DNA of 64,000 nt from Deinococcales bacterium (GTDB taxonomy: Bacteria; Deinococcota; Deinococci; Deinococcales; JAAFIG01): contig JAAFIG010000002.1 in NCBI GenBank assembly GCA_013298595.1, positions 204,781 through 268,780 on the forward strand. Direction: 5' to 3'. Positions within the stretch are counted from its first letter, which is position 1, and each line of letters begins with the position of its first letter. Of the stretch, positions 1 to 64,000 are shown piece after piece. The notes beneath the pieces were generated by a model. It had not been told where the DNA came from, searched no databases, and was given only the letters and a program-made list of their open reading frames with translations. Made by a program: the position numbers and the translations under genes.

Positions 1-2801
1 AGAATCACATCTCGAGCCAAGACAAATTCTGCTTGTTCAAAATAGACGAACCCCAAGGCAAAACAAAATTCGGCTGCCATACGTGGCAATGCCGTCACTC
101 GGCAAGCATAAGTTTGCAAACATAAAGTGCTGGCATGTTCGGTTTCGCCACGCTCGAGCAAAGCATAAGCGAGGTACACGGCTGCCATACCAGTAAAAGC
201 AGGGTTATCATCTATGGCTTGTTTCATCGAAAAAGCTTCGCGGGTATTCTGGATGGCGCTATCAAGTTGCCCAAGATTGGTTTGGCAAAACCCCAAATTC
301 TCGAGACGGTAGGCTCTAAAATCGTTCGGACAAATACTGATGGAACTGGCTAAAATATCGTCCCAGTTTTGAGCAGCTTCGTGCCAGTACCCCCACGCTT
401 GACGGGTACTGGCGATGGTTGCCAGTACCGAAGTGTAAGTGTCTAAACTCAGTACTTTTGCTTCGGGTAGCAAGGCTTCAAATTCAGTAAAAAACGCAGC
501 ATGATCTTTTCGAGGGCGTTGCTCGATACCAATCCAGAGTAATTTTAATTCAAACAATGCTCGTTGATCGCCTGTGGTTTTGAACAGCTCTTGGGCTTGT
601 AATTGCAAGGCTCGAGCCTGATCTGGTTTTTGCCAACCAAGCGTATCGGCTAAAAACATCAGCCCATGTGCCTCGAGATTTACATCGGGAATGGCTCTGG
701 CGAGGGCAATGGTTTCGTTGGCGAGGGTTGAGTTGGCTTCAAACATATTGAGTGTTACATGGAGTTGTGCGGTATTGCCGAATAATTCGGCAAGTTCAAC
801 TGAGCCTAAACCCAAACCATGAGGTACACCATCAGGGCGCTCAACCAAAATACGCCGAGCTGTCTCGAGGTGGGTTAAAGCATCACGCCACGCATAATTC
901 AAACTGGCAGCATCGGCAGCTTCAACCGAAAAACGTACTGCTTCAAGCCAAGCCCGTGCACCAATCGCATGGGTTGCCCGTTGCGCTGCACTACCATGAA
1001 CTCGAGTCAGTGCCAATGATTGCAAAGCCTGTAAACGTGGCGCACTGAGGCGTTGCAAAGCAGTTTCTCGCAATTTATCATGCGAAAAAGTGTATTTGGT
1101 GGCTTGTAAATCCGTGGCAGGTAACTCGAGCAACACCCGAGCACGCAAACATTCTTCGAGCGCCAGTAACAATTCGTTTTCGGGGATTTGAGCCACTCGA
1201 GCCGCATCTGAAAAAACAAAACCTTGTCCGAGTACCGCGCCAACCTCGAGCAAAATCCGAGCGGTATGGCTGAGCCGAGCAAAGCGAGCTTCGATCACAG
1301 TGCGAACCCCAGGAGCGGTTTGTGGCTGATCTGCAAAATGCACTTTCCAACCATCGCGCTCGGCTAAAAGCACACCATTCTCGGCAAGGCTGCGCAGTGT
1401 TTCTGCAATATACAGTGGTTGCCCACTGGTTTCGGAAAACAACCAATCCAGCAGTGCGGCTGGTGGCACACCCATATCCTCGAGTAAACGCAGGGTTTCG
1501 TCTTTAGAAAAAGTGCCAAGCGCCAAAGGTTCAACAGTGACATCTCGAGCCAGATTATTTAACCAGTTTTCGATTTGCTCCAGCGCTTCGCTACGAACTG
1601 TCGAAACCAATAAAATTGGGGTGCGATCAATTGCGGCGCGTCGCAAAACAAACAACAGCATCTCGAGCGAAGCTGCATCTGCCCATTGTGCATCATCCAG
1701 AAACCAAATCAGATGCCCAAGTTTTTGCGATAATTTAATGACCGCCTCAAACACTCTCGAGCGACCCAATGCCTCATCGGACACAGGGGCTGGTAAATTT
1801 GGTACCTCGAGTAATTCTGGCAGTAAACGCGCTAATTCAGCTAACCAAACAGGGGAGAGTAACCCCTCGAGATTTGGCACCCGACGCAACGCATCAGTAA
1901 TGCACTGATACGCCAAAGCACCACCTTCAAAAGCCCGAGCCGACAAAATTGTAGCCCCACGAGCACTCGCCCAAGCCAGAAATTCCTGAGCCAAACGAGT
2001 TTTGCCAATACCCGGTTCGCCCGATAAGACCATCACTCGAGGCAAAAGCTGCGCGGTACTATGAAATGCCGCCACCAAACGCTGAAACTCCGAAACCCGC
2101 CCAACCAACCGAGACTCGAGCAACAAACTCGGTAAACTTGGCACCCGCCCAGATTTTGCACTCGGCTCGAGCTGTAACGAATCGGCTAGTGCCAGCATTT
2201 CAGGGGTTGGTTGCAAGCCCAAATCTGTGGCAAGTTTTGTTTTAAATCCCGTAAAAACCTGCAAAGCCCGAGTGCGCTGACCATCAGCTGCCAACCACTG
2301 CACAAAACGCAAATGCGCCACTTCAGACAACGGCTCGAGCCGACACCACTGTTCAAGAATACCCTCAGAAGGCACAGCCACCTCAAGCAAATGCAACGCT
2401 GCCACGCGAAGCTGCTCACGGGTGATCTCGAGCCACTCCTCGGCTTCGGGCGCATCGGGCAAGTGAATCGCATCAAGAAAATCTGCTCGGTACTGCAAAG
2501 CCGCCTCGAGCGAACCCTGCAACACTCCAAGCGCATCACAAACAAAATCAGACAACCAAACACTCGAGCGATCCGATTGCACATGCGCCCCAAAGCTATA
2601 CCGCAAACTCGAAAGAGCATTGCGTAAAGAATTCTTCGCATCAGGTGAATCCGCCCACAACAACACCGCCAAACGCTCCCGAGACACCCGACCCTCGAGC
2701 GCCAACACTGCCAACAACACCAATGCTTTACGGGTCTTAGCACGCACCTCAAGACCATCCAAGATCAGCACAGGATTACCAAGTAAAACCAACTCGAGCA
2801 T
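1..2801 (-). CDS. BTAD/AAA ATPase/TPR transcriptional regulator, C-terminus off the window
   Basis: One frame stays open from an ATG at 2801 to the left edge, giving at least 933 residues. The N-terminus has a winged-helix plus bacterial transcriptional activator (BTAD) layout over about 240 residues. A P-loop GEPGIGKTR follows at about 261-269, then a Walker B-like WFLDDAQWAD, then helical TPR-like sequence to the edge. By family this is a STAND-type signal-responsive activator; the ligand is unknown. The start is supported by TATAAT six bases upstream and by protein homology beginning at residue 1. The gene is rich in CTCGAG. Another large BTAD regulator lies at 52462, but that one has an NB-ARC type ATPase. 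The missing C-terminus prevents a closer subfamily call. Confidence 0.85.
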   Translation of the reverse strand, partial: MLELVLLGNPVLILDGLEVRAKTRKALVLLAVLALEGRVSRERLAVLLWADSPDAKNSLRNALSSLRYSFGAHVQSDRSSVWLSDFVCDALGVLQGSLEAALQYRADFLDAIHLPDAPEAEEWLEITREQLRVAALHLLEVAVPSEGILEQWCRLEPLSEVAHLRFVQWLAADGQRTRALQVFTGFKTKLATDLGLQPTPEMLALADSLQLEPSAKSGRVPSLPSLLLESRLVGRVSEFQRLVAAFHSTAQLLPRVMVLSGEPGIGKTRLAQEFLAWASARGATILSARAFEGGALAYQCITDALRRVPNLEGLLSPVWLAELARLLPELLEVPNLPAPVSDEALGRSRVFEAVIKLSQKLGHLIWFLDDAQWADAASLEMLLFVLRRAAIDRTPILLVSTVRSEALEQIENWLNNLARDVTVEPLALGTFSKDETLRLLEDMGVPPAALLDWLFSETSGQPLYIAETLRSLAENGVLLAERDGWKVHFADQPQTAPGVRTVIEARFARLSHTARILLEVGAVLGQGFVFSDAARVAQIPENELLLALEECLRARVLLELPATDLQATKYTFSHDKLRETALQRLSAPRLQALQSLALTRVHGSAAQRATHAIGARAWLEAVRFSVEAADAASLNYAWRDALTHLETARRILVERPDGVPHGLGLGSVELAELFGNTAQLHVTLNMFEANSTLANETIALARAIPDVNLEAHGLMFLADTLGWQKPDQARALQLQAQELFKTTGDQRALFELKLLWIGIEQRPRKDHAAFFTEFEALLPEAKVLSLDTYTSVLATIASTRQAWGYWHEAAQNWDDILASSISICPNDFRAYRLENLGFCQTNLGQLDSAIQNTREAFSMKQAIDDNPAFTGMAAVYLAYALLERGETEHASTLCLQTYACRVTALPRMAAEFCFALGFVYFEQAEFVLARDVI

Positions 2802-2807
2802 AAACAA

Positions 2808-2836
2808 ATTATACGCACAGCAAACCACCCTAACAA
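2808..2836 (-). promoter_or_regulatory. Sigma70-type promoter giving a leaderless mRNA for the BTAD regulator
   Basis: Reading the minus strand, TTGTTA (2836-2831), a 17-nt spacer and a perfect TATAAT (2813-2808) are followed by six bases (ttgttt) and then the ATG at 2801. Transcription would begin at or next to the start codon, and no Shine-Dalgarno sequence is present. Confidence 0.7.
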
Positions 2837-2888
2837 TTTAACGATCCATTTAACGATTCGTTATCGCACCCCAAGTACAGTCCTAACA

Positions 2889-2934
2889 GCGATGACTCGG
2901 CGAACCTCCGTGAACCGAGTCGTTGCAAAGGAGT
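2889..2934 (+). promoter_or_regulatory. Leader hairpin with a loop complementary to the ribosome binding site
   Basis: GCGATGACTCGG (2889-2900) pairs with CCGAGTCGTTGC (2915-2926) as a 12-bp stem with G-U wobble. The 14-nt loop contains CCTCC, which can pair with the GGAG of the Shine-Dalgarno sequence at 2930-2933, just downstream. A translational switch or pseudoknot for the next small gene is an inference. Confidence 0.5.
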
Positions 2935-2940
2935 GAACCC

Positions 2941-3135
2941 ATGACAGACCTAAACATGCTCCGCGCCATCCAACAAAGCCAAGCCATCATCCAAGAAGAC
3001 CTAGGCAACCCTCGAGCACCCCACCAACACGCCAGCGAAGTCATCGGCACTACGCCAAAACGCCTAAGCATCGCAACCACTCGAGATGGCAAAATAAAAC
3101 CACAACAAACCCCTCGAGTCCAAACCCAGCATTAA
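2941..3135 (+). CDS. Small hypothetical protein (64 aa)
   Basis: I do not recognise this protein. The ATG at 2941 is chosen because AAAGGAGTG lies at a good distance upstream, a rare strong Shine-Dalgarno sequence in this window. The product is hydrophilic, starts MTDLNMLRAIQQSQ and is rich in Gln, Arg, Thr and Pro in its second half, with no signal peptide or membrane segment. It is transcribed divergently from the BTAD regulator and preceded by a strong leader hairpin. The gene contains CTCGAG like real genes of this genome. It could instead be a chance ORF; the translation signal is the main support. Confidence 0.5.
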   Translation: MTDLNMLRAIQQSQAIIQEDLGNPRAPHQHASEVIGTTPKRLSIATTRDGKIKPQQTPRVQTQH

Positions 3136-3141
3136 ACCAAA

Positions 3142-3210
3142 CCACAAACCGTAGAGGCGAGGCTTGCCTCGCTACAATCCACAAACCGTAGCAGCGGGGT
3201 TTGCCTCGCC
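3142..3210. repeat. Two tandem copies of a GTAG...GCGAGG/CCTCGC palindromic repeat
   Basis: ccacaaaccgtag occurs at 3142-3154 and again at 3179-3191. The first copy is followed by the near-palindrome GGCGAGGCTTGCCTCGC, the second by a degenerate form, GCGGGGTTTGCCTCGCC. A third copy lies at 11313-11340, and a similar stretch is inside a gene at 4389-4407. It behaves like a REP-type intergenic hairpin. Confidence 0.65.
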
Positions 3211-3284
3211 CAACCAGCCAAAGCTAAAGCAAACTGGGAACAGTGAATAAATGAAAAACGTAACCTCCTATATGTTCCCCCCGC

Positions 3285-3332
3285 CTTCTTGCTCACAAGA
3301 CAGCACCTTTCGGGCTGTTCGCGCTTCGGCGA
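3285..3332. repeat. Dispersed ~48-bp repeat, copy 1 of 2
   Basis: This stretch reads TTGCTCACAAGACAGCACC and continues CGGGCTGTTCGCGCTTCGGCG. It matches 16606-16653 with scattered substitutions. Both copies are intergenic. An internal ACAG/CTGT inverted repeat could form a hairpin. Confidence 0.65.
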
Positions 3333-3355
3333 CCCCCTCGAAAAAGAGGGGGTTT
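3332..3355. terminator. C-rich/G-rich hairpin followed by TTT
   Basis: ACCCCCTC, a short A-rich loop and GAGGGGGTTT form a strong stem. It could end transcription of the small gene at 2941 or simply be part of the repeat cluster. The T-tract is short. Confidence 0.4.
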
Positions 3356-3610
3356 AGGGCTGTGCTTTTGAATTTTTTGGTTTTTCCGAATGTGCAGAAT
3401 GTGGATAACAGAGCCAACCGAATAACCCTCTCCCGCGCTTTTTGGCGGGATGAGGGTGACGAGCCTAAGGCGAGTCGGGTGAGGGCTTGCGACGTGATTG
3501 CCACGTATCATTGCTCGAGTTCTTGTTTGTTGCTCGAGTGATGGTGTGCTCGAGAAATTAGTGAATTTCCGTTTGCCTTTCGCCTTCTACTTTTCCCTCT
3601 TTGGAGTTTC

Positions 3611-4603
3611 ATGCCTGCAATCGAAGTGCTTAATCTCGAGAAAGTGTTTTCCATTCCGCAACGCGACCCTGGTTTAGCGGGTGCGTTTAAGGGTTTGTTT
3701 CAGCCTCGTTATACGAAAAAAGTTGCGGTGGATAAAATTTCTTTTTCGCTCGAGGCTGGTGAAGTGGTTGGGTATATTGGTGTTAATGGTGCGGGCAAAA
3801 GCACAACCATTAAAATGTTAACAGGAATTCTTTCTCCCTCGAGTGGGCATGTGCGGGTGCTTGGGCGTGATCCGCATAAGGAACGCGTGGCGAATGCTCG
3901 GGATATTGGTGTGGTTTTTGGGCAACGCACGCAACTTTGGTGGGATTTGGCGTTGCGTGAGAGCTTGTGGTTGGTGGCTAAAATTTATGAGATTCCGAAG
4001 GTTAAATTTGTGGCGTTGCTCGAGGAATTTGCTCATGTGCTTGAACTCGAGGAATTGTTATCAAAACCGATTCGCACGATGTCTTTGGGTCAGAAGATGC
4101 GCTCGGAGTTGGCAGCAACGTTGATTCATTCGCCGCGCGTGGTGTATTTGGACGAACCGACTATTGGTTTGGATGTGTTGGTCAAGGAACGCATTCGGGG
4201 TTTTCTGAAAACCCAGAATAAGCAGAATGGTACAACGGTTTTACTGACCACCCACGACCTTGGCGATATCGAAGAACTCTGCTCGAGGGTGCTGATTATT
4301 GATTCGGGAAAATTGATTTATGATGGTGCGCTCGAGACGATTAAACAACGTTTTGGTACGCATCGCACCATGAAATTTGAATTGGCTGGAGCGGGGCTTG
4401 CCTCGCCTTTGCATCTCCCAGATGGCGCAGAAATTACCAGTCAGGAAGGCTCGAGTCTGGAGTTGCGGTTTGATCGTGTTCGTTGCAGTGCTTCACAAAT
4501 TGCTAGCAGTGTGATGTCTCAACTCGAGGTGCTGGATTTTTCGATTGGCGAACCTGATTTAACCAGTATTATTAAGCAGATTTACGCGGGTGGGTTGTCA
4601 TGA
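3611..4603 (+). CDS. ABC-2 type exporter ATP-binding protein
   Basis: This 330-residue nucleotide-binding subunit energises an exporter formed with the two permeases that follow. The Walker A is GVNGAGKST at 57-65, the signature is MSLGQKMRSELAA, the Walker B is VVYLDEPTIGLD, and the switch histidine is in TTHDLGD. The N-terminal extension (FSIPQRDPGLAGAFKGLF) is typical of the COG4586 family that pairs with COG4587 and COG3694 permeases. TTGGAG stands before the ATG. The stop overlaps the next start by ATGA. A stretch of the C-terminal part (GAGLASP, from 4389-4407) is encoded by DNA resembling the dispersed GCGAGG/CCTCGC repeat. The substrate is unknown. The paralog is at 39316. Confidence 0.92.
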   Translation: MPAIEVLNLEKVFSIPQRDPGLAGAFKGLFQPRYTKKVAVDKISFSLEAGEVVGYIGVNGAGKSTTIKMLTGILSPSSGHVRVLGRDPHKERVANARDIGVVFGQRTQLWWDLALRESLWLVAKIYEIPKVKFVALLEEFAHVLELEELLSKPIRTMSLGQKMRSELAATLIHSPRVVYLDEPTIGLDVLVKERIRGFLKTQNKQNGTTVLLTTHDLGDIEELCSRVLIIDSGKLIYDGALETIKQRFGTHRTMKFELAGAGLASPLHLPDGAEITSQEGSSLELRFDRVRCSASQIASSVMSQLEVLDFSIGEPDLTSIIKQIYAGGLS

Positions 4604-5418
4604 CACAATCTCTTAAGTTCATGCGTTTTCTGAGTATTTATACGTCTTTTGGTTTGCTCGAGATTCAACGAATTTTTCAGTACAATGCTTGGTTCTGGGT
4701 AGAACTTGGACGAGGCATTATTGCCATGATTATTATGACGGCTTTCTGGAAAGCAATTTATGCCGATCAAACCCAATTGGCTGGCTTAACGCTGACGACT
4801 ACCCTCAGTTATGTGATTTTAGCAAGAGCTTTAAATGCTGCGAATGCCTCGAGTGTGTATTGGTGGATTGCTCAGCATATTTCCAAAGGTGAACTCGAGC
4901 TGCAACTGCTGCGACCACTGGATTTTCAATTACTGCATTTGTTTCGTGATGCTATGAGTTGGTTTGTGGGTTTACTTCGTTCTTTACCTGCACTGCTAGT
5001 TGGGTTCATTGTTTTTTCCGCTCAACTCCCAACCGATTTTATGGCATACATGGCTTTTTTTATCACATTTTTTTTAGGTGGTATTGTCATGTTCTTCTTT
5101 GAATTTATGCTTGGTTGCATTGCTTTTTACACCACTGAGGTTTGGGGTTTAAGTGTGCTACGCGAAGGTATTGCCCTTTTTTTTAGTGGTGCATATATTC
5201 CACTAAATTTTCTGCCTGAAACTTTTCGGGTTATTGCTAGTGCTACTCCGTTTGCCCAAGCCACTTACGTACCCATTTCATTCTTAGCAGGTGTGCAAAA
5301 CCCCGCTAATTTAGGAAATGCCATTCTTTCGCAACTTATCAGTATTCTGGTGATTGCTATCCTCTCGAGATGGATCTTTTCCAAAGCCGTACAGGTCTTA
5401 ACTGTACAAGGAGGATAA
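4600..5418 (+). CDS. ABC-2 type transporter permease
   Basis: This is a 272-residue membrane protein with about six hydrophobic helices. The sequence opens with a soluble stretch, then FQYNAWFWVELGRGIIAMII, and has an internal GELELQLLRPLDFQLL coupling-like segment typical of the ABC-2 permeases found with COG4586 ATPases. It is translationally coupled to the ATPase through an ATGA overlap, and the second permease starts one base after its stop. It should form the membrane channel with the 5420 product. The paralog is the permease at 37696, which shares the GE-x-x-x-x-LLRP motif. The exported substrate cannot be told from sequence. Confidence 0.88.
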   Translation: MTQSLKFMRFLSIYTSFGLLEIQRIFQYNAWFWVELGRGIIAMIIMTAFWKAIYADQTQLAGLTLTTTLSYVILARALNAANASSVYWWIAQHISKGELELQLLRPLDFQLLHLFRDAMSWFVGLLRSLPALLVGFIVFSAQLPTDFMAYMAFFITFFLGGIVMFFFEFMLGCIAFYTTEVWGLSVLREGIALFFSGAYIPLNFLPETFRVIASATPFAQATYVPISFLAGVQNPANLGNAILSQLISILVIAILSRWIFSKAVQVLTVQGG

Positions 5419-5419
5419 A

Positions 5420-6205
5420 GTGCGCTACCTCGAGTTATACGGATTATTCTTTGTTCAACGTCTTAAAGTTTTTCTTGAGTATCGTTTATCTTTTTTAATT
5501 GGTGCAAGTAGTACTTTTTTTATGCAAGCAGGTGGTTTATTTGCAATTTGGGCAGTGATGCGGGTTACACCAAATTTGCTTGGATGGTCGTTTGATCAGG
5601 TCTTGTTATTGTATGGCATGGTGGCATTGGCTCGAAGTTTCGAGTTAATGTTTGCTAATAACCTCTGGGTAGTTGGTCAGCATTATATTCGCAGTGGGGA
5701 TTTTGATCGGTTTTTGGTACGTCCTATCAATCCACTGTTTCATTTAATTGCGGACCGGTTTAACCACGATGGTATAGGAAATTTTTTAATTGGTTTAGTG
5801 GTTGTGATTCGCTCGAGCCTGAGCTTAAACATTGATTGGAATCTCGAGAAGGTGCTGTGCATGGTGTTGGCTGCCTTGGGTGGTGGGTTGGTGTTTATTG
5901 CTTTAAATTTAATTACGTGTGTTTCGGCATTTTGGATTGTAGATAGCGCACCAGTCACTTTAGCAGTGCATGAATGGCATGAATTTGCTAAGTATCCGTT
6001 AAGTATGTACTCGAGCCAGATTAAAACTGCTCTGACTTTTGTTGTGCCTTACGGCTTGGTATCGTATTACCCTGCATTGTTTGTGCTCGGGCGAGACTCG
6101 AGTTTCTTAGCGTTTGCTTCGCCGTTTATGGGCATGGGTTTAATGCTAATTGGTTATGCTTTGTGGAATGTGGGATTACGGCGTTATGGTAGTACAGGCA
6201 GCTAA
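5420..6205 (+). CDS. ABC-2 type transporter permease (second subunit)
   Basis: This 261-residue polytopic membrane protein starts at GTG, preceded by AAGGAGG eight bases upstream. It carries the DFDRFLVRPINPLFHLIADRF segment and the closing YYPALFVLGRDS and RYGSTGS signatures, also present in the homolog at 38509 (YYPALFFLGK, YQSTGN). It is the third gene of an ATPase-permease-permease operon. The two permeases are likely to form a heterodimer. A weak inverted repeat (GGGTCATT...AATGACCC) lies downstream. Confidence 0.88.
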   Translation: MRYLELYGLFFVQRLKVFLEYRLSFLIGASSTFFMQAGGLFAIWAVMRVTPNLLGWSFDQVLLLYGMVALARSFELMFANNLWVVGQHYIRSGDFDRFLVRPINPLFHLIADRFNHDGIGNFLIGLVVVIRSSLSLNIDWNLEKVLCMVLAALGGGLVFIALNLITCVSAFWIVDSAPVTLAVHEWHEFAKYPLSMYSSQIKTALTFVVPYGLVSYYPALFVLGRDSSFLAFASPFMGMGLMLIGYALWNVGLRRYGSTGS

Positions 6206-6221
6206 TCTGGTAAAAATCTGG

Positions 6222-6284
6222 GTGGGTCATTAAATAGATGATGTACGTTCCAAATACTCAAGAATTAAATGACCCTTTGTTATC
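6222..6284 (+). terminator. Possible terminator of the ABC-2 operon
   Basis: GGGTCATT and AATGACCC form an 8-bp stem with a long loop, followed by TTTGTTATC. It lies between the converging ABC operon and the SRPBCC gene. The loop is large, so this is a weak call. Confidence 0.3.
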
Positions 6285-6287
6285 AAT

Positions 6288-6734
6288 CTACGAACTGGCT
6301 TCGATTTTGTTCTTGATGGTCTCGAGACCTTTATCAAAATCTTTTTGTGGGAAACCAAAAGCGCTCATGGTTTCAGCAACTTTATTGGCAATGGCGTTAG
6401 GCAAGCTGTAACTAAAAATCAGTTGCACTGTTGTTGCGCCATCGTGTTCTTTGAAGCTGAGGCTACCTTCACTTTTGACACTTTCTGTTTCGTCTTCATC
6501 GTGGATGCTGTTCCATTTAATCAATTGATTTTCGATGCTTTCGGTGGTTTTGGCATCAAATTCGACTTTGGTTCGCAGTGGTCCACGTACCACCCAATGG
6601 CTGGTGTCGTCGCCTGTGCGTTTGATGGATTCGACACTGCCAATAAACTCGGCAAAGTTCTCGAAGTTCTGCCAGAATTTGTACACTTGGGCAATTGGTG
6701 CGTGAATAGCAATAGATTTGTCAATGGTAATCAT
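6288..6734 (-). CDS. SRPBCC family protein (polyketide cyclase/dehydrase-like)
   Basis: This 148-residue soluble protein matches the START/Bet v1-like SRPBCC fold: ITIDKSIAIHAPIAQVYKFWQNFENFAEF at the start, a WVVRGP strand, and a C-terminal amphipathic helix ending in GLETIKNKIEASS. Members bind hydrophobic ligands or act as cyclases; no specific role can be given. The ATG at 6734 has GAGG upstream. The gene is monocistronic, converging on the ABC-2 operon. Confidence 0.8.
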   Translation of the reverse strand: MITIDKSIAIHAPIAQVYKFWQNFENFAEFIGSVESIKRTGDDTSHWVVRGPLRTKVEFDAKTTESIENQLIKWNSIHDEDETESVKSEGSLSFKEHDGATTVQLIFSYSLPNAIANKVAETMSAFGFPQKDFDKGLETIKNKIEASS

Positions 6735-6945
6735 AGAAACCTCGGCTCGAGCTTTTGCTCGAACTGCTTTGAGAATTCCGATTGCTGGCTTGAACAGGGG
6801 TCGCCGTTGTTGCCCAAAACCGCGAGGCTCGCGGAGCGTTCAGATGGTAACTTAGTTTGCCTGAACTGCTAAACAATCACAAGGTACAGCGCTACAAAAA
6901 ATCACCTGACACATTCGCCACACGTCTTCTGTCACAATGGGGGTA

Positions 6946-8820
6946 ATGAGTTCTTTAACATTATCTCGAGAGCGGTCTTGGCTGGCTTTTAATCGTCGTG
7001 TCTTGTTGCAGTCTACGCGTCCAGATTTGCCACTGCTCGAGCGAGTGCGTTTTCTGGCGATTTTTCAAAATAATCTCGATGAATTTTTTACAGCTCGAGC
7101 CCAAGCCAGCCAGCAAGTTGCCAAGGGTGCTCGAGCCAGTGCGGTGGCTAAAAAAACCTATCTCGAGTATTTAGGTGTGGCTTACGAGCAACAAACGCTG
7201 GCTATTGAATTACTGGAAAAACTTAAACTCGAGCTAGCTAAAGTGCAAATTTTTTTGCTCGAGCCTAGCGAATTAACTGCCGATGAACAAAATTATTTCG
7301 GTGCTTACTTAGCAGAAATAATTGCGCCCGCTTCCGATGTTTTACCTCTTGAGTCTTTGCCGACACTGGATTCGAGAGCGTTGTACTTAGCCGCTGGTGG
7401 CACCGAACTCGAAGCGATTATTCGGGTGCCTGAGCGCTTACCGCAACTCATCGCTATTCCTGGGCGCGAGTTGTGTTATGTGCGTTTATCGGCTTTGATG
7501 CAGTCGCGTTCGGATTTATTTTTACCCGAAGCCCAAACCATGTTTGAAATGCGGGTCACTCGCCGCGCCAATATTGAACTCAAAGGGCAAATAGATTGGG
7601 AAGACCTTGCCCATGCGCTCGAGAGCCGTTTAGATGGCAGCCCTAGTCGGCTCGAGGTACAAACAGGTTTTCCGTGGCTTGAAGCGGTGCGTGAGGTGCT
7701 AGATTTATGGGTTGAAGAAGTTTCGAGCAATGCGATACTGGATTTGCGTCCGCTTGAAATCATTGCCAATTTGCCAATGCCAAAGTTGCGATTTGGGGCG
7801 TTTGGACAGCGTAAACGCTCGAAGTTTCACACCGAACCATTCGCTTTCCTCGAGCGTCAAGATTTGGCGTTGTATCACCCATCCGATGATTACAATACCG
7901 TGGTCAATTTTGTGCTGGCAGCAGCCAAAGACCCCGAAGTCGAAGCATTACGTGCCACGTTATACCGCTTAGGGCGCAATAACCCGATTGCTGAAGCTCT
8001 GCTCGGGGCAGCCAAAAACGGTAAAGATGTGGCGGTTTTTCTCGAAGGGCGTGCTCGCTTCGATGAACTAGCAAACCTCTATTGGAGTTTGCGTTTTAAC
8101 GCGGGTGGTGTGCGCGTACTACCTTACCCCAAGGATTTAAAAGTTCATGCTAAAGCCTTGTATGTGCGGCGCAAAGGCAAAGGGTTTGTGCACTTAGGCA
8201 CAGGCAATTACAACCCAGCTACAGGTAAGTTATACACCGACCTGAGTTTGCTGTCTGCCAGTAAACGCCTCTCCAAAGATGCCCTCGAGTTTTTCACTGC
8301 CCTCGAGCAAAACCGATTACCAAAACTCGAATGGATGAAAGTGGGCTTACAAGCCCGTGAAATGCTGATCGGACGAATTCTCGAGGAAGCCCATCCCACA
8401 GGGCATATTATTCTTAAACTCAATCATCTCACCGATCCAAGTGTGCTGCAATCACTCGAGAAAGCGGCAGCGGCTGGAGCCAAAGTCGAACTGATTATTC
8501 GCAGTACTTTAACGCTGATTCACCCTAAATTTAAGGCTCGTAGTCTGGTTGGGCGTTTTCTCGAGCATGCCCGAATTGCTGCCTTTAAGCGTAACGGCGA
8601 TTGGGAAGTTTGGGCTGGGAGTGCCGATTGGATGCCACGTAATTTTGAAAAACGCCTCGAATTGGTCTTTCCCATTCTTGATAAAACAGTGCGAACCAGA
8701 GTGATGAAACTGCTCAAAGCGCAACTTGAGGATAATGTCAATGCCTTTACACTTTTGTCTAAAGGTACAGAAAAAGCCTTGTGGGGTGGCAGTAAAGATT
8801 CGCAAAAATTGCGTTTTTAA
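6946..8820 (+). CDS. ppk1: Polyphosphate kinase PPK1
   Basis: This cytoplasmic enzyme reversibly makes polyphosphate from ATP. The 624-residue protein begins with the PPK N-domain (SRERSWLAFNRRVL) and carries the two conserved catalytic histidines in KVHAKALYV (H401) and HLGTGNYNPATGKLYTD (H416), plus ARFDELANLYW. It is somewhat shorter than the usual ~690 residues. I prefer ATG 6946 because CACAAT ends seven bases before it; the earlier in-frame ATG at 6937 overlaps that -10 box. It stands alone, with no exopolyphosphatase or pho genes next to it. Confidence 0.93.
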   Translation: MSSLTLSRERSWLAFNRRVLLQSTRPDLPLLERVRFLAIFQNNLDEFFTARAQASQQVAKGARASAVAKKTYLEYLGVAYEQQTLAIELLEKLKLELAKVQIFLLEPSELTADEQNYFGAYLAEIIAPASDVLPLESLPTLDSRALYLAAGGTELEAIIRVPERLPQLIAIPGRELCYVRLSALMQSRSDLFLPEAQTMFEMRVTRRANIELKGQIDWEDLAHALESRLDGSPSRLEVQTGFPWLEAVREVLDLWVEEVSSNAILDLRPLEIIANLPMPKLRFGAFGQRKRSKFHTEPFAFLERQDLALYHPSDDYNTVVNFVLAAAKDPEVEALRATLYRLGRNNPIAEALLGAAKNGKDVAVFLEGRARFDELANLYWSLRFNAGGVRVLPYPKDLKVHAKALYVRRKGKGFVHLGTGNYNPATGKLYTDLSLLSASKRLSKDALEFFTALEQNRLPKLEWMKVGLQAREMLIGRILEEAHPTGHIILKLNHLTDPSVLQSLEKAAAAGAKVELIIRSTLTLIHPKFKARSLVGRFLEHARIAAFKRNGDWEVWAGSADWMPRNFEKRLELVFPILDKTVRTRVMKLLKAQLEDNVNAFTLLSKGTEKALWGGSKDSQKLRF

Positions 8821-8965
8821 CGCCTTGTGCAAATCCTCGAGATGCTGATAAATGGTCAATTTCTTATTTCAAGCTCTGGGTCGTGTAAAATCCCTGCCTT
8901 GTATATCGAAAGCCAAGGTGTTGAGGATTTCAAAGTGGTGTCTTGAGATGATAGTGCTTAGGTCA

Positions 8966-9475
8966 CTATTTGAGTTGGAGCGGTATGCCTGCTACTAGTA
9001 AATATGCTTCACTTGAAGCTGCTGCAACTATCTGATTAGCGCGTCCTAACCAATCTCGGTATGTTCTGCCTAGTGGGTAAGCTGGTACAATTCCACTGCC
9101 AACTTCATTAGAAACAACCAGTAAAGTATTCTGACGAGTACATTGAATCTCGAGGATTTTTTGTAATTCCCTAAGCATGGTTTGCTCGGATTCCTCGGCA
9201 AGTAACATAGTAGAAACCCATAAACTGAGGCAATCAAGCACAATAAAATTGTTGGTCTCGAGTAAAACAGCGGCGATATTGTGAGGCGCTTCGATGGTCT
9301 GCCAACCTAGTTCGGCTCGCTCGAGTTGATGTTGGTTAATGCGCTCAGTCATTTCTGGATCAGAGGCTTGAGCGGTGGCTCAAAAGGTCACAGGTGCAGT
9401 TTGTTTTTTGGCTTGTTTGATAGCAAAGTGGCTTTTGCCACTGCGTGCACCACCTGTAATAAAAATAATACGCAT
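8966..9475 (-). pseudogene. cobU: Adenosylcobinamide kinase/guanylyltransferase, interrupted by an in-frame TGA
   Basis: CobU phosphorylates adenosylcobinamide and transfers GMP to it, salvaging corrinoids for B12. From ATG 9475 (AGGAG upstream) the frame reads MRIIFITGGARSGKSHF (P-loop) and continues to VTF, then codon 32 is TGA (9382-9380), then ATAQASDPEMTERI and the full family pattern through SNEVGSGIVPAYPLGRTYRD and GIPLQLK. Family members read (V/Y)(F/Y)(I/L)ATA here, so one TTA-to-TGA change would explain it. No frameshift is visible and everything else is intact. It is a recent nonsense mutation, a sequence error or readthrough. It is the last gene of the B12 uptake operon. Confidence 0.85.
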
Positions 9476-9506
9476 TATCTTGAACTCCTGAATTTCTGTT
9501 ACATAT

Positions 9507-10250
9507 TCAACGCGTAATCACGATTGTTCGACCATCGGCTGTGGTTAAACGCTCGAGTTTCGTTTGGTAGACCCGCTCGAGTAATTCAATTTCGAGTACT
9601 TGGTTGGGTGTGCCTATGCGCTCGAGTTTCCCTTGGTGCAGTAGGGCAATGCTGTTGGCTCGGCTGGCAAGAATCAAATCATGCACAACCATAATCACAC
9701 TTAAACCACGGCTGATCTCGAGCGCTAATACTTCAAGTAATTCGGCTTGATGGGCTAAATCTAAGTGATTGGTTGGTTCGTCTAAAAGTAAAACTTCTGG
9801 GTTTTGGGCTAAGGCTCGAGCCAATGTCACACGTTGTTTCTCGCCACCACTGAGGTTGTGGATGCGCCGATTGGCAAACTGTGTGATGTCGGTGCGTTGC
9901 ATTGCTAAAAAAACTTGTTTGCTATCTTCGAGCGAATTGGCACCGAGTAAACCCTGATGTGGTAAACGCCCCATTGCCACAATTTCTTGAACTGTAAACT
10001 CGAGTGGTAAAGCTTCGGATTGCGATAAATATGCCACACGTTTTGCTCGAGGAATGGGTGCGATCACTTCGCCGTGTTTGGCTTTGAGTAGACCTGCCAA
10101 AATTTTTAATAATGTGGTTTTTCCTGCACCATTTGGACCAATCAGTGCCAGCATCTGCCCAGCTTGGACTTGCAAAGAAACATCTTGTACCACCAAACTC
10201 GAGCTGTAGCCAAACGACACCTCTCGAGCTTCAAGGATAACGTGGCTCAT
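9507..10250 (-). CDS. btuD: Vitamin B12 ABC transporter ATP-binding protein
   Basis: This 247-residue ATPase of the BtuD/FecE type has Walker A GPNGAGKTT, signature LSGGEKQR, Walker B VLLLDEPTNHLD and the switch histidine in VVHDLILA. The start at 10250 (MSHVILEAREVSF) overlaps the btuC stop as ATGA; the longer frame upstream is only btuC sequence in another frame. It powers uptake by BtuC with substrate delivered by BtuF. FecE-type ATPases are similar for siderophores and B12; the upstream cobalamin riboswitch and downstream cobU decide for B12. Confidence 0.88.
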   Translation of the reverse strand: MSHVILEAREVSFGYSSSLVVQDVSLQVQAGQMLALIGPNGAGKTTLLKILAGLLKAKHGEVIAPIPRAKRVAYLSQSEALPLEFTVQEIVAMGRLPHQGLLGANSLEDSKQVFLAMQRTDITQFANRRIHNLSGGEKQRVTLARALAQNPEVLLLDEPTNHLDLAHQAELLEVLALEISRGLSVIMVVHDLILASRANSIALLHQGKLERIGTPNQVLEIELLERVYQTKLERLTTADGRTIVITR

Positions 10251-11305
10251 CGTTGTCCTTGGCGCATCAGCCACAAGAAAAATGGTGCGCCTAAAAAAGT
10301 GGTAACAATACCAACGGGTAATTCCTGCGGACGAATCAGCACTCGAGCACCAAGATCAGAAAGTACCAATAAACTCGAGCCTGCCAGCGCGGCTGCAATC
10401 AGCAATGGGCGATGTGCCGCACCGCATAATTGCCGCATCATGTGTGGTGCGACCAAGCCAACAAAACCAATGATCCCAGCAAAACTTACAGCGGCGGCTG
10501 TCATCAGCGCCGCAGCGATAATCACAGCCAGTTTTAGCCAGTGCACACGGATACCTAAGGTCTGAGCTGTATCTTCACCAAGTTGTAAAGCATCGAGTGG
10601 TTTAGCCAATAACAATAACAAGATAAACCCTAGCACTGCTACAGGTAAAACAACCAGTATTTCTGCCCAGCCAGCCAAGGCTAAATTGCCCAGTGTCCAG
10701 GAAAAAACGGCTCGTAACCGATCTGCGTCGGCTAATTGAATATAGGTTGTGATAGCTGTAATGATGCTGCCAATCACCACGCCAGATAAAATAAAAGTAC
10801 TACCACTCGAGTGCCGCGAACCAGTCAATAACAAAGTTAACCCCACGGCGAAAAGTGCACCGAAAAATGCAAATAAGGGTACAACAGAACTACCTGCGGC
10901 TTGGGCAGTAAAAATACCTGTTGCAAAACCAGCCGCTGCACTCGAGGACAAAAAAATGGCAATGGTTGCTCCAAAAGCCGCACCGCTTGCCACACCCATC
11001 AAATACGGGTCGGCTAATGGATTTTGAAACACACCTTGCATAGCAACACCACTGGCTGCTAAAGCCGCTCCAACCACGATGGCAAATACCACTCGAGGTA
11101 ATCGCAAATTCCAGACAATGGATTCAATACCCTCGAGCGAAGCGCCAGATAAGCCTTTTTGAATGGCTGAAAAAGTTTGCAACGGAGAAATCTCGAGGGT
11201 ACCATTAGAAACTGCAAATAACACAGCTATAATCAGGAATACCAAAGCGCTAAAAATAACGATGGTGACTCGAGTCATGGCTTGTGTGGCAGGTTTTGGG
11301 GGCAT
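10247..11305 (-). CDS. btuC: Vitamin B12 ABC transporter permease (FecCD family)
   Basis: This 352-residue inner-membrane permease has about ten helices and the family motifs LRLPRVVFAIVVGAALAASG, FQNPLADPYLMGVASGAAFGA, GFVGLVAPHMMR and ELPVGIVTTFLGAPFFLWL. Start at 11305 (MPPKP) or 11278 (MTRVT); neither has a clear Shine-Dalgarno sequence. It is separated from btuF by 49 bp holding a palindromic repeat (11323-11338) and is coupled to btuD by an ATGA overlap. B12 specificity is inferred from the riboswitch. Confidence 0.88.
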   Translation of the reverse strand: MPPKPATQAMTRVTIVIFSALVFLIIAVLFAVSNGTLEISPLQTFSAIQKGLSGASLEGIESIVWNLRLPRVVFAIVVGAALAASGVAMQGVFQNPLADPYLMGVASGAAFGATIAIFLSSSAAAGFATGIFTAQAAGSSVVPLFAFFGALFAVGLTLLLTGSRHSSGSTFILSGVVIGSIITAITTYIQLADADRLRAVFSWTLGNLALAGWAEILVVLPVAVLGFILLLLLAKPLDALQLGEDTAQTLGIRVHWLKLAVIIAAALMTAAAVSFAGIIGFVGLVAPHMMRQLCGAAHRPLLIAAALAGSSLLVLSDLGARVLIRPQELPVGIVTTFLGAPFFLWLMRQGQR

Positions 11306-11312
11306 TTGAAGT

Positions 11313-11340
11313 AACCGTAGCGGCGAGGCATGCCTCGCTC
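11313..11340. repeat. Palindromic repeat copy inside the btu operon
   Basis: ACCGTAGCGGCGAGGCATGCCTCGCTC contains the perfect 16-bp palindrome GCGAGGCATGCCTCGC (11323-11338). The same unit occurs at 3142-3210. Sitting between btuF and btuC it could stabilise the btuF mRNA end or attenuate downstream expression, as REP elements do. Confidence 0.65.
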
Positions 11341-11354
11341 TTAATAGGATGAGA

Positions 11355-12227
11355 TTAAAACTTTACTTCTGGGTGCAAGAAACGCACCAACACTTTAAGT
11401 GCAACTGGTAAACGTGGACCAGGGCGAACAAGAGCATCGTTTTCTTCGCCACTTGGGTCGTAGACGCGCTTATTTTTGATCGCCGAGATATTTGCCCAAC
11501 CTGGTCGTTGTACTAAATCCTCGAGTTTTGCGCCAATAATCACACTTGGGTTAGCACTGACCACAAGTTCTGGACTAATTTTAGGGAAAGCTCCAAGACT
11601 GGCTGGGAGGATATTGATGCCACCTGCTCGAGTCAGGAGTTCGCCAATAAAACTGGTTGCTCCGGCAGCGTATGGGGTTGGGTCTACTTCAAAGTAAGTG
11701 CTGACTCGAGGCAAGTTACTGATTTTGCTGCTGATGCTATTGATTTCGTTTCGCATGCTGGTAATCAGGCGCAACGATGTGTTCTCTTGGTTGGTGATTC
11801 GTCCAAGTACCGCAATTTTTTCAAAGGTTTCGTTGTAGGTTTGGGCTGCGCCTGCGTAAACGATGATGCCTAATTTTTCCAGATTTTGCACCAGTTTGCT
11901 GCTACTGCTTTCGTCTGCAAGCACCAAATCGGGTTTGAGAGCAGCGATAGCTTCGAGGTTTGGGACAAATCCATTGCCAACTTTTGGCATTTTATCGGTT
12001 TCGGCTTTTGGATAATTGCTGTACTCATCTATGCCGACCAATTTTTTGCTGGCATTCAGGGCAAAGACGGTTTCGGTGTGGCTTGGTAACATCGAAATGA
12101 TGCGTTTTGGTTCGCTGTTAATGGTTACGCGTCTACCAAGGTCATCGGTGATGCTTAAAGGGTAATGGGTGGCTGACGCACTCGAGAGCAGTGCAATTGA
12201 GGCAATGATAATAATTTTTTTAAACAT
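11355..12227 (-). CDS. btuF: Vitamin B12-binding protein (periplasmic, ABC transporter)
   Basis: This 290-residue solute-binding protein of the BtuF/FepB class opens with a Sec signal peptide ([19 protein letters not shown]) and has the family pattern [60 protein letters not shown] and a C-terminal [13 protein letters not shown]. The ATG at 12227 has AGGAGA upstream; the longer frame to 12257 adds residues before a normal signal peptide. It is the first gene of the btuFCD-cobU operon and lies behind a cobalamin riboswitch and terminator, separated from them by a dispersed repeat. Confidence 0.88.
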
Positions 12228-12252
12228 GATTTTCTCCTGTTGGGCTACTAAG

Positions 12253-12423
12253 TACATCCCTGAAATGTTTTAGAGTTTTTTGCTAAAACATTTCCGACTA
12301 AAAGGAGTAAGGGCGATGTATCTCACGCTGTAATGACGGAATTGCCGTTTTCTGAAAATTCTAAAATGAGCGACCCTGCCCGCGAGGTGCGTCTTAGGGT
12401 TAAGAAAAGCGCGAGATACTTAA
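12253..12423. repeat. Structured repeat element A, copy 1, carrying a nested element B
   Basis: It matches 60569-60706: both hold a TGTTTTAG...CTAAAACA hairpin, then TTCCGACTAA, then an outer stem GTATCT...AGATAC enclosing GAAAATTCTAAAATG. In this copy the outer stem is GTATCTCACGCT with AGCGCGAGATAC; in the other it is GTATCTACCGCT with AGCGGTAGATAC, so both arms changed together. This copy also holds about 40 extra bases (12368-12405), a second dispersed repeat, between the stem arms. It lies in the btuF mRNA leader. Confidence 0.75.
12368..12405. repeat. Dispersed repeat B, copy 1 (nested in element A)
   Basis: GAGCGACCCTGCCCG followed by AGGTGCGTCTTAGGGTTAAG matches 42708-42747 (GAGCGACCCAGCCCG, AGGTGCATCTTTAGGGTCAAG). 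ACCC and GGGT ends could pair as a small hairpin. Confidence 0.6.
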
Positions 12424-12427
12424 CAGC

Positions 12428-12459
12428 AAAAAACGTTCTTGCGATATGGGCAAGAACGT
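12428..12459 (-). terminator. Intrinsic terminator of the cobalamin riboswitch
   Basis: Reading the minus strand, ACGTTCTTGC, a 7-nt loop and GCAAGAACGT form a perfect 10-bp stem followed by TTTTTT. It lies between the riboswitch and btuF, so it is the likely expression platform: B12 binding would favour termination. Confidence 0.8.
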
Positions 12460-12514
12460 ACGAAATTGTTTATTGCAGCACGAATACCATCTAAGCGCCC
12501 CCTTTCTATCGAGA

Positions 12515-12646
12515 GGTGAACCAATATGGTTCAGGCTTGGCGGGCATTCGGGCTTTGACAGGTTGTCAATCACCGTTGCGGAACAGCGCTGGATTTGCAC
12601 CAGCTTCCCCACTTTCATCTCGGGTTACACACCTCGAGAACCAAGC
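12515..12646 (-). promoter_or_regulatory. Cobalamin (AdoCbl) riboswitch controlling btuFCD-cobU
   Basis: On the minus strand the conserved core reads GGGGAAGCTGGTGCAAATCC, then AGCGCTGTTCCGCAACGGTGA, followed by the B12-box-like GCCCGAATGCCCGCC and a GAACCATATTGGTTC hairpin. These are the invariant elements of the cobalamin riboswitch class (GGGAA..GGTG.AA.TCC, C.G..CC.GC.AC.GT). Exact boundaries are estimated. It is followed by an intrinsic terminator and the B12 uptake genes. Confidence 0.9.
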
Positions 12647-12686
12647 GTGGCTAGTTTACACTTTTTTTCGGGTTTGGCTACTGCCC

Positions 12687-12716
12687 TTGACAAATCTTGT
12701 TGACTCGAGCCACAAT
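12687..12716 (+). promoter_or_regulatory. Probable promoter of the efe iron-uptake operon
   Basis: TTGACA (12687-12692), an 18-nt spacer and CACAAT (12711-12716) place transcription start near 12723, at the edge of the palindromic operator 12726-12744. TAATAT at 12721-12726 is an alternative -10 with a poorer -35. Confidence 0.45.
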
Positions 12717-12725
12717 CTACTAATA

Positions 12726-12744
12726 TCCGACTTAACCACTAGGA
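12726..12744 (+). promoter_or_regulatory. Palindromic operator shared with the nitroreductase operon
   Basis: TCCGACTTAACCACTAGGA here and TCCGAGTTAACCACTCGGA (minus strand, 20255-20237) differ at two of 19 positions. Both straddle the predicted transcription start. The Rrf2-family protein encoded at 16046, the last gene of this operon, is the obvious candidate to bind it. Confidence 0.6.
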
Positions 12745-12765
12745 TTTATCGGATTAGGAGAACCC

Positions 12766-13794
12766 ATGAAAACCAAAAAAATTCTTCAGTGCATCATTGG
12801 TGTTGTTACTTTGTTAGCAAGCAGTGCATTAGCAGATAGCCCAACTGTTGTTAAAAGTTATTTACTAACACAAGTCACTTTGCAACAAAAAAGTACCAAC
12901 GCGTTAAAAAATGCAGCTCGGCGCTACTTTGATTTAGTGAAAGCACAAAATTTTAAGTACACGAAACTTGATGCAGCCGCTACCCGTAAGGCTGTACAAG
13001 AAGCTCGGGTAGCTTGGAGTAAAGCCAGCCCATTATACGAAAGTGTTGAAGGGATTGTGGCTGGCGTAGAAATGCTCGCCAGTTTCGACCTTAATTTAGA
13101 TGCTGGCTCGAGTGCCAAAGATGGTGGCGATGCGATTGTTGAATTTGATCTCAAACTCGGTAATGGTCAAGTCTTAGCCAAACCCGGCAATGCTTTTGGT
13201 GTGATCGAAGGCTCACTTTGGGGTACAGAAAAAACCTACTCGAGTGGTCTGCCATTTGATGTTGACGGTAACGGTAAAATTGATTTTGGCGATCAATTAC
13301 CAGATGCTTATGTATTACAAGCCGCAGCTGATAAATTAGATGAACTGACTGGGCAATTGCTCGAGACAGCCAAAAAATGGAATCCGACCACAGCTGATGT
13401 GTTTGCCGCGTTAGTGGCGAACGTACCAACAGCTGCCAGTGTTTTTATTGAACGCTGGAAAACCAGTCGGTTTGTGCTGGGCGAAAAAAGTACCCAACGC
13501 GATTTTAATGTGATCTCGAGCTTAAATGATTTGGTGCAAAATATCAGTAGCTGGCAAAACTTGTATAAAGGTGTAACCGCTGGTGTAAAAGCAAAGAATG
13601 CCGCCCTTGATGCCCAAATTAATACAGGTTTAAGTAGCTTAAAAAGTTGGGCACAAAAACTCGAAGCCCAAGAAAAAACCCGACGATTCACACCAGAACA
13701 AGCCGAAGCGATTGGTAAAGAAGGCGAAAATCGGGCAACTGCTCTCACAGGACGCATTAGCCAAGCCGCTGCATTACTTGGCGTGAAATTATAA
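12766..13794 (+). CDS. Imelysin/EfeM-like periplasmic iron-uptake protein
   Basis: This 342-residue exported protein has a signal peptide (MKTKKILQCIIGVVTLLASSALA) and the M75/EfeO C-domain pattern: ARVAWSKASPLYESVEGIVAGVE, GVIEGSLWG, and LPDAYVLQAAADKLDEL. Proteins of this family bind iron for the FTR1 permease, which is the next gene nine bases on. The ATG is preceded by TTAGGAGAA. It lacks the cupredoxin domain of full EfeO and so resembles EfeM. The sequence also has an acidic loop DVDGNGKIDFGD resembling an EF-hand. Confidence 0.82.
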   Translation: MKTKKILQCIIGVVTLLASSALADSPTVVKSYLLTQVTLQQKSTNALKNAARRYFDLVKAQNFKYTKLDAAATRKAVQEARVAWSKASPLYESVEGIVAGVEMLASFDLNLDAGSSAKDGGDAIVEFDLKLGNGQVLAKPGNAFGVIEGSLWGTEKTYSSGLPFDVDGNGKIDFGDQLPDAYVLQAAADKLDELTGQLLETAKKWNPTTADVFAALVANVPTAASVFIERWKTSRFVLGEKSTQRDFNVISSLNDLVQNISSWQNLYKGVTAGVKAKNAALDAQINTGLSSLKSWAQKLEAQEKTRRFTPEQAEAIGKEGENRATALTGRISQAAALLGVKL

Positions 13795-13803
13795 AGGACA
13801 AAA

Positions 13804-16044
13804 ATGCTGCGTTTTCTTGTACCCATTTTGTTGTTGCTCTCGAGCTTTGCATTTGCTTCTGAACCAAGCACGGCTGCCGAAATTGTCCGCGCCAGTCTGA
13901 GTTCAGCCCAAACCGAGTTAAGTTTTGATCCTGCCAGTAGTCAGGATTTACTACTGACCGCTAAAATTGCGTATCAAAATGGGTTATTGGGATTAGGTCA
14001 AGCCGATTTCTCGAGTTTAGAAAAAGCCTTAAAAATACGTGATGAAAAAGCTTTTGCCATTGCAACAGCCACCCTTTGGACAAGTATTTTACGTGGTGCT
14101 TACCAACAACTCGAGATCAGTTTGCAAAAACAAGATTTCAATGCAGCTCGAGCTTGGTTATTGGTGCGTGAATACCGTCGTGCCACAAAATTTAATCCAC
14201 CCGAAACCGAGGCAACCCTAGCCTTTGAAGCCTTAGCTGCAAAATCTGCTGATACAAAAAGTACTTTACTCGCCATCAAAGCCGACTTGCTTGGCACGTA
14301 TCAAGCGCGTTTATCCGAAGCATTACTTGAAGTTGAACGCAACCTTAAACGCAATTTTGGGGTTTTAGCCGCCCAAAATGCAGCCCTTGCCAATGGATAT
14401 TTTTTGTTGCTCGAGCAAGGGTATCCAAATGCCAAATTAGCAGCTGCAAAAATAGCTTTCAAAGCATTAGTTGCCCTTCCAAGCACAGCTTCGCTCCAAG
14501 TTGTACAAACCATGATACGGGGTTGGCGAGCTGCGCCATTATCAGAAACTGAACGCAACAAACGCGCTGCACAACTGATGCGGTTTTATAGTTTAATTCC
14601 TGTTGAGTATGCTCGGGGTGTCAAAACCGAAAATGGTTTGACCCAAATTACTCGAGATTTAGAAATCGCTGAAGCCACTGCTTTTTGGCAAGGTGCCAAT
14701 GCAGCTTTTACCGACCTTGAATCATTGTTGGTACAACGCAACGCGGACTTAACCGCTTCGGCTCGAGCAAACCTGCAATTAGTTGGACAACAACTCGAGT
14801 TAGCTTCCCGTAAACAACCTGTCTCACTGGCAGAATTACAACAAGCCATAGAGGCTGGACAAAAACCCCTCGAGCAATTAATTCCTGCTGCGTGGCGGGC
14901 CACTACCGCCAGTGCCGATTTAGTTGTGATTCGTCAACACCTCGGGCAGCTCGAAACGGCTTTACAACAAGGTGCTTTTGAACAAGCCGAAACCGCTCGA
15001 GTCAGTGCCTATGCTGTGCTTGAAAGTGGGGTTGAAGCCCGAATAAAGTTTTTTCAACCGCAATTAGCCACAGAAATCGAAATGCTTTTTTGGAACGGCT
15101 CAAACCCACTGGGTTTAGCTAAAATTATTGCAGAACAAGGTTCGCTTGAACAATTGCGTAACACCCGCCGAGAATTGCTGGTTAAACTCGAGCAAGCCGC
15201 TAAATTAGTCGGCACAGATACATCTCCAACAGCCACTTTTGTTAATGCTTTAGTGATTGTTTTCCGTGAGGGACTCGAGGCAGTGTTAATTCTGGCAGCT
15301 TTACTGGGTAGCTTAAAGCGTCCCGAGGTACGGCATTTACGTCGTCCATTATGGGTTGGGGCTATTGCAGCATTGTTTGCCAGTGCGCTGACTTTTTTAA
15401 TCATGCGTGGCATTGTCAATGCTTTCGCAGTTTTTGGTGAACGGCTCGAGGCTGTGGTGAGTGTGATTGCTGTTGTGGTGCTGCTCATTATTATGAATTG
15501 GTTTTTTCATAATGTCTACTGGAATGATCGTTTAGCCAGTTTCCATAAACAAAAGCATTCGTTGCTTGGTGTCAGCACAGGGCAAGGGCTGGGGTTATTG
15601 GTGTTGGGTTTTACTGCCATGTACCGCGAAGGTTTTGAAACTGCCTTATTTTTACAATCACTGGTTTTGCAATCAGGAGTCTCGAGTGTTTTATCGGGTA
15701 CGGCTGTGGCACTGGCAGCCGTGACGGTTGTTGGTGTGCTGGTTTTTGCTTTACAAACCAAATTGCCTCATAAGAAAATGTTGGTATTTACGGGTGTGCT
15801 GATTTGCGCCGTACTTTGGGTGATGGTTGGTAACACTGTACATATTTGGCAAGTGGTTGGTTGGTTACCCATTCATGCCATTGGTAATGGTTTCCCCGCA
15901 GCGATTGGTTTATGGCTTGGTACATTTGCAACGTGGGAAGGTATCTTGATACAAACCGTTGCGGTAACACTTGTAATTGGTTCGTACTTCCTTGCCGAAG
16001 GCTTAAAACACCGAACGATGCAACAAAAAGCAGCGGCAGCCTAA
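13804..16044 (+). CDS. FTR1-family iron permease with large N-terminal extracytoplasmic domain
   Basis: This 746-residue protein starts with a signal peptide (ends SFAFA), followed by about 450 mostly helical residues of unknown fold, then a seven-helix FTR1/EfeU domain. The domain carries both iron-transport motifs, REGLE at 488-492 and REGFE at 608-612. Such two-part FTR1 proteins occur in bacteria; the N-domain may help capture or oxidise iron, which is inferred. It sits between the EfeM-like gene and an Rrf2 regulator, one base before the latter. No EfeB peroxidase gene is nearby. Confidence 0.88.
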   Translation: MLRFLVPILLLLSSFAFASEPSTAAEIVRASLSSAQTELSFDPASSQDLLLTAKIAYQNGLLGLGQADFSSLEKALKIRDEKAFAIATATLWTSILRGAYQQLEISLQKQDFNAARAWLLVREYRRATKFNPPETEATLAFEALAAKSADTKSTLLAIKADLLGTYQARLSEALLEVERNLKRNFGVLAAQNAALANGYFLLLEQGYPNAKLAAAKIAFKALVALPSTASLQVVQTMIRGWRAAPLSETERNKRAAQLMRFYSLIPVEYARGVKTENGLTQITRDLEIAEATAFWQGANAAFTDLESLLVQRNADLTASARANLQLVGQQLELASRKQPVSLAELQQAIEAGQKPLEQLIPAAWRATTASADLVVIRQHLGQLETALQQGAFEQAETARVSAYAVLESGVEARIKFFQPQLATEIEMLFWNGSNPLGLAKIIAEQGSLEQLRNTRRELLVKLEQAAKLVGTDTSPTATFVNALVIVFREGLEAVLILAALLGSLKRPEVRHLRRPLWVGAIAALFASALTFLIMRGIVNAFAVFGERLEAVVSVIAVVVLLIIMNWFFHNVYWNDRLASFHKQKHSLLGVSTGQGLGLLVLGFTAMYREGFETALFLQSLVLQSGVSSVLSGTAVALAAVTVVGVLVFALQTKLPHKKMLVFTGVLICAVLWVMVGNTVHIWQVVGWLPIHAIGNGFPAAIGLWLGTFATWEGILIQTVAVTLVIGSYFLAEGLKHRTMQQKAAAA

Positions 16045-16045
16045 T

Positions 16046-16492
16046 ATGTGGATTTCGACTCGAGGGCAGTATGGTTTACGAGCATTGGTTGAACTTGCTC
16101 AGACAAATACGTTAATGCCAATTCATAAAATTGCTGAACGCCAAGATATCAGTTTGCATTATCTCGAGCAAATTCTGGCAACCATGCGCCGAGCTGGTTT
16201 TGTGCAAAGCGAACGAGGTGCCACAGGTGGTTACCGATTAGCTCGAGATGCCAAAAAAATCACGGCTTTAGAAGTTATTGTGGCACTCGAGGGGAGTCTT
16301 GCGCCTGTTGCTTGTGTTGAGGACTCGAGTCAGTGTAGTCACGTGAATGCTTGCGGCACAGAGAGCCTTTGGCGGCGAGTGGATGCAACGATCACGGGTA
16401 TTTTAGGTAGTTATACTGTGGCAGATTTACTCGAGGAAGCGCGTTTTCAGAATGCACTGAAAATGATGAAATCACAAGCTCCACTAGAGTAA
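16046..16492 (+). CDS. Rrf2 family transcriptional regulator with Fe-S type cysteines
   Basis: This 148-residue winged-helix protein has the Rrf2 pattern STRGQYGLRALVELAQ, ISLHYLEQIL, and GFVQSERGATGGYRLAR. Cysteines at 90, 97 and 103 (C-x6-C-x5-C) match the cluster-binding loop of IscR/NsrR-type members. It closes the EfeM-FTR1 operon one base after the permease stop. I infer that it senses Fe-S status and acts at the shared palindromes 12726-12744 and 20237-20255. It could also be a local housekeeping IscR. Confidence 0.88.
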   Translation: MWISTRGQYGLRALVELAQTNTLMPIHKIAERQDISLHYLEQILATMRRAGFVQSERGATGGYRLARDAKKITALEVIVALEGSLAPVACVEDSSQCSHVNACGTESLWRRVDATITGILGSYTVADLLEEARFQNALKMMKSQAPLE

Positions 16493-16516
16493 TACTGAAT
16501 CAATTTAATCACTTTC

Positions 16517-16578
16517 ATTTGACCATCTTGACCCTGAAAACAGCACCTCACGGGCTTGGGTCATAAAAGTGGTCAAAT
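16517..16578. terminator. Long hairpin between convergent iron operons
   Basis: ATTTGACCA...GACCC pairs with GGGTC...TGGTCAAAT, a two-part stem in both orientations. It lies just after the Rrf2 gene and faces the end of the PepSY operon, so it may serve both as terminator. Confidence 0.5.
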
Positions 16579-16605
16579 TGTTGTTCAAGCGTTCATTCGG
16601 TTCCT

Positions 16606-16653
16606 GTTCTTGCTCGCAAGACAGTACCTTGCGGACTGTTCGCACTTCGTCGG
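16606..16653. repeat. Dispersed ~48-bp repeat, copy 2 of 2
   Basis: TTGCTCGCAAGACAGTACC and CGGACTGTTCGCACTTCGTCG match 3285-3332. It is intergenic, between two convergent operons, followed by an AATCAGTC/GACTGATT inverted repeat at 16656-16681. Confidence 0.65.
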
Positions 16654-16697
16654 ATAATCAGTCAACATACACGACTGATTGACACAATTTGGTACAG

Positions 16698-17957
16698 CTA
16701 AATGATAATACGTTTCCTCAGGGATTCACTGCGTTTTGCGCGTTTTATCAGGTACATGCGTATACCTGTGATCGCCAGAAAGAGTGGTATTAATCCGAAT
16801 GCAAACCAAATGAGTCTTGCCCACCACGGTACGGCTATTCCAGCATGAATTGGGTAGAACCAATTTTCATACACGTTTGAACCAAATACTGCTAAACGAG
16901 TCTCGTTTTTGTCCAGCACTTTCCCAGAATACTGATCTATTGTTACACCATACTGACCAGGAAATTCACTAAATTGATACGGGTCTAAACCTTTGCTACC
17001 CCAAACGGTAATGGTTTGTTCTCGAGCGACTTTTTCGGCTTCTTCGTCTTTAAATTTGATATTTAAATCTGGTGTGCCTAAATTAATGATTCTTGAACCA
17101 ACAGGAAGTTCTTTGATTGCAATTTCTTGTAGTCTTGCCATTGAAATTTGGTCTTTGCTGGTTTTGTTTTTTGTCTCAGATTTTAGGTTTTCTGGTGCGG
17201 GTTGGACACTGGCAAAAGTGATGCCGTACCATGCTTTTTGGATCAGTGGACGAAATGGTTCGTAGAAATTCATGGCGGTTAAACCCCACATAGCAAGGAA
17301 TGGCAAGGCAGTAAAACCAAGTATTTTATGCCAGTCGTACTGACGAATGTATACTGAGCCAGTGCGTCTTAATTTAAAACTGTATGCTATTTTCTTGAGT
17401 CCAGGAAACCATAATACTGCGCCACTGAGAACCATAATACTGAGTGTCAATGCCACAATTTTAAGTACCAAGTCGGCTAGGGTTTCACCAATCCATTTTT
17501 GTAGCCATTCTGGTATCCATTGAGGAAAAGTCAATTTGACATCGCCTAAAAATAAGGCTGTGTGTAATTTTGCAAAGAATCCCATGAATGTAGCCGTGTC
17601 GCTTTTAACACCATTAATCAGCCCTGTACCAGGGTCTACGTAAACAGTTTTCTGGTTATCAAAACCCACGCTGGCATGGTACGGCGCATTTTCGGCAGCG
17701 CGAATAATCTCGTAAACAGGTTCTGTTGGGTAAGCTTTTTTGATGATTGCGGCGGCTTCGGCAAACGAAATGGTTTTTCCTTCGGTCACTTTATAGTATT
17801 TTTCATCAAGCATTTGGTCTATTTCTTGATGAAAAAGCGCAATAGAACCCGAAGTGGTAGTGACCAATAAAAGCATACCTAAAGTCAGTGTAGCCCACAA
17901 ATGAATACGTTGTAGCCAAACTCGAGGGCGAAATTTGAAACTTGGTTTTGTGTTCAT
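16698..17957 (-). CDS. PepSY-associated transmembrane protein (PiuB-like, probable ferric reductase)
   Basis: This 419-residue protein has four membrane helices (near 18-40, 165-190, 210-235, 385-405) and PepSY-type extracytoplasmic domains. Conserved histidines occur at HLWATLTLG, FHQEID, KLHTALFLGD, YDWHKILG and YPIHAGI. This family is iron-regulated and includes heme-binding membrane reductases, so ferric reduction is a reasonable inference. It is the last gene of a six-gene minus-strand operon with a flavodoxin. CTCGAG is scarce here (17020 and 17921 only), which may indicate later arrival than its neighbours. Confidence 0.85.
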   Translation of the reverse strand: MNTKPSFKFRPRVWLQRIHLWATLTLGMLLLVTTTSGSIALFHQEIDQMLDEKYYKVTEGKTISFAEAAAIIKKAYPTEPVYEIIRAAENAPYHASVGFDNQKTVYVDPGTGLINGVKSDTATFMGFFAKLHTALFLGDVKLTFPQWIPEWLQKWIGETLADLVLKIVALTLSIMVLSGAVLWFPGLKKIAYSFKLRRTGSVYIRQYDWHKILGFTALPFLAMWGLTAMNFYEPFRPLIQKAWYGITFASVQPAPENLKSETKNKTSKDQISMARLQEIAIKELPVGSRIINLGTPDLNIKFKDEEAEKVAREQTITVWGSKGLDPYQFSEFPGQYGVTIDQYSGKVLDKNETRLAVFGSNVYENWFYPIHAGIAVPWWARLIWFAFGLIPLFLAITGIRMYLIKRAKRSESLRKRIII

Positions 17958-17966
17958 GATGTCTCC

Positions 17967-18323
17967 TTAATCAGTAATGGTGAAAATAATCATGACAAAG
18001 AGCATCATGATGGCGAGCGGTAAGTACGCAAATCGTTTTGGATGGCGAACTTGCCAAATTCTTCGTAAACTCGAGATAAGTGCGATGAAAGCAACAGTGT
18101 TGAATAGCAAACCTAACCAAGTAGGTGTGGTGGTGACTATGCCAATAAGTGGTAGTACAAATGGCAACACCACGTACTGCACGATGCAGCGAATGGCTGA
18201 TATCAGTAAGGCGAGGTTGAATCCACTTTTGATACTCGAGGTTTGCGGTGTTTTGAGTGGTCGAATAAAAAGTAATTGCTCGAGTAATGAATCAAGTTTT
18301 TGTTGCTGAACATTTGGGTTCAT
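17967..18323 (-). CDS. Small membrane protein of the PepSY/flavodoxin operon
   Basis: This 118-residue protein starts MNPNVQQQKLDSLLEQLLF and has about three hydrophobic helices (GFNLALLISAIRCIVQYVVL, LGLLFNTVAFIALI, YLPLAIMMLFVMIIFTI). I do not recognise a named family. The start at 18323 overlaps the stop of the preceding gene as ATGA, so a longer frame upstream is ruled out. Co-transcription with the PepSY protein suggests a role in iron reduction or its membrane complex; that is inference only. Confidence 0.7.
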   Translation of the reverse strand: MNPNVQQQKLDSLLEQLLFIRPLKTPQTSSIKSGFNLALLISAIRCIVQYVVLPFVLPLIGIVTTTPTWLGLLFNTVAFIALISSLRRIWQVRHPKRFAYLPLAIMMLFVMIIFTITD

Positions 18324-18694
18324 AGGTGGTTTCCTTGAGTGGTTTGTAAAACCCGAATCACCATTGCAATCGTAAAAAAACAAGCTAATGCTAAATGGGT
18401 CGAGCGTTGACGAGGAGAGTCTTCTTGGAGGTAAACCCAGACACTTGGTATTGTTGCTTGGGCAACAACGACATAAGCCAGTGTCTCGAGTGATTTTGGT
18501 AGTGTTTGCCATAACAACAGTACGCAAGTGCTTTGTATGCCAAGGATGATTTGCAAGCTGATCAAGCCAAGTTGCCAATTGTGGCTGGGTGCGTGGTTTT
18601 GCCAAGCTAAAATTAGAATCCAAACGGCTAGAACGAGCAAGTAAGTGATGCTTGAAAAGGCAATGAGTGTTAATGTCTGATGAATTAAACCCAT
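18320..18694 (-). CDS. Four-helix hypothetical membrane protein
   Basis: This 124-residue protein starting MGLIHQTLTLIAF has four hydrophobic helices. It has a periplasmic histidine-containing loop (QNHAPSHNWQLG) between helices one and two. I do not recognise the family. The ATG at 18694 follows the flavodoxin stop by 23 bases; the longer frame overlaps the flavodoxin gene. It is coupled to the next membrane gene by ATGA. Its place between flavodoxin and the PepSY protein makes it a candidate electron-transfer membrane component. Confidence 0.7.
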   Translation of the reverse strand: MGLIHQTLTLIAFSSITYLLVLAVWILILAWQNHAPSHNWQLGLISLQIILGIQSTCVLLLWQTLPKSLETLAYVVVAQATIPSVWVYLQEDSPRQRSTHLALACFFTIAMVIRVLQTTQGNHL

Positions 18695-18717
18695 AAGAAT
18701 TCCAATTGGGTAGCTGC

Positions 18718-19245
18718 TCAGGCGATGGCAAGGCATAACTCGAGTTCTTTGATTAATTGTGATGACCAAGCTTGTAAACGTGGTTCGGTGAGCTTAGCTT
18801 GGTTATCATCATCTAATGCCAAGCCAATAAATTGTTGACCTTTTACAGCTCGAGAATTGCTGAACTGATAACCTTCTGTACTGGTTTGTCCGACTAAAGT
18901 TGCACCACAGAAAGCAAAGTGTTCGGCGAGTATCCCAAGGGCATCTTGAAAAGTATCAGCATACGTTAATTGGTCGCCCATACCAAAAAAAGCTGCTTTT
19001 TTATGCCTCAAATCAAGCTTCTTGAGAGCCTCAATTTTTCCATGCCAATCATCTTGAATTTCCCCAACATACCAAGTGCTGCAACCAATCAAGAGTACAT
19101 TGTACTCGAGTAATTTTTCGATTTTGACCAAGGCAATATCGTGGTTTGTTACCAGCGCACCACTGTCTTTGAATAATTTCTCGAGTCTATCAGCGGCGGC
19201 TCGAGTGTTGCCATAAGTACTACCTGTGAAGATACCTATTTTCAT
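18718..19245 (-). CDS. Flavodoxin (long-chain)
   Basis: This 175-residue FMN electron carrier has the phosphate-binding loop TGSTYGNTRAAADRLE at the N-terminus, LIGCSTWYVGEIQDDW, FFGMGDQLTYADTFQDALG and GYQFSNSRAV. Its length is typical of long-chain flavodoxins, which replace ferredoxin under iron shortage. It sits in an iron-type operon with a nitroreductase homolog and a PepSY protein, so it may carry electrons for ferric reduction. A short CTTA-rich gap separates it from the gene upstream. Confidence 0.92.
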   Translation of the reverse strand: MKIGIFTGSTYGNTRAAADRLEKLFKDSGALVTNHDIALVKIEKLLEYNVLLIGCSTWYVGEIQDDWHGKIEALKKLDLRHKKAAFFGMGDQLTYADTFQDALGILAEHFAFCGATLVGQTSTEGYQFSNSRAVKGQQFIGLALDDDNQAKLTEPRLQAWSSQLIKELELCLAIA

Positions 19246-19276
19246 AACGCAATCACAAGACTTTTCATAAGACTCC

Positions 19277-19639
19277 TTAATTCACCAGCAGGCTCGAGTG
19301 GCTGATTTTTGGTACCAATAAAAACTCGTTGATTTGTGGTGCAGCTTCAAAAATTAAATCCAAGAATTCTTGCCAATCGGGGTTGCTAAAACCAAGGGCA
19401 GCCATGCCAATCCAAAGTTGAACGCCACTATGGGCGCGTTTTAAGGCATGAGCGCCATCTTTCATTTCGGCTTCAAGGTTTTTTTTGCTGGTCTCGAGAA
19501 AGGCTGCCAAGTTATTAAAATCAGGTATTGCCAGTGTCCAGCAACTGATTTGCCAATGCACAAAAACCGTGCCATGTTCGCATTGCGCCACAAAGCGGTA
19601 CTCGGAACGAGTAGCTATCGGACGAACAATCAGGCACAT
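19277..19639 (-). CDS. Hypothetical protein of the iron operon
   Basis: This 120-residue soluble protein starts MCLIVRPIATRSEYRFVAQCEHGTV after AAAGGAG at a good distance, which fixes the start at 19639. I do not recognise the family. It has a compact Cys-x-His-Gly (CEHG) motif followed by VFVHWQISCWTLAIPDF, suggesting a possible metal-binding site, then a helical C-terminal half. It starts 11 bases after the nitroreductase stop and precedes flavodoxin. Confidence 0.7.
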   Translation of the reverse strand: MCLIVRPIATRSEYRFVAQCEHGTVFVHWQISCWTLAIPDFNNLAAFLETSKKNLEAEMKDGAHALKRAHSGVQLWIGMAALGFSNPDWQEFLDLIFEAAPQINEFLLVPKISHSSLLVN

Positions 19640-19650
19640 AAATAACTCCT

Positions 19651-20223
19651 TTACTCGAGCCAACGGGTGTTACTGCTGGCAGGTTTTAGATTTTGATACA
19701 CACCTGCAATCGGGTAGCCAATATGTAAAAGTCCAACCAGTTCTTCGTTATTCTCGAGTTTGAAAATATCGGCGGTGCTTGGATGACGCACCAGATAACC
19801 ACTGCGCCACCAAATAGCTAATCCTCGTGCATGAGCCGCTAAGGTCAGGTTTTGAATAGCACAGCAAACAGCGGCGTAGTCTTCGCGTTGTGCCCGAATG
19901 TTTTGGCTGTTGGTGTACTGAACACTGACTGCTACTAAGGCGGGGGCTTGATGCAGCATTTTAGCGGTTTGGAGAGCGGCATTAGAGCCAGCGATACCTC
20001 GGGTCACATCATGGGCTATTCGGGTTAAACGGGTCCGCGTTATTTTTCCAGGAACACTAAATCGCCAAGGTTGTGCCAGTCTCGAGCAGGGTGCATGAAT
20101 TGCGAGTTCGAGTAATTCGCGTAGGGTATGTTCAGCGATTGGGGCGTTCTGGAAGCGTCTGGCGCTGCGCCATTCAAGAAGAGCGCAGTCTATGGGTTGG
20201 GAGGGGTTAGGAAGGATTTGCAT
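19651..20223 (-). CDS. Nitroreductase family flavoprotein
   Basis: This 190-residue FMN-binding oxidoreductase has RRSARRFQ-like start LEWRSARRFQNAPI, APCSRLAQPWRF (FMN contacts) and a C-terminal GLLHIGYPIAG. Members reduce flavins, quinones or nitro compounds with NAD(P)H. As first gene of the flavodoxin/PepSY operon it could supply reduced flavin, which is inferred. A good promoter and a perfect palindromic operator precede it. Confidence 0.85.
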   Translation of the reverse strand: MQILPNPSQPIDCALLEWRSARRFQNAPIAEHTLRELLELAIHAPCSRLAQPWRFSVPGKITRTRLTRIAHDVTRGIAGSNAALQTAKMLHQAPALVAVSVQYTNSQNIRAQREDYAAVCCAIQNLTLAAHARGLAIWWRSGYLVRHPSTADIFKLENNEELVGLLHIGYPIAGVYQNLKPASSNTRWLE

Positions 20224-20236
20224 ATTTTCTGAGTAT

Positions 20237-20255
20237 TCCGAGTGGTTAACTCGGA
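20237..20255 (-). promoter_or_regulatory. Palindromic operator of the nitroreductase-PepSY operon
   Basis: TCCGAGTTAACCACTCGGA on the minus strand has perfect 7-bp arms (TCCGAGT/ACTCGGA). It overlaps the predicted start of transcription (~20253) and nearly matches 12726-12744 in front of the FTR1 operon. Confidence 0.65.
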
Positions 20256-20259
20256 TTTA

Positions 20260-20288
20260 ATTTAAGCGAATAGCCCTAGGTTTGTCAA
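20260..20288 (-). promoter_or_regulatory. Promoter of the nitroreductase-PepSY operon
   Basis: On the minus strand TTGACA (20288-20283), a 17-nt spacer and TTAAAT (20265-20260). The resulting start falls inside the palindrome 20237-20255, an arrangement expected for repression. Confidence 0.7.
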
Positions 20289-20406
20289 GAGTTAAACCCA
20301 TTGCTTTGGTAAAGGCTTCAATAGGTATTCGACAGTCTTGTGACAAATACGCTAGGTGACTCAAAGCATACTTGTTTTGTGATTGTGTTTTTGTTTGGAA
20401 TAATCC

Positions 20407-21303
20407 ATGAATAAGGTACGAATTGCGACTCGAGGTAGTGCTTTAGCCTTATGGCAGGCACGTTTTGTGGCGGGTCAACTCGAGCAATTGGGTGCAGATT
20501 CCGAGTTGGTGATTATTGAAACCCAAGGCGATAAAATGCTGGCACCGTTTGCACAATTATCAGGTCAAGGATTTTTTACCAAAGCAGTACAAGATGCTTT
20601 ATTAGAAGCTCGAGCTGATGTTGCGGTGCATTCGTATAAGGATTTACCGTCTGCTCCTGTGCTTGGTTTGCAAATAGCCGCGATTCCTACTCGTGAGGAT
20701 GCTCGTGATGTGTTGCTGGCTTTGCCGCAGGCACTGGATTCAACACGTCCATTAGGTTTAAAAGCACAAGCAACAGTTGGCACAAGCGCTGTCCGTCGTC
20801 GAGCGCAAGTGGAACACCTTGACTCCAGTTTGTTGGTTCGAGAATTGCGTGGCAATGTGCCAACTCGAGTTGAGAAATTACGCAACGCTGAGTACGATGC
20901 AATTATTATCGCGGCGGCTGGTGTTCATCGGCTCGAGTTGGATTTAAGTGATTTTGCTGTACGTGTTCTCGAGCCAGATTTTTTTGTTCCTGCGCCTGCT
21001 CAGGGGGCTTTGGCGCTCGAGTGTCGTTCGGATGACACGTGGGTGTGTGGGTTACTGCAAAAACTCGAGTCGCCTCAAGCTCGGGTGACTGTTTCAGCGG
21101 AGCGTGGTTTGATGGCGCGGTTTGATGGTGGTTGCCAATTGGCTTTGGGGGCTTTGGCACAACTGGCAAGCGATGGCACGATCAGTTTGTTGGCTTGGTA
21201 TGGCGGGGGTATTTTTCAGGGTCGAGCTTCGAGTGCAAAAGCAGTCATCGAAAATGTTTATGCACAGATAGACCAAACCCTCTCAGTTGGGCGAAGATCA
21301 TGA
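20407..21303 (+). CDS. hemC: Hydroxymethylbilane synthase (porphobilinogen deaminase)
   Basis: This 298-residue enzyme polymerises four porphobilinogens. It begins VRIATRGSALALWQARFV, has VHSYKDLPS, the TSAVRRRAQ cofactor/substrate arginines, RGNVPTRVEKL and the dipyrromethane cysteine in FDGGCQLALGA. It opens the plus-strand heme operon hemC-D-B-E-A, every gene of which overlaps the next as ATGA. The upstream region has no unequivocal promoter. Confidence 0.95.
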   Translation: MNKVRIATRGSALALWQARFVAGQLEQLGADSELVIIETQGDKMLAPFAQLSGQGFFTKAVQDALLEARADVAVHSYKDLPSAPVLGLQIAAIPTREDARDVLLALPQALDSTRPLGLKAQATVGTSAVRRRAQVEHLDSSLLVRELRGNVPTRVEKLRNAEYDAIIIAAAGVHRLELDLSDFAVRVLEPDFFVPAPAQGALALECRSDDTWVCGLLQKLESPQARVTVSAERGLMARFDGGCQLALGALAQLASDGTISLLAWYGGGIFQGRASSAKAVIENVYAQIDQTLSVGRRS

Positions 21304-21971
21304 GAATCCTGCTGACACACCAGTTCGGGCGACTCGAGGGTTTAGAGGTGGCTTTGGAGGCTCGAGGGCATTTGCTGCAACACATCCCACTGATTCGTAC
21401 CGAGGTGCTTTGGGAAACTGATCTTGAACCCTTAAAGCACAGTGATTGCTGGGTTTTTACCAGTCGTTCAGCAATAGAAGCCTCTGAGCAACGCGGGGTT
21501 TTTACGTTACCAAGACCAAAAATCGCGGTGATTGGTCGGGCTTCGGCAAGAGTACTGGAAGGCTTGGGGATTCAAGCAACAATAATCGGTGTGGAAGAAA
21601 CCGCTTTGGGTTTAGCCAAAGCCTTACTCGAGTTACCCCAAACCACTGTTTTTGCTTGGGTGCGAGGCACATTGAGTTTGCCTGATTTACAACACGAACT
21701 TGTGAAGCAGCACCGCCGAGTACACAGTGTGGTGATGTATCACACTGTCAGTTTGGAATTACCTGCCATGCAAACAGATGTGCTGGTGGTAAGCAGCCCC
21801 AGCGCCCTGCAAGCAATTTCGGACCAGTGTGCCAGCCAAGTGCAACTGATTGCGCTTGGCTCGAGTACAGCCGCTGCTATTGAAGCTCGAGGGTGGACTG
21901 CAATCGTGGCACTCGAGCCGACTGTTGCTGGCATTGTTGCAGCTTTAGAAAAAGTGAAAGGATTTTTATGA
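21300..21971 (+). CDS. hemD: Uroporphyrinogen-III synthase
   Basis: This 223-residue protein is divergent, as HemD always is. It begins MRILLTHQFGRLEGL and shows CWVFTSRSAIEA, AVIGRASARVLEGLG, and VVSSPSALQAI with a late ALGSSTAAAIEARG segment. It cyclises hydroxymethylbilane to uroporphyrinogen III. The start at 21300 overlaps the hemC stop as ATGA; frames extending further upstream run through hemC and are not used. Position between hemC and hemB supports the call strongly. Confidence 0.9.
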   Translation: MRILLTHQFGRLEGLEVALEARGHLLQHIPLIRTEVLWETDLEPLKHSDCWVFTSRSAIEASEQRGVFTLPRPKIAVIGRASARVLEGLGIQATIIGVEETALGLAKALLELPQTTVFAWVRGTLSLPDLQHELVKQHRRVHSVVMYHTVSLELPAMQTDVLVVSSPSALQAISDQCASQVQLIALGSSTAAAIEARGWTAIVALEPTVAGIVAALEKVKGFL

Positions 21972-22963
21972 CAAATATCATTCAGCGTCCGCGTCGGTTG
22001 CGAAGCAGTTTTGTGCTGCGTGATGCCATTGCCGAAACTTGGTTGCGTCCTACCGATTTTATTGCACCATTTTTTGTTGTGGCGGGTGAAAATATTACTC
22101 AACCCATTCAAGCCTTACCGAATATCAATCGTTTCAGTGTGGATATGTGGTTAGGGCAACTCGAACGGGCTTTGAATTTAGGGGTGAAAACCGCGCTGAT
22201 TTTTGGGGTACTCGAGGCGCACGAAAAAGATGCAATGGCAACCTCGGCAACAAACCCAAACAGCCTAATGCCAACAGCGATTCGGGCTGCTCGAGCGGCG
22301 TTTGGTCAGGATATTACCCTAATTTCTGATGTCTGCTTATGTACCCATACCGATCATGGGCATTGTGGTTTATTACAACAAACTGCTCGAGGTACGATCA
22401 TAGATAATGACTCGAGTTTGACGCAATTGGCAGCCATGGCTTTAACCCACGCACAAGCAGGTGTGGATTTGGTTGCTCCTTCGGACATGATGGATGGACG
22501 AATTGGTTTTATTCGTCAGGCATTAGACTCGCATGGTTTTGCTGAGGTTGGTATTTTATCGTATGCCGTAAAATTCTCGAGTGCTTTTTATGGTCCTTTT
22601 CGAGAAGCGGCTGGCAGCAGCCCAAGTTTTTCGGATCGTGCGACGTATCAAATGGATTTTCGTAATGCCCGAGAGGCACTGCGTGAAATTGCTTTAGACA
22701 CCAGCGAAGGGGCAGATTTGTTGATGGTCAAACCTGCTTTGGCGTACTTAGATGTGATCGCTCGAGTGCGAAGTGCCACGGTTTTGCCCGTGGTGGCGTA
22801 CAACGTGTCTGGCGAGTACGCCATGCTCAAAGCGGCAGCGGCAATTGGCGCGTTAGACGAAGCCAGAGCTGTTCGTGAAACTTTAACGGGTATCAAACGG
22901 GCGGGTGCGGATTTAATTGTTTCTTATCATGCACTAGAAGCACTCGAGAAAGGTTGGTTATGA
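21968..22963 (+). CDS. hemB: Delta-aminolevulinic acid dehydratase (porphobilinogen synthase)
   Basis: This 331-residue enzyme condenses two ALA molecules. It has RPRRLR, DVCLCTHTDHGHCGLL (metal-site cysteines; the third, more C-terminal Cys of the zinc type is not seen in the same loop), the active-site lysine in SYAVKFSSAFYGPFREAAGS and the second lysine in LLMVKPALAYLDVI. The ATG at 21968 overlaps the hemD stop as ATGA. CTCGAG is frequent (7 copies in about 1 kb). Confidence 0.95.
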   Translation: MTNIIQRPRRLRSSFVLRDAIAETWLRPTDFIAPFFVVAGENITQPIQALPNINRFSVDMWLGQLERALNLGVKTALIFGVLEAHEKDAMATSATNPNSLMPTAIRAARAAFGQDITLISDVCLCTHTDHGHCGLLQQTARGTIIDNDSSLTQLAAMALTHAQAGVDLVAPSDMMDGRIGFIRQALDSHGFAEVGILSYAVKFSSAFYGPFREAAGSSPSFSDRATYQMDFRNAREALREIALDTSEGADLLMVKPALAYLDVIARVRSATVLPVVAYNVSGEYAMLKAAAAIGALDEARAVRETLTGIKRAGADLIVSYHALEALEKGWL

Positions 22964-23982
22964 GTTTATTTTTACGTGCCTTACATGGCGAAAATACCAG
23001 TACCGCTCCGATTTGGGTGATGCGCCAAGCAGGTCGGTATTTACCTGAGTACATGGCAATCAAAGCCAAATCCAGTTTTCTCGAGATGGTGCAAACCCCT
23101 GAGTTAGCGGCTGAAATTACGTTGCAACCGATCAATCGGTTTGCTTTGGATGCCGCGATTATTTTTTCGGACATCATGACCCCATTACCTGCAATGGGTA
23201 TAAACGTTGACTTTGCGCCAGGTCCAGTGGTGACTCCTGTTCGTAGTGTGCAAGCCATTACTGTTTTACGCATTCCACAAGCGGCTGAAATAGCACCATT
23301 TATGCAAAAAGCAATTGAGTTGGTCAGTGCTGAACTGATTCATAAAAACATTCCGTTGATTGGTTTTGCAGGCGCACCTTTAACCTTGGCTGCGTACTTG
23401 GTGCAAGGCAGTGGGAGCAAGGATTTCGAGGATTTTCGGGCTTGGTTGCGTTTAGAACCAAAATTGGCTCATTTACTGCTCGAGAAATTAACCGAAGTAA
23501 CAATTAGCTATCTGCAAATGCAAGTGGCAGCGGGTGCAAAAGCCATTCAATTGTTTGATTCTTGGGCAGGGTTGCATTCGGCAAGGATGTACCACGAATT
23601 TGCTTTCCCGTATAACCAACGTATTTTATCGGCATTACAGGGTTTGGTGCCACGAATTTACTTAGCGGTTGGCGCGAGTCATTTGTATTCGCAGATGAGT
23701 ACCTTGGCTTGCGAGGCGGTCAGTGTGGATTGGCGTACACCCCTGCAACAAGTGCGGTTGGCATTGCCACATAAAACGCTGCAAGGTAACCTCGACCCAG
23801 CCGCTTTACTTGGCACACCAAAAACAATGGCACTCGAGGCGCAACAAGTCTTAGAAGCTGGTTTGGGAGGAGCGCATATTTTCAATTTAGGTCATGGTAT
23901 TTTTCGCCAAACCAATCCCGATATGCTCAGCCGACTGATAGACCAAGTTCATGAATTTCAGCGCTTAGGAGATACGCCATGA
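22960..23982 (+). CDS. hemE: Uroporphyrinogen decarboxylase
   Basis: This 340-residue enzyme removes four carboxylates to give coproporphyrinogen III. It shows the signature [16 protein letters not shown] near the N-terminus, [38 protein letters not shown] and [16 protein letters not shown]. The start at 22960 overlaps the hemB stop as ATGA; an earlier in-frame ATG at 22954 lies inside hemB. Confidence 0.96.
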
Positions 23983-25220
23983 CGGCTGTATTGGCAGCTC
24001 CCACGCGGACTGGTTTAGATTACTGTGCAGCTTTTACAAAAACCCTGCAAGGTTTACACCAAGAAGGGCGTTATCGGGTGTTTACCGAACTCGAGCGACC
24101 CGCAGATCGTTTTCCCACAGCCTTATGGCACTCGAGTTCAGGGGTGCGTGAAGTGACGATTTGGTGTTCTAACGATTACCTCAATATGGGGCATCATCCG
24201 AAGGTACTGAAAGCCATGCAGCAAGCCATTACCGATGGTGCAACAGGGGCTGGGGGTACACGTAACATTGGTGGTAATCATCATTACCATGTGCAACTCG
24301 AGCAATTACTTGCTACGTTGCATCATAAAGAAGCTGCCTTGAGTTTTACGTCGGGTTGGGTTGCGAATCTTACGGCTTTAACAGTGATTGGTCAGGTGTT
24401 GCCCAATGCAATTATTTTATCCGATGCCGAAAATCATAATTCAATGATCGAAGGGATTAAACGCAGCGGTGCAAAACGCCTTATTTTTAAGCACAACGAT
24501 TTATTTGACCTCGAGCAGCATTTGCAAAGCATTCCATTTGACCAACCCAAAATGATTGCTTTTGAAAGCCTTTATTCAATGGATGGTGATATTGCCCCTA
24601 TCGCAGCAATTTGCGATTTAGCACAAAAATACAACGCACTGACTTACCTTGATGAAGTCCACGCGGTTGGATTGTACGGCGCACATGGTGGAGGACAAGC
24701 CCAAGCCCAAGGTGTAGAAGACCGTGTTGATCTGATTCAAGGCACTCTTGGTAAGGCTTTTGGTTTGCAAGGTGGTTATATTGCAGGTAAGGCGATTATG
24801 ATTGATGCGATTCGTAGTTTAGGAGCAGGGTTTATTTTTTCAACAGCCATGCCCCCAATAATTGCCGCAGGCGCGCTTGCCAGTATTCAACACTTAATGC
24901 ACTCGAGCTACGAGCGCACTTTGCAACAACACCAAGCAAGGTACTTAAAGCAATTGTTGCTCGAGGCAAATTTACCCGTCATGCCATCACCGAGCCATAT
25001 TGTGCCTGTACTGGTCGGTCATGCTGCCGTTTGCAAAAAAATCAGTGATGCGTTACTCGAGCAACATGGTATTTATGTGCAACCAATTAATTATCCTACT
25101 GTGGCAAAAGGCACGGAGCGTTTACGCTTTACCCCAAGCCCAAAGCACAGCACTGCCCAATTGCAAGCCTTGGTGATTGCTTTAAGACAAGTTTGGCAGC
25201 AATTTGGATTAGTCCTTTAA
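23979..25220 (+). CDS. hemA: 5-Aminolevulinate synthase (C4/Shemin pathway)
   Basis: This 413-residue PLP enzyme makes ALA from glycine and succinyl-CoA. Diagnostic stretches are [84 protein letters not shown] and the PLP lysine in [14 protein letters not shown]. These fit ALAS better than the related KBL or BioF enzymes, and the gene ends the heme operon. No glutamyl-tRNA reductase or hemL is in the window. ALAS is characteristic of Alphaproteobacteria and is sporadic elsewhere. Its 3' end overlaps convergent hemF by 12 bp. Confidence 0.93.
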
Positions 25221-26105
25221 CCAATCCCTTGCTTGAAAAAACTCGAGGGCAGCAGCTTCGGCTGAATTTGCCTCGGGTTGGTAATTGTATAACCAGCGGG
25301 TCACAGGTGGTAAGCTCATCAGGATACTTTCGATACGTCCGTTGGTTTCTAATCCAAATTGTGTGCCTCGGTCAAAGGCTAAGTTAAATTCGGCGTACCG
25401 TCCTCGGCGAACCTCTTGCCAGTAACGATTGTGTTCGGTGTACACCATGTCTTTGCGCTTCTCGAGAATCGGGATGTAAGCATCTAAAAAAGCATTGCCA
25501 GTGGCTTGCAGCAAGGCAAAATAATGATCGTGATTCTGGCGCAAATGGTCAAAGAAAATCCCACCAATCCCCCTTGTTTCTTGGCGGTGCGGTAAATAAA
25601 AATACTGATCGCATTGTTGCTTAAATTGTGGATAGTACTGCGTACCAAATGGCTCGAGTGCGTTTTTGAAGGTCTGATGAAAATGCTTGGTATCTTCTAA
25701 AAATGGGTAGCACGGTGTTAAATCTGCGCCACCACCAAACCAAGAATCTGTGCAGTAGCCATCCTCGAGTAATTCAAAGTACCGAAAATTACAATGCACA
25801 ATCGGTACAAATGGGTTGCGAGGATGCAGCACCACACTGACCCCAGTGGCAAAAAATGTTGTGCCACTTTTGGCTTGCATTCGGTTCGCCATTTTTTCGG
25901 GCATAATCCCATCCACTGCACTAAAATTCACACCGCATTTCTCGAGAACTGCCCCGTTTTGTAACACCCTGGATTGTCCACCACCTCCGCTGTGATGCTG
26001 CCAGTCATCGTGTTGAAATACACCACCATCAAGGCTGGCGAATGTACTCGAGATGCGTTCTTGAAGTTCTTTTAAGTATGTTTGTACAGCAGCTCTAGGG
26101 GTCAT
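25209..26105 (-). CDS. hemF: Oxygen-dependent coproporphyrinogen III oxidase
   Basis: This 298-residue enzyme converts coproporphyrinogen III to protoporphyrinogen IX using O2. Motifs: [75 protein letters not shown], and [20 protein letters not shown]. It is the last gene of the hemH-hemY-hemF operon; its ATG overlaps the hemY stop (ATGA), and its end overlaps the convergent ALAS gene. Confidence 0.96.
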
Positions 26106-27445
26106 GCTTGGCTCCGCTCGAGCATGGTTTGGGCAACTCGGGTCGCATCACGGATCACATCGTTGATCCCAACGCCACGATAGGCATTACCAGTGAGCAG
26201 CAAATGCGGTATTTGCTCGAGGTGTTGCTGCACACTTTTTAGCCGTGATTCATGAAGTAAATCATATTGCGGGATACTCTGCAACCATGTTTTTTCTTGG
26301 ATTTGCACAGGAGCCGCCCGAATACCCAAGGTTTGCTCGAGGTCTTTGAGAATAATTTCCAGAGCTGCTTGTTGCGTCAGATGCGTAAAATCTGGGTCGA
26401 GTGTGCCACCACAAATCACCCGTAAATACACTAGATCATCGGTACTTTGTTGCGGAAATAATGTGCTGGTGTATAAACAACCAAGAATACGAATGTTTTG
26501 CTCTCGAGGTACAAGAAAACCAAAACCGTTCAGGTCATTAGGCACATCTTTTTTCTGAAAAGCCAAACCAAAAACTTTGACACTGGCATACTGAATTTCA
26601 CGCAGTAAATTTGCCAAAACTGGTTTTTCTGCCTCGAGAATCTGAGCGCTAACAAACGCAGGACAAGCCAAAACAATACGATCTGCCTGTATTTGTCCTG
26701 TGTTGGTTTGCAGCACAAAACCACGGCTTTGTACTTTTAGGCTTTGCACCCGCACATTGGTTTGAATGCTACTGCCTAATACCTGCCCAAGGGCATTGGT
26801 TAAACGCCCGATACCACCAACTCGAAAGCTGGTTAAACGCGCACTGGATTGGCTGCCAGAACGTTGCGCTTTGAATAAGCCACGCAACAAACTGCCCTCT
26901 TTTTGCTCGAGCGCACTTAAACGTGGAAATAAGGCGTTGACACTGGTCACTCGAGCATCACCTGAGGTCACCCCAGTAACAAAAGCAGGCACAAAACGCT
27001 TTGCAACCCCATGACCAAAACGCCTTGCCACAAAATCAAAAACACTTTCTGGGTTTCGAGTTTTTTTTCGTGGCACAAACCATTCAAACAATGCCCGAAT
27101 TTTCTCGAGCGGCGATAACAACTTGGTTCTTAAAAACGCAGGTGGTGAACTTGGCAAAGCAACCAGTACATTCTGATGCCATAAGTAACGGTTCTTAGCT
27201 GTCTCAGAAGCCACAACCAATTCGGATTCAAGGTGTAAATCCTCAATCAACTTGGTGGTATCAGGGGCATGACTTAAAAAACCATTCGCACCCCAATCAA
27301 AAGTTAAACCATCTTCAAAACTCGAGCGTACCAAACCACCAACAGTGTTTTCTTGTTCAAGCACAAGCACATCTGCACCTGCTTTTTTTAAGTGATAAGC
27401 AGCAGTTAAACCCGCTAAACCAGCACCGACAATCACCACTTTCAT
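26102..27445 (-). CDS. hemY: Protoporphyrinogen oxidase (FAD, HemY type)
   Basis: This 447-residue flavoenzyme oxidises protoporphyrinogen IX. It starts MKVVIVGAGLAGLTAAYHLK with the FAD dinucleotide-binding motif, has TVGGLVRSS, FDWGANGFLSHAP, FRVGGIGRLTNAL and the C-terminal LLTGNAYRGVGINDVI. The start at 27445 overlaps the hemH stop by one base (TAATG), so the longer frame into hemH is not used. Together with hemF and hemH this is the classical protoporphyrin-dependent branch. Confidence 0.94.
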   Translation of the reverse strand: MKVVIVGAGLAGLTAAYHLKKAGADVLVLEQENTVGGLVRSSFEDGLTFDWGANGFLSHAPDTTKLIEDLHLESELVVASETAKNRYLWHQNVLVALPSSPPAFLRTKLLSPLEKIRALFEWFVPRKKTRNPESVFDFVARRFGHGVAKRFVPAFVTGVTSGDARVTSVNALFPRLSALEQKEGSLLRGLFKAQRSGSQSSARLTSFRVGGIGRLTNALGQVLGSSIQTNVRVQSLKVQSRGFVLQTNTGQIQADRIVLACPAFVSAQILEAEKPVLANLLREIQYASVKVFGLAFQKKDVPNDLNGFGFLVPREQNIRILGCLYTSTLFPQQSTDDLVYLRVICGGTLDPDFTHLTQQAALEIILKDLEQTLGIRAAPVQIQEKTWLQSIPQYDLLHESRLKSVQQHLEQIPHLLLTGNAYRGVGINDVIRDATRVAQTMLERSQA

Positions 27446-28506
27446 TAGGCTGCCTTGACCAAATGAGGAATTGAATTGGTCTCGAGAAACGAAGTTTTTG
27501 TCCATGCTTCATCGCATAGTGTTTGTAAAGCTGTAACCCAAGCAGGATGATCATTCAAGCAAGGAATATAAGTAAACTTTGTGCCACCTGCTTTTAAGAA
27601 ATCTTCTTGCCCCTCCATATTGATCTCCTCGAGGGTTTCTAAGCAGTCGGCAACAAAAGCAGGACAGAGTACCGCAATGCGTTTTTGACCTTCGGCAGGG
27701 AGTTCGGTTAAGCGTTTATCGGTATAAGGTGTGAGCCAACCACCAGAAATTCGGCTTTGGAAGCTATGGCTATAATTTTCTAAACCAAGTTCTGCTGCTA
27801 GGGCTTGCATGGTGCTAACACATTGATGTTGGTAACAAAAAGTATGGGCTGGACTCGAAGTTTCGCAGCAATCATCGGTTTTTAAGCAATGCAATCCAGT
27901 GCAATCAGATTTACGAATATGGGCTTTAGGAATACCGTGGTAACTAAAAAGTACATGGTCAATATCCTCGAGGTATGGCTTGGCGACTGCTGCTAATGCT
28001 TTAATGTAGGCTGGGTGATTATAAAAAGGTGCCAGCACTTTTAACTCGAGATGTAAGCCCAATTTTTTGAGAATCACTCGAGTTTCATGCACCACCGTTT
28101 CAGTTGTACTCATGGCGTATTGTGGGTACAGTGGTACCAGTAAAATCTCTTTGGTGTTCGGGGCTTTTTGCAAAAGCTCGAGAATGCCCGCTTCAATACT
28201 TGGGTTTTGGTAACGCATGGCTAAGCCCACAGGGATGCTCGAGCTGGCTTGTAATGCGGTTTGTAATTGCTTGGAAATGACGATCAGCGGTGAGCCTGCT
28301 TCTGTCCAGACTTCACGGTAAGCTGCCGCCGATTTTTTGGGACGCGTTGGTAAAATAATGCCTTTGACCAACAAAGCCCGTAACCATTGTGGGAAGTCCA
28401 GTACATGTGGATCCATCAGAAATTGATCGAGGTATTTTGCGACATCTGTGATTGCGGTTGAATCTGGCGATCCAAGATTGACCAATAATACGGCACGTTG
28501 ACTCAT
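27445..28506 (-). CDS. hemH: Ferrochelatase
   Basis: This 353-residue enzyme inserts ferrous iron into protoporphyrin. It opens AVLLVNLGSPDS and contains YPQYAMSTTETVV, FSYHGIPKAHIRKSD (catalytic His), a six-cysteine region DCTGLHCLKTDDCCETSS followed by FCYQHQC, SFQSRISGGWLTPYTD and CPAFVADCLETLEEI. The cysteine-rich insert resembles ferrochelatases of several Proteobacteria. It opens the minus-strand heme operon. TACTTT a few bases before the ATG suggests another leaderless start. Confidence 0.95.
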   Translation of the reverse strand: MSQRAVLLVNLGSPDSTAITDVAKYLDQFLMDPHVLDFPQWLRALLVKGIILPTRPKKSAAAYREVWTEAGSPLIVISKQLQTALQASSSIPVGLAMRYQNPSIEAGILELLQKAPNTKEILLVPLYPQYAMSTTETVVHETRVILKKLGLHLELKVLAPFYNHPAYIKALAAVAKPYLEDIDHVLFSYHGIPKAHIRKSDCTGLHCLKTDDCCETSSPAHTFCYQHQCVSTMQALAAELGLENYSHSFQSRISGGWLTPYTDKRLTELPAEGQKRIAVLCPAFVADCLETLEEINMEGQEDFLKAGGTKFTYIPCLNDHPAWVTALQTLCDEAWTKTSFLETNSIPHLVKAA

Positions 28507-28532
28507 GGCAAAAGTATTTCGTAATTTAAAGC

Positions 28533-29228
28533 TTAAAGTGTCATTGAAGTGTCTGGCGTAAATTTATACCCTACTCCCCAAATCGTGTGTAAGTATTGTG
28601 GTTCGGCTGGGTTGGTTTCAAAAATTTTGCGTAACCGCACCATAAAATTATCAACTGTTCGAGTGGATGGGTATTGGTCTTGCCCCCAGACAGTATCAAG
28701 AATATCTTCTCGGCTGACGACTTTATTGGCTCGTTCAATCAGCAGTTTGAGAATCATTAACTCGCGTTCGTTGAGGGCTTCTTGGCTGGTGGCTGTTTGT
28801 ACTGTCCAGGCTTCAAAATCCACGGTAAATTCGGCAAATGAAAATGTCTGACTAACTCGAGTGGTAAACCATGTTTGTCGGCGTAAAATGCTTTTAACTC
28901 GGCTTAAAAATTCGGGTAAGTGAAATGGTTTGCCAAGGTAATCATCGCCACCTGCTTCGAGTCCGATAATTTTATCAGCGGGTTCGGCTTTGGCACTGAG
29001 GAATAGCACAGGTTCTCGAGCCCCTTTTTCGCGCATGATTTGGCAAACTTCTGTGCCGCTAATCAATGGCAGCATCACATCTAAAACCACTAAGCTGGGT
29101 TTGAGTTGTTGCCATAACTCAAGGGCAATTTTACCATTGGGCGCAATGGTTACTTCATAGCCCTCGAGTCGAAGATTTTCGGCAATGACATCGGATAAAA
29201 CAGTTTCATCTTCAACCAGCAAAATCAT
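28533..29228 (-). CDS. OmpR/PhoB family response regulator
   Basis: This 231-residue protein has a receiver domain starting MILLVEDETVLSDVI, with the phospho-acceptor Asp in LVVLDVMLPLISG and Lys in LSAKAEPADKI, then a winged-helix DNA-binding domain (NERELMILKLLIERANKVVSREDIL, STRTVDNFMVRLRKIFE, GVGYKF). The start at 29228 gives a normal receiver; the longer frame overlaps the kinase gene. It forms a two-component pair with the histidine kinase 22 bases upstream. The signal is unknown. Confidence 0.92.
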   Translation of the reverse strand: MILLVEDETVLSDVIAENLRLEGYEVTIAPNGKIALELWQQLKPSLVVLDVMLPLISGTEVCQIMREKGAREPVLFLSAKAEPADKIIGLEAGGDDYLGKPFHLPEFLSRVKSILRRQTWFTTRVSQTFSFAEFTVDFEAWTVQTATSQEALNERELMILKLLIERANKVVSREDILDTVWGQDQYPSTRTVDNFMVRLRKIFETNPAEPQYLHTIWGVGYKFTPDTSMTL

Positions 29229-29250
29229 GATGTCCCTCGACCCAGCAAAA

Positions 29251-30411
29251 TCATGTTGCGCCTCGAGCCAGTTGTAAAGCAGTTTTTTTGCTCTTTGCCA
29301 GCGGTAAACGAATAATAAATCTCGAGCCTTGCGGTAATGATTGGCAAGATGCCGCGCCACCAAGTAATTCAGCAATACCTCGAACCAAAAATAAGCCTAA
29401 TCCCAGCCCTCGGGTTTCTCGAGTTGATTCGTTACCAGCACGGTAAAATTGTTCAAAAATATGGGTGGCATCCGCAGTTTTAATACCGACACCTTGGTCT
29501 TCAACTTCCAAACGTACAAAATGTGTTTCGGGTTCTAAGCGAACAAGAATTGGTTTTTCAGGGGTGAATGTGTACTTCACAGCGTTCTCGAGTAAATTGC
29601 TGAGGGCTAAAGTCAGCGCTTCTGCATCCAGGCGTACTAAAATGGGTGTACTAGGCAGTTCTAAACGAATTGTTGCACCTTGAGCTTCTAAAGCAGGTTG
29701 TAGGGTATAAATGGCATTTTGTACGACTCGAGTCAGGTCTAAAGATTCTAAACTGCGAATACCAGCACCTTGTTCAAGCCGCGCTGTTGCTAGGACGCGC
29801 TCAGAGGCATCGTGTAAGCGTTGCAATTCTTGGTGCATGGTTGTCAGGTATTGGCGTTGTTTTTCGGCAGGTAATTCGCGGTACAAAGAAGTTTCCAGTA
29901 GTAAGCGCAAAGCACTGATGGGGGTACGAAATTCATGGGTTGCTGCCATCAGAAAATTGCTTTGACGGCGTTGTAATTCGCGCTCTTGTCGCAAACTATT
30001 TGCCACAAACCAGAGCATGCCAAGAATTGCTAAAATAAAAAAACCACCCTCAAAAGCAAACATCCGTAAATATGAAACTTGCTTTGCCTTAAATGTCTCG
30101 AGGGTTGCGGTGTTGACGATGACAGGTGAATGGCTAAAATCTAGGTGTGGAAATTCTAGAGCTAAGGTGGCTTTGGTTGCGGCTTTTTGGGCTTGTGGTA
30201 TGGCATCAATGGCAAATTGGGCTACTCTTGCATCTCGAGTCCAAGCAACGGTGGTACGAAATAAATTATCTTCGATGCTGTTGCGTTGAAATACTAACCA
30301 CCAGACCAGTTGCGCTAATAAAAAAATAATGATGATGACCAATGCAATACGCCCTCTGGCACGGGCGCTTGCAAAAGCATTATTCCAAGAGTGATGAAGC
30401 CGTTGATTCAT
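29251..30411 (-). CDS. Sensor histidine kinase
   Basis: This 386-residue membrane kinase has helices near 22-42 and 118-138 framing a ~75-residue sensor loop. The H-box is MAATHEFRTPISAL, the N-box LSNLLENAVKYT, G1 VEDQGVGI, F-box FEQFYRAGNESTRE and G2 GLGLGLFLV. It is transcribed first and partners the response regulator at 28533. CACAAT six bases before the ATG suggests a leaderless mRNA. It is divergent from the MntR-like operon, but no functional link is shown. Confidence 0.9.
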   Translation of the reverse strand: MNQRLHHSWNNAFASARARGRIALVIIIIFLLAQLVWWLVFQRNSIEDNLFRTTVAWTRDARVAQFAIDAIPQAQKAATKATLALEFPHLDFSHSPVIVNTATLETFKAKQVSYLRMFAFEGGFFILAILGMLWFVANSLRQERELQRRQSNFLMAATHEFRTPISALRLLLETSLYRELPAEKQRQYLTTMHQELQRLHDASERVLATARLEQGAGIRSLESLDLTRVVQNAIYTLQPALEAQGATIRLELPSTPILVRLDAEALTLALSNLLENAVKYTFTPEKPILVRLEPETHFVRLEVEDQGVGIKTADATHIFEQFYRAGNESTRETRGLGLGLFLVRGIAELLGGAASCQSLPQGSRFIIRLPLAKSKKTALQLARGAT

Positions 30412-30463
30412 TTGGTTATTGTGGCATTTAGATGATGATAATTGTCACGAGACTGTATTTTGC

Positions 30464-30499
30464 TTGACAATAAATAATTTTTAGGCTATCCTAAATTTA
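30464..30499 (+). promoter_or_regulatory. Promoter and DtxR/MntR-type operator of the metal-uptake operon
   Basis: TTGACA (30464-30469), 17-nt spacer, TATCCT (30487-30492). The palindrome TTTAGGCTATCCTAAA (30480-30495) covers the -10 and matches the DtxR-family box pattern TTAGG..N..CCTAA. Transcription would start about six bases before the ATG at 30505, without a Shine-Dalgarno sequence. Metal-loaded regulator would block its own operon. Confidence 0.8.
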
Positions 30500-30504
30500 A
30501 GATT

Positions 30505-31200
30505 ATGCGAGATAAAATCACATCCCAAGCCGAAGATTATTTAAAAGCCTTGCATAACCTCGAGCAGAGTGGCAAAGTCAGTACCCAAGCTTTAGCCGAT
30601 CATCTTGGGGTTGCACCAGCCAGTGTGACACAAATGCTCAAAAAATTGGCTGAACTCGGCTTAATTAGTCATACACCTTATCAAGGCGCAAGCCTAACCG
30701 AAGCTGGTAGCAAAATTGCCCTCGAGTTAATTCGCCATCACCGCTTACTCGAGACATACTTACATCAAGCCCTAGGCTATGCGCTCGAAGATGTACACGA
30801 TGAAGCCGAACGACTCGAGCATCATATTAGTGAGGATTTTGAAGCCCGTATCTCGGCATTACTTGGGCATCCAACCCACGACCCACACGGCGACCCTATT
30901 CCAAGCTTAGAAGGTGTTTTACCACCAAGTGCTAACCGCCCACTGACCACATTATTCGTTGGTGAACACGCAGTGATTGGGCGTATGAACAAACACAACC
31001 CAGAATTTGTCAAACACTTAGTGCTGCTGGGGCTAACACCCAGTGCCAAAATCCGATTACTCGAGATTAGCCAACCCGCTGGGACAGTCACCTTAGAAGT
31101 GGATGGGGTAGCAATTCATACCCTTTCATTTGAGGCTGCAAAACACGTACTAGTACACGAAACACCAGTGCAAGAAATACGTAAACAGGAGATCATATGA
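30505..31200 (+). CDS. DtxR/MntR family metal-dependent repressor
   Basis: This 231-residue protein has the N-terminal winged helix (SQAEDYLKALHNLEQSGKVSTQALADHLGVAPASVTQMLKKL in pieces), metal-ligand region with ALEDVHDEAERLEHHIS, HPTHDPHGDPIP, and a C-terminal FeoA/SH3-like domain. It probably senses Mn2+ or Fe2+ and autoregulates through the palindrome over its promoter. The stop overlaps the next gene (ATGA), tying it to the ABC importer. The exact metal is not determined by sequence. Confidence 0.9.
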   Translation: MRDKITSQAEDYLKALHNLEQSGKVSTQALADHLGVAPASVTQMLKKLAELGLISHTPYQGASLTEAGSKIALELIRHHRLLETYLHQALGYALEDVHDEAERLEHHISEDFEARISALLGHPTHDPHGDPIPSLEGVLPPSANRPLTTLFVGEHAVIGRMNKHNPEFVKHLVLLGLTPSAKIRLLEISQPAGTVTLEVDGVAIHTLSFEAAKHVLVHETPVQEIRKQEII

Positions 31201-32084
31201 TTCGCCAAGTAGGCTTAATGCTGCTGCTGAGTAGTGCTGTACTCATTTTTGCAGATGTTATGGCTCAAACAAAGAAAAAAACGGTAACCACCACTTTTAC
31301 GGTTTTACAAGATATGGCACGTAACGTAGCTGGTGATAAATTGGTGATTAATAGTATTACAAAACCAGGTGCAGAAATCCACGGTTATGCTCCAACGCCG
31401 TCCGATATCGTGCGTGCCCAACAAGCTGATTTGGTTTTGTATAACGGACTTAATTTAGAACTTTGGTTTGAGAAATTTTATGGGCAGATTAAAAAAGTAC
31501 CTCGAGCCATTCTGAGTGAAGGTATTATTCCAATAGGAATTGCCGAAGCAGAGTACCGAGGTAAGCCAAATCCGCATGCTTGGATGTCACCTAAAAATGC
31601 TTTGTTGTACGTTGAAAATATTCGTAAAGCTTTTGTGAAACTCGATCCAAGTAATGCAGCAACTTTTAATTTGAATGCTAAAAAATATAGTGGGCAGATT
31701 ACAGCCATAGACAAAATCCTAAAAACCAAACTTGGAAAAGTGCCTGTAAATGCTCGAGCTTTGGTTACTTGCGAAGGTGCTTTTAGTTATGCCACACGCG
31801 ATTATGGGCTACAAGAGTATTACCTTTGGGCAGTTAATTCAGGTGAGCAAGGCACACCTCGGCAAATTCAAAAAGTGATTGATGTTGTACGTAAAAATAA
31901 AATTCCCACTGTTTTTTGTGAAAGCACTGTCGAAATTGACGGTATGCAACAAGTGGCTAAAGAAGCGGGGGCTAAATTTGGGGGTTTATTGTACGTAGAT
32001 TCTTTATCGGCTGAAGTGCCAACGTACTTAAAGTTGCTCGAGCATTTTGCCAATACTGTAACTACAGGATTGAGTGGACAATGA
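31197..32084 (+). CDS. Metal ABC transporter substrate-binding protein (Mn/Fe type)
   Basis: This 295-residue cluster A-I binding protein has a signal peptide ending near MAQ, and presents likely ligands in EIHGYAPTPSD (His), NPHAWMSP (His), TCEGAFSY (Glu) and YVDSLS (Asp). A His-His-Glu-Asp set is that of MntC/SitA/PsaA manganese or iron receptors; zinc receptors usually carry a His-rich loop, absent here. It is coupled by overlaps both to the upstream regulator and to the ATPase. Confidence 0.88.
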   Translation: MIRQVGLMLLLSSAVLIFADVMAQTKKKTVTTTFTVLQDMARNVAGDKLVINSITKPGAEIHGYAPTPSDIVRAQQADLVLYNGLNLELWFEKFYGQIKKVPRAILSEGIIPIGIAEAEYRGKPNPHAWMSPKNALLYVENIRKAFVKLDPSNAATFNLNAKKYSGQITAIDKILKTKLGKVPVNARALVTCEGAFSYATRDYGLQEYYLWAVNSGEQGTPRQIQKVIDVVRKNKIPTVFCESTVEIDGMQQVAKEAGAKFGGLLYVDSLSAEVPTYLKLLEHFANTVTTGLSGQ

Positions 32085-32863
32085 ATCAGCAAATACAAAC
32101 ACAAATACCCACGACCAGCGCTAGATCAGTAGCCCTCGAGGTAGATCATGTCAGTGTGGCATATGCCGAAGGTAAATTGGCATTGCGTAATGCCACCCTT
32201 AAACTGGCAAGTGGCAGCATATGCGGTTTAATCGGTTTAAATGGTAGTGGTAAAAGCACATTATTTAAAACCATTATGGGATTCTTAACACCGCTTGAAG
32301 GTACGGTACTGGTTGAAAAACTCAGTTCTCGAGAAGCTCAAAAACAAGGTTTAGTGGCGTATGTACCACAATCCGAGGAAGTGGATTGGAATTTCCCTGT
32401 TTCAGTCTGGGATGTTGTACTCCAAGGGCGTTATGGACACATGAATTGGTTACGGCAAACCAAGGCTCGAGATCTCGAAATTGCTAAACAAAGCCTCGAG
32501 CGGGTTGGTATGACCGAATTTAAGTATCGGCAGATTGGTGAATTATCTGGTGGTCAACGTAAACGGGCTTTTTTGGCACGAGCACTGGCTCAAGAAGGCA
32601 AAATTATGCTGCTCGATGAGCCTTTTGGTGGCGTAGATGCCAGTACCGAAGCAACAATTATTAAACTCTTATCTGAATTGCGTGACCTTGGGCATACAAT
32701 GCTGATTTCGACGCATGACCTTGATAGTGTTGGTAGTTTCTGCGATACAGTAGCTTTAATTGCTAATCGTACTGTGCTCGAGTATGGCGATACCAAAACT
32801 GTTTTCACCCCCGAGAATCTGATGCGTGTTTTCGGTGGAGCACCTTCGCACCCCAAGAACTGA
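32081..32863 (+). CDS. Metal ABC transporter ATP-binding protein
   Basis: This 260-residue ATPase has Walker A GLNGSGKST, Q-loop VPQSEEVDWNFPVSVWDVV (typical of Mn/Zn importers), signature LSGGQRKRAF, Walker B IMLLDEPFGGVD and switch STHDLDSVG. The start overlaps the binding-protein stop as ATGA. It drives uptake with the permease that follows eight bases later. Confidence 0.92.
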   Translation: MNQQIQTQIPTTSARSVALEVDHVSVAYAEGKLALRNATLKLASGSICGLIGLNGSGKSTLFKTIMGFLTPLEGTVLVEKLSSREAQKQGLVAYVPQSEEVDWNFPVSVWDVVLQGRYGHMNWLRQTKARDLEIAKQSLERVGMTEFKYRQIGELSGGQRKRAFLARALAQEGKIMLLDEPFGGVDASTEATIIKLLSELRDLGHTMLISTHDLDSVGSFCDTVALIANRTVLEYGDTKTVFTPENLMRVFGGAPSHPKN

Positions 32864-32870
32864 GGCTATT

Positions 32871-33776
32871 ATGGATTTTGCTACGCTTTTAACAACTTTA
32901 ACGGCTCCATTCCAATACGATTTTATGGTCAGAGCCACGCTGGTTAGTGCTTTAATTGGTACTGTCTGTGCAGTGCTGTCCTGTTTTGTTATTCTTAAAG
33001 GCTGGTCTTTGATGGGTGATGCAGTTTCGCATAGTGTGCTACCCGGTGTGGTGCTGGCATATATCCTCAACATACCTTTTGCTATTGGCGCATTTGTCTT
33101 TGGTTTACTGAGTGTTGTTTCAATCGGATTTATTAAATCACGAACCCGAATTAAAGAAGATACAGTCATTGGTGTGGTTTTCACAACTCTTTTTGCACTG
33201 GGTATTGTGATGATGAGCCGAGTTTCCTCGAGCGTGCATTTATCGCATATTTTATTTGGTGACATTCTTGGTATTTCTGATAGTGATATTGTGCAAACGG
33301 TGCTGATTGGTGGTTTTACATTGATCAGTATTTTTATTTTACGAAAAGACTTATTACTGTTTTGTTTTGATCCCACCCATGCCAGAAGTATTGGTTTAAA
33401 CACAACTTTCTTATACTATGCACTATTGACTGTTTTAGCACTGACAATCGTAGCTGCATTACAAGCAGTGGGAATTATTCTGGTGGTTGCGATGCTAGTC
33501 ACACCAGGAGCAACTGCCTACTTGCTCACTGATAAATTTGAACGGATGTTACTGTTATCGGTTGTCTCGAGCGTTTTATCTTGTGTTTTTGGCACATATA
33601 TTAGTTATTTCATAGATGGTGCTACAGGTGGTTGTATTGTTGTACTGCAAGGCATTTTCTTTATTTTGGCGTTTATTTTTGCACCTAAGCACGGTGTGAT
33701 TGCTAAGAATCGTGAACGTCAACGCCAACAACTAGAAGATCGGTCTGAATTTGCAGTGCAATCAGCGGATGATTAA
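32871..33776 (+). CDS. Metal ABC transporter permease (ABC-3 family)
   Basis: This 301-residue membrane protein of about eight helices shows the ABC-3 pattern MVRATLVSALIGTVCAVLSCFVILKGWSLMGDAVSHSVLPGV (in pieces) and ILVVAMLVTPGATAYLLTDKFERML. I chose ATG 32871 because the longer frame overlaps the ATPase gene. It ends the mntR-SBP-ATPase-permease operon; its stop overlaps the stop region of the convergent htrA-like gene by four bases. Confidence 0.92.
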   Translation: MDFATLLTTLTAPFQYDFMVRATLVSALIGTVCAVLSCFVILKGWSLMGDAVSHSVLPGVVLAYILNIPFAIGAFVFGLLSVVSIGFIKSRTRIKEDTVIGVVFTTLFALGIVMMSRVSSSVHLSHILFGDILGISDSDIVQTVLIGGFTLISIFILRKDLLLFCFDPTHARSIGLNTTFLYYALLTVLALTIVAALQAVGIILVVAMLVTPGATAYLLTDKFERMLLLSVVSSVLSCVFGTYISYFIDGATGGCIVVLQGIFFILAFIFAPKHGVIAKNRERQRQQLEDRSEFAVQSADD

Positions 33777-34843
33777 CTATTGGTATGAATGGGTTTTTGT
33801 AATTTAACTTGAACCTTTATCTCTTGTTGTTCGCGCCAAATTATTAAATCAATGATTTGTCCAGCTCGCATAGGCTCGAGTAAGCTCAGTAATTCAGCTT
33901 GCCCTTCTATGACTTTGCCATTCATTTTTAGAATCACATCACCAACCTGTAAAATTTTGCCATCAATATCAATTTCCGAAGATTGCAAACCTGCCAAGTC
34001 TGCCGCGCCATCTGGTAGAACATCAACAAATAAAACACCCGCTGCTTTTTTTAAACCAATCGCAGCAACACTGAGTGGTGATACATCTGCCAGACTGATA
34101 AAACTGGCTTGCAACGAACCGCGTTTAGATTCACCAAAACGCACCATATCAAGTGCCACAGCTTGGGCAAACACAGCAGGAATAATTAAACCAATGCCAG
34201 TTCCACCTTGTAAATCCTGTGAAGCAGCAGCGACTACCCCGATCACTCGACCAGCACTATCGAGGGCAGGACCACCAGAATTACCTGGTAAAATCAGGGT
34301 ATCAGTTAAAAAATAAGCAGCAATATCGGTAGCAATATCATCTTCGCTATTTTGCTTAACAAAACTCGAGCCACTCAGCAAACCTGTACTAATCGAATTG
34401 CGGTTCGCGTAAGGTGAGCCGAGCACAATAATTTTTTGACCATGATCAAATTTTTGTGCAAATTCAAGAGCGGGCGCACTGGTATCTTTCACCTCGAGCA
34501 AAGCTAAATCTGCACCACGATCCTCGGCAATGAGTTTGGCATTGAGCACTGCCCCATTGCGTTTAATCACCTGAACAGATTGGCTGGCATTGACCACATG
34601 AGCATTGGTCAGGATTTTACCAGTTGCTACAAAAAAACCGCTGCCAGTCTCGAGATTACTTTCGCCAGAACCAACACTGTTCGGGTCAAGGGTGGCTTGT
34701 ACAGTCACCACCGATTCGAGAGCACGTTGTGCTACACGTACAGTATTACTTTCTTCTGGCGTGACTAAACCAGTTGGGGCACGTTGAAACCAACCCCAGC
34801 CAAGTAAGCTAGTCAGTAACACAATCGGAAGTAAACGCAGCAT
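33773..34843 (-). CDS. HtrA/DegP-like serine protease with PDZ domain
   Basis: This 356-residue protein has an N-terminal hydrophobic anchor or signal (LLPIVLLTSLLGWGWF), a trypsin-like domain with catalytic His in LTNAHVV, Asp in GADLALLEV and Ser in PGNSGGPAL, then one PDZ domain (AAGVLFVDVLPDGAADLAG, VGDVILKMNGKVI). This is envelope protein quality control by family. It is a single gene converging on the metal importer. Confidence 0.92.
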   Translation of the reverse strand: MLRLLPIVLLTSLLGWGWFQRAPTGLVTPEESNTVRVAQRALESVVTVQATLDPNSVGSGESNLETGSGFFVATGKILTNAHVVNASQSVQVIKRNGAVLNAKLIAEDRGADLALLEVKDTSAPALEFAQKFDHGQKIIVLGSPYANRNSISTGLLSGSSFVKQNSEDDIATDIAAYFLTDTLILPGNSGGPALDSAGRVIGVVAAASQDLQGGTGIGLIIPAVFAQAVALDMVRFGESKRGSLQASFISLADVSPLSVAAIGLKKAAGVLFVDVLPDGAADLAGLQSSEIDIDGKILQVGDVILKMNGKVIEGQAELLSLLEPMRAGQIIDLIIWREQQEIKVQVKLQKPIHTNS

Positions 34844-34940
34844 CGCTTCTTACTTTGCAACAACTTCATAATGATTGAATGAAACCAGTAGCAAAATACT
34901 TGCTCGAGGGCGGAGCATTCGATGTATAAACCGTCAGAGC

Positions 34941-37151
34941 TTAGCTCGAGAAGTGACTTTTGAAACGTAGTAAACGCAGTGCATTGGCAGTAACCAAAGC
35001 TGTTGCGCCTGTGTCTGCCAGAATCGCCATCCAGAGATTGGTATATCCCAGTAATGTTGTGACTAAAAAAATGGCTTTTAAGCCCAGTGCAAAACCAATG
35101 TTCTGACGAATATTACCCATCACGGCTCTCGAGAGTTGTACCAAATCTACCACGCCCATCATATTGGAGCGCAAAATGGCAGCATCGGCGGTCTCGAGGG
35201 CAACGTCTGTGCCTGAACCCATTGCAATGCCCACATCGGCTTTGGCAAGGGCTGGGGCATCGTTGATACCATCGCCTATCATGGCGATTTTGCCACTGGC
35301 GGCGTACTGGCTAATCAACTCGAGTTTGTCTTTGGGCAGCAATTCAGCTTTGACTTCTAACCCAAGCCTATCAGCAATGGCTTTTCCGGTGCGGGCGTTA
35401 TCGCCTGTCAGCATGATGCTCGAAATGCCAAGGGCTTTCAGTTCGGCAATGGCTTGTCTGGCATCGCTGCGTGGTTCGTTGCGGATAGCAATGATACCAA
35501 GTGGTTGGCTACCCTCGAGTAATACCACCACGGTTTTACCTGAATTCTCGAGTGTGGCTATTTTGCTTTGTAGATTGGTCTCGAGCGGAACAAGTTCAGT
35601 CGCGTATTTTGGACTGCCGACAGCCAATTCACGGTTTTCTACAGTGGCGACAGCTGCTTTACCTTGAATGGCTCGAGCGTTTGTACTGCTTGGAACAACA
35701 ATCTTTTGGGCTTTGCTGTACTCGAGAATGGCTTTGGCAAGCGGATGTGAGCTGCTTTGTTCGACTCCAGATGCAAGTCGTAACATCTCGGGTTGCTCGA
35801 TACCAAACGCCATAATATCAGTCACAACAGGTTTTCCAGCCGTTAACGTACCTGTTTTATCAAATGCAATGGTTGTGACAGTTCCTATATTCTCGAGGGC
35901 TGCACCGCCTTTAATCAGTAAGCCATGTCGCGCTCCACTCGAGAGTCCCGAGGTGATAGCGGCTGGCACAGATAAGACCAGAGCGCATGGGCAACCAATT
36001 AACAATAAGCTCACACCTTTATAAATCCAGTCATGCCAAGCACCTAAGCCAAGTAGCGGTGGCAGAATCGCCACCATGCTCGAGGCAATAAAAACCGCAG
36101 GAGTCCACCAACGGCTAAACCGATCAATAAATCTCGCAGTGTTACCTTTGCCATCTTGGGCTTCCTCGACCAATTGAATAATCCTAGCAATGGTGTTGTC
36201 GGCAGCCGTTTTGGTCACTCGGATTTTTAGGGTAGCATCAGCGTTGATGCTACCAGCAAAAACAGCATCGCCCACTTTTTTATTGACAGGAATACTTTCG
36301 CCAGTGACAGGTGAATCGTCTAAACTCGAGAAACCAGTTTCAATTATGCCATCACAAGGCACTCGAGCACCAGGTTGTACCAGCACCAATTGCCCAACCT
36401 TGAGGTTCTGAGCTGGAATTTCATCGGTGTGTTCGGCAGCATGAGCGCCTTCGCCGCAACTGTGCACCAGCAAAGCCGTTTTTGGCGTGAGTGCTGCCAA
36501 TGCTTTGATACCTGCCCTTGCCCGACCCGCTGAGATACCCTCGAGCCATTCGCCAATCATAAAAAAGAAAACCACAACTGCCGCTTCGGGGGCTTCGCCA
36601 ATCGCAATTGCGCCAATCGCAGCAACGCTGACCAAAGTCTCGATGGTAAACGGATTACCAAATCGGGTTGCTGCCCATGCCCGACGTGCCAAGGGTATTG
36701 CACCAACAATTGTGGCAGCAATGTACCCATAAACTGCTAGTTGTGGCTCGAGGCTGCCAAATAACCAAGCAGCTAAGAGTAAGCCACCCGTTAAAAAAAC
36801 CAGTTTAGAAGCTCGAGTCGCATACCAAGGCACATTTTCTTCAGAAGCATGGACATGACCAATCGCATCATGGTCGTGATCGTGTCCAGATGTACCATGT
36901 CCAACATCTGTTACTATTTCGGGAATTGAGACTTTAAGGGTCGAAGGATAACCAAGTGCTCTGAGGTTTGCCTCGAGTTGACTGCGTGGGGTTAATTGCT
37001 CATCAAGGGCTACACGCAATGTCTCGGTGGCAAAATTAACTTTGCTTTGGCTGGCACCAGGGGTTTTCTCGAGTAAATTCTCGATTTTCTTAGCACAGCT
37101 GGCACAATCCATTCCTGAGACACGGTACTCGAGCAGTGCAGAAGAATTCAT
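34941..37151 (-). CDS. zntA: Zn/Cd/Pb-transporting P1B-type ATPase
   Basis: This 736-residue efflux ATPase has a heavy-metal domain with GMDCASC, a His-rich linker (GHGTSGHDHDHDAIGHVH), the membrane CPC motif in GCPCALVLSVP, DKTGTLT phosphorylation site, HPLAKAI (HP motif) and GDGINDAPALAKADVGIAMG. The CPC plus His-rich linker suits Zn2+/Cd2+ rather than Cu+. TACTGT six bases before the ATG implies a leaderless mRNA; an inverted repeat lies farther upstream at 37189-37203. It is monocistronic. Confidence 0.92.
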   Translation of the reverse strand: MNSSALLEYRVSGMDCASCAKKIENLLEKTPGASQSKVNFATETLRVALDEQLTPRSQLEANLRALGYPSTLKVSIPEIVTDVGHGTSGHDHDHDAIGHVHASEENVPWYATRASKLVFLTGGLLLAAWLFGSLEPQLAVYGYIAATIVGAIPLARRAWAATRFGNPFTIETLVSVAAIGAIAIGEAPEAAVVVFFFMIGEWLEGISAGRARAGIKALAALTPKTALLVHSCGEGAHAAEHTDEIPAQNLKVGQLVLVQPGARVPCDGIIETGFSSLDDSPVTGESIPVNKKVGDAVFAGSINADATLKIRVTKTAADNTIARIIQLVEEAQDGKGNTARFIDRFSRWWTPAVFIASSMVAILPPLLGLGAWHDWIYKGVSLLLIGCPCALVLSVPAAITSGLSSGARHGLLIKGGAALENIGTVTTIAFDKTGTLTAGKPVVTDIMAFGIEQPEMLRLASGVEQSSSHPLAKAILEYSKAQKIVVPSSTNARAIQGKAAVATVENRELAVGSPKYATELVPLETNLQSKIATLENSGKTVVVLLEGSQPLGIIAIRNEPRSDARQAIAELKALGISSIMLTGDNARTGKAIADRLGLEVKAELLPKDKLELISQYAASGKIAMIGDGINDAPALAKADVGIAMGSGTDVALETADAAILRSNMMGVVDLVQLSRAVMGNIRQNIGFALGLKAIFLVTTLLGYTNLWMAILADTGATALVTANALRLLRFKSHFSS

Positions 37152-37188
37152 GATTGGACAGTAGCACCTTGTATGATTTCATGGCGAT

Positions 37189-37203
37189 AATTGATTCTCA
37201 ATT
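37189..37203. promoter_or_regulatory. Inverted repeat AATTGATTCTCAATT upstream of zntA
   Basis: Six-bp arms around a 3-bp centre lie about 40 bp upstream of the zntA start codon, inside the AT-rich stretch GATAATTGATTCTCAATTCT. It is reminiscent of Fur/Zur-family boxes but does not match one cleanly. Confidence 0.35.
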
Positions 37204-37220
37204 CTCAATATCAGTATAAA

Positions 37221-37585
37221 TACTTGGCTACCCAAACAAAAAAAGGTACGCCAAGCACACCAATTAAAATACCAATTGGTGGGTTTATATCTCGAGCAGC
37301 AACATCAGCTAGATAGACTAAACTCGAGCTTTTGTTGGCTGATTAAACCAACAAAAGCGATAGCACCAGAAATAGCTAAGCAAGCACCAACCAAAACAGC
37401 AATAATGGCTCGAGGTAAATGCAAGGATTGCATAGTAATGCCATTTGTGCTTTGGGTAGGGTGAGCACCAAATTTCAGACCTTGAGTAAAGAAATATGAA
37501 TGCCTCTAACGCTGACCGAAAGTAAAAATCCAAACAGACAGATTACAACTGCACTGGCAAATACCAAGGCAACTTTAGTAATCTA
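37221..37585 (-). pseudogene. Remnant of a FecCD-family iron/B12 ABC permease
   Basis: Reading the minus strand in more than one frame I see KVALVFASAVVICLFGFLLS (first helix), then LHLPRAIIAVLVGACLAISG (family motif LRLPR...VGAALA.SG), FVGLISQ, and finally a stretch like NPPIGILIGVLGVPFFLFG, the conserved PxELPVGxxTxxxGxPFFxxL ending. These pieces are in order but most of the ~330-residue gene is deleted and stops and frameshifts separate them. It still contains CTCGAG sites, so it decayed within this genome. No partner ATPase or binding protein remains. Confidence 0.7.
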
Positions 37586-37695
37586 TGCTTTCAACCACGA
37601 TCATGGCTCGAGTTTGCAGTTTATTGAGGATTGTCAATTAACTGCTACGCCAAATGGCACATTCCAACAGCTGCGTTCACCTGACATACTCGAGT

Positions 37696-38484
37696 GTGCG
37701 TTTATTCTGGGAGATTACAAAACGGTCTTTGCAGCGGCACTTAACGTATCGCACAGCCACAATAACGGGTTTAATAACCAATTTATTTTTTGGTTTGTTA
37801 CGTGCCAGTGTACTGCTGGCATTACTGTCTGGCTCGAGCAGTGCTAACGGTTGGAATGCACAGGATATTGTCACATATGTGGCTTTAACCCAGGCACTGA
37901 TGGTGGTGGTTTCGGTTTTTGGTTGGTCTGATCTGATGAATACTGTGTACCGAGGCGAGATAGCCGCTGAGTTATTGCGTCCAACCAGTTTATTTTTGTT
38001 TTGGTTGGCTCAAGATATTGGACGAAGTTTAACTGCTTTGGTCACTCGAGGGATAAGCATTATGTTGGTTTGTTACTTTGTTTTTGCGATTAAAGTACCT
38101 AGCAGTTTTGGGCAGTGGTTAGTGGTCTTACTTTCCTTAGGCTTAGCCATGGTTATTAGTTTTGCTTTTCGCTTTATTGTTAACCTAGCGGCTTTTTGGT
38201 CGCCAGATGCTCGAGGTATGGCACGTTTTGCGTTTATTGCGCTGGGCTTTGCCAGTGGTTTTTTAATGCCACTACGTTTTTTCCCAGATTGGTTACAACA
38301 TGTTTTAGCCCTCACCCCATTCCCACATATGATGAACAGCATCATCGAAATTTATATTGGCTCGAGTGATGCTCGAGTGATTGAAATTCTTGGTTTGCAA
38401 GTGTTCTGGGCAGTTACTTTAACAGGACTTGCCCAACTGATTTTAGCTCGAGCCACTCGTCGGCTGGTGATTCTTGGTGGTTAA
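37696..38484 (+). CDS. ABC-2 type transporter permease
   Basis: This 262-residue protein from a GTG start at 37696 begins VRLFWEITKRSLQRHLTYRTA, the expected N-terminus of this family, and CATACT lies five bases before the GTG. Upstream codons in the same frame look like non-coding. It has about six helices, and the GEIAAELLRPTSLFLFW motif equals that of the paralog at 4600. It forms the first gene of a permease-permease-ATPase operon. Confidence 0.85.
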   Translation: MRLFWEITKRSLQRHLTYRTATITGLITNLFFGLLRASVLLALLSGSSSANGWNAQDIVTYVALTQALMVVVSVFGWSDLMNTVYRGEIAAELLRPTSLFLFWLAQDIGRSLTALVTRGISIMLVCYFVFAIKVPSSFGQWLVVLLSLGLAMVISFAFRFIVNLAAFWSPDARGMARFAFIALGFASGFLMPLRFFPDWLQHVLALTPFPHMMNSIIEIYIGSSDARVIEILGLQVFWAVTLTGLAQLILARATRRLVILGG

Positions 38485-38508
38485 TAATCTCGAGCCAGAG
38501 GTTTGGGC

Positions 38509-39306
38509 ATGATGTTATACCGTCATTTACTTTTGGCGCAGTTGCGTGGTGCCATGCAGTACAGAGTTTCCTTTGTTTTGGATGTGCTCAGTACATCCTT
38601 AATAACCATCACAGAATTTGGGGCATTTGCTTTGGTCTTCTCAAGATTTCAGGGCTTAGGTGGTTGGTCTTTGGTGCAGATCATGTTTTTGTATGGCATG
38701 GTCGAATTTGCCTTTGGTTTGACCGATATGCTATTTGATGGTTTTGATTCACCAACTTTTGCTCAGCATATTCGTAAAGGGACACTCGACCAATTTTTGT
38801 TACGCCCTGCCAATTTAATGATCCAAATTTTTGGTTCATCGTTGTCGTTGCGACGCATTGGCAGGATTGTCTTAGGTATTGGTATTTTTGGCTATGCTGT
38901 GATTCACAATCCACAAGTTTGGCAACTTGAGAAACTCTGGTACTTGCCGTTTGTATTGATTGGCATGGGTTTGTACTTTGGTGGATTATTTTTAGTCGGT
39001 GCAACCATCACCATTTGGACTGTAGATAGTACCGATGCAATGAATTTATTTACTTATGGTGGCAAAGAGATGATGTCTTATCCAATGGGTATTTACAGCG
39101 ATTGGTTACGGGTGCTGTTTACATTTTTATTTCCTGTGGCGCTTTTAAATTATTATCCTGCTTTGTTTTTTCTGGGCAAACCCGACCCATTTGGTCTGCC
39201 AGCATGGATGCCTTTTCTTGCACCCATTGCTGGGTTTGTGATGTTTTTAGTGGCACTGAAATTTTGGCAATTTGGGTTGAAACATTATCAAAGTACAGGT
39301 AATTGA
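38509..39306 (+). CDS. ABC-2 type transporter permease (second subunit)
   Basis: This ~265-residue polytopic protein begins MMLYRHLLLAQLRGAMQYRVSFVLDV and has the TLDQFLLRPANLMIQIFG segment and the ending YYPALFFLGK ... YQSTGN seen in the 5420 protein. ATG 38509 or 38512 follows AGAGG; the TTG at 38503 is less likely. The ATPase gene starts nine bases after the stop. Its substrate is unknown. Confidence 0.87.
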   Translation: MMLYRHLLLAQLRGAMQYRVSFVLDVLSTSLITITEFGAFALVFSRFQGLGGWSLVQIMFLYGMVEFAFGLTDMLFDGFDSPTFAQHIRKGTLDQFLLRPANLMIQIFGSSLSLRRIGRIVLGIGIFGYAVIHNPQVWQLEKLWYLPFVLIGMGLYFGGLFLVGATITIWTVDSTDAMNLFTYGGKEMMSYPMGIYSDWLRVLFTFLFPVALLNYYPALFFLGKPDPFGLPAWMPFLAPIAGFVMFLVALKFWQFGLKHYQSTGN

Positions 39307-39315
39307 AAGGCAACC

Positions 39316-40296
39316 ATGATACAAGTAGAAAATCTTTGTAAGCACTTTGAAATTCGTCACCGCCACAAAAATAGTTGGGCAGTGCTACGAAATTTTTTGA
39401 AACGCGACTCGAGTACCTTAAAAGCTGTGGATGATATTTCGTTTTCGATTCAAAAAGGTGAAATGGTTGGCTATCTAGGACCAAACGGTGCAGGTAAAAG
39501 CACCACCCTGAAAATGCTGACTGGTTTACTGGTACCCACATCTGGGAGGCTCGAGGTTAATGGGTTTGTGCCGTGGCAGTCAAGGCAAAAATACGTGGCG
39601 CAAATCGGTGCGGTTTTCGGGCAACGCAGCAGTTTATGGTGGGATTTACCAACCATAGAATCACTCGAGTTATTACAACACATTTATAAAATTCCCACTG
39701 CCAGATTCTCGAGTAATCTGGAGATGTTCAAAAAACTTTTGGATTTAGATGAATTTTTACAAAGCCCTGCGCGTTCACTCAGTCTTGGGCAGCGAATGCG
39801 AGCTGATTTATGTGCGGCATTGATGCACGACCCCGCGATTCTTTTTTTGGATGAACCAACCATTGGTCTAGATGTGGTTGCTAAGCAACGCATCCGAGAA
39901 TTTATTCAACAAATCAATCAAGACCGTGGCACCACAATTATTCTTACAACGCATGATATGGCAGATGTACAAAAACTTTGTACTCGAGCCATGATGATAG
40001 ATCATGGAAAATTACTATTTGATGGTGCATTATCCGATTTGCAAAATCGTTTTGGTGGGCAACGGCGTTTGATTGTGGATTTTGAAGAACCACCAACACA
40101 ACTCAAACTTGCCAATGCCACCATTATTAGCCAAGAAGCTTTGAGAATCACTTTTGCATTCGCTCGAGAAACCCGAGTGGCAGAGTTAATCAGTGCCTTA
40201 ACTCGAGACCATGCTATTCGGGATTTGCGTGTCGAAGAACCCGAAATCGAAGCTACCATTCGGGCAATTTATGAAGGTAATTTGCTCAGCGCTTAA
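39316..40296 (+). CDS. ABC-2 type exporter ATP-binding protein
   Basis: This 326-residue ATPase is a paralog of the 3611 protein: Walker A GPNGAGKST, FGQRSSLWWDLP, signature LSLGQRMRADLCAALM, Walker B ILFLDEPTIGLD and TTHDMAD. It ends the second ABC-2 triad, whose gene order is permease-permease-ATPase rather than ATPase-permease-permease. Its 3' end overlaps the convergent esterase gene by 11 bp. Confidence 0.92.
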   Translation: MIQVENLCKHFEIRHRHKNSWAVLRNFLKRDSSTLKAVDDISFSIQKGEMVGYLGPNGAGKSTTLKMLTGLLVPTSGRLEVNGFVPWQSRQKYVAQIGAVFGQRSSLWWDLPTIESLELLQHIYKIPTARFSSNLEMFKKLLDLDEFLQSPARSLSLGQRMRADLCAALMHDPAILFLDEPTIGLDVVAKQRIREFIQQINQDRGTTIILTTHDMADVQKLCTRAMMIDHGKLLFDGALSDLQNRFGGQRRLIVDFEEPPTQLKLANATIISQEALRITFAFARETRVAELISALTRDHAIRDLRVEEPEIEATIRAIYEGNLLSA

Positions 40297-41419
40297 ATGC
40301 CCATTTGATTGCTGGTATTAGCTCTTCTGACCACATAATAAATTCGTGACCAGTCACCCAGTAACTCGAGACAAATGGAATACCAACAGCTTTGAAATTC
40401 TTTTCCATAGCAATCACATTTTTGTAAAATGGCGTTTCAAGTGTGCCTGCAACTAAGTAAAATTCGGGAATGGGTTTGTTCTTGAAAGAATCACTCGAGA
40501 AGAAAACACCGCTGCCTGCCACAGAAAATGCCATAACCTTGCCGTAAAGCTCTGGGTGGCGTTCGCCCATCGAAGCGGCAAAAGTGCCACCATTGGAAAA
40601 ACCGTACACAGCACGTTGTTTGAGGTCGGTAGCAACACCGTAAGTTTGTTCTGCCCAGAGTCGCACTTCTTCAGTGAAAAAAGTTTCATGTTTTTTGAAG
40701 CGCTCGAGGTTAATACCAAGTAAGTATTCCTGGGCACGAAAATCTTTGTTAACATCGTAAGCTCCTGTTTGTGCGCTAACCCCAGCTGGCATACCAACCA
40801 AAACCACTTGGGGAATTTCACCACTGAGGATGGCTGGTTCTATCAGTGGTGCTAAACCCTGAACTGATTCACCATCAGCGAGGTAGATCACAGGAAGTTT
40901 CTGAGTTTTATCAAAATTGGGTGGCGTGTAGACAAACACATCTCGAGTTTCGTTTAAGGCTTTACTGAGAAATTTGATTGTGTCTACTTTGCCTTGTAAT
41001 AAAATGGCTGGCACTCGAGGTTTTGGTGCATCTGCACCACGGTATTGCAGTAAATCATTAAAATCAATAGTGCCAAATTGGGGTTCACCTTTGATGGTTG
41101 GTAAAAATAACAAACTCAGTACCACTTTGTTCACTTCACGTACCCAAAATGTTGAAGCAAACAAGCCATCTTGTACTTTAGTCATGTTCGATTCACCCAG
41201 AAACGAGCAGCACATAAACACACCGTCGGCTTTGAGTTCAGAAATAAAAGTGATTTCTTGTCCATCGATCCAAAAATTCTTACCTTCTTTGGTTTTACGC
41301 TCGAGTAATGCTTTTGCATCGTATGTTTTGACCACCAAGCGATACTCGACTGATTCTTGGGCAACGCTACTCGAGAGGAGTGCCAGTGCTGCTACCAATA
41401 ATAAAAAAAGTCTAGGCAT
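40286..41419 (-). CDS. Secreted esterase of the alpha/beta-hydrolase (Fes/YieL-like) family
   Basis: This 377-residue protein has a signal peptide (MPRLFLLLVAALALLSSSVAQ) and a D-type esterase domain: RDVFVYTPPNF, PVIYLADGESVQG, VVLVGMPAGV, nucleophile Ser in YGFSNGGTFAAS and a late GHEFIMWSEEL with the likely catalytic His. The first ~140 residues form a beta-rich extra domain. Related enzymes hydrolyse ferric enterobactin or other esters, so siderophore hydrolysis is possible but unproven. TACGCT lies seven bases before the ATG. Confidence 0.8.
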   Translation of the reverse strand: MPRLFLLLVAALALLSSSVAQESVEYRLVVKTYDAKALLERKTKEGKNFWIDGQEITFISELKADGVFMCCSFLGESNMTKVQDGLFASTFWVREVNKVVLSLLFLPTIKGEPQFGTIDFNDLLQYRGADAPKPRVPAILLQGKVDTIKFLSKALNETRDVFVYTPPNFDKTQKLPVIYLADGESVQGLAPLIEPAILSGEIPQVVLVGMPAGVSAQTGAYDVNKDFRAQEYLLGINLERFKKHETFFTEEVRLWAEQTYGVATDLKQRAVYGFSNGGTFAASMGERHPELYGKVMAFSVAGSGVFFSSDSFKNKPIPEFYLVAGTLETPFYKNVIAMEKNFKAVGIPFVSSYWVTGHEFIMWSEELIPAIKWAFKR

Positions 41420-41450
41420 GGGAAATAGCGTAGACTTTACAAAATGAAAT

Positions 41451-42626
41451 TTATAAGCGCCGCAACATGACTGCTAAGCCATTTGCGCCACCCATGCACA
41501 AACTGGCTAAACCAATCTCTTTTTGTTGTTGCTCGAGTGCATGAAGCAAGGTCACTAAAATCCGAGCACCACTACAACCAATGGGATGCCCTAATGCCAC
41601 TGCGCCACCATTGATATTGACTTTGTTTGAATCCACAGCCAGTTCGTGCGTCACAGCCAAAGCCTGAACAGCGAAAGCTTCGTTGAATTCAAATAAATCC
41701 ACATCGGCAATACGCATTTTTTGTTGCTCGAGTAATTTATTTGTAGCAGGAACAGGGGAGAGGGTAAACCATTTTGGCTCGAGTCCGCTGGTGGCATAGC
41801 CCATAATTTCTGCGAGTGGTTTTAACCCATGTGCTTTGGCTGCATCTTCGGACATCACCACCAAAGCGGCTGCACCATCGTTGATACCGGGAGCATTGCC
41901 AGCCGTGACCGAACCATCTTTTTGAAAAGCAGGACGCAGTTTAGATAGTGTTTCAAGACTCGAGTCTTTGCGTGGTGCTTCATCAGTATCAATAACAATG
42001 GTGCCTTTTTTACCCTCGAGCGTTATTGGCGCAATCTCTTTTTGGAAACGCCCTGCTTCGATGGCTGCAATGGCTTTTTGATGCGATAGCAGTGCAAAAG
42101 CATCTTGTTCAGCTCGAGAAAAGCCTTTTTCTTTGGCTGTCATTTCGGCAGCATCGCCCATGCGCCAATGTTCAAACATGCACCATAAACCATCAAGCAT
42201 ATTGGCATCTTTGAGTTCTTGATGCCCAGCTTTAAAACCTTCTCGAGCATTAAACATGAGGTATGGTGCGTTGCTCATGCTTTCCATGCCACCAGCCACA
42301 GCAATCTGAAAATCCCCAGCCCGAATGCCACTGGCAGCCATCATGACGGCTTTCATACCGCTGCCACAAACCACATTGACCGTGGTTGCACCGCTTTGCG
42401 GCAGCATCCCTGACTGTAAACTGGCTTGCCGCGCAGGGTTTTGCCCAACACCTGCTTGCACCACATGACCCATCATTGCTTCTTCAATCACACTTGCCTC
42501 GAGTCCAGCTTTGGCAATAGCTGCTTGAATCACATGCGAACCCAATTGTGGCGCAGAAAAATCTTTTAAACCACCAAGAAAACGTCCAATGGGAGTACGG
42601 GTTGCCGAAACAATAACGCTTTTCAT
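41451..42626 (-). CDS. Acetyl-CoA C-acetyltransferase (thiolase)
   Basis: This 391-residue thiolase has the acylated cysteine in [24 protein letters not shown] with NEAF motif ([10 protein letters not shown]), the His in [17 protein letters not shown] and the C-terminal cysteine in [14 protein letters not shown]. It condenses or cleaves acetoacetyl-CoA; degradative and biosynthetic members cannot be separated here. GAGG precedes the ATG. It is a single-gene unit. Confidence 0.94.
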
Positions 42627-42707
42627 ACGCTACCTCGAGAAAAAGTCATAGATTTAGTTTACACAATTTGAGCAAAGGCAAGCTTGAAGGCAATAACTGT
42701 AGGGTGC

Positions 42708-42747
42708 GAGCGACCCAGCCCGATAGGTGCATCTTTAGGGTCAAGAT
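42708..42747. repeat. Dispersed repeat B, copy 2
   Basis: GAGCGACCCAGCCCG and AGGTGCATCTTTAGGGTCAAG match the segment nested in element A at 12368-12405. It sits in the 193-bp gap between the thiolase and DUF456 genes, outside any element A here. Confidence 0.6.
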
Positions 42748-42819
42748 GGCATGCCTCTATTCTTTGTCAAATCCAAATGCTGATGGAACTCGAGTAGGGC
42801 AAATCTCGTATTGTTTGGT

Positions 42820-43299
42820 ATGAGTTGGTTACCAAGCATTGTATTTATTATTTTGTGGCTTGCTGCTATGTTCGCAACGTTTATTCCCGTGATTCCTGCA
42901 ACGCTAATTATCTGGGGTGCTGCTTTGGTTCATGCTCTTTTAACAGGCTTCCAACCACTAACTTGGGGGTTTTTGTTGGGGCTTGGTGTTTTAGCTGCTA
43001 TGGCAATGCTGGTGGATAATGTTGCAGCCGCGTGGGGAGCTAAGAAATTCGGTGGCTCGAGCTTTGCTGCGTGGGGTGCTCTGATTGGTGGTTTACTTGG
43101 CATTTTTCTTGGACCACTGGGTTTTCTGATTGCGCCATTATTGGGTGCGATTATTTTTGAAATGCTTTTCGCACGTAAAAATTGGCTCGAGGCAGCTAAA
43201 AGTGGCATGGGTACTTTGCTTGGTATTCTTGGTGGTATTGGTGCCAAACTGCTGATTCATCTTGGTATGGGTGTGCTGGTGCTGATACAGATTTTTTAG
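42820..43299 (+). CDS. DUF456 family membrane protein
   Basis: This 159-residue membrane protein begins MSWLPSIVFIILWLAAMFATFIP and has glycine-rich helices (GALIGGLLGIFLGPLGFLIAPLLGAIIFE in pieces) typical of DUF456. Its function is not known. I choose ATG 42820 because TATTGT ends five bases upstream; the TTG at 42811 lies inside that box. Its stop overlaps the convergent DUF1003 gene by four bases. Confidence 0.8.
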   Translation: MSWLPSIVFIILWLAAMFATFIPVIPATLIIWGAALVHALLTGFQPLTWGFLLGLGVLAAMAMLVDNVAAAWGAKKFGGSSFAAWGALIGGLLGIFLGPLGFLIAPLLGAIIFEMLFARKNWLEAAKSGMGTLLGILGGIGAKLLIHLGMGVLVLIQIF

Positions 43300-43877
43300 A
43301 CGGATTTACTCACTCGAGCCTCTCGACGCGCAATGTGTTGAGCGCGATCCATTTCTTGTAAAATATCTTGCGGTCGAACGTATTGCTCGAGTTGAACTAA
43401 TTCAGTATCACGTTCATTGTCAATACCAAGTTGATGCTGAATAGTGTCTAGCATCCGAATAATTCGAGTGATTTCATGCTCGGTCAGTAAATTGATTTGT
43501 AATGCTAAATCGGCACGGTGATCTGCTTCCGCACTGGTACGATTTTGTGAAATTAAGACAAAGGTGGCTAGAAAAATGGCTTCAAGCGAAACAATCATGG
43601 TTAATAAACCAAATGGAAATGGGTCGAATGGTTTCAAACCAAAAAATCCTAGATTCACCACAATCCAAATGGCAAACCAAACAGCGTGCATATACAAAAA
43701 AGACATGCGTCCAGAAAAAACAGTAATTCCATCTGCGATACGTTCTTCTCGAGTACGACAAGCTAAAGCTCGGTTGCGAAGTTCGTAAATCATGCTGATA
43801 TTCTGTTCAATGATATCGGCAAGGACAGGATGATCACCAGATTCGATCACGGTTTGTGTCTTATTATGGTTTTGCAT
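43296..43877 (-). CDS. DUF1003 family membrane protein
   Basis: This 193-residue protein has two membrane helices (MHAVWFAIWIVVNLGFF and LLTMIVSLEAIFLATFVLIS) and the family ending with NRTSAEADHRADLALQINLLTEHEI. The N-terminus is soluble. DUF1003 proteins are of unknown function; a role linked to metal transport has been suggested for some by name only. GAGG precedes the ATG. Confidence 0.85.
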   Translation of the reverse strand: MQNHNKTQTVIESGDHPVLADIIEQNISMIYELRNRALACRTREERIADGITVFSGRMSFLYMHAVWFAIWIVVNLGFFGLKPFDPFPFGLLTMIVSLEAIFLATFVLISQNRTSAEADHRADLALQINLLTEHEITRIIRMLDTIQHQLGIDNERDTELVQLEQYVRPQDILQEMDRAQHIARREARVSKSV

Positions 43878-43979
43878 AGTTCACCTCGAGTGCGATTAAG
43901 CAATTACTTGTTCCGCCTATACAATGCCACAATCATGGATTGAGTGGGAAAGCAATTAGTAACTCGAGAAGTCAGTGTT

Positions 43980-44504
43980 TTAAACAGGTAAAGCATATTT
44001 TTCACGTAATAAATGCTGATGGTACATCAAATGCCCAGCGATGATATAAGCTGCGGCTCGAGGTGTCATGGCATGACCACTAGCACTGCCTTGCCGAAGC
44101 CACGCAGCATTGTCTAAACTCGAGAATAGACTTTGTGTGGCGGCGCGGATACCACGCCACTCGAGTAATAAACTATCTAGTGTACGCTTTGCAAAGTCCA
44201 CATGCTGAAGCCAAATCGCTTGGTCAAAACTGGGTAATGGACTGTTGTCACCTCGAGCAAAATGCAGCGCACGATACGTAAAAACACGTTCGGTGTCGGA
44301 TAAATGCCCAATGGTTTCGAGTACATTCCATTTATCTGAAGCATAACGAAACTGTAATTGCTCGGCTGTTAAAACCTGCAATTTTGCTGTAAATGGTGCA
44401 AATTGCGACTCGAGAATATCGTTGATATCGCCATCTGGGACAAGGTCAATGTATCTCGAGAAATATGGCAGGTGTTCGGCAGATGTTGGGCGTTCTGGGT
44501 TCAT
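43980..44504 (-). CDS. DinB superfamily protein
   Basis: This 174-residue four-helix bundle protein has the DinB pattern: LQFRYASDKWNVLETIGHLSDTERVF with the metal His in GHLSD, and a late AGHLMYHQHLLREKY supplying two more histidines. Related enzymes include thiol S-transferases and metal-dependent hydrolases; the substrate is unknown. TAGGCT lies six bases before the ATG. It may share a transcript with the gene at 44528 but is not coupled. Confidence 0.85.
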   Translation of the reverse strand: MNPERPTSAEHLPYFSRYIDLVPDGDINDILESQFAPFTAKLQVLTAEQLQFRYASDKWNVLETIGHLSDTERVFTYRALHFARGDNSPLPSFDQAIWLQHVDFAKRTLDSLLLEWRGIRAATQSLFSSLDNAAWLRQGSASGHAMTPRAAAYIIAGHLMYHQHLLREKYALPV

Positions 44505-44527
44505 TCCTCGAGCCTACAGCAATTTGT

Positions 44528-44953
44528 TTAGTTTTGCTCGAGAATGGCTTGTACGCCAATTTGAGCAATTTCGATATCCACCATTTCGGGTAAACCACTG
44601 ACTGCAACTGCTCCAACACATTGTCCCCCAAGCATGACAGGTAAGCCGCCACCCCAGCCGATATAGCGTTTATCACCAAAGTATGCCATGTCAAAACCAT
44701 CTTTGGCATCTCGAGCCGCTTGTCCAATATCACGGCTGGGTCTGCGTTCTCTGGCAGCAGTCCAGGCTTTATTCATGGCAATTTGAATTGAAGGTAATGG
44801 CGCATGATCTAAGCGTAACAAAGCAATTAATTCACCATGAGCATCAGCAACGACCAACACCGCAGCGGTCTGTTTTTGCCGCTCGAGTTCGGTTTTCATG
44901 GTGTTAAGGGCATGTTCGGCATCGGCAAGGCTGAGGGTTGTGAATTGGTTCAT
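44528..44953 (-). CDS. GlcG/HbpS family heme-binding-like protein
   Basis: This 141-residue protein matches GlcG/HbpS (DUF336): SLADAEHALNTM, VLVVADAHGELIALLRLDHA, AMNKAWTAA, YIGWGGGLPVMLGGQCVGAVAVSG. HbpS binds heme and iron in Streptomyces; others are linked to propanediol or glycolate use. I choose ATG 44953, since TATGCT ends seven bases upstream and the earlier in-frame ATG falls in that box. Confidence 0.82.
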   Translation of the reverse strand: MNQFTTLSLADAEHALNTMKTELERQKQTAAVLVVADAHGELIALLRLDHAPLPSIQIAMNKAWTAARERRPSRDIGQAARDAKDGFDMAYFGDKRYIGWGGGLPVMLGGQCVGAVAVSGLPEMVDIEIAQIGVQAILEQN

Positions 44954-44968
44954 GGGTGTAAGCATAGC

Positions 44969-45427
44969 TTAATTTTTGATGGTCAAGACAAAGCGCTGTT
45001 TTGTTTCAGTTGTTGCACCTTGGCGCTGGTAAAAACGAATCGCAGCTTCGTTCCAATCAGGTGTTTGCCATTGCAAATTCAGGCACCCTCGAGTGGTTGC
45101 AAACTCGAGCACAGTGTTGAATAAATGTTGACCAAGACCATGTGAACGTGCGTTTTCTTGTAGGTACAAACAATCCAGATGGGCAAATTCGGCAGCATCC
45201 CAAGTTGAATAATCAAGGGTGACACTCGCAAAACCAACAAGTTGATGCTGTAATTCAACCACCCAAACAAAAACTCGAGGTGGTGCTGTAAAAATGGCGA
45301 ACTCGAGCGCTTTTTCTTTGCCAATGGGGTTAAAATCTTGGCGTTCATAAGCAGCATGTTCGGCGCAAAGCAGTACAAGTTTGGTGATTTCCTCGAGTTG
45401 AATGGGTCGGATTTTAAATTCAGGCAT
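44969..45427 (-). CDS. GNAT family N-acetyltransferase
   Basis: This 152-residue protein has the GNAT fold: IRPIQLEEITKLVLLCAEHAAYE, FASVTLDYSTWDAAEFAHLDCLYLQENARSHGLG (in pieces; acetyl-CoA loop ENARSHGLGQHL) and LQWQTPDWNEAAIRFYQRQGA. The acceptor is unknown. TACAGT lies eight bases before the ATG. It is followed by the GlcG-like and DinB genes on the same strand. Confidence 0.88.
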   Translation of the reverse strand: MPEFKIRPIQLEEITKLVLLCAEHAAYERQDFNPIGKEKALEFAIFTAPPRVFVWVVELQHQLVGFASVTLDYSTWDAAEFAHLDCLYLQENARSHGLGQHLFNTVLEFATTRGCLNLQWQTPDWNEAAIRFYQRQGATTETKQRFVLTIKN

Positions 45428-45496
45428 ACCCTTTTACTGTATGCGATAAAAGACGACTCATAAAGCAATCAGGAATTTATCTGGCATACTGTAAGT

Positions 45497-46207
45497 ATGA
45501 AACGAGTTGCATTGATTTTTACCGCATTACTGGGATTAACAGTTTTTGCTAATGGCACCATCATCGAGCAATACCATCCTTATCCCAATGCTGCAAGAAT
45601 TGCTGTGAAAATGTGTGCTGGCGGAAATGCTGATGTATTGCAATGTCCGCACTTTCAAGTTAGGGTAAAACGCAATCTCGAGCAAGAAAAAATAAGTACA
45701 ACACTCGAGATTTTTGGACGTTCTCTGCTAATTCGGTCTCAGTTGATATCTGCTGCTTGGATGTCTGCTTGGCAAGCTGATCTGAATTTTGATGGTAAAG
45801 CTGATGCGATTATCAAATTTAATTGGGGCGGTAATGGCATTATCTGGGATCAGAACTACACAACATTTGCCCTCTCGAGTCCAGTAGGGTACAAATTAAC
45901 CACCATCAGCACAATCACTTTTGATCCAAGTGCACTTATCCGATTAAATGGCAAAGCAACTATTCTGCATACTTCTTTGGTTAGTGTTTTATTTCCTGCA
46001 AATAAAAAATTTGCCGAGCGTTATCACAATTACTGGGTGTTCCATCCGCTCGAGATTCGGGGTACAAAAATTCTCAAAAATCAAGCAGCGGCTTGGGTAC
46101 AATACACGTATAAACCAAGTCATCGTCATGCTCAATTAACGCCTGCTCAAAAGCAAGCAGGTTTGAAAGACGAGGAGCCAATTCAGTTCTTTGTACCAAT
46201 GAAATAA
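45497..46207 (+). CDS. Hypothetical secreted protein
   Basis: This 236-residue protein has a signal peptide (MKRVALIFTALLGLTVFANG) and a beta-rich body with a DLNFDGKADAIIKFNWGG segment, a calcium-type or VCBS-like acidic motif. I do not recognise a family. CATACT lies six bases upstream of the ATG, with no Shine-Dalgarno sequence. The downstream AAC(3)-like gene is on the same strand 59 bases later. Confidence 0.7.
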   Translation: MKRVALIFTALLGLTVFANGTIIEQYHPYPNAARIAVKMCAGGNADVLQCPHFQVRVKRNLEQEKISTTLEIFGRSLLIRSQLISAAWMSAWQADLNFDGKADAIIKFNWGGNGIIWDQNYTTFALSSPVGYKLTTISTITFDPSALIRLNGKATILHTSLVSVLFPANKKFAERYHNYWVFHPLEIRGTKILKNQAAAWVQYTYKPSHRHAQLTPAQKQAGLKDEEPIQFFVPMK

Positions 46208-46266
46208 CTCAGTAGCTACGTGTACCCTTTTACCTACCCTTGTACTCTGTGGTAATTTCTAGCACC

Positions 46267-47136
46267 GTGTTCAATCTTTTCCGACGCGCTTGGACTCCTG
46301 CGGTCACACATACTGACTTCGAGCGGGCATTGAAGCAACTTGGTGTGGAAAGAACCAAACCACTGATTGTACACTCGAGTTTATCGAGTCTGGGTAATTT
46401 AGTTGGTGGTGCAGACACTGCGATTCAGGTATTAAAAAGTTTCTCGAGCACCCTTGTGATGCCAGCTTTTAGTTATTACACCTTGGTTTGGCCCGAAGGT
46501 CAACGCAACGATGATTGGCCCGCAAGCCTGACCGAAAATGGACCACCGTTCCGCTCAGATAGCCCCGTTTCTAAGGATATTGGACGCATACCACAATCGT
46601 TGCTCGAGTTATCAGGAACGCTGCGAAGTCAGCATCCAACCTTATCCTTTGCAGCTCATGGAAGCGAAGCTACTCAGATCCTTGGTGTGCAAACCCTCGA
46701 GCACCCATATGCCCCAATTGGTGTGCTCGAGCATCTCGATGCCAGTGTGTTACTAATTGGTGTGGATCATCGTAGCAATACCACAGTGCATTATGGCGAG
46801 TACCTCTCGGGTCGTCCGATGCTCGAGCGCTGGGCAAACACACAGCAAGGGTATGTAAAAACTTTCTACCCCAATTGTAGTGCTGCGTTTAACGCAATTG
46901 AATCGAGTTTAAGTACTTTACGCACCTTAGATTTAGGCAAAGCCACCTTGCAAGTAGCCAAGGTTCGGGATGTGATTGCTGCCACCAAACGCTTACTAAC
47001 AAATCATTCTGAGGCATTGTTGTGTAGTTACCCGAATTGCCGTTGTCAAAATGTGAGAAACAAAATTCGCCGAGATGGAATGCGTCCACGCGAAGACATC
47101 CGACTCGAGGAATGGCTGGGTATTGTTCCCGCCTGA
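46267..47136 (+). CDS. Aminoglycoside N(3)-acetyltransferase family protein
   Basis: This ~289-residue protein shows the AAC(3)/YokD pattern: PLIVHSSLSSLGNLVGGADTAI, VMPAFSYYTLVWPEG, HPTLSFAAHG, HPYAPIGVLEHL, LLIGVDHRSNTTVHYGEY. Members acetylate aminoglycosides, but many chromosomal homologs have unknown substrates, so resistance should not be assumed. The start is uncertain: GTG 46267 gives a normal N-terminus; TTG 46240 would add nine residues. The stop lies one base from the end of convergent trpC. Confidence 0.83.
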   Translation: MFNLFRRAWTPAVTHTDFERALKQLGVERTKPLIVHSSLSSLGNLVGGADTAIQVLKSFSSTLVMPAFSYYTLVWPEGQRNDDWPASLTENGPPFRSDSPVSKDIGRIPQSLLELSGTLRSQHPTLSFAAHGSEATQILGVQTLEHPYAPIGVLEHLDASVLLIGVDHRSNTTVHYGEYLSGRPMLERWANTQQGYVKTFYPNCSAAFNAIESSLSTLRTLDLGKATLQVAKVRDVIAATKRLLTNHSEALLCSYPNCRCQNVRNKIRRDGMRPREDIRLEEWLGIVPA

Positions 47137-47137
47137 T

Positions 47138-47920
47138 CTACTTGCCTAGTAATGCCCGTACACTCGAGGCAATATCGGTTGCACCAACTAAACTCGAGCC
47201 GATAAGAACAGCATCAAATACACCCTCGAGCGAAATCAGCTCGGCGCGGTTTGAGTACCCAGACAGGGCAATCAGTACACCTTCAAAGTCGTACTCTCGA
47301 GCTAGCAACCCAATACGTGGCGCTGTACCAAGATTGATATCCAGTGTAATCAGGTCGCGGTTATTGACTCCAATAATTTTTGCACCAGCCTCGAGTGCAA
47401 TGTCCAGTTCAGCTTCGGTATGAACTTCGACCAGTGCATCCAAACCAACATAATGACAAGCCTCGAGATACGTTTTGGTCTGCTTACCCAAAACATTGAC
47501 CAGTAACAACGCAGCAGCAGCTCCTGCTTGAGCGCCTTGCTCGAGCATGGCAGGGTGCAAAATAAAATCTTTGCACAGGGTTGGTAAGGCAATTTGGCTC
47601 GAGACTTCGGTTAAATCCTCAAAAGACCCGAGAAAACTCTTGGGTTCAGTTAAAACCGAAATGGCACTCGCCCCACCAGCCATGTATGCTTTGGCTGCCT
47701 CGAGTGCCGATAAACCTGTGTTTAATTCCCCACGAGGCGAAGCACGTTTGACTTCAGCAATTAAACGCAGTCCACCCGCTTTTAAGGCAGTAGCAAAACG
47801 TTTTTCATGAACTCGAGGGGTTAAAGAGGTTGGGGCATTGACAAACGCTTCGGCGCGGTCACGGCAAATACTGCCAAGTGTTCCCTCAAGCTTCGAGACA
47901 TCGGGTAAGGGTAAATCCAT
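47138..47920 (-). CDS. trpC: Indole-3-glycerol phosphate synthase
   Basis: This 260-residue TIM-barrel enzyme of tryptophan synthesis has LIAEVKRASPRGEL (active-site Lys), ISVLTEPKSFLGSFEDL, LCKDFIL, DALVEVHTEAELDIALE, IGVNNRDLITLDINLGTA, and ALSGYSNRAEL with VLIGSSLVG. TAGACT lies six bases before the ATG. No other trp gene is in the window. Confidence 0.95.
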   Translation of the reverse strand: MDLPLPDVSKLEGTLGSICRDRAEAFVNAPTSLTPRVHEKRFATALKAGGLRLIAEVKRASPRGELNTGLSALEAAKAYMAGGASAISVLTEPKSFLGSFEDLTEVSSQIALPTLCKDFILHPAMLEQGAQAGAAAALLLVNVLGKQTKTYLEACHYVGLDALVEVHTEAELDIALEAGAKIIGVNNRDLITLDINLGTAPRIGLLAREYDFEGVLIALSGYSNRAELISLEGVFDAVLIGSSLVGATDIASSVRALLGK

Positions 47921-47959
47921 GTTGGAAGTCTAACGTACTTTGAGTAAAGGCGTTGATGT

Positions 47960-50191
47960 TTATGTGGTTGGCTCGAGCAAAGCAGATTCTTCTTGTGCGA
48001 TTTCCTCGAGTAGAGGTTCAAAGCCTTTGAGGATTTCATGGTCTGGTGGTTGGTTTAGATTTTTGAGAAGATTTAAATATTCTTTAATTGTAATTAGAGT
48101 ATTTTGAGAATAGCTTGTTGGGAGAGATCGATAAAATGGTTTAATTGTACTTAGACTGTCACAATAAGCAATACGGGATTTTTCAAAATCTCCCATATAA
48201 TAATATGTAATGCCCAAATTATGAAATGCTATTGAAAGCCCTGATGAGTACAAATTTGGGAATATTGTTTCTAGGTTTTGATACGTCTTGATAGCCTCGT
48301 TGCAGGATTGTAAAGCGTCTGCAAAAATACCTAATCGATTTAAGTATGAACTAGCGTTTGTCAATAGATTGGCAAGGTTTACTAAGTAAGTGTTAGGTTG
48401 TGTAGTAGAAAGCTTCTGATAAATTTGGGTAGCTTCTTTATTGACTTCTAATGCTTTGTGAAAATTAAGGTGTTTTCCATATTGATCACTCAGTGTAGTT
48501 AATGATGTTGCAAGATCAGGGAGATGTGTCTCGGGGGCTAAAGCCACTAATTCTCGACGAATTTTTACGCTTTCTAAACTCACATTTAAGGCTTTTTCGA
48601 CTTGTCCTAATTTAGTTAGTTGAACCCCCAAGTTATTAAGTGCTGCGGCAAGTTCTTGTAAATAAATTTCTGGATGTAACTCAGAAAGTTGGCGATAAAT
48701 TTTAACTGCTTTAGCGCCTACTTTAAGTGCCTCCTGAGACGCACCTAAATCTGATAAATGTAATCCAAGGTTTAGTAATGAATTTGCAAGAAAAGGTACG
48801 TAAACTGAATAATTTGAGTTCGTGAGTTCTTGAATTATAGAGTTACCTTCTAAACTAAATTTTACAGCTTGATTAAATTGACCTAATTTTTTGAACTGAA
48901 TGCCTAGATTTATCAGAGAAGATGCTAAACGGGGTAGATAGCTCGTTGGCTGCACAGTAGCAAGTTTTCTATAATACTCAACCGTTTCTGTACTAATTTC
49001 AAGTGCTTTTTGAAACTGCCCTAATCTCCCATACCGAATTCCCAGACAATTAAGTGCATCTGCCAGTTCAGAAAGATAGTTATTTGGATGTTTATTAGCA
49101 AGTTTTTGATAAATTTCAACCGCTTCTTGGGTTGATTTTAATGCCTGCTCAAGTTGACCTAAATTACTAAATTTATTCCCTAGATTGTTGAGTGACATCG
49201 CAAGGATTGACAAATAAGTATTTGGTTGTGTTTTTGTGAGTTGATGACAGATTCCCACAGCTATCTGAGTGGTTTTTAAGGCTTGCTCATGTTGACCTAA
49301 GTCACTAAATTGATTGCCTAGATTATTGAGTGACATTGCTAACTCTGGTAAGTAAGCATTTGGTTGTGTTTTTACGAGTTGTTGATAGATTTCTATTCCT
49401 TCTTGTGTAGTGTTTAATGCTTGCTGGAATTTCTTAAAATGGCTTAGTAAAATTCCATATAAATTCAGTGTTTCAGCTAAAAACTCCTGATTCTTAACGA
49501 CTCGAGCATAGTCAAGAATAGGTTCTACTAAGGCTAAGGCTTCTTCATTTTGCCCAATTCCATGTAATTTTTCCGTTAATCGTAACTCGAGCCGTTTAAT
49601 ATAATCTTCATTTGGGTTAGCACTTTTCTTTTCCTGCTCGAGTAAATCCCGAATTTCTTGCACATCTTCATCTCGAGCTTGAATATCTCGTAACCACAAT
49701 CCCGAATCGCCTAGGGGTAAGCTTGGCTCGAGTTGCCCTCGAAAATCCAGCACAGCTCGTTTCACTGCAAAAGTATCAGGAGCTTTTAAGCTAATTTCGG
49801 TTAAAGCACTTTCAGTGACAAAAATGATTAAACCATGGGGTAATGCCACAATTTCTTCACGATGAAAATTTAAGTACCCACAAAAATGCTTAAAACTTTC
49901 GTCTTGGCTACTTAAATCTACTCGCATCAGCACAAGGCTACGCTCGAGTCCTATGCCGCGTAGCGTGGGTAAAAAATTAGGGTCGGAAATACTGATATGA
50001 CCCGATGGGACAAGCACAATTTTAGGGTTTAAGGTGGGTTCAGCCTCGAGTGTACCAGCAATTAAATCCCAGTCTTTGCCACTGGCAAACATGGCAAAAG
50101 CCACGTAACCCACTTTGGCTAAGCGGTGCAATGTCAGTAAGTGCCAGAATTCCTCGGCTTGGCTGTTACTAAAATGCTCGAGTGGGTTCAT
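47960..50191 (-). CDS. Large TPR-repeat protein with N-terminal domain, partner of an ATPase
   Basis: This 743-residue protein starts at ATG 50191, overlapping the ATPase stop as ATGA. Residues 1-180 form a mixed alpha/beta domain (FWHLLTLHRLAKVGYVAFAM, PKIVLVPSGHISISDPNFL, LPHGLIIFVTESAL) that I do not recognise. From about 200 it is TPR/kinesin-light-chain-like, with repeats of about 46 residues such as LAMSLNNLGNQFSDLGQHEQ. The repeat-coding DNA (48011-49499) contains no CTCGAG at all, while the N-terminal part has many. The repeats may have expanded recently or been acquired. The function is unknown; coupling suggests a sensor/effector pair with the ATPase. Confidence 0.82.
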   Translation of the reverse strand: MNPLEHFSNSQAEEFWHLLTLHRLAKVGYVAFAMFASGKDWDLIAGTLEAEPTLNPKIVLVPSGHISISDPNFLPTLRGIGLERSLVLMRVDLSSQDESFKHFCGYLNFHREEIVALPHGLIIFVTESALTEISLKAPDTFAVKRAVLDFRGQLEPSLPLGDSGLWLRDIQARDEDVQEIRDLLEQEKKSANPNEDYIKRLELRLTEKLHGIGQNEEALALVEPILDYARVVKNQEFLAETLNLYGILLSHFKKFQQALNTTQEGIEIYQQLVKTQPNAYLPELAMSLNNLGNQFSDLGQHEQALKTTQIAVGICHQLTKTQPNTYLSILAMSLNNLGNKFSNLGQLEQALKSTQEAVEIYQKLANKHPNNYLSELADALNCLGIRYGRLGQFQKALEISTETVEYYRKLATVQPTSYLPRLASSLINLGIQFKKLGQFNQAVKFSLEGNSIIQELTNSNYSVYVPFLANSLLNLGLHLSDLGASQEALKVGAKAVKIYRQLSELHPEIYLQELAAALNNLGVQLTKLGQVEKALNVSLESVKIRRELVALAPETHLPDLATSLTTLSDQYGKHLNFHKALEVNKEATQIYQKLSTTQPNTYLVNLANLLTNASSYLNRLGIFADALQSCNEAIKTYQNLETIFPNLYSSGLSIAFHNLGITYYYMGDFEKSRIAYCDSLSTIKPFYRSLPTSYSQNTLITIKEYLNLLKNLNQPPDHEILKGFEPLLEEIAQEESALLEPTT

Positions 50192-51423
50192 AGGAGTTCT
50201 TGGACTATGGGGTGAACGTCGTACCACGGGTTTGGGTCGTCGTTGCGGTACTCGAGAACACTAAGGTTATAGAGTAAATCGCGGTCTAGGTCGCTATTCT
50301 CAATTTTTTTGTCACCCTGAATGATTCTCAAACGGTCTTTTTGTTCAGGAGTTAAGAATCTCGAGTATGTGGCTCGAAATTTTCCAATGGCGATATTGAC
50401 ATCAGCGATGTTTATTTTGGTGCGGTTTTTCAGGGTTGCTTGAATGCAGGCATCGGCTGTGAGTACGAGTAAATGCCGTACTAAACCCCCAGATTTTTCG
50501 GCTAGTAATTCGAGTGTCCCTACTTCAAATAAGCCATCTGAAACGCGTTTTGTCAGGATTTCTTTGAGGCTGTTTAAACCACTTGGGTAAGGTTGATTGA
50601 CTCGAGTATGGGTTTTGAAGTTAGGTAAGTCAAAGCTATTAAAGTACCCTTCGATTTGCATAAATTCGTTGCTGTGACGCAATGCAATTGGGAAAGTGTA
50701 GATCAGGTGTAGTGGTAAGTCTGATAATGATTTGCCATGATCCAAAAAGAGTTTGCTGCTCTTGTCGTGGTCTAGTTTGTCGAGGTCTTCGACCATGATG
50801 ACAATTTTTTTACTGGTTTCACGTTCAATAAATCTAGCAAGGTCATCTATGGCATTGACCAGTTGTCGCAGCACGCCACTGAGTTTTTTGCGAACCACGG
50901 TGCGGCTGGTACTTTCTTTGCCTAATCGTGCAAAAGCGGTCAGTAAATTCAGGATGCTGGGCTTAATTTCTACACCCATTTCAAATTTTTCTTTGTTTTC
51001 GTTTTCTTTGTAAATTTCATCAAAGAAATCTCGGATTGGTTTTAGCAGCGTTTCGGGTAATTTATTTTGTATTTCTGGTGCAGCACTTTCGATTAAACCC
51101 ATACCTATGGCAAAGATAATGTCAGTGTATTGCAAGTCTCGAGTATCAAGTTTTTCTGTAACCGAGAATAGCACCACAAAAAAGTCCTGCTCGAGTTCGC
51201 TCTTTAAGCGAGTGAGTTCTGTACCTTTGCCTGAGCCGCGATGACCTGTAAATAAAAATTTGGCATGAGTATGAGGACTCAAGCGTAAGAAACGCAGTTG
51301 TTGTCCCATCTCGAGCCGTTGACTGTGGTTGCGTTCGACAAAGAAGGCGCTTTCTCCAATGCTGAGTGGGTGCAAGGAGTCGAGGTTAAGAAACGCAGCC
51401 TCGAGATTATGAGCTTGGTTCAT
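50188..51423 (-). CDS. P-loop ATPase (STAND/KAP-like) of a two-gene module
   Basis: This 411-residue protein has Walker A GHRGSGKGT at 60-68, Walker B in KIVIMVEDLDKLD, a LIYTFPIALR sensor-like strand and a helical C-terminal part ending GGLVRHLLVLTADACIQA and a 'P-W-Y-D-V-H-P-I-V-Q' tail. The tail fits the winged-helix end of archaeal-type or KAP-like ATPases. It lacks a membrane segment. The start has TAACCT six bases upstream and TTGGCA at the -35. With the coupled TPR protein it forms a candidate signalling or defence module; no effector domain is recognisable. Confidence 0.75.
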   Translation of the reverse strand: MNQAHNLEAAFLNLDSLHPLSIGESAFFVERNHSQRLEMGQQLRFLRLSPHTHAKFLFTGHRGSGKGTELTRLKSELEQDFFVVLFSVTEKLDTRDLQYTDIIFAIGMGLIESAAPEIQNKLPETLLKPIRDFFDEIYKENENKEKFEMGVEIKPSILNLLTAFARLGKESTSRTVVRKKLSGVLRQLVNAIDDLARFIERETSKKIVIMVEDLDKLDHDKSSKLFLDHGKSLSDLPLHLIYTFPIALRHSNEFMQIEGYFNSFDLPNFKTHTRVNQPYPSGLNSLKEILTKRVSDGLFEVGTLELLAEKSGGLVRHLLVLTADACIQATLKNRTKINIADVNIAIGKFRATYSRFLTPEQKDRLRIIQGDKKIENSDLDRDLLYNLSVLEYRNDDPNPWYDVHPIVQELL

Positions 51424-51429
51424 GCTCTT

Positions 51430-51459
51430 AGGTTACACCTTGGTTTTATGGGTTGCCAA
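51430..51459 (-). promoter_or_regulatory. Leaderless promoter of the ATPase/TPR module
   Basis: On the minus strand TTGGCA (51459-51454), an 18-nt spacer and TAACCT (51435-51430), then AAGAGC and the ATG at 51423. The promoter sits in the short gap after hrcA. Confidence 0.6.
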
Positions 51460-51461
51460 AT

Positions 51462-52397
51462 TCATGCCAGTGTATTGGCTACGGCTTGTGCCACGCTGAT
51501 GGCTTGGGCGTAACGCATTCGGGTTGGTCCGAGAATACTGACCGATGCCCTGCCTAAGTTACTTTTAAATGCCACTGTGATACTCGAGATACCGTCTGGG
51601 TCGTCTACAGATAACATAATGCCAGGTGAAAGGTTCGCTGGGTTGTTGGGTCGCTCGAGTAAATCAAGGACTCCACGTAGAAATACAGCATCGTTGCTTT
51701 CTGGTTCGGTTAAAACTGGGCTGGCTCCGCTCGAGTAACTGATGCTGGGTGCAGCGATTTCTCCCCAACGGTGGCGTAAACTTTGGGCGAGACTGGCAAC
51801 AGCAGGGCTGGCTTGTTGCTCGAGTTGTTGTAACCGAGCTGGGATTTCATGGGTTTGTAATGTTGTTTCACGCAGTGCATTCTCGAGGCGTTCTAAGGCT
51901 TCACGTTCGGGGCGAAAGCCAACATCAAGGATTAATTCGCGTGCCATGCCACCTTCGAGTAACACCACTGCTAATACTCTGCCGCCCTCGAGAACGGATA
52001 ATAAAATCGTTTCGATTCTGGCTTCTTTGGGTGCAAATGTCATTACGGCAGCATAGCCAGATAAACCCGCTGCTAGTGTCATTGCCATACGGAATCGGTG
52101 TTCGCCAGTCACCCGAGACATGGTGCTTTCAAGGCGTTCTAAGCTGATATCTGAAAGTGGCTTTGGTGGAATAAATTTGCTGGCATAGGCTCGCCAACCT
52201 TCTCGGGTGGGTATGCGCCCTGCGCTGGTGTGGGGTTGACGTAGAAAACCCATTTCCTCGAGCACAGCAAGGTCGTTGCGGATGGTGGCGCTGGAAACAC
52301 CGAGTGGGTCGGCAAGGTCAAAGCTTGGTACTGGTCGTTTTTGTTCGATAAACCTCTCGACCACCATTTCTAGCAATTGTTCACGCCGCGTTACCAT
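51462..52397 (-). CDS. hrcA: Heat-inducible transcription repressor HrcA
   Basis: This 311-residue repressor of heat-shock operons has the N-terminal winged helix (VTRREQLLEMVVERFIEQKRPVPS), GVSSATIRNDLAVLEEMGFLRQPHTSAGRIPT (in pieces), and the C-terminal dimerisation core with LSVDDPDGISSI and SILGPTRMRYAQAI. It would bind CIRCE elements; none is visible in this window, and no dnaK/groE gene is nearby. It is slightly shorter than the usual ~340 residues. Confidence 0.95.
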   Translation of the reverse strand: MVTRREQLLEMVVERFIEQKRPVPSFDLADPLGVSSATIRNDLAVLEEMGFLRQPHTSAGRIPTREGWRAYASKFIPPKPLSDISLERLESTMSRVTGEHRFRMAMTLAAGLSGYAAVMTFAPKEARIETILLSVLEGGRVLAVVLLEGGMARELILDVGFRPEREALERLENALRETTLQTHEIPARLQQLEQQASPAVASLAQSLRHRWGEIAAPSISYSSGASPVLTEPESNDAVFLRGVLDLLERPNNPANLSPGIMLSVDDPDGISSITVAFKSNLGRASVSILGPTRMRYAQAISVAQAVANTLA

Positions 52398-52461
52398 GCT
52401 CGAGTTTAAGCGTTGTGCGGCGTTTCGACAAGTGTGCTTGTGGCTTTGATAGTATGGGTTT

Positions 52462-55356
52462 GTGAAACCGCGTTTGTGTTTGCTGGGTCAACCAAGGCTC
52501 GAGCAGGATGGACAAGTGGTGTTGTTACCGCTGGATAAGGTGTTGTGGTTATTGGTTTTGGTGGTTTTCTCAGCCGATTGGGTGCGTCGTGTGGATGTGG
52601 CAAATCTGCTTTGGGATGATGGTGATACCAATTTGGTTTCTAAACGAATGCGGCAATTGTTGTACCGCGCAAAGAATTTGGGTTTAGCGGCTGGCTTAGA
52701 AGTCCAGACGCAGCGTTTGCGTTGGGTTGGTTCGTCTGATTTGCTCGAGTGGCGTGAGGCATTACAAAATGCTGATGATGCAACAGCTTTTGCTCTTGCC
52801 CGAGGAGGTCTGCTTGAGGGCTTAGAGGTGACAGATTCGGAGTTTGCGGCGTGGTTAGAACTTGAACGACAATCTTTTTTAGTGCAACATCAGCAATCAG
52901 CCTTGCGTTTAGCTGTTTCGCTCGAGTCTCAAGGTTTGTTTGAGCAGGCTTTTGTTGTCTTGGAACGTTTGGTTAATTTGTTACCCCTCGAGCAGACATT
53001 GGTACTCGAGGGGTTGCGTTTGGCACGTTTGGCTGGGCTTGTGCGGCGTGGCTTGGATTTGTTTGAGGGACATCAAAAAGAATTGGCTTTGCTTGAGGAA
53101 GTGCCTAATAGCGAAATAGTGTTAGCGGTGCAGCAACTCGAGGGGGCTGTATCCGAGTCTGCCCCTGTTGCCCAGCGACATTTGCCGCGTTTACTTAATC
53201 CATTATTTGGGCGTGAACTCGAGGTGCAAACAATTCAAACATGGTTGATAGAGGGTGGACGTTTACTGAGTGTGGTTGGTGTGGGTGGTATTGGTAAGAC
53301 TTCTTTGGCGCTCGAGGCGTTGCGAGATACCTCGGCAGTGTTTGTGCCTTTGGCTGGTTTTACAGGGAAAAGTTTAATCTCGAGTGTGGCAGCGGCTTTG
53401 GGTGTGGTGTTATCAGGGCAAAGTGACGCAGCGACTGAATTATTGGCTTGGTTGCAACGTAAACCAACTCGGGTTTTGTTGCTCGATAATATCGAGCAAT
53501 GCTTAGATGCCACTCGAGATTTTTTGCGCTTAATTGCGCCAACGGCATGGCGTGTACTGCTGACTTCACGGCAGAAATTGGCTTTGCGCGATGAGCAAAT
53601 CCTTGAACTTGAGGGCTTGGCTTTGCCCGCAGATCAAACAGATTTTGCTTGTGCCAGTGCGCGTTTATTTATAGCTGCTGCTCGCCGAGCTGTCCCGCGT
53701 TGGCAGCTAGCTATAACCGAAGGTCAAGCTTTGGTGCGTTTGTGTCGTTTGCTGGCAGGGACACCACTGGCACTCGAGTTAGCGGCGGCTTGGTTACGGG
53801 TTTTGCCGCTGTCAGAAGTGACTACTGAAGTTGAACGCAATTTGGATTTTCTCGAGGGTGGTCTGCTTGATTTACCAGCGCAGCAAGATGGTTTGCGTGC
53901 AGTTTTTACGCATTCATTTGCGCTTTTAAGCGTTTCTCAACAACAAGCCTTAGCGCGGTTAGCAATTTTTCGGGGTGGCTTTACTCGAGCAGCAGCTTTA
54001 GAAGTCACCCAAGTTTCGCATCGAGATTTACTGGGTTTATTTGATGCGAGTTTGCTGCGCCGCGATACCAGCACCGATAGATGGCTGCTGCACGAACTGA
54101 TTCGTCAGTATGCCGAGGAGCACCTACGAGCCAATTTGCTCGAGTGGCAAGTAGTTGCTGAGGCTCATGCTAAATTTTACTTGCGTTTAGCTCGGGAAAC
54201 ACCAGCGCATTTATTACTCGAGGATGTTGATAATTTTCGGGCAGTGCTAACTTGGTCTTTGTCTGGCGAAGAAGCGGCTCAGGCACTTGAATTAACCATA
54301 TTGTTACGGGCTTTTTGGTCTGGACGTGGCTTGGTGCAAGAAGCTATTGCTTGGTTGACAACAGCGCTGGATTTATATCTACCAACCGATGAATTAGCGG
54401 TGCGTGGACGCATGGTTTTTGCCGAGTTTTTGCAAACCCAAGGGCAATCTGCGGCAGCACAAGCTCAACTCGGGGTGGCGTTGCAGCAGAGTCAAGTTTT
54501 GTTGCGTTCTGATCTCGAGGCATTGTGCTTAACAGTGTTTGCTCGCATAGATCATCGGATCAGTCAGTACGAATCAGCAATGCAGCATTGCCAAATGGCA
54601 ATGCAAATAGCGGGTCAGGATATCCCGAGTCAAGCGGCTGCGCTGCGCTGGCTCGGGCGTGCCGAAATTTTTCAAGGCGATTTAGACGATGCTACCAAAC
54701 ATACCGAAGCTGCTTTGCAGATGTATCGGCAACTTAACGATCACGAAGCCATTGCCCACTGCTTAAACTCATTAGCTTTAATTGCCATTGAACGCAAAGA
54801 TTTTGCTGTGGCTCGAGCTTGTTTTCTCGAGGCATTAGCTTTGCATCAGCGTTACCAAGAAAAACATGGTCAGGCACTGAATTTAACAGGTATGGGTTGG
54901 CTCGAGATGTTGGTTGGTAATCTCGAGGCAGCGCAGGTTTACACGTTGCAAAGTTTAGAGATGCAAATCGAACTTGGGCATGTGTGGGAAGCATTAAACG
55001 CTCAACTTAATCTTGGGCATATCGCGTATCGTTTGAATCAGTTGCTACAAGCCAAGCAGTATTACCATAAAGTATTGCGTCAAGCGGCAGATATCCAAGC
55101 GATTAGTTTGCAGCTCGAGGCATTGGTGGGTCTAGCTTATGTTCATCAATCCGAGCCGATATTCGCAGCCGAATTACTAGGTGTAGCACTTGGGCATTCG
55201 CAAACCAATAATGAAATTGTTTCTTTTGCTCAGGATATTGTCGGGCAACTGACTAAACTGCTTAGTGCAAACTATCAAATAGCTTTGCAACGCGGTTCCA
55301 CTCGAGGACTTGAGGCAACCCAAACATGGTTATTAACCGAGGTTGCTCGAGTTTAG
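52462..55356 (+). CDS. BTAD/NB-ARC/TPR transcriptional regulator
   Basis: This 964-residue protein has an N-terminal winged helix and BTAD domain (PRLCLLGQPRLEQDGQVVLL to about 230), an NB-ARC/STAND ATPase with P-loop GVGGIGKTS near 273-281, LLLDNIEQ, LLTSRQKL and GTPLALELAAAWLRVLP, a winged helix (LARLAIFRGGFTRAAAL), and a C-terminal TPR half. It is a ligand-gated transcription activator of the AfsR/MalT general plan. The GTG start at 52462 is supported by TAGTAT six bases upstream. Its target is unknown. It may be compared with the regulator at 1-2801. Confidence 0.88.
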   Translation: MKPRLCLLGQPRLEQDGQVVLLPLDKVLWLLVLVVFSADWVRRVDVANLLWDDGDTNLVSKRMRQLLYRAKNLGLAAGLEVQTQRLRWVGSSDLLEWREALQNADDATAFALARGGLLEGLEVTDSEFAAWLELERQSFLVQHQQSALRLAVSLESQGLFEQAFVVLERLVNLLPLEQTLVLEGLRLARLAGLVRRGLDLFEGHQKELALLEEVPNSEIVLAVQQLEGAVSESAPVAQRHLPRLLNPLFGRELEVQTIQTWLIEGGRLLSVVGVGGIGKTSLALEALRDTSAVFVPLAGFTGKSLISSVAAALGVVLSGQSDAATELLAWLQRKPTRVLLLDNIEQCLDATRDFLRLIAPTAWRVLLTSRQKLALRDEQILELEGLALPADQTDFACASARLFIAAARRAVPRWQLAITEGQALVRLCRLLAGTPLALELAAAWLRVLPLSEVTTEVERNLDFLEGGLLDLPAQQDGLRAVFTHSFALLSVSQQQALARLAIFRGGFTRAAALEVTQVSHRDLLGLFDASLLRRDTSTDRWLLHELIRQYAEEHLRANLLEWQVVAEAHAKFYLRLARETPAHLLLEDVDNFRAVLTWSLSGEEAAQALELTILLRAFWSGRGLVQEAIAWLTTALDLYLPTDELAVRGRMVFAEFLQTQGQSAAAQAQLGVALQQSQVLLRSDLEALCLTVFARIDHRISQYESAMQHCQMAMQIAGQDIPSQAAALRWLGRAEIFQGDLDDATKHTEAALQMYRQLNDHEAIAHCLNSLALIAIERKDFAVARACFLEALALHQRYQEKHGQALNLTGMGWLEMLVGNLEAAQVYTLQSLEMQIELGHVWEALNAQLNLGHIAYRLNQLLQAKQYYHKVLRQAADIQAISLQLEALVGLAYVHQSEPIFAAELLGVALGHSQTNNEIVSFAQDIVGQLTKLLSANYQIALQRGSTRGLEATQTWLLTEVARV

Positions 55357-55530
55357 TTTTGCTTGGCTGGTTTGTGGCATAATCTTAGAATCAAATTAGA
55401 CTGACTCCAAACAAACGCTTGTTCGTATTTTTTGGTACATCAGCTTTTTTGCCCTACCCGATATGCTGCTTCACCTCGAGATACCTCGAGCTTTGTTTTT
55501 ACAAAAGCCCCATTTCATTCGGAGGAATGT

Positions 55531-57042
55531 ATGAAGAAACTAGCAGTACTAGCAGTTGTTCCATTCGCCGCGCTTCTGATGGCGCAATCGTCTCAAGTTG
55601 CTCCTGTTCGTGGTGGTAATTTAGTTGTGGCAATGAATGTCGAACCTGCTTTTTTAGATCCAAGCCAAGGCGCAGGGGCAGAAATTGTTCGTATGATGCA
55701 CCAAAACGTACTCGAGGGTTTATTGGGTATTGCCGAAAATGGGCGACTCGTACCACAATTAGCAGCAACCATGCCAATGGTTTCGGCAGACCGTACAACC
55801 TATACGTTTAAGCTTAAACGTGGTGTTAAATTCCATAATGGTAGCGCTTTAACCAGCGCCGATGTCAAAGTGAAATTTGATGTTGCTAAAGACCCAAAAA
55901 GTGGTCATAACAGCGGTGTTTACTACGCTGGTATCTCGAGTGTCAGTACCCCAGACCCTTTAACTGTGGTGATTAAACTCGAGAAAGCCAATAACGAATT
56001 CTTATATAATCTCGCCCAATCAGAAAGCACCATCGAACCAGGCGAATTATTTGCCACACCAGCAGGACGTGAAAAACTAAAAACAGCGCCAATTGGTACA
56101 GGACCATTTAAACTCGAGGCTTGGAATCGTGGTGTCAATGTGCAATTGGCTCGTAATACCTCATATTATGTCTCGAGCTTGCCATACTTAGACGAAGTGA
56201 CATTTCGTTTCCTTGGCGATGACCAAAATGCCAAAGTTGCAGGCTTGCGTTCAGGTGATATTGATGTGATTGCCTACAACGTACCTGCCGAGCAAGCCGA
56301 TACATTGAAAAAAGATTTTAATTTATATGTCGGCAACTCGAGTGGTGAGATCACGGTTTCAATGAATAATAAACGTAAACCCTTTGATGATATTCGGGTA
56401 CGTAAAGCTTTTAATTTAGCAATGGATAAAAAAGCTATTGTGCAAGGCGGTTTTTTTGGTTACGGCACAATTATTGGTAGTTTTAACTCACCAGGTCAGC
56501 AGTATTATGTTGATTTAGCTAACCGTAACAGCTTTAACCCCGAACAAGCCAAAAAATTACTCGAGCAAGCTGGTCAGCGTAACGTAAAAGTGAAGTTTAC
56601 AGTAGCAAACGAATTCCCAATCGAGCGTCGTACTGCCGAAATTTACGCGCAACAACTGGCGAATGTTGGTGTGACTGCCGAGATCGAACTTGTCCCATTT
56701 AATACTTGGATTCAAAAAGTTTTCCTCAGTAAAGATTACGATATGACCATTATCGGACATGCCGAAGGGTTTGATCTCGAGCGTTATGCACGTGATGGCT
56801 ATTACTTTAATTGGGATAACGCAGCGTACAAAGCCTTGTACGAAAAAGCTTTGGTTGCCAGTACCGATTCCGAGCGTTACCGCTTATACGCTGCTATGCA
56901 AATTATGCTGGCGGATAAAGTTCCTGGTGTCTGGGCATTTAGCGCACCTTACATTGCGGCAAGTCGCAAAAATGTTTATGGTTGGTGGGCTTCGCAACCA
57001 ACCCCAAATGCCAATGTTGTACGTGTGTTTAAAACCAAGTAA
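55531..57042 (+). CDS. ABC transporter substrate-binding protein, family 5 (peptide/nickel type)
   Basis: This 503-residue exported binding protein has a signal peptide (MKKLAVLAVVPFAALLMAQ), then RGGNLVVAMNVEPAFLDPSQG, LVPQLAATMP, TYTFKLKRGVKFHNGSALTSADVK (in pieces), GTGPFKLEAW, and FDDIRVRKAFNLAMDKKAIV. ATG 55531 follows GGAGGA. No permease or ATPase gene is adjacent, so it is an orphan receptor. The peptide-type substrate is inferred from family. A strong terminator follows. Confidence 0.9.
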   Translation: MKKLAVLAVVPFAALLMAQSSQVAPVRGGNLVVAMNVEPAFLDPSQGAGAEIVRMMHQNVLEGLLGIAENGRLVPQLAATMPMVSADRTTYTFKLKRGVKFHNGSALTSADVKVKFDVAKDPKSGHNSGVYYAGISSVSTPDPLTVVIKLEKANNEFLYNLAQSESTIEPGELFATPAGREKLKTAPIGTGPFKLEAWNRGVNVQLARNTSYYVSSLPYLDEVTFRFLGDDQNAKVAGLRSGDIDVIAYNVPAEQADTLKKDFNLYVGNSSGEITVSMNNKRKPFDDIRVRKAFNLAMDKKAIVQGGFFGYGTIIGSFNSPGQQYYVDLANRNSFNPEQAKKLLEQAGQRNVKVKFTVANEFPIERRTAEIYAQQLANVGVTAEIELVPFNTWIQKVFLSKDYDMTIIGHAEGFDLERYARDGYYFNWDNAAYKALYEKALVASTDSERYRLYAAMQIMLADKVPGVWAFSAPYIAASRKNVYGWWASQPTPNANVVRVFKTK

Positions 57043-57056
57043 ATTTGTATTCTTTG

Positions 57057-57090
57057 AAAGGACGAAAGTTTTGCTTTCGTCCTTTTTCTT
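57057..57090 (+). terminator. Intrinsic terminator of the solute-binding protein gene
   Basis: AAAGGACGAAAG (57057-57068), a 5-nt loop and CTTTCGTCCTTT (57074-57085) form a perfect 12-bp stem followed by TTCTT in a T-rich tract. It comes 15 bases after the stop codon. Confidence 0.92.
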
Positions 57091-57111
57091 TTGACATTCG
57101 TCAAATACAAT
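57091..57111 (+). promoter_or_regulatory. -10 box and TTGAC/GTCAA palindrome before the dipeptidase operon
   Basis: TTGACATTCGTCAA (57091-57104) is an inverted repeat; TACAAT (57106-57111) lies six bases before the ATG at 57118. The TTGACA is only nine bases from the -10, so it is not a -35; it looks more like an operator. Confidence 0.4.
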
Positions 57112-57117
57112 GTAGCC

Positions 57118-57459
57118 ATGAGTCAATCCGAAATAGTTGTTGAACCTGGTGGTTGGGCAACATTTGCCGAGGGTAAAGAAGCCATTGAGTTCATGACCTT
57201 AGCCGAACTCGAGGCGTGGAGTGGGAAAACCCAACCGAGTTTATTGCCGTTGTCTGGTTGGGCAATTCCACTTGGTTTTGTTCTATTTTTTGTGTTGCAG
57301 TTCAATCCAATTTTGCAATTATTGGCAGTGTTGGTGGCAATGTACGGTATCATTGCGATTGTTGCAAATCGTAGTAAAGCTGCCGACTACAAAGCCGAAG
57401 TATATCGGCGTTGGGTGCAAGATAAAGCAGCACAAATGGAAGATGAGGCTCGAGTATGA
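57118..57459 (+). CDS. Small two-helix membrane protein
   Basis: This 113-residue protein starts MSQSEIVVEPGGWATFAEG and has two adjacent hydrophobic helices (WAIPLGFVLFFVLQF, LLAVLVAMYGIIAIVA) and a charged C-terminus. I do not recognise a family. The ATG at 57118 is leaderless by the TACAAT box. Its stop overlaps the dipeptidase start (ATGA), so the two are coupled. Confidence 0.75.
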   Translation: MSQSEIVVEPGGWATFAEGKEAIEFMTLAELEAWSGKTQPSLLPLSGWAIPLGFVLFFVLQFNPILQLLAVLVAMYGIIAIVANRSKAADYKAEVYRRWVQDKAAQMEDEARV

Positions 57460-58502
57460 TTATAGATGGTCATTTAGATTTGGCTTTTGGTGTGCTCGAG
57501 TATCAACGCGATCTCGAGCACAAGACCCCACAGGAAATTCGGGTACTCGAGCATCATTTGCAACCTTTAGATCGGGGTTTATGCACAACAACCCTATCCG
57601 AAATGCGGCGTGGTGGTGTGGCAGTGGCTTTTGCCACAATTTTTGCTGAACCAAAGGTGCTTTGGACAAAACCTAACGAAATCAATCCCAATGGTTACAC
57701 CACACCTGATGAAGCCCACGCACAAGGTGTGCAACAACTCGAGGTCTATGAGGGTTGGGCGGCTCGAGGAGCAGTGCGGTTGATTAAAAGCCAAGCCGAT
57801 TTAACAGCCCATCTGACCTTGTGGCAATCGGATCAAATACCAGGACTTGTGATTCTAATGGAAGGTGCCGATCCGATTCGCTCTCCTGACGAACTTGGGT
57901 TTTGGTTTGACCGTGGCGTACGAATTATTGGCACAAGTTGGGGACGAACTCGGTACGCTGGCGGTACCGAAATGCCAGGTGGTTTAACTGCTCTTGGGCG
58001 CGAACTGGTCGCAGCTATCGAACATCAAAAGATGATTTTAGATATCAGCCACCAAAGCTGGGAAGCTTTCTGGGATACCTTAGATATTGGCATCTCGAGA
58101 ATGATCGCTTCGCATAGCAATGCTTTTAAGCACCGTCCAACCACCAATCGGCACTTAACCGATGCCATGCTGCACGAAATCGCGGCTCGAGATGGACGGG
58201 TTGGAGTTGTCCTTTTTAATGCCTTCCTAGAGGCGCGTTGGTCTCGAGAAAACCCTGAGGTACAAGTCACATTTTCGCATCAAGTCAGAAAACACTTTGA
58301 ACATATGGCAAGTATTCTTGGTTGGCAACGCCTAGGCATTGGCTCAGATTCCGATGGTGGACTTGGTAGTCTCGAGTGTCCAGAAGGCTATGACACCATT
58401 GCCGATTTAAGCAAAGTAGCAGATGCTGTTCCGCTCGAGCATCGGGCTGGGGTGCTTGGCGAGAATTGGTTACGGTTTTTGCAACAACACTTACCAAAAT
58501 AA
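57456..58502 (+). CDS. Membrane-type dipeptidase (renal dipeptidase, M19)
   Basis: This 348-residue zinc peptidase has the binuclear metal ligands HLDLAFG (His-x-Asp), VILMEGADPI (Glu), LDISHQSWEAF and ASHSNAF (His), plus IGSDSDGGLG. It hydrolyses dipeptides, including D-amino-acid ones in relatives. No signal peptide is seen, so it is cytoplasmic. It follows a small membrane protein by ATGA overlap. Confidence 0.93.
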   Translation: MIIDGHLDLAFGVLEYQRDLEHKTPQEIRVLEHHLQPLDRGLCTTTLSEMRRGGVAVAFATIFAEPKVLWTKPNEINPNGYTTPDEAHAQGVQQLEVYEGWAARGAVRLIKSQADLTAHLTLWQSDQIPGLVILMEGADPIRSPDELGFWFDRGVRIIGTSWGRTRYAGGTEMPGGLTALGRELVAAIEHQKMILDISHQSWEAFWDTLDIGISRMIASHSNAFKHRPTTNRHLTDAMLHEIAARDGRVGVVLFNAFLEARWSRENPEVQVTFSHQVRKHFEHMASILGWQRLGIGSDSDGGLGSLECPEGYDTIADLSKVADAVPLEHRAGVLGENWLRFLQQHLPK

Positions 58503-58529
58503 AAGTATCGCCTGTAATCAGGCGATACT
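58495..58529 (-). terminator. Hairpin terminator after the lipoprotein gene
   Basis: AGTATCGCCTG and CAGGCGATACT (58504-58529) form a perfect 11-bp stem with a 4-nt loop. Read on the minus strand it is followed by TTTTATTTT, so it should end the lipoprotein transcript; on the plus strand the T-tract is weak. Confidence 0.8.
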
Positions 58530-58538
58530 CGAGTTGCT

Positions 58539-59003
58539 TTACGGAATAACGGCTGCTCCAATAGTAATGGTAGCAGGCAATCTCTTTGTAACATCGTTGC
58601 TGCGAAGCACAAAGTTAAAACTTCGGGCTGTAACAAGTGGTGCATCTGCTGCAATAGCAATCATGAGATCTTTTGTGCCAACGCCAATAGCTTGTGGATT
58701 CACTCCAGAGGCAGCAGCATTGGTGCGGCAAGCTGCAAAAACATCAAATTCGGCTGTTGTTGGTTTAGAAATGGTGACACCAGTTGGTGCATTCTCGAGT
58801 GAGACAGTCACTTTACCTGTGCTAAACGATCCTAAACCACAAACGCTGACATTGATCCCATCGGCACTGTTCTGGTTGACATTAAAAACAGCGGTGTCCA
58901 CAAGTGGATCGTAAATAGCTGTGAAATTCTGGGTAATTGGTGGGGGCAAACATCCTGTGATTGCTGCGGCTAAGCCAATACTAAAAACCATTTTTAATTT
59001 CAT
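58539..59003 (-). CDS. Hypothetical lipoprotein
   Basis: This 154-residue protein has a lipobox (MKLKMVFSIGLAAAITGC, cleavage before Cys18) and a beta-rich body with two further cysteines (VSVCGLG, FAACRTN). It resembles small Ig-like or BACON-like domains of exported proteins, but I do not recognise a family. It ends next to a bidirectional-looking hairpin. CTCGAG is present but sparse. Confidence 0.75.
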   Translation of the reverse strand: MKLKMVFSIGLAAAITGCLPPPITQNFTAIYDPLVDTAVFNVNQNSADGINVSVCGLGSFSTGKVTVSLENAPTGVTISKPTTAEFDVFAACRTNAAASGVNPQAIGVGTKDLMIAIAADAPLVTARSFNFVLRSNDVTKRLPATITIGAAVIP

Positions 59004-59082
59004 AAACTCCTCTTTCTCTCGAATTCGTCTCGAGTTTCAAGTACTGTACCCGTTGGTACTGATGACAAGATGACAACCTTAT

Positions 59083-59487
59083 TTATGAATTCTTTCGATT
59101 TGCTTTTTGCGTGGCTGAAACCACCATGTTTTCTCGAGTGGTTGCTTGTGGTGCAGCAGCTTGCACTTTGATACTACCAGCCCCAAAATAAGCACCTAAG
59201 GCATCAGCAACCCAATCCCAAAAACTTGCGTCGCGCATGGGTACAAAACTCTGATGGATTTCATCAGTGATGCCATATAAGGCACCCATTAAAAAACCAA
59301 GTCGAGGATTATTCAAAGCTCGGGAAAGTAAAAAACCAAGTAAGGCATAACTAAAAAAATGGGCAGCTTTGTCGTATGGAGCGGGTAAACCAACTTCGTT
59401 CCCTGATCGGCTCGAGGCATGCCAGATTAGCCCAACGTGTACATACGCAAGCAACCACCAGCCCATTTTGAAAACGCGTTGCGTCAC
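59083..59487 (-). CDS. VanZ-like family membrane protein
   Basis: This 134-residue protein matches VanZ-like proteins: YDKAAHFFSYALLGFLLSRAL, LGFLMGALYGITDEIHQSFVPMRDASFWDWVADALGA (in pieces). It has about three membrane helices. Function is unknown apart from distant resemblance to teicoplanin-resistance VanZ. The GTG at 59487 is preceded by TACGAT seven bases upstream, a leaderless arrangement. Confidence 0.85.
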   Translation of the reverse strand: MTQRVFKMGWWLLAYVHVGLIWHASSRSGNEVGLPAPYDKAAHFFSYALLGFLLSRALNNPRLGFLMGALYGITDEIHQSFVPMRDASFWDWVADALGAYFGAGSIKVQAAAPQATTRENMVVSATQKANRKNS

Positions 59488-59532
59488 TGGTGTTATCGTA
59501 CCAAAAGGCGAAGGGTGAAAAGCTAGAAGCTC

Positions 59533-59949
59533 TTAGCTTTTAGCTTCTCCATGCTCCACCAATTCAATCAGTGTGCCTGCACCCCATTTAGGATGTAAAA
59601 AGACAACTCGAGTACCTGCTCGTCCAGGTCTGGGTTCTGCGTTAAGAAAAATTGCTCCTGTTTGCTCGAGTTTCTCAATTTCGGCTTCAAGATTATGCAC
59701 ACGCAAGGCAATGTGGTGCATTCCAGCGCCGCGTTTCTCGAGAAAAACAGCAATTGGGCTGCTGGGGTCGGTTGGCATCAGTAATTCAATCAGATTATCG
59801 CCTGCTTGAAAGGCTCGAACCATGACTTTTTGACTTGGGATTGCTTCGTCAGGCAAAGCCGTTAAACCAATTGCCAGATAAGGTGCGCTGCCAATCTCGA
59901 GGTCTGGTGTGGCAATGCCAATATGATCAATTGGGTAGGGGAGAGTCAT
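59533..59949 (-). CDS. mce: Methylmalonyl-CoA epimerase
   Basis: This 138-residue vicinal-oxygen-chelate protein has DHIGIATPDLE, VRAFQAGDNLIELLMPT, GAGMHHIALRVHNLEAEIEKL and RVVFLHPKWGAGTLIELVEH. It interconverts (S)- and (R)-methylmalonyl-CoA for the B12-dependent mutase, which fits the B12 uptake genes elsewhere in the window. ATG 59949 has TATACT six bases upstream. Other VOC enzymes are possible but the motif set and length fit this one. Confidence 0.88.
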   Translation of the reverse strand: MTLPYPIDHIGIATPDLEIGSAPYLAIGLTALPDEAIPSQKVMVRAFQAGDNLIELLMPTDPSSPIAVFLEKRGAGMHHIALRVHNLEAEIEKLEQTGAIFLNAEPRPGRAGTRVVFLHPKWGAGTLIELVEHGEAKS

Positions 59950-59968
59950 AAGCAAAGTATAAAAGGTT

Positions 59969-60004
59969 AAAGCAGCAAGGGGTGAACATTTCCCTTGCTG
60001 CTTT
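59969..60004 (-). terminator. Hairpin terminator of the YbjN-domain gene
   Basis: AAAGCAGCAAGGG and CCCTTGCTGCTTT form a 13-bp stem around 10 nt. On the minus strand it is followed by TTTAACCTTTTA, ending the YbjN transcript just before the epimerase -10 box. Confidence 0.75.
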
Positions 60005-60021
60005 GATTTGTAAACTTATTT

Positions 60022-60489
60022 TTAAGCTTGAACTTGAGCTTGTTCTTGCTCTGAAGGTGGGGTGACACCTTCAAGGGTTGCGTAATCATCTTGGAAGTGC
60101 ACCAATGCACCACCGAAAATGGTTTCAAATAATTCTTCTGGGAATGGCATAAACGATGGGTAAAAACCAATGTACTCGAGGAACATATTGCCGTCCTCGT
60201 CCATGCTACGAGTAAAGGCGCGTTCGCGGTTTCGGACATTCATCATTTCGACCACGGCTGCTCGACGACCACGGTATTGATTATGGGTCACGCAGGTAAT
60301 CTCGAGTCGGCTTGTACCACCTTGGGCATCGTTGAGCGACAGAATAACACCTGCATCGCCCATTTCAAATTTCCAGTTCATACGAATAAATCGGTTGCCA
60401 TTTTGGGTTTCGATTTCGTGGTTGACTTCGCGTTTTTTCAGATACGCTGCGAGGGTTTCGAGGGTCAATAATGGGGTGATGTCTGCCAT
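60022..60489 (-). CDS. YbjN domain-containing protein
   Basis: This 155-residue protein has the YbjN/type III secretion chaperone-like fold: LETLAAYLKKREVNHEIE, VILSLNDAQGG, CVTHNQYRGRRAAVVEMMN, FLEYIGFYPSFMPFPEELFETIFG. The C-terminus is Gln/Glu-rich. Function is unknown; homologs are common in Actinobacteria, cyanobacteria and Deinococcota. It is monocistronic with a clear terminator. Confidence 0.8.
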   Translation of the reverse strand: MADITPLLTLETLAAYLKKREVNHEIETQNGNRFIRMNWKFEMGDAGVILSLNDAQGGTSRLEITCVTHNQYRGRRAAVVEMMNVRNRERAFTRSMDEDGNMFLEYIGFYPSFMPFPEELFETIFGGALVHFQDDYATLEGVTPPSEQEQAQVQA

Positions 60490-60568
60490 AGCCCGAGGAG
60501 TTTACCAGTTCTTGTCAAAAAGGCAAAGGGCGAAAGGCAAAAATCCCTTCGCACCTACCTTTTGTTTT

Positions 60569-60706
60569 AAATACCTCCTTGAAATGTTTTAGCGTTTTTT
60601 GCTAAAACATTTCCGACTAACAGGAATAAGGACAAGGTATCTACCGCTGTAATGGCAGAATTGCCGCTTTTTGAAAATTCTAAAATGAAAGCGGTAGATA
60701 CTTAAC
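60569..60706. repeat. Structured repeat element A, copy 2 (simple form)
   Basis: It contains TGTTTTAGCG/TTTTTT/GCTAAAACA (60585-60607) and the outer hairpin GTATCTACCGCT / AGCGGTAGATAC (60638-60701), enclosing GAAAATTCTAAAATG. Its end covers the stop codon of the DUF2089 gene (60702-60704). It lacks the nested element B seen in the copy at 12253-12423. Confidence 0.75.
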
Positions 60707-61058
60707 TCTTTTTAATGCGTTGCAGCGCTTCTTGGAAACTCAGTTCGCCTCGTTCGAGTTGCTGTAAAATATCGTTGCTGTTTGGGTGTTCGGGTTCGCC
60801 TAGAGCTTCAACAATGGCATCAAGTCTGGCTCTGGCAGTGTTGTAACTGACTCCGAGTACTTCAGCAAGGCGCTGCACATTGCCTCGGAAACGCAACAGC
60901 AAACCTGCAAACTCGAGTTGCTCAAAGGTTAGTTTACCAATCCAACCAAAAGCAAATTCGCCTTCGAGTACCAATCCGCGTTGTTTATTCTCGAGCCGAG
61001 TGACGGTTAGTTCTTCGCCTGTTATTGGGTCTTTGGTGATTAACGGGTAGCGGTTCAT
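60702..61058 (-). CDS. DUF2089 family protein
   Basis: This 118-residue protein has the DUF2089 pattern: CP-like start YPLITKDPITGEELTVTRLE, GEFAFGWIGKLTFEQLEFAGLLLRFRGNVQRLAEVLGVSYNTARARLDAIVEALG (in pieces). It looks like a helix-turn-helix-type DNA-binding unit. It lacks the N-terminal zinc cysteines present in some relatives. Its ATG overlaps the stop of the upstream repeat protein gene as ATGA. It is probably a regulator co-expressed with that protein. Confidence 0.85.
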   Translation of the reverse strand: MNRYPLITKDPITGEELTVTRLENKQRGLVLEGEFAFGWIGKLTFEQLEFAGLLLRFRGNVQRLAEVLGVSYNTARARLDAIVEALGEPEHPNSNDILQQLERGELSFQEALQRIKKS

Positions 61059-62578
61059 AATTCAAGTGTACTGAGTTTTGCTCTGATTTGCTCGAGTATG
61101 TTTTTGAGTACAGTTTTTTCGTGGTCGTCAGTTGCAATACCAAGGTCAGCGCTGAGCGAAGCTAAGGCTTCCTCGAGGGCAAGTTTTTGCAGTTCAGGTG
61201 GGTCATTTTCGTTGATATACTGACTGATATCTGCTTCAGGGTGTTTTTGGATGATCTCGAGATTTTCTGCAAGTGGTTGTATGGTTTCAACTTTTTTGGT
61301 TTTAACTGTACTCTTTTGATTGGTTGATACTTCAATGGGCACTTCAGCGATGGCTTGTTCGATGGCTTCTTGCACAACTTTATCTACATCAATAATTACC
61401 TGATTGACATTAGTACTCGAACCGTACTCAGCTTCAAAATCACTCTGTAATTCCTCGAGTTCTTCTTGTAATTCCTCGAGTTCGTCTTTTAAGGCTTCGC
61501 TGGCTTCTTCGGCTTCGTCGAGTTCATCTTCAGCATCGGTGATTTCATCATCAAGTTCTTCAATAGCTTCTTCAAGGGTTTCGCGTTTATCCGCTTTGGT
61601 GGTTTGCTCGAGTTGAATTTTTAAGCGATCACGTTTTGCTTCGATTTTGGCAATGGCGCGTTGATGTGTAAGAATTTCGTTTTCTTGTTCGGTAATTTCT
61701 TCGGTTTTTTCACGAATTTCTGTTTGTTTTTCTGCCATTTCTTTTTGCGCTTCGCGGCGCTCACGGTCACGCTCGCGTTGTTCTCGAGCAGCTTCGCGTT
61801 GTTCGCGTTCGGCATCACGGTTGCGACGTTTGCTGGTGATGGTTCGGCTGGTGCTGGTCAAATTCTCGAGGTCTAGGATGCCGCTTGCCAGCATTTGCCG
61901 AATATAGTCTGGACTAACCCCCATGTTTTGTAAGTGAACAATCCGTCCAAATGGCATTTCAATGCCGAATTCAGCAGCTAGTTCATACATTTCTCGGATA
62001 AATTGTGGTTTGACCCCGTGCACACCAAAAGAAAGCACTTCATTGAATGTTAGCTTATGGTAATTGTTTTCAGCCGCTAGTTCATAGAGTTCTCGAACAA
62101 AATTAGCGCGAATACCATGAATGCCAAAAGATAAGATTTCTTTGAAACTCAGATTGACTTGTTGATGCTCAGCGGCAAGCTCGAACATTTCACGAACAAA
62201 ATGAGGTTTGATACCATGTGTACCCAATGCCAGAACTTCTTGGAAAGTGAGTTGCTCGAGTCCTGCTTGGCGTAATTCAGCAACATAATCTGGTTTAATG
62301 CCCATTTGCCCCATTTGTACAATTTGCTCAAACGTAAATGCCCCCGAGTTATTGCCAAGAGGTCGTCCACTTTTTGCAGTTGGTACTCGAGGCATTGGTG
62401 GGACGGGTGCAACAGGGGGTATAGGGGGCACTGGAGGCATTGGAAAAGCAAAGTTTTCAGGTGATTCAGGGGCATCAGAGGTTGTTAGTACTTCTAATGC
62501 CTCGAGTAATTCTTGGGCTTGCTCGGCAGTGATTGCCCCTTTTTGGACCAACTCGAGGATACGGGTTTCTTGTTTCAT
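61055..62578 (-). CDS. Tandem-repeat, coiled-coil protein with SHOCT-like N-terminus
   Basis: This 507-residue protein starts MKQETRILELVQKGAITAEQAQELLEALE (SHOCT-like), then a Pro-rich segment of VPP repeats, then five helical repeats of about 35 residues around GIKPxFVREMYELAAE (residues ~90-245), then a long charged coiled coil (~260-400), then an acidic tail. ATG 62578 is set by AAGGAGAA. It is coupled to the DUF2089 gene. The GVxPxYIxxL repeat occurs in proteins of unknown function in several bacteria. I infer a scaffold or sensor partnered with the DUF2089 regulator. Confidence 0.8.
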   Translation of the reverse strand: MKQETRILELVQKGAITAEQAQELLEALEVLTTSDAPESPENFAFPMPPVPPIPPVAPVPPMPRVPTAKSGRPLGNNSGAFTFEQIVQMGQMGIKPDYVAELRQAGLEQLTFQEVLALGTHGIKPHFVREMFELAAEHQQVNLSFKEILSFGIHGIRANFVRELYELAAENNYHKLTFNEVLSFGVHGVKPQFIREMYELAAEFGIEMPFGRIVHLQNMGVSPDYIRQMLASGILDLENLTSTSRTITSKRRNRDAEREQREAAREQRERDRERREAQKEMAEKQTEIREKTEEITEQENEILTHQRAIAKIEAKRDRLKIQLEQTTKADKRETLEEAIEELDDEITDAEDELDEAEEASEALKDELEELQEELEELQSDFEAEYGSSTNVNQVIIDVDKVVQEAIEQAIAEVPIEVSTNQKSTVKTKKVETIQPLAENLEIIQKHPEADISQYINENDPPELQKLALEEALASLSADLGIATDDHEKTVLKNILEQIRAKLSTLEL

Positions 62579-62871
62579 GATGTTCTCCTTAAAGATTTTA
62601 TAAAACTTATGCAATTATTTTACATATATTTTGGCATTTGTCAAATAGTTATGAAATCTTATAAAATCACCTTGAAGAACCTGAGGGTAATTTACTGCCT
62701 CGAGTTTTTAAAAAATATTGTTCTAAAAAGAACAAATTCTCAAATTCTCACTAAAAAACTAAATCAATGAAACTAATAGACTAAGCTCGAGGTATGAATT
62801 CTTGCAAATCTATTGATAATTTTTGTGCAAATTAAAAATCTAAATCATCAGTTGATCTCAAGATTCCCCTA

Positions 62872-63771
62872 ATGATAAGCAAAATGGTAATCTTCTCCTC
62901 AATGTCAAGCAAAACAGGTGTTTTTACTGCATTACCCCAACGAATTGTCTGGTCACTGATTGCTTTTGCAATCGTGGTCGCATTGGTTTGGGGAGGTTGG
63001 GGGTCACTGACTGCACTTCTTGGTTTTGCTGTCTTTATGGGCTTATTTGAATTTCGTTCAATGGCACGCAAAGCCAACCTTGCCATCGGAGGACGCAGCA
63101 TCTATGTATTTGCTGGACTGATGCTACTTGCCAGTCAACCGTGGTTACGCGAAGGCATTTGGTTTGTCCCAGCCAATATTCCATGGCGCGAAATTGTCAT
63201 GTGGCTCTACGTCATGTGGGTCATGATTGTCGAAGTGATACGCCCCAGCGAACGCCCACTCGAGCGCATCATGACCAGCGTTTTTGGCATGTTGTACATA
63301 CCATTCTTACTATCGTTTGCATTGCTATTACGCTACTACCCAGATGGTGTACTCGGCTTTTGGTACGTCATGATTGCCTGCGTAGGCGCATATGCCAGCG
63401 ACACAGGTGCTTATATTTTCGGTGGTTTATTTGGCAAACGCAAACTCGCCCCAGAAATCAGCCCCAGTAAAACTCTCGAGGGAGCAATTGGTGGTTTGGC
63501 TTTTAGTGCTTTAATGGTTTTCATTTTACAAGAAGCCATTCGCAATTTTATTCCCGAAGTTCGCGTGTGGGAAATATGGCTTTTTGCGATTCTTGTGTCA
63601 TCCGCTGCACAACTCGGAGACCTTGCTGAAAGTGTGATCAAACGCAGCTTAGGTGCAAAGGACAGCGGTACGTTTTTGCCAGGACACGGAGGGCTACTCG
63701 ACCGCATAGATAGCCTATTATTTGCCTTACCTGTTGCCTATTATTTTCTGAGTGTTGCGGTTTTTAGCTAA
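62872..63771 (+). CDS. cdsA: Phosphatidate cytidylyltransferase
   Basis: This ~299-residue membrane enzyme makes CDP-diacylglycerol from phosphatidate and CTP. It has about seven helices and the CdsA signature near the C-terminus: LGDLAESVIKRSLGAKDSGTFLPGHGGLLDRIDSLL (in pieces), with SDTGAYIFGGLFGKRKLAPEISPSKTLEGAIGG. The start is unclear: ATG 62872, 62884 or 62902 are all in frame; 62902 (MSSKTGVFTALP) gives a typical N-terminus. The GNAT gene follows eight bases after the stop. Confidence 0.93.
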   Translation: MISKMVIFSSMSSKTGVFTALPQRIVWSLIAFAIVVALVWGGWGSLTALLGFAVFMGLFEFRSMARKANLAIGGRSIYVFAGLMLLASQPWLREGIWFVPANIPWREIVMWLYVMWVMIVEVIRPSERPLERIMTSVFGMLYIPFLLSFALLLRYYPDGVLGFWYVMIACVGAYASDTGAYIFGGLFGKRKLAPEISPSKTLEGAIGGLAFSALMVFILQEAIRNFIPEVRVWEIWLFAILVSSAAQLGDLAESVIKRSLGAKDSGTFLPGHGGLLDRIDSLLFALPVAYYFLSVAVFS

Positions 63772-63779
63772 AGGAAAAC

Positions 63780-64000
63780 ATGACCATATCCATCCGTAAC
63801 CTCAAACCTCGAGACGCAGCCGATTTTAAGGAATTACGAATCTACGCCATGCAGGAATCACCACGTGCATTTGGCTCGAGCGTCCAAGACGAAGAAAGCC
63901 GTGCAATTGAGCAAATTGAAAGTATGTTTTTCAACCCCGTTTCATTCGGGCTTGGCGTATTTGATAACGAAAAACTGATTGGTTTAGCCCGCTGCGAATG
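63780..64000 (+). CDS. GNAT family N-acetyltransferase, C-terminus off the window
   Basis: The frame from ATG 63780 (AAAGGA upstream) reads MTISIRNLKPRDAADFKELR and continues ESPRAFGSS to the right edge without a stop (73 residues). The pattern (IRNLKPRDAADF, AFGSS, FDNEKLIGLARCE) is that of GNAT acetyltransferases. It starts eight bases after cdsA and is probably co-transcribed. Confidence 0.8.
   Translation, partial: MTISIRNLKPRDAADFKELRIYAMQESPRAFGSSVQDEESRAIEQIESMFFNPVSFGLGVFDNEKLIGLARCE

Follow-up and report, generated by a model that had tools for sequence, protein, structure and literature searches.

CTCGAG as a genome-wide highly iterated palindrome in a Deinococcota lineage, with a possible chromosome-protein reader

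Throughout the genome studied here, the hexamer CTCGAG recurs as a highly iterated palindrome, with 27,159 copies in 4,582,226 bp, about one every 170 bases, and it may tentatively be regarded as the site of an abundant, probably dimeric chromosome protein, kept in place by weak selection. A sequence-only reading of the window, the 64,000-nt stretch of DNA analysed, had described CTCGAG as a highly iterated palindrome akin to HIP1 of cyanobacteria, and the excess is not only confirmed but stronger than was claimed. The genome-wide hexamer count against low-order Markov models, named beforehand as its refutation, left the excess standing, with GAGCTC, the mirror palindrome having the same letters reversed, at only 15 copies in the 4.58 Mb genome. 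Beyond that reading, the taxonomic spread of the motif, its near-saturation of synonymous opportunities, its short-range exclusion in genes and the near-absence of GAGCTC are new.

In the window, 416 sites were counted against 12.7 expected from base composition and 6.5, 31.5 and 139 from Markov models of order 1, 2 and 3, placing CTCGAG first among the 4096 hexamers; the maximal-order model gives 368 but is unusable as a null, because its 5-mers derive from CTCGAG itself. The similar density reported for most of the window holds throughout it. Earlier counts of 23 sites in the first 2,800 nucleotides and 7 in hemB were right as to the high density, while a recount raises them slightly, as listed with the other features:

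1..64000, no strand: CTCGAG sites of the whole window, 416 in number, 7-19 per 2 kb, coding and non-coding
1..2800, no strand: CTCGAG cluster, 25 sites
21893..22963, + strand: hemB-like ORF, 8 sites
22954-23982: ORF reading as hemE, next after the hemB-like ORF, 3 sites
46501..48000, no strand: the window's densest kilobases, 11-12 sites per kb
48005..49506, - strand: the window's longest stretch lacking CTCGAG, with 1,496 bp from one site start to the next

The longest gap falls within a large ORF (47960-50227), which fits the genome-wide pattern of fewer sites in accessory genes, as those poorest in CTCGAG include defence, Cas, integrase-like and surface-polysaccharide genes; going by their family names, such genes may be mobile. 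In a 464 kb genome sample, CTCGAG lies about 29-fold above the composition expectation. Palindromes other than CTCGAG average 0.33-0.48 of expectation, which points to strong restriction pressure, and GAGCTC is the most uniformly absent one in the palindrome survey, with 2 observed against 388 expected.

The enrichment acts at the DNA level, independently of reading frame and coding status, as the sequence-only reading had held. Coding DNA of the 464 kb sample carries 2,268 sites, 12-fold more than the 184 obtained by synonymous codon shuffling, and these are read in all three frames (1274 / 573 / 421). Non-coding DNA is as densely populated, with 339 sites in 53 kb against 8.3 expected, and the density stays flat across gene starts and ends. 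The statement that CTC and CGA codons lie largely inside the motif stands for CTC (52% in the sample) and fails for CGA (35%). An origin in the use of codons or amino acids, in base composition or in faulty assembly could appeal to Leu-Glu being a frequent dipeptide and to CTC and GAG being often used in high-GC relatives; it is already refuted for practical purposes, by the shortfall of the codon-shuffle null, by the enrichment of non-coding DNA and all frames, and by the recurrence of the excess both in named Meiothermus records and across several genera whose genomes were assembled independently, while a Thermus-like genome lies below its own codon-use prediction (0.21 versus 0.33).

Synonymous opportunities for CTCGAG are near saturation, about two thirds of them being used. 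Thus, some 66% of Leu-Glu dipeptides in this genome are spelled CTC GAG, compared to 1.6% predicted by codon use elsewhere, and across six genomes of 45-60% GC the proportion is 66-79% against 2-10% predicted, with a constant density of 5.6-6.6 sites per kb. The enrichment, together with this use of permitted places, indicates that the cell has a means of reading or writing CTCGAG. The motif also persists at synonymous positions at which turnover has replaced other codons: between the source genome family members G000 and G001, it is kept at 91/104 conserved Leu-Glu dipeptides, while control Leu dipeptide hexamers are kept at 43/238 and four-fold sites are 42% identical. The sharing of sites between these two genomes (91/137) is slightly above the roughly 85 expected from two independently saturated genomes, so retention alone cannot separate selection from fast biased re-creation.

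The source genome comes from an uncultured family that lies close to Thermaceae and Trueperaceae. Its sister genomes share the excess, Meiothermus, Marinithermaceae-like and Trueperaceae genomes show a weaker one, and none was seen in a Thermus-like genus or a Deinococcus radiodurans plasmid. The iteration is probably ancestral to an order-level group of Deinococcota, reaching near saturation in the source family.

CTCGAG sites mutually exclude one another within about 20 bp inside genes. Where two potential sites lay 7-24 bp from each other, both were occupied in 177 cases, compared to 368 by permutation (the lowest of 1,000 permutations being 314), while 59 control dipeptides in the same pair analysis gave no exclusion (ratio 1.14); the effect repeats in G001, G003 and G012/16. 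Sites are mutually independent beyond about 30 bp, no even or periodic spacing appears beyond about 40 bp, and gaps longer than 800 bp number 34 against 26 expected. Occupancy depends only weakly on the flanks at +/-3 bases, and an extended recognition motif was rejected on this ground. It may be asked whether the exclusion alone reflects avoidance in genes of stable mRNA or terminator-like hairpins, the enrichment being caused otherwise, as two copies provide a 6-bp GC-rich stem; indeed, non-coding DNA displays no exclusion and its close pairs lie in terminator-like hairpins and repeat elements. However, non-palindromic inverted repeats in coding DNA (4 or 5-6 G+C of six) are depleted at 7-9 bp only, with no depletion at 10-25 bp, and a general avoidance of hairpins therefore fails to explain the exclusion. 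This account is unlikely, although a hairpin effect peculiar to CTCGAG inside genes keeps some probability.

The preferred reading, a possible one, is that a putative chromosome protein of nucleoid, segregation or repair type would read each CTCGAG as DNA, being probably dimeric and abundant, that exclusion within about 20 bp would be the footprint of the bound protein, and that weak selection at each site, rather than biased repair, would keep nearly every permitted copy. Against it, the reader protein was not found, and keeping about 27,000 sites in place through selection carries a high cost. Taken across the phylum, with similar reserve, the sites could be bound by a chromosome-wide protein system not described before, one that the ancestor of the Deinococcota order possessed and that later disappeared from the Thermus-like genus; it would have no conserved methyltransferase and would reject GAGCTC. 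If so, a system of this kind would shape two thirds of the codon pairs able to carry CTCGAG, while the same half-sites in mirror order would be rejected.

In place of selection, maintenance could come from methylation-coupled biased repair, in which mismatch or short-patch repair, acting together with a methyltransferase that recognizes CTCGAG or a portion of it, turns near-cognates into CTCGAG and drives the motif without benefit at each site. This is the model proposed by Elhai for HIP1, and cyanobacterial HIPs are accompanied by cognate methyltransferases, to be expected on that model wherever a HIP is high (Elhai 2015, PMC4390886). The independence of sites beyond about 30 bp and the equal enrichment of coding and non-coding DNA suit such a position-blind drive, as do several transversion near-cognates lying below composition expectation. 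In addition, two relatives carry XhoI-family genes, namely G018 and the Truepera-like G009 (with a broken reading frame); both have linked methyltransferases, and some Meiothermus-like genomes encode enzymes related to that of G009. However, the XhoI-family endonuclease (PF04555) is absent in the source family's four genomes (G000-G003), G008, G012 and G016, and the PaeR7I-like methyltransferase of G009/Meiothermus type, rejected as a phylum-wide writer, is found in 8/111 genomes, none in f1 or f2. Methyltransferases of five Pfam families (C5, N4/N6, Eco57I, N6_Mtase and D12) are present with no orthologue common to G000-G003 and G012, a comparison among genomes about 91-94% complete, in which unrelated enzymes could share CTCGAG specificity. 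The one C5 enzyme common to G000, G001 and G012 resembles CCGG enzymes; its best plasmid relative (57.6% identity) comes in a match that extends over an endonuclease annotated as HpaII-family, and all three genomes are depleted of CCGG, so that it is probably a CCGG enzyme and was rejected as the CTCGAG writer. Vsr (PF03852) is present in G008, G010 and G026 and absent in G000-G003, G012 and G016 (f1 and g11), which, with the missing shared methyltransferase, leaves the methyltransferase link proposed for HIP1, and the role in methylation suggested for the window, unsupported so far. As CpG decay from C to T at CTCGAG does not exceed other transitions in coding DNA and the 20-bp exclusion is unexplained by this model, biased repair is doubtful.

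Less probable still is a role of CTCGAG as a label of self for DNA uptake or for a label-sparing defence, driving resident DNA to carry it. The Thermaceae are highly transformable, and the restriction pressure and CTCGAG-poor defence, Cas, integrase-like and polysaccharide genes described above agree with it. However, one label per fragment predicts spacing of hundreds of bases, not exclusion only within about 20 bp, and the Thermus-like genus, of a highly competent group, is devoid of the motif. Among the matches listed, viral contigs with three close CTCGAG sites are mostly of high GC, and no phage of these hosts was recognized. DNA uptake sequences and Chi are likewise short over-represented words kept by a function of resident DNA, but mostly longer, sparser and non-palindromic, and we know of none that is CTCGAG. 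XhoI and PaeR7I restriction-modification systems recognize this very sequence; restriction usually leads to avoidance of its site, whereas here the site stands in 29-fold excess.

No earlier description of a CTCGAG equivalent was found in the open-access literature, in agreement with the sequence-only reading, and to our knowledge no denser iterated palindrome exists in bacteria and HIP1 has been without explanation for decades. CTCGAG would be the second such case, stronger than HIP1 and from a separate phylogenetic lineage, weakening the idea that a conserved methyltransferase always stands behind iterated palindromes. With Meiothermus as a culturable carrier and a related Thermus-like genus as non-carrier, palindrome readers become testable by comparative genetics, and codon analyses in CTCGAG-rich genomes must account for the motif. 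Similar to HIP1 (GCGATCGC) and the alternate HIPs GGCGCC, rCCGGy and GCsGC (Elhai 2015, PMC4390886), it is palindromic, genome-wide, lineage-wide with losses in some members, and much commoner than base composition or low-order Markov models predict, in all frames of coding DNA and in non-coding DNA. It differs from HIP1 in sequence, in being a hexamer and in its phylum, and from the HIPs in lacking a shared methyltransferase among those compared, in its near-saturated synonymous sites, exclusion in genes and GAGCTC absence, and in its density, about 5,900-6,500 per Mb in the source family, whereas most HIPs reach about 500-2,500 per Mb. The core 6-mer of HIP1, CGATCG, is itself depleted here, with 5 copies in 464 kb, 0.06 of expectation.

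CTCGAG occurs 416 times in the window, one per 154 bp and evenly spread (7-19 per 2 kb), against 12.7 expected from composition and 6.5, 31.5 and 139 under Markov models of order 1, 2 and 3, respectively. The whole source genome (G000; 4,582,226 bp in 68 contigs) has 27,159 copies, compared to 15 of its mirror, GAGCTC. The sequence-only reading, which held the hexamer to be iterated throughout the window, is thus upheld. In a 464 kb sample of this genome, CTCGAG reached 29 times its expectation and was the sole palindromic hexamer above 2.7 times, the majority of palindromes being depleted (GGCC at 0.02 and CCGG at 0.08 of expectation). Across window and sample, palindromic hexamers mostly average less than half of what is expected, which points to heavy pressure from restriction. 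The CTCGAG excess is real, extreme and a property of the lineage, and by the class-defining statistics CTCGAG belongs to the highly iterated palindromes (HIPs), whose density is about 500-2,500 per Mb, a single exception being denser (Elhai 2015, PMC4390886). Searches of an open-access library gave no description of CTCGAG as an iterated palindrome, nor of any iterated palindrome in Meiothermus, Truepera or Thermus.

The excess is not a codon effect, as had also been proposed: 413 kb of coding sequence held 2,268 CTCGAG, compared to 184 after synonymous codons were shuffled with each protein and the overall codon usage held fixed, and all three frames are used (1274, 573 and 421). Non-coding DNA, at 6.4 per kb, is as dense as coding DNA, at 5.7, and the density is unchanged across start and stop codons. 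Over 862 kb, CTC GAG encodes 2,482 of 3,757 Leu-Glu dipeptides (66%), when 1.6% is predicted from CTC and GAG usage elsewhere. If selection acts, its scaled strength per site would be about 4-5 (log odds).

Regarding conservation, 41 orthologue pairs were compared with G001, a genome of the same family, one near-identical pair being left out. Only 42% of four-fold sites are identical and control dipeptides (Leu plus a two-fold amino acid) share the hexamer in 43 of 238 cases, whereas CTCGAG is retained at 91 of 104 conserved Leu-Glu. There is a strong restoring force at every permitted site. However, these data alone fit selection and biased conversion alike, because each genome is about 80% occupied at conserved Leu-Glu and independent saturation predicts about 85 shared sites of 137, compared to 91 seen.

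A hemC scan of named genomes gave Meiothermus, other Thermaceae and Trueperaceae among the best relatives, at about 57-63% identity, and the family of the source genome, f1, lies in the same order. In six genomes drawn from f1 and from genus g11 (family f2), with 45-60% GC, CTCGAG stands at a uniform 5.6-6.6 per kb and encodes 66-79% of Leu-Glu; other palindrome biases vary among them, GGCC being near zero in G000, G001 and G003 and normal in G012. Leu-Glu is written as CTCGAG in 58% of cases in named Meiothermus records (13% expected), 72% in a genome of an apparently Marinithermaceae-like family, f4 (32%), 52% in the Truepera-like G009, a single contig of 3,260,398 bp (32%), and 54% in G101, which is of the same family as G009 and has 48% GC (4%). 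In G007, of a Thermus-like genus with many genomes (2.0-2.4 Mb, 68% GC), the share is 21%, below the 33% expected; it is 13% in G004 (15.5%) and 8% in 50 kb of a Deinococcus radiodurans plasmid (15%). Among 111 genomes, those of f1 have 6,156 CTCGAG per Mb at the median, compared to 825 for the Thermus-like genus. On the simplest reading, the excess would go back to the ancestor of the order, would have grown stronger in f1 and g11, and would have disappeared from some lineages.

A methyltransferase hypothesis has been described for HIPs (Elhai 2015, PMC4390886), and a methylation role had been suggested for CTCGAG. Whole genomes were searched for the families XhoI (PF04555), C5 (PF00145), N4/N6 (PF01555), Eco57I (PF07669), N6_Mtase (PF02384), D12 (PF02086) and Vsr (PF03852). 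Among the methyltransferases of these families, no group spanning G000-G003 and G012 was found at 40% identity and half coverage, in genomes estimated as 91-94% complete, and one specificity may occur in unrelated enzymes. In non-coding DNA, the products of CTCGAG decay by transition are raised at all three positions, and coding DNA has no CpG hotspot among them, which argues against 5-methylcytosine at this CpG. Methylation-coupled drive seems a rather unlikely producer of CTCGAG. A C5 group of G000, G001 and G012 was rejected as the CTCGAG enzyme, as it points to CCGG, depleted in those genomes. Two further loci were recorded:
G003, C40:29451-31355 (L015): C5 DNA methyltransferase, 639 aa, with an intein-like insert after the catalytic Cys (FVAGTLVLTIDGYRPIEALSVGDLVLTH)
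G009, C1:1094188-1097598 (L002): XhoI-family endonuclease broken by stops, adjoining an intact Eco57I-type methyltransferase

The largest CTCGAG deficits are in genes for polysaccharide synthesis, a GmrSD-type nuclease, an E2/E1/JAB-type protein, a Cas protein, an integrase-like protein and a gas-vesicle protein, which fit a slow acquisition of CTCGAG by incoming DNA. Self-marking as the origin of CTCGAG appears improbable, more so than drive. In the window, the longest gap falls in two ORFs that may have been acquired as a defence or signalling pair:
47960-51423, (-) strand: TPR-like ORF adjoining a P-loop ATPase ORF, the two poor in CTCGAG and holding the gap below
48005-49501: longest CTCGAG-free gap (1,496 bp), inside one large ORF

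The mechanism tentatively favoured over drive and self-marking is that a chromosome protein binds CTCGAG, selection being weak at each site. Potential genic sites are about 55-67% occupied when the nearest other CTCGAG lies 30-500 bp away, and 4%, 29%, 38% and 39% occupied at 6-9, 10-14, 15-19 and 20-24 bp, respectively. In 862 kb, 177 pairs of potential sites 7-24 bp apart are both occupied, against 368 by permutation, and 59 other dipeptides, taken in their most frequent codon pairs, lack this exclusion (1.14). At distances under 20 bp it was found again in G001, G003 and G012/16, with G002 consistent on few pairs. General hairpin avoidance fails to explain it, because non-palindromic inverted repeats in coding DNA are flat from 10 bp upward. 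In non-coding DNA the exclusion of close pairs was not seen, and those pairs are located in terminator-like hairpins and repeat elements. With reserve, the exclusion inside genes hints at steric competition.

GAGCTC, with the same half-sites everted, is the most uniformly missing palindrome (2 seen, 388 expected, in five sets), and other spacings of CTC and GAG are close to or somewhat under expectation, except for a mild 1.5-fold excess of CTC-NN-GAG. This absence could come from a restriction system that these genomes share or from poor tolerance by a putative CTCGAG reader. GAGCTC is near zero in every CTCGAG-saturated genome (G000-G003, G012/16), although no common methyltransferase was found, and most of them show no avoidance of AGCT itself.

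One region of G000 (L094, L095 and L096; C12, 40-100 kb) has several occurrences of intergenic repeats with two CTCGAG, for example CCCCTCGAGccttcaatCTCGAGGGG and gggtCTCGAGtagggtgCTCGAGgaac. A dispersed repeat has copies 85-95% identical on many contigs in each of G001, G003 and G012, but the 862 kb sampled from G000 contain only one further copy; it showed no stable fold as RNA (z 0.73). It and a riboswitch lie in the window:
about 42706-42746: the dispersed repeat, about 40 bp long (GGGTGCGAGCGACCC...)
12522-12660, (-) strand: cobalamin riboswitch (RF00174), with genes for FecCD-type iron or cobalamin transporters close by

Follow-up and report, generated by a model that had tools for sequence, protein, structure and literature searches.

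A conserved IscR type-1-like operator shared by convergent FTR1 and nitroreductase–PepSY operons in a Deinococcales genome

The locus: two convergent operons

The window, i.e., the whole 64-kb stretch that was analysed, comes from a Deinococcales MAG, an uncultured relative of Deinococcus, and contains two convergent operons, each of which starts with a promoter-like sequence followed by a 19-bp palindrome. Their features are listed below in the order of the forward strand.

12687..12716, plus strand: predicted promoter of the imelysin–FTR1–Rrf2 operon, TTGACA-18-CACAAT (consensus scan, 10/12 matches)
12726..12744, plus strand: operator copy 1, TCCGACTTAACCACTAGGA (pattern search; 26.0 bits with an independent matrix)
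12766..13794, plus strand: imelysin (M75, EfeM/EfeO-like) periplasmic protein (PF09375, 63 bits)
13804..16044, plus strand: FTR1 iron permease with a long N-terminal domain (PF03239, 96 bits)
16046..16492, plus strand: Rrf2 regulator, IscR-like, with Cys90/97/103 (PF02082, 136.3 bits; alignment to E. coli IscR)
16698..17957, minus strand: PepSY_TM protein, putative di-heme ferric or siderophore reductase (PF03929, 165 bits)
17967..18323, minus strand: small membrane protein MP5 (relative on a Rubrobacter plasmid)
18320..18694, minus strand: small membrane protein MP6 of no family (open frame; Pfam matches sub-threshold only)
18718..19245, minus strand: long-chain flavodoxin (TIGR01752, 179 bits, cut-off 146.75)
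19277..19639, minus strand: DUF6686-like small protein, Unk8 (relatives, and a weak DUF6686 match of those relatives)
19651..20223, minus strand: nitroreductase-family flavoprotein (PF00881, 81.5 bits)
20237..20255, minus strand: operator copy 2, TCCGAGTTAACCACTCGGA (pattern search; 29.8 bits with an independent matrix)
20259..20288, minus strand: predicted promoter of the nitroreductase–PepSY operon, TTGACA-18-TAAATT (consensus scan, 10/12 matches)

The convergent arrangement that an earlier note on this DNA had described from the sequence alone holds, and its calls of imelysin, FTR1, Rrf2, PepSY_TM, flavodoxin and nitroreductase were upheld by profile searches. The FTR1 protein has two REXXE motifs (REGLE at 488 and REGFE at 608), and scores below the EfeU equivalog cut-off (70.3 vs 255 bits) as well as below that of TIGR00145. 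Relatives sharing 72, 55 and 53% identity with it come from Deinococcales MAGs. Both within the family and in other families of the order, imelysin and FTR1 remain paired; in the nearest relatives, neither the Rrf2 gene nor the second operon adjoins them. Of the gene set that the earlier note had proposed to look for in related genomes, the imelysin–FTR1 pair recurs together with its operator, and in the nearest relatives the adjacent Rrf2 gene and second operon do not.

The combination of an FTR1 permease with an imelysin protein is the feature common to this locus and the EfeUOB/EfeM systems. In contrast to those systems, the third gene here encodes Rrf2 rather than EfeB/DyP, and the redox partners are encoded in the second operon; open reading frames and profile searches revealed no EfeB/DyP gene in either operon. 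A sequence search of the imelysin against the PDB gave no match. No HxxE motif was found in the protein, the matching stretch being ESVE. Back to back with the FTR1 operon, a cobalamin riboswitch (12522-12660, minus strand, 51.6 bits) precedes BtuF-, BtuC- and BtuD-like genes.

One operator at both operon starts and across Deinococcota

The two near-identical palindromes, one for each operon of the convergent pair and 7.5 kb apart, lie 20-30 bp 5' of the first genes. The two best promoter-like matches of the region end 9 bp (12687-12716) and 3 bp (20288-20259) before them. Both palindromes were thus found exactly as the earlier note had written them, just 3' of promoter-like sequences, in agreement with its placing them at the predicted transcription starts. 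A pattern search of the window at up to 3 mismatches yielded no third match, and two matches were obtained in 0/100 dinucleotide shuffles of the window; with the independent matrix, the best non-operator site in the window reached 12.7 bits. In the genome-wide search that the earlier note had suggested, TCCGASTNNNNNASTCGGA at up to 1 mismatch matched at just these two operon starts in 4.58 Mb and its reversed control pattern had zero matches, but a naive composition estimate gives about 2 sites at this stringency per 4.6 Mb, so the genome-wide count alone is not significant. The significance lies in the placement of the sites at the starts of both operons and in their conservation in relatives. 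Two further close matches in the genome (G000:C1:158985 and C1:178508) were rejected as operators, as they are not at promoters.

The form of the operator across Deinococcota is TCCGAsT-N5-AsTCGGA. It heads the FTR1 operon, in the same position, in a genome of the same genus (G001) and in one of the same family (G003). Further operators precede the genes for FbpA and FbpC in G001 and for FbpA in G003, and G002 has only a degenerate one, before FbpA. The genome of the window itself has a third, weaker copy before FbpA (G000:C1:301534, 18.1 bits), so the regulon comprises at least three operons and the earlier description of it as a two-operon regulon does not stand.

A strict-pattern search was run over 111 genomes, and 60 matches were fetched and read. 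Among them were sites before FbpA (G005, G052), before FecB-, FecC- and FecE-like genes, and before FeoAB, an imelysin and a SufT-like Fe-S assembly gene. Promoters of iron or Fe-S genes accounted for 9/60 strict-pattern sites and 0/40 reversed-pattern controls (one-sided Fisher p=0.008), in a classification that was unblinded and with controls that were drawn among the matches listed and covered fewer families. Matches at 1 mismatch in GC-rich genomes were mostly intragenic.

In iron gene clusters of family f5, imelysin–FTR1, a FecB-like gene and a nitroreductase gene are each preceded by the operator; random sequence totalling 1.57 Mb, scanned as the null, gave 2 matches of at least 15 bits. 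The presence of the operator before both FTR1 and nitroreductase in f5 supports one regulon for FTR1 and the nitroreductase group. Among the fetched nitroreductase loci, the operator is at the start only in the two closest relatives (G015 and G025), within the iron gene cluster; the remoter ones have none at the start, and at one further locus, L238, a strong match lies at another point of the sequence retrieved. In families f4 and f5, the right half of the operator is degenerate and merges with the -35 box. The shared operator, the co-regulation and the link to iron that the earlier note had proposed are therefore well supported, as the same operator precedes imelysin–FTR1 and a related nitroreductase in another family of the order, and many other iron genes besides.

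Two further observations concern imperfect copies. A degenerate one follows a PAP2-like gene in the genome of the window (L057:6985-7003, L083:7636), at the position that an operator and FbpA occupy in G003, and may be what is left of an FbpA operon since lost. Two Thermus-like genomes (L138:1738-2154 and L141:996-1412) have a near-operator flanked by a small gene of the Rrf2 family and a gene for a membrane protein.

The second operon and the question of reductive uptake

Relatives of the DUF6686-like protein adjoin flavodoxin in the iron gene clusters of family f5, where the pair belongs to siderophore ABC clusters. A model of the window protein (mean pLDDT 76) has a predicted PUR-like strand–helix fold, and structural comparison placed it nearest to PUR-like and DUF155 folds, with Z of 8 to 10 (DUF155 9.6, PURA 9.5); these neighbours were set aside as uninformative with respect to function. 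Within Deinococcota, conservation alongside FTR1 does not extend to PepSY, MP5 or MP6. MP5 had been considered as a conserved FTR1 partner, and was rejected for want of any relative in the 111 Deinococcota genomes. Divergent from the nitroreductase operon is a hemC...hemE cluster that ends with a 5-aminolevulinate synthase gene (23979-25220, plus strand, TIGR01821, 611 bits); the enzyme, here in a Deinococcales genome, is of the C4 type.

FoxB-type proteins mediate ferrisiderophore reduction through two hemes (PMC13038864). The PepSY protein of the window matches the FoxB structure 7abw (E=3.6e-4), and three of its four histidines His19, 132, 210 and 371 align with FoxB, while His132 is found in a homologue from Priestia megaterium. 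The latter, its best plasmid homologue, is encoded after FTR1, EfeO and EfeB, and the relative of MP5 on a Rubrobacter plasmid directly follows a ferric-reductase-like gene. The match to FoxB and the Priestia and Rubrobacter contexts make it likely, as far as sequence can tell, that the window PepSY is a ferric reductase. It shares the PepSY_TM family and the di-heme-type histidines with the FoxB-type siderophore reductases; however, the similarity is weak, and the window has two additional small membrane proteins and no adjacent TonB receptor. Electrons would pass from the flavodoxin or the nitroreductase to PepSY, which would in turn be linked to FTR1.

Reductive iron uptake, as proposed in the earlier note, is thus plausible on these comparisons: it gains from the FoxB-like PepSY and from the plasmid homologue in an FTR1–EfeO–EfeB operon, while the reductase role is one that we infer. 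The most serious competing explanation, which we rate as possible and somewhat short of an even chance, is that these are co-regulated iron-starvation genes rather than components of one uptake pathway, with flavodoxin and nitroreductase replacing Fe-S enzymes and PepSY_TM acting on another substrate, siderophore or copper. Flavodoxin is the classical iron-sparing substitute for ferredoxin in low iron, and the f5 pair of flavodoxin and DUF6686-like protein in siderophore ABC clusters would fit this explanation as well. In addition, CrpH, a PepSY_TM protein, is tied to copper (PMC13038864), which keeps a copper role for the window PepSY_TM a live alternative. The plasmid contexts, in which the nearest PepSY homologue belongs to an FTR1 cluster and the MP5 homologue adjoins a ferric-reductase-like gene, speak instead for a single pathway.

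The Rrf2 paralogue and the housekeeping IscR

The Rrf2 gene begins 1 bp after FTR1, as the third gene in the operon headed by the operator. Cys90, Cys97 and Cys103 of its product align with C92, C98 and C104 of E. coli IscR, and the column of the fourth ligand of the latter, His107, is occupied by Glu. The DNA contacts Y41, E43, Q44 and R59 of E. coli IscR are kept, and S40 is replaced by His, as it also is in the housekeeping IscR-like proteins of the phylum. The recognition segment SLHYLEQ is identical in the window Rrf2 and in the IscR of its genome. The protein scores below the NCBIfam equivalog cut-offs of both IscR (103.9 vs 207.55 bits) and RirA (71.3 vs 193 bits); as it misses the former, we call it IscR-like rather than IscR.

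Housekeeping IscR-like proteins were found in 60/61 genomes searched; identity between the window Rrf2 and those of its own genome and of relatives is 57 to 60%. Among the genomes searched, the paralogue itself occurs in the genome of the window only, and G001 to G003 are without it. In the Rrf2 tree, this fast-evolving copy groups with the IscR proteins of the phylum on a long branch, but its place among them is not strongly supported. The housekeeping iscR gene of the window's genome (G000:C31) precedes a cysteine desulfurase gene, and its promoter has a Fur-like box, which is the only one in the genome within 1 mismatch. At housekeeping iscR genes (L052 upstream of 10031; promoters of families f4 and f5), the 5' element is AAAACCC-N12-GGGTTTT-like and resembles IscR type-2 sites, and in family f1 it is a Fur-like box.

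Judged by its sequence, the Rrf2 of the FTR1 operon is likely a local repressor of both operons. Since G001 and G003 have the operator and lack the paralogue, the ancestral binder is best taken as the housekeeping IscR, and the paralogue as a captured local copy. Moreover, as the operator is kept in relatives without the paralogue, the latter cannot be the general binder, and the IscR of the phylum must also act there. The earlier suggestion of Rrf2 as the Fe-S sensor and regulator is therefore supported in part: the type-1 geometry of the operator, the four retained DNA-contact residues and the three cysteines agree with it, whereas the persistence of the operator in relatives devoid of the paralogue does not.

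It might be argued that the housekeeping IscR (G000:C31) is the sole binder of the operator, and that the Rrf2 of the FTR1 operon has diverged in role and owes its position to chance. The operators of G001 and G003, the long branch of the paralogue and the near-universal occurrence of housekeeping IscR-like genes would all fit such an explanation, but the paralogue has retained the recognition helix and all three cysteines, and it is encoded immediately after FTR1 in an operon that the operator heads. We consider this explanation unlikely, and retain the paralogue as the probable local repressor.

By sequence, an operator of the IscR type-1 class

The operator is a 7-5-7 palindrome with CCGAsT/AsTCGG half-sites, an architecture of the IscR type-1 class. 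It agrees with the E. coli IscR type-1 consensus in the spacing, the CCGAsT half-sites and the A/T flanks. A matrix was built from 14 sites of other genomes, with the window and E. coli left out. Applied to 5 kb of the E. coli isc locus, this matrix ranked the type-1 sites of the iscR promoter first and second (17.0 and 10.8 bits), the next-best site scoring 2.1 bits. Contrary to E. coli, where type-1 sites precede isc, the matrix found no good copy in the housekeeping iscR region of the window's genome, where the top site within 19 kb reached 9.4 bits and lay away from iscR. The RisR operator, GAC-N7-GTC, has the same geometry as that of the window (PMC9973013). By its form and distribution, the palindrome is best explained as a real operator, belonging to an iron regulon of the IscR/Rrf2 class that extends across Deinococcota.

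Binding of the palindrome by another iron regulator, of the Fur or DtxR family, with a merely convergent likeness to IscR type-1 sites, appears quite improbable. Fur-like boxes do lie beside some iron promoters of the order, so Fur probably has a part in its iron control. However, the palindrome is without the Fur-box core (TGAGAATNATTCTCA), no match to TGAGAATNATTCTCA at up to 3 mismatches was found near either window promoter, the single Fur-like box of the genome is that before iscR, and the independent matrix picks the known E. coli IscR type-1 sites. That the palindromes are a product of chance or a duplicated promoter fragment of no regulatory meaning is extremely improbable, even though composition predicts a similar number of sites within 1 mismatch, as they occupy both operon starts, are conserved in other families and are enriched before iron genes, which is not the occurrence at random sites that the earlier note had named as evidence against its proposal.

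Proposed mechanism

Computation shows that the operator is shared and conserved, that it is of the IscR type-1 class, and to which families the genes belong; which protein binds, the repression in iron-replete cells and the role of the reductase we infer. With ample iron and Fe-S clusters, an Rrf2 dimer carrying its cluster would bind TCCGAsT-N5-AsTCGGA at the transcription start and block both operons, and when iron is short, Rrf2 would lose its cluster and both operons would be expressed. Encoded third in the FTR1 operon, Rrf2 would exert negative feedback, and the IscR of the phylum may bind the same sites as this diverged copy. The FTR1 operon would provide the periplasmic imelysin and the permease, and the second operon the redox partners, namely, flavodoxin, the nitroreductase-type flavoprotein and the FoxB-like di-heme PepSY_TM, which could reduce periplasmic ferric chelates and pass ferrous iron to FTR1. 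Taken as a whole, this explanation, i.e., a shared IscR/Rrf2-class operator, repression in iron-replete cells, Rrf2 as the local repressor and redox partners from the second operon, seems to us fairly probable.

We regard the phylum-wide operator as a more important result than the local pair of operons. A broader reading, which we put forward only tentatively, is that iron uptake in Deinococcota (FbpABC, FTR1–imelysin, FeoAB and siderophore ABC systems) is mostly under IscR-type, type-1 control, and that a duplicated sensor was captured by the FTR1 operon for a dedicated two-operon reductive pathway with a flavodoxin-fed di-heme PepSY reductase.

Precedents and significance

The closest functional parallel, by analogy, is IscR of Rhodobacter sphaeroides, an iron repressor that binds a 19-bp Iron-Rhodo-box before feoAB, afuA, irpA and siderophore genes (PMC4618611). 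The 19-bp palindrome, the IscR-type Rrf2 protein, the FbpA-like (afuA) and feoAB targets and the sites at or near -35/-10 are common to both cases. The Rhodobacter regulator differs in that it comes from another phylum, uses a single Cys (PMC4618611) and controls no FTR1–PepSY–flavodoxin operon pair, and the window adds a second, operon-borne Rrf2. Two ferric reductases of Streptococcus pneumoniae, one flavin-type and one putatively di-heme, are under the Rrf2 repressor SifR together with an iron transporter, the ABC system Piu; SifR is a thiol quinone sensor with a 19-bp operator, TGTAA-N9-TTACA, whose 5-N9-5 geometry is the same as that of the window operator (PMC9218516). In contrast to SifR, the window has TCCGA-N9-TCGGA as the operator, three cysteines in Rrf2 instead of a single sensing one, and FTR1 instead of Piu. 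Given these two close precedents (PMC9218516, PMC4618611), the statement of the earlier note that this combination had not been described is only partly right; the literature searched contained no description of a Rrf2/IscR iron regulon in Deinococcota.

If correct, our reading would name the iron-uptake operator of a whole phylum, add to the alphaproteobacterial cases found another group in which cluster-sensing Rrf2 proteins of the IscR type govern iron import, and offer a testable source of ferrous iron for a bacterial FTR1, namely, a co-regulated PepSY-type reductase.

A separate feature of the genome is the abundance of CTCGAG, which occurs 416 times in the window vs 12.6 times expected by composition, at a density that is the same on other contigs of this genome, in G001-G003 and in G012 (the family and part of the order). 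It is a HIP1-like genome-wide palindrome.
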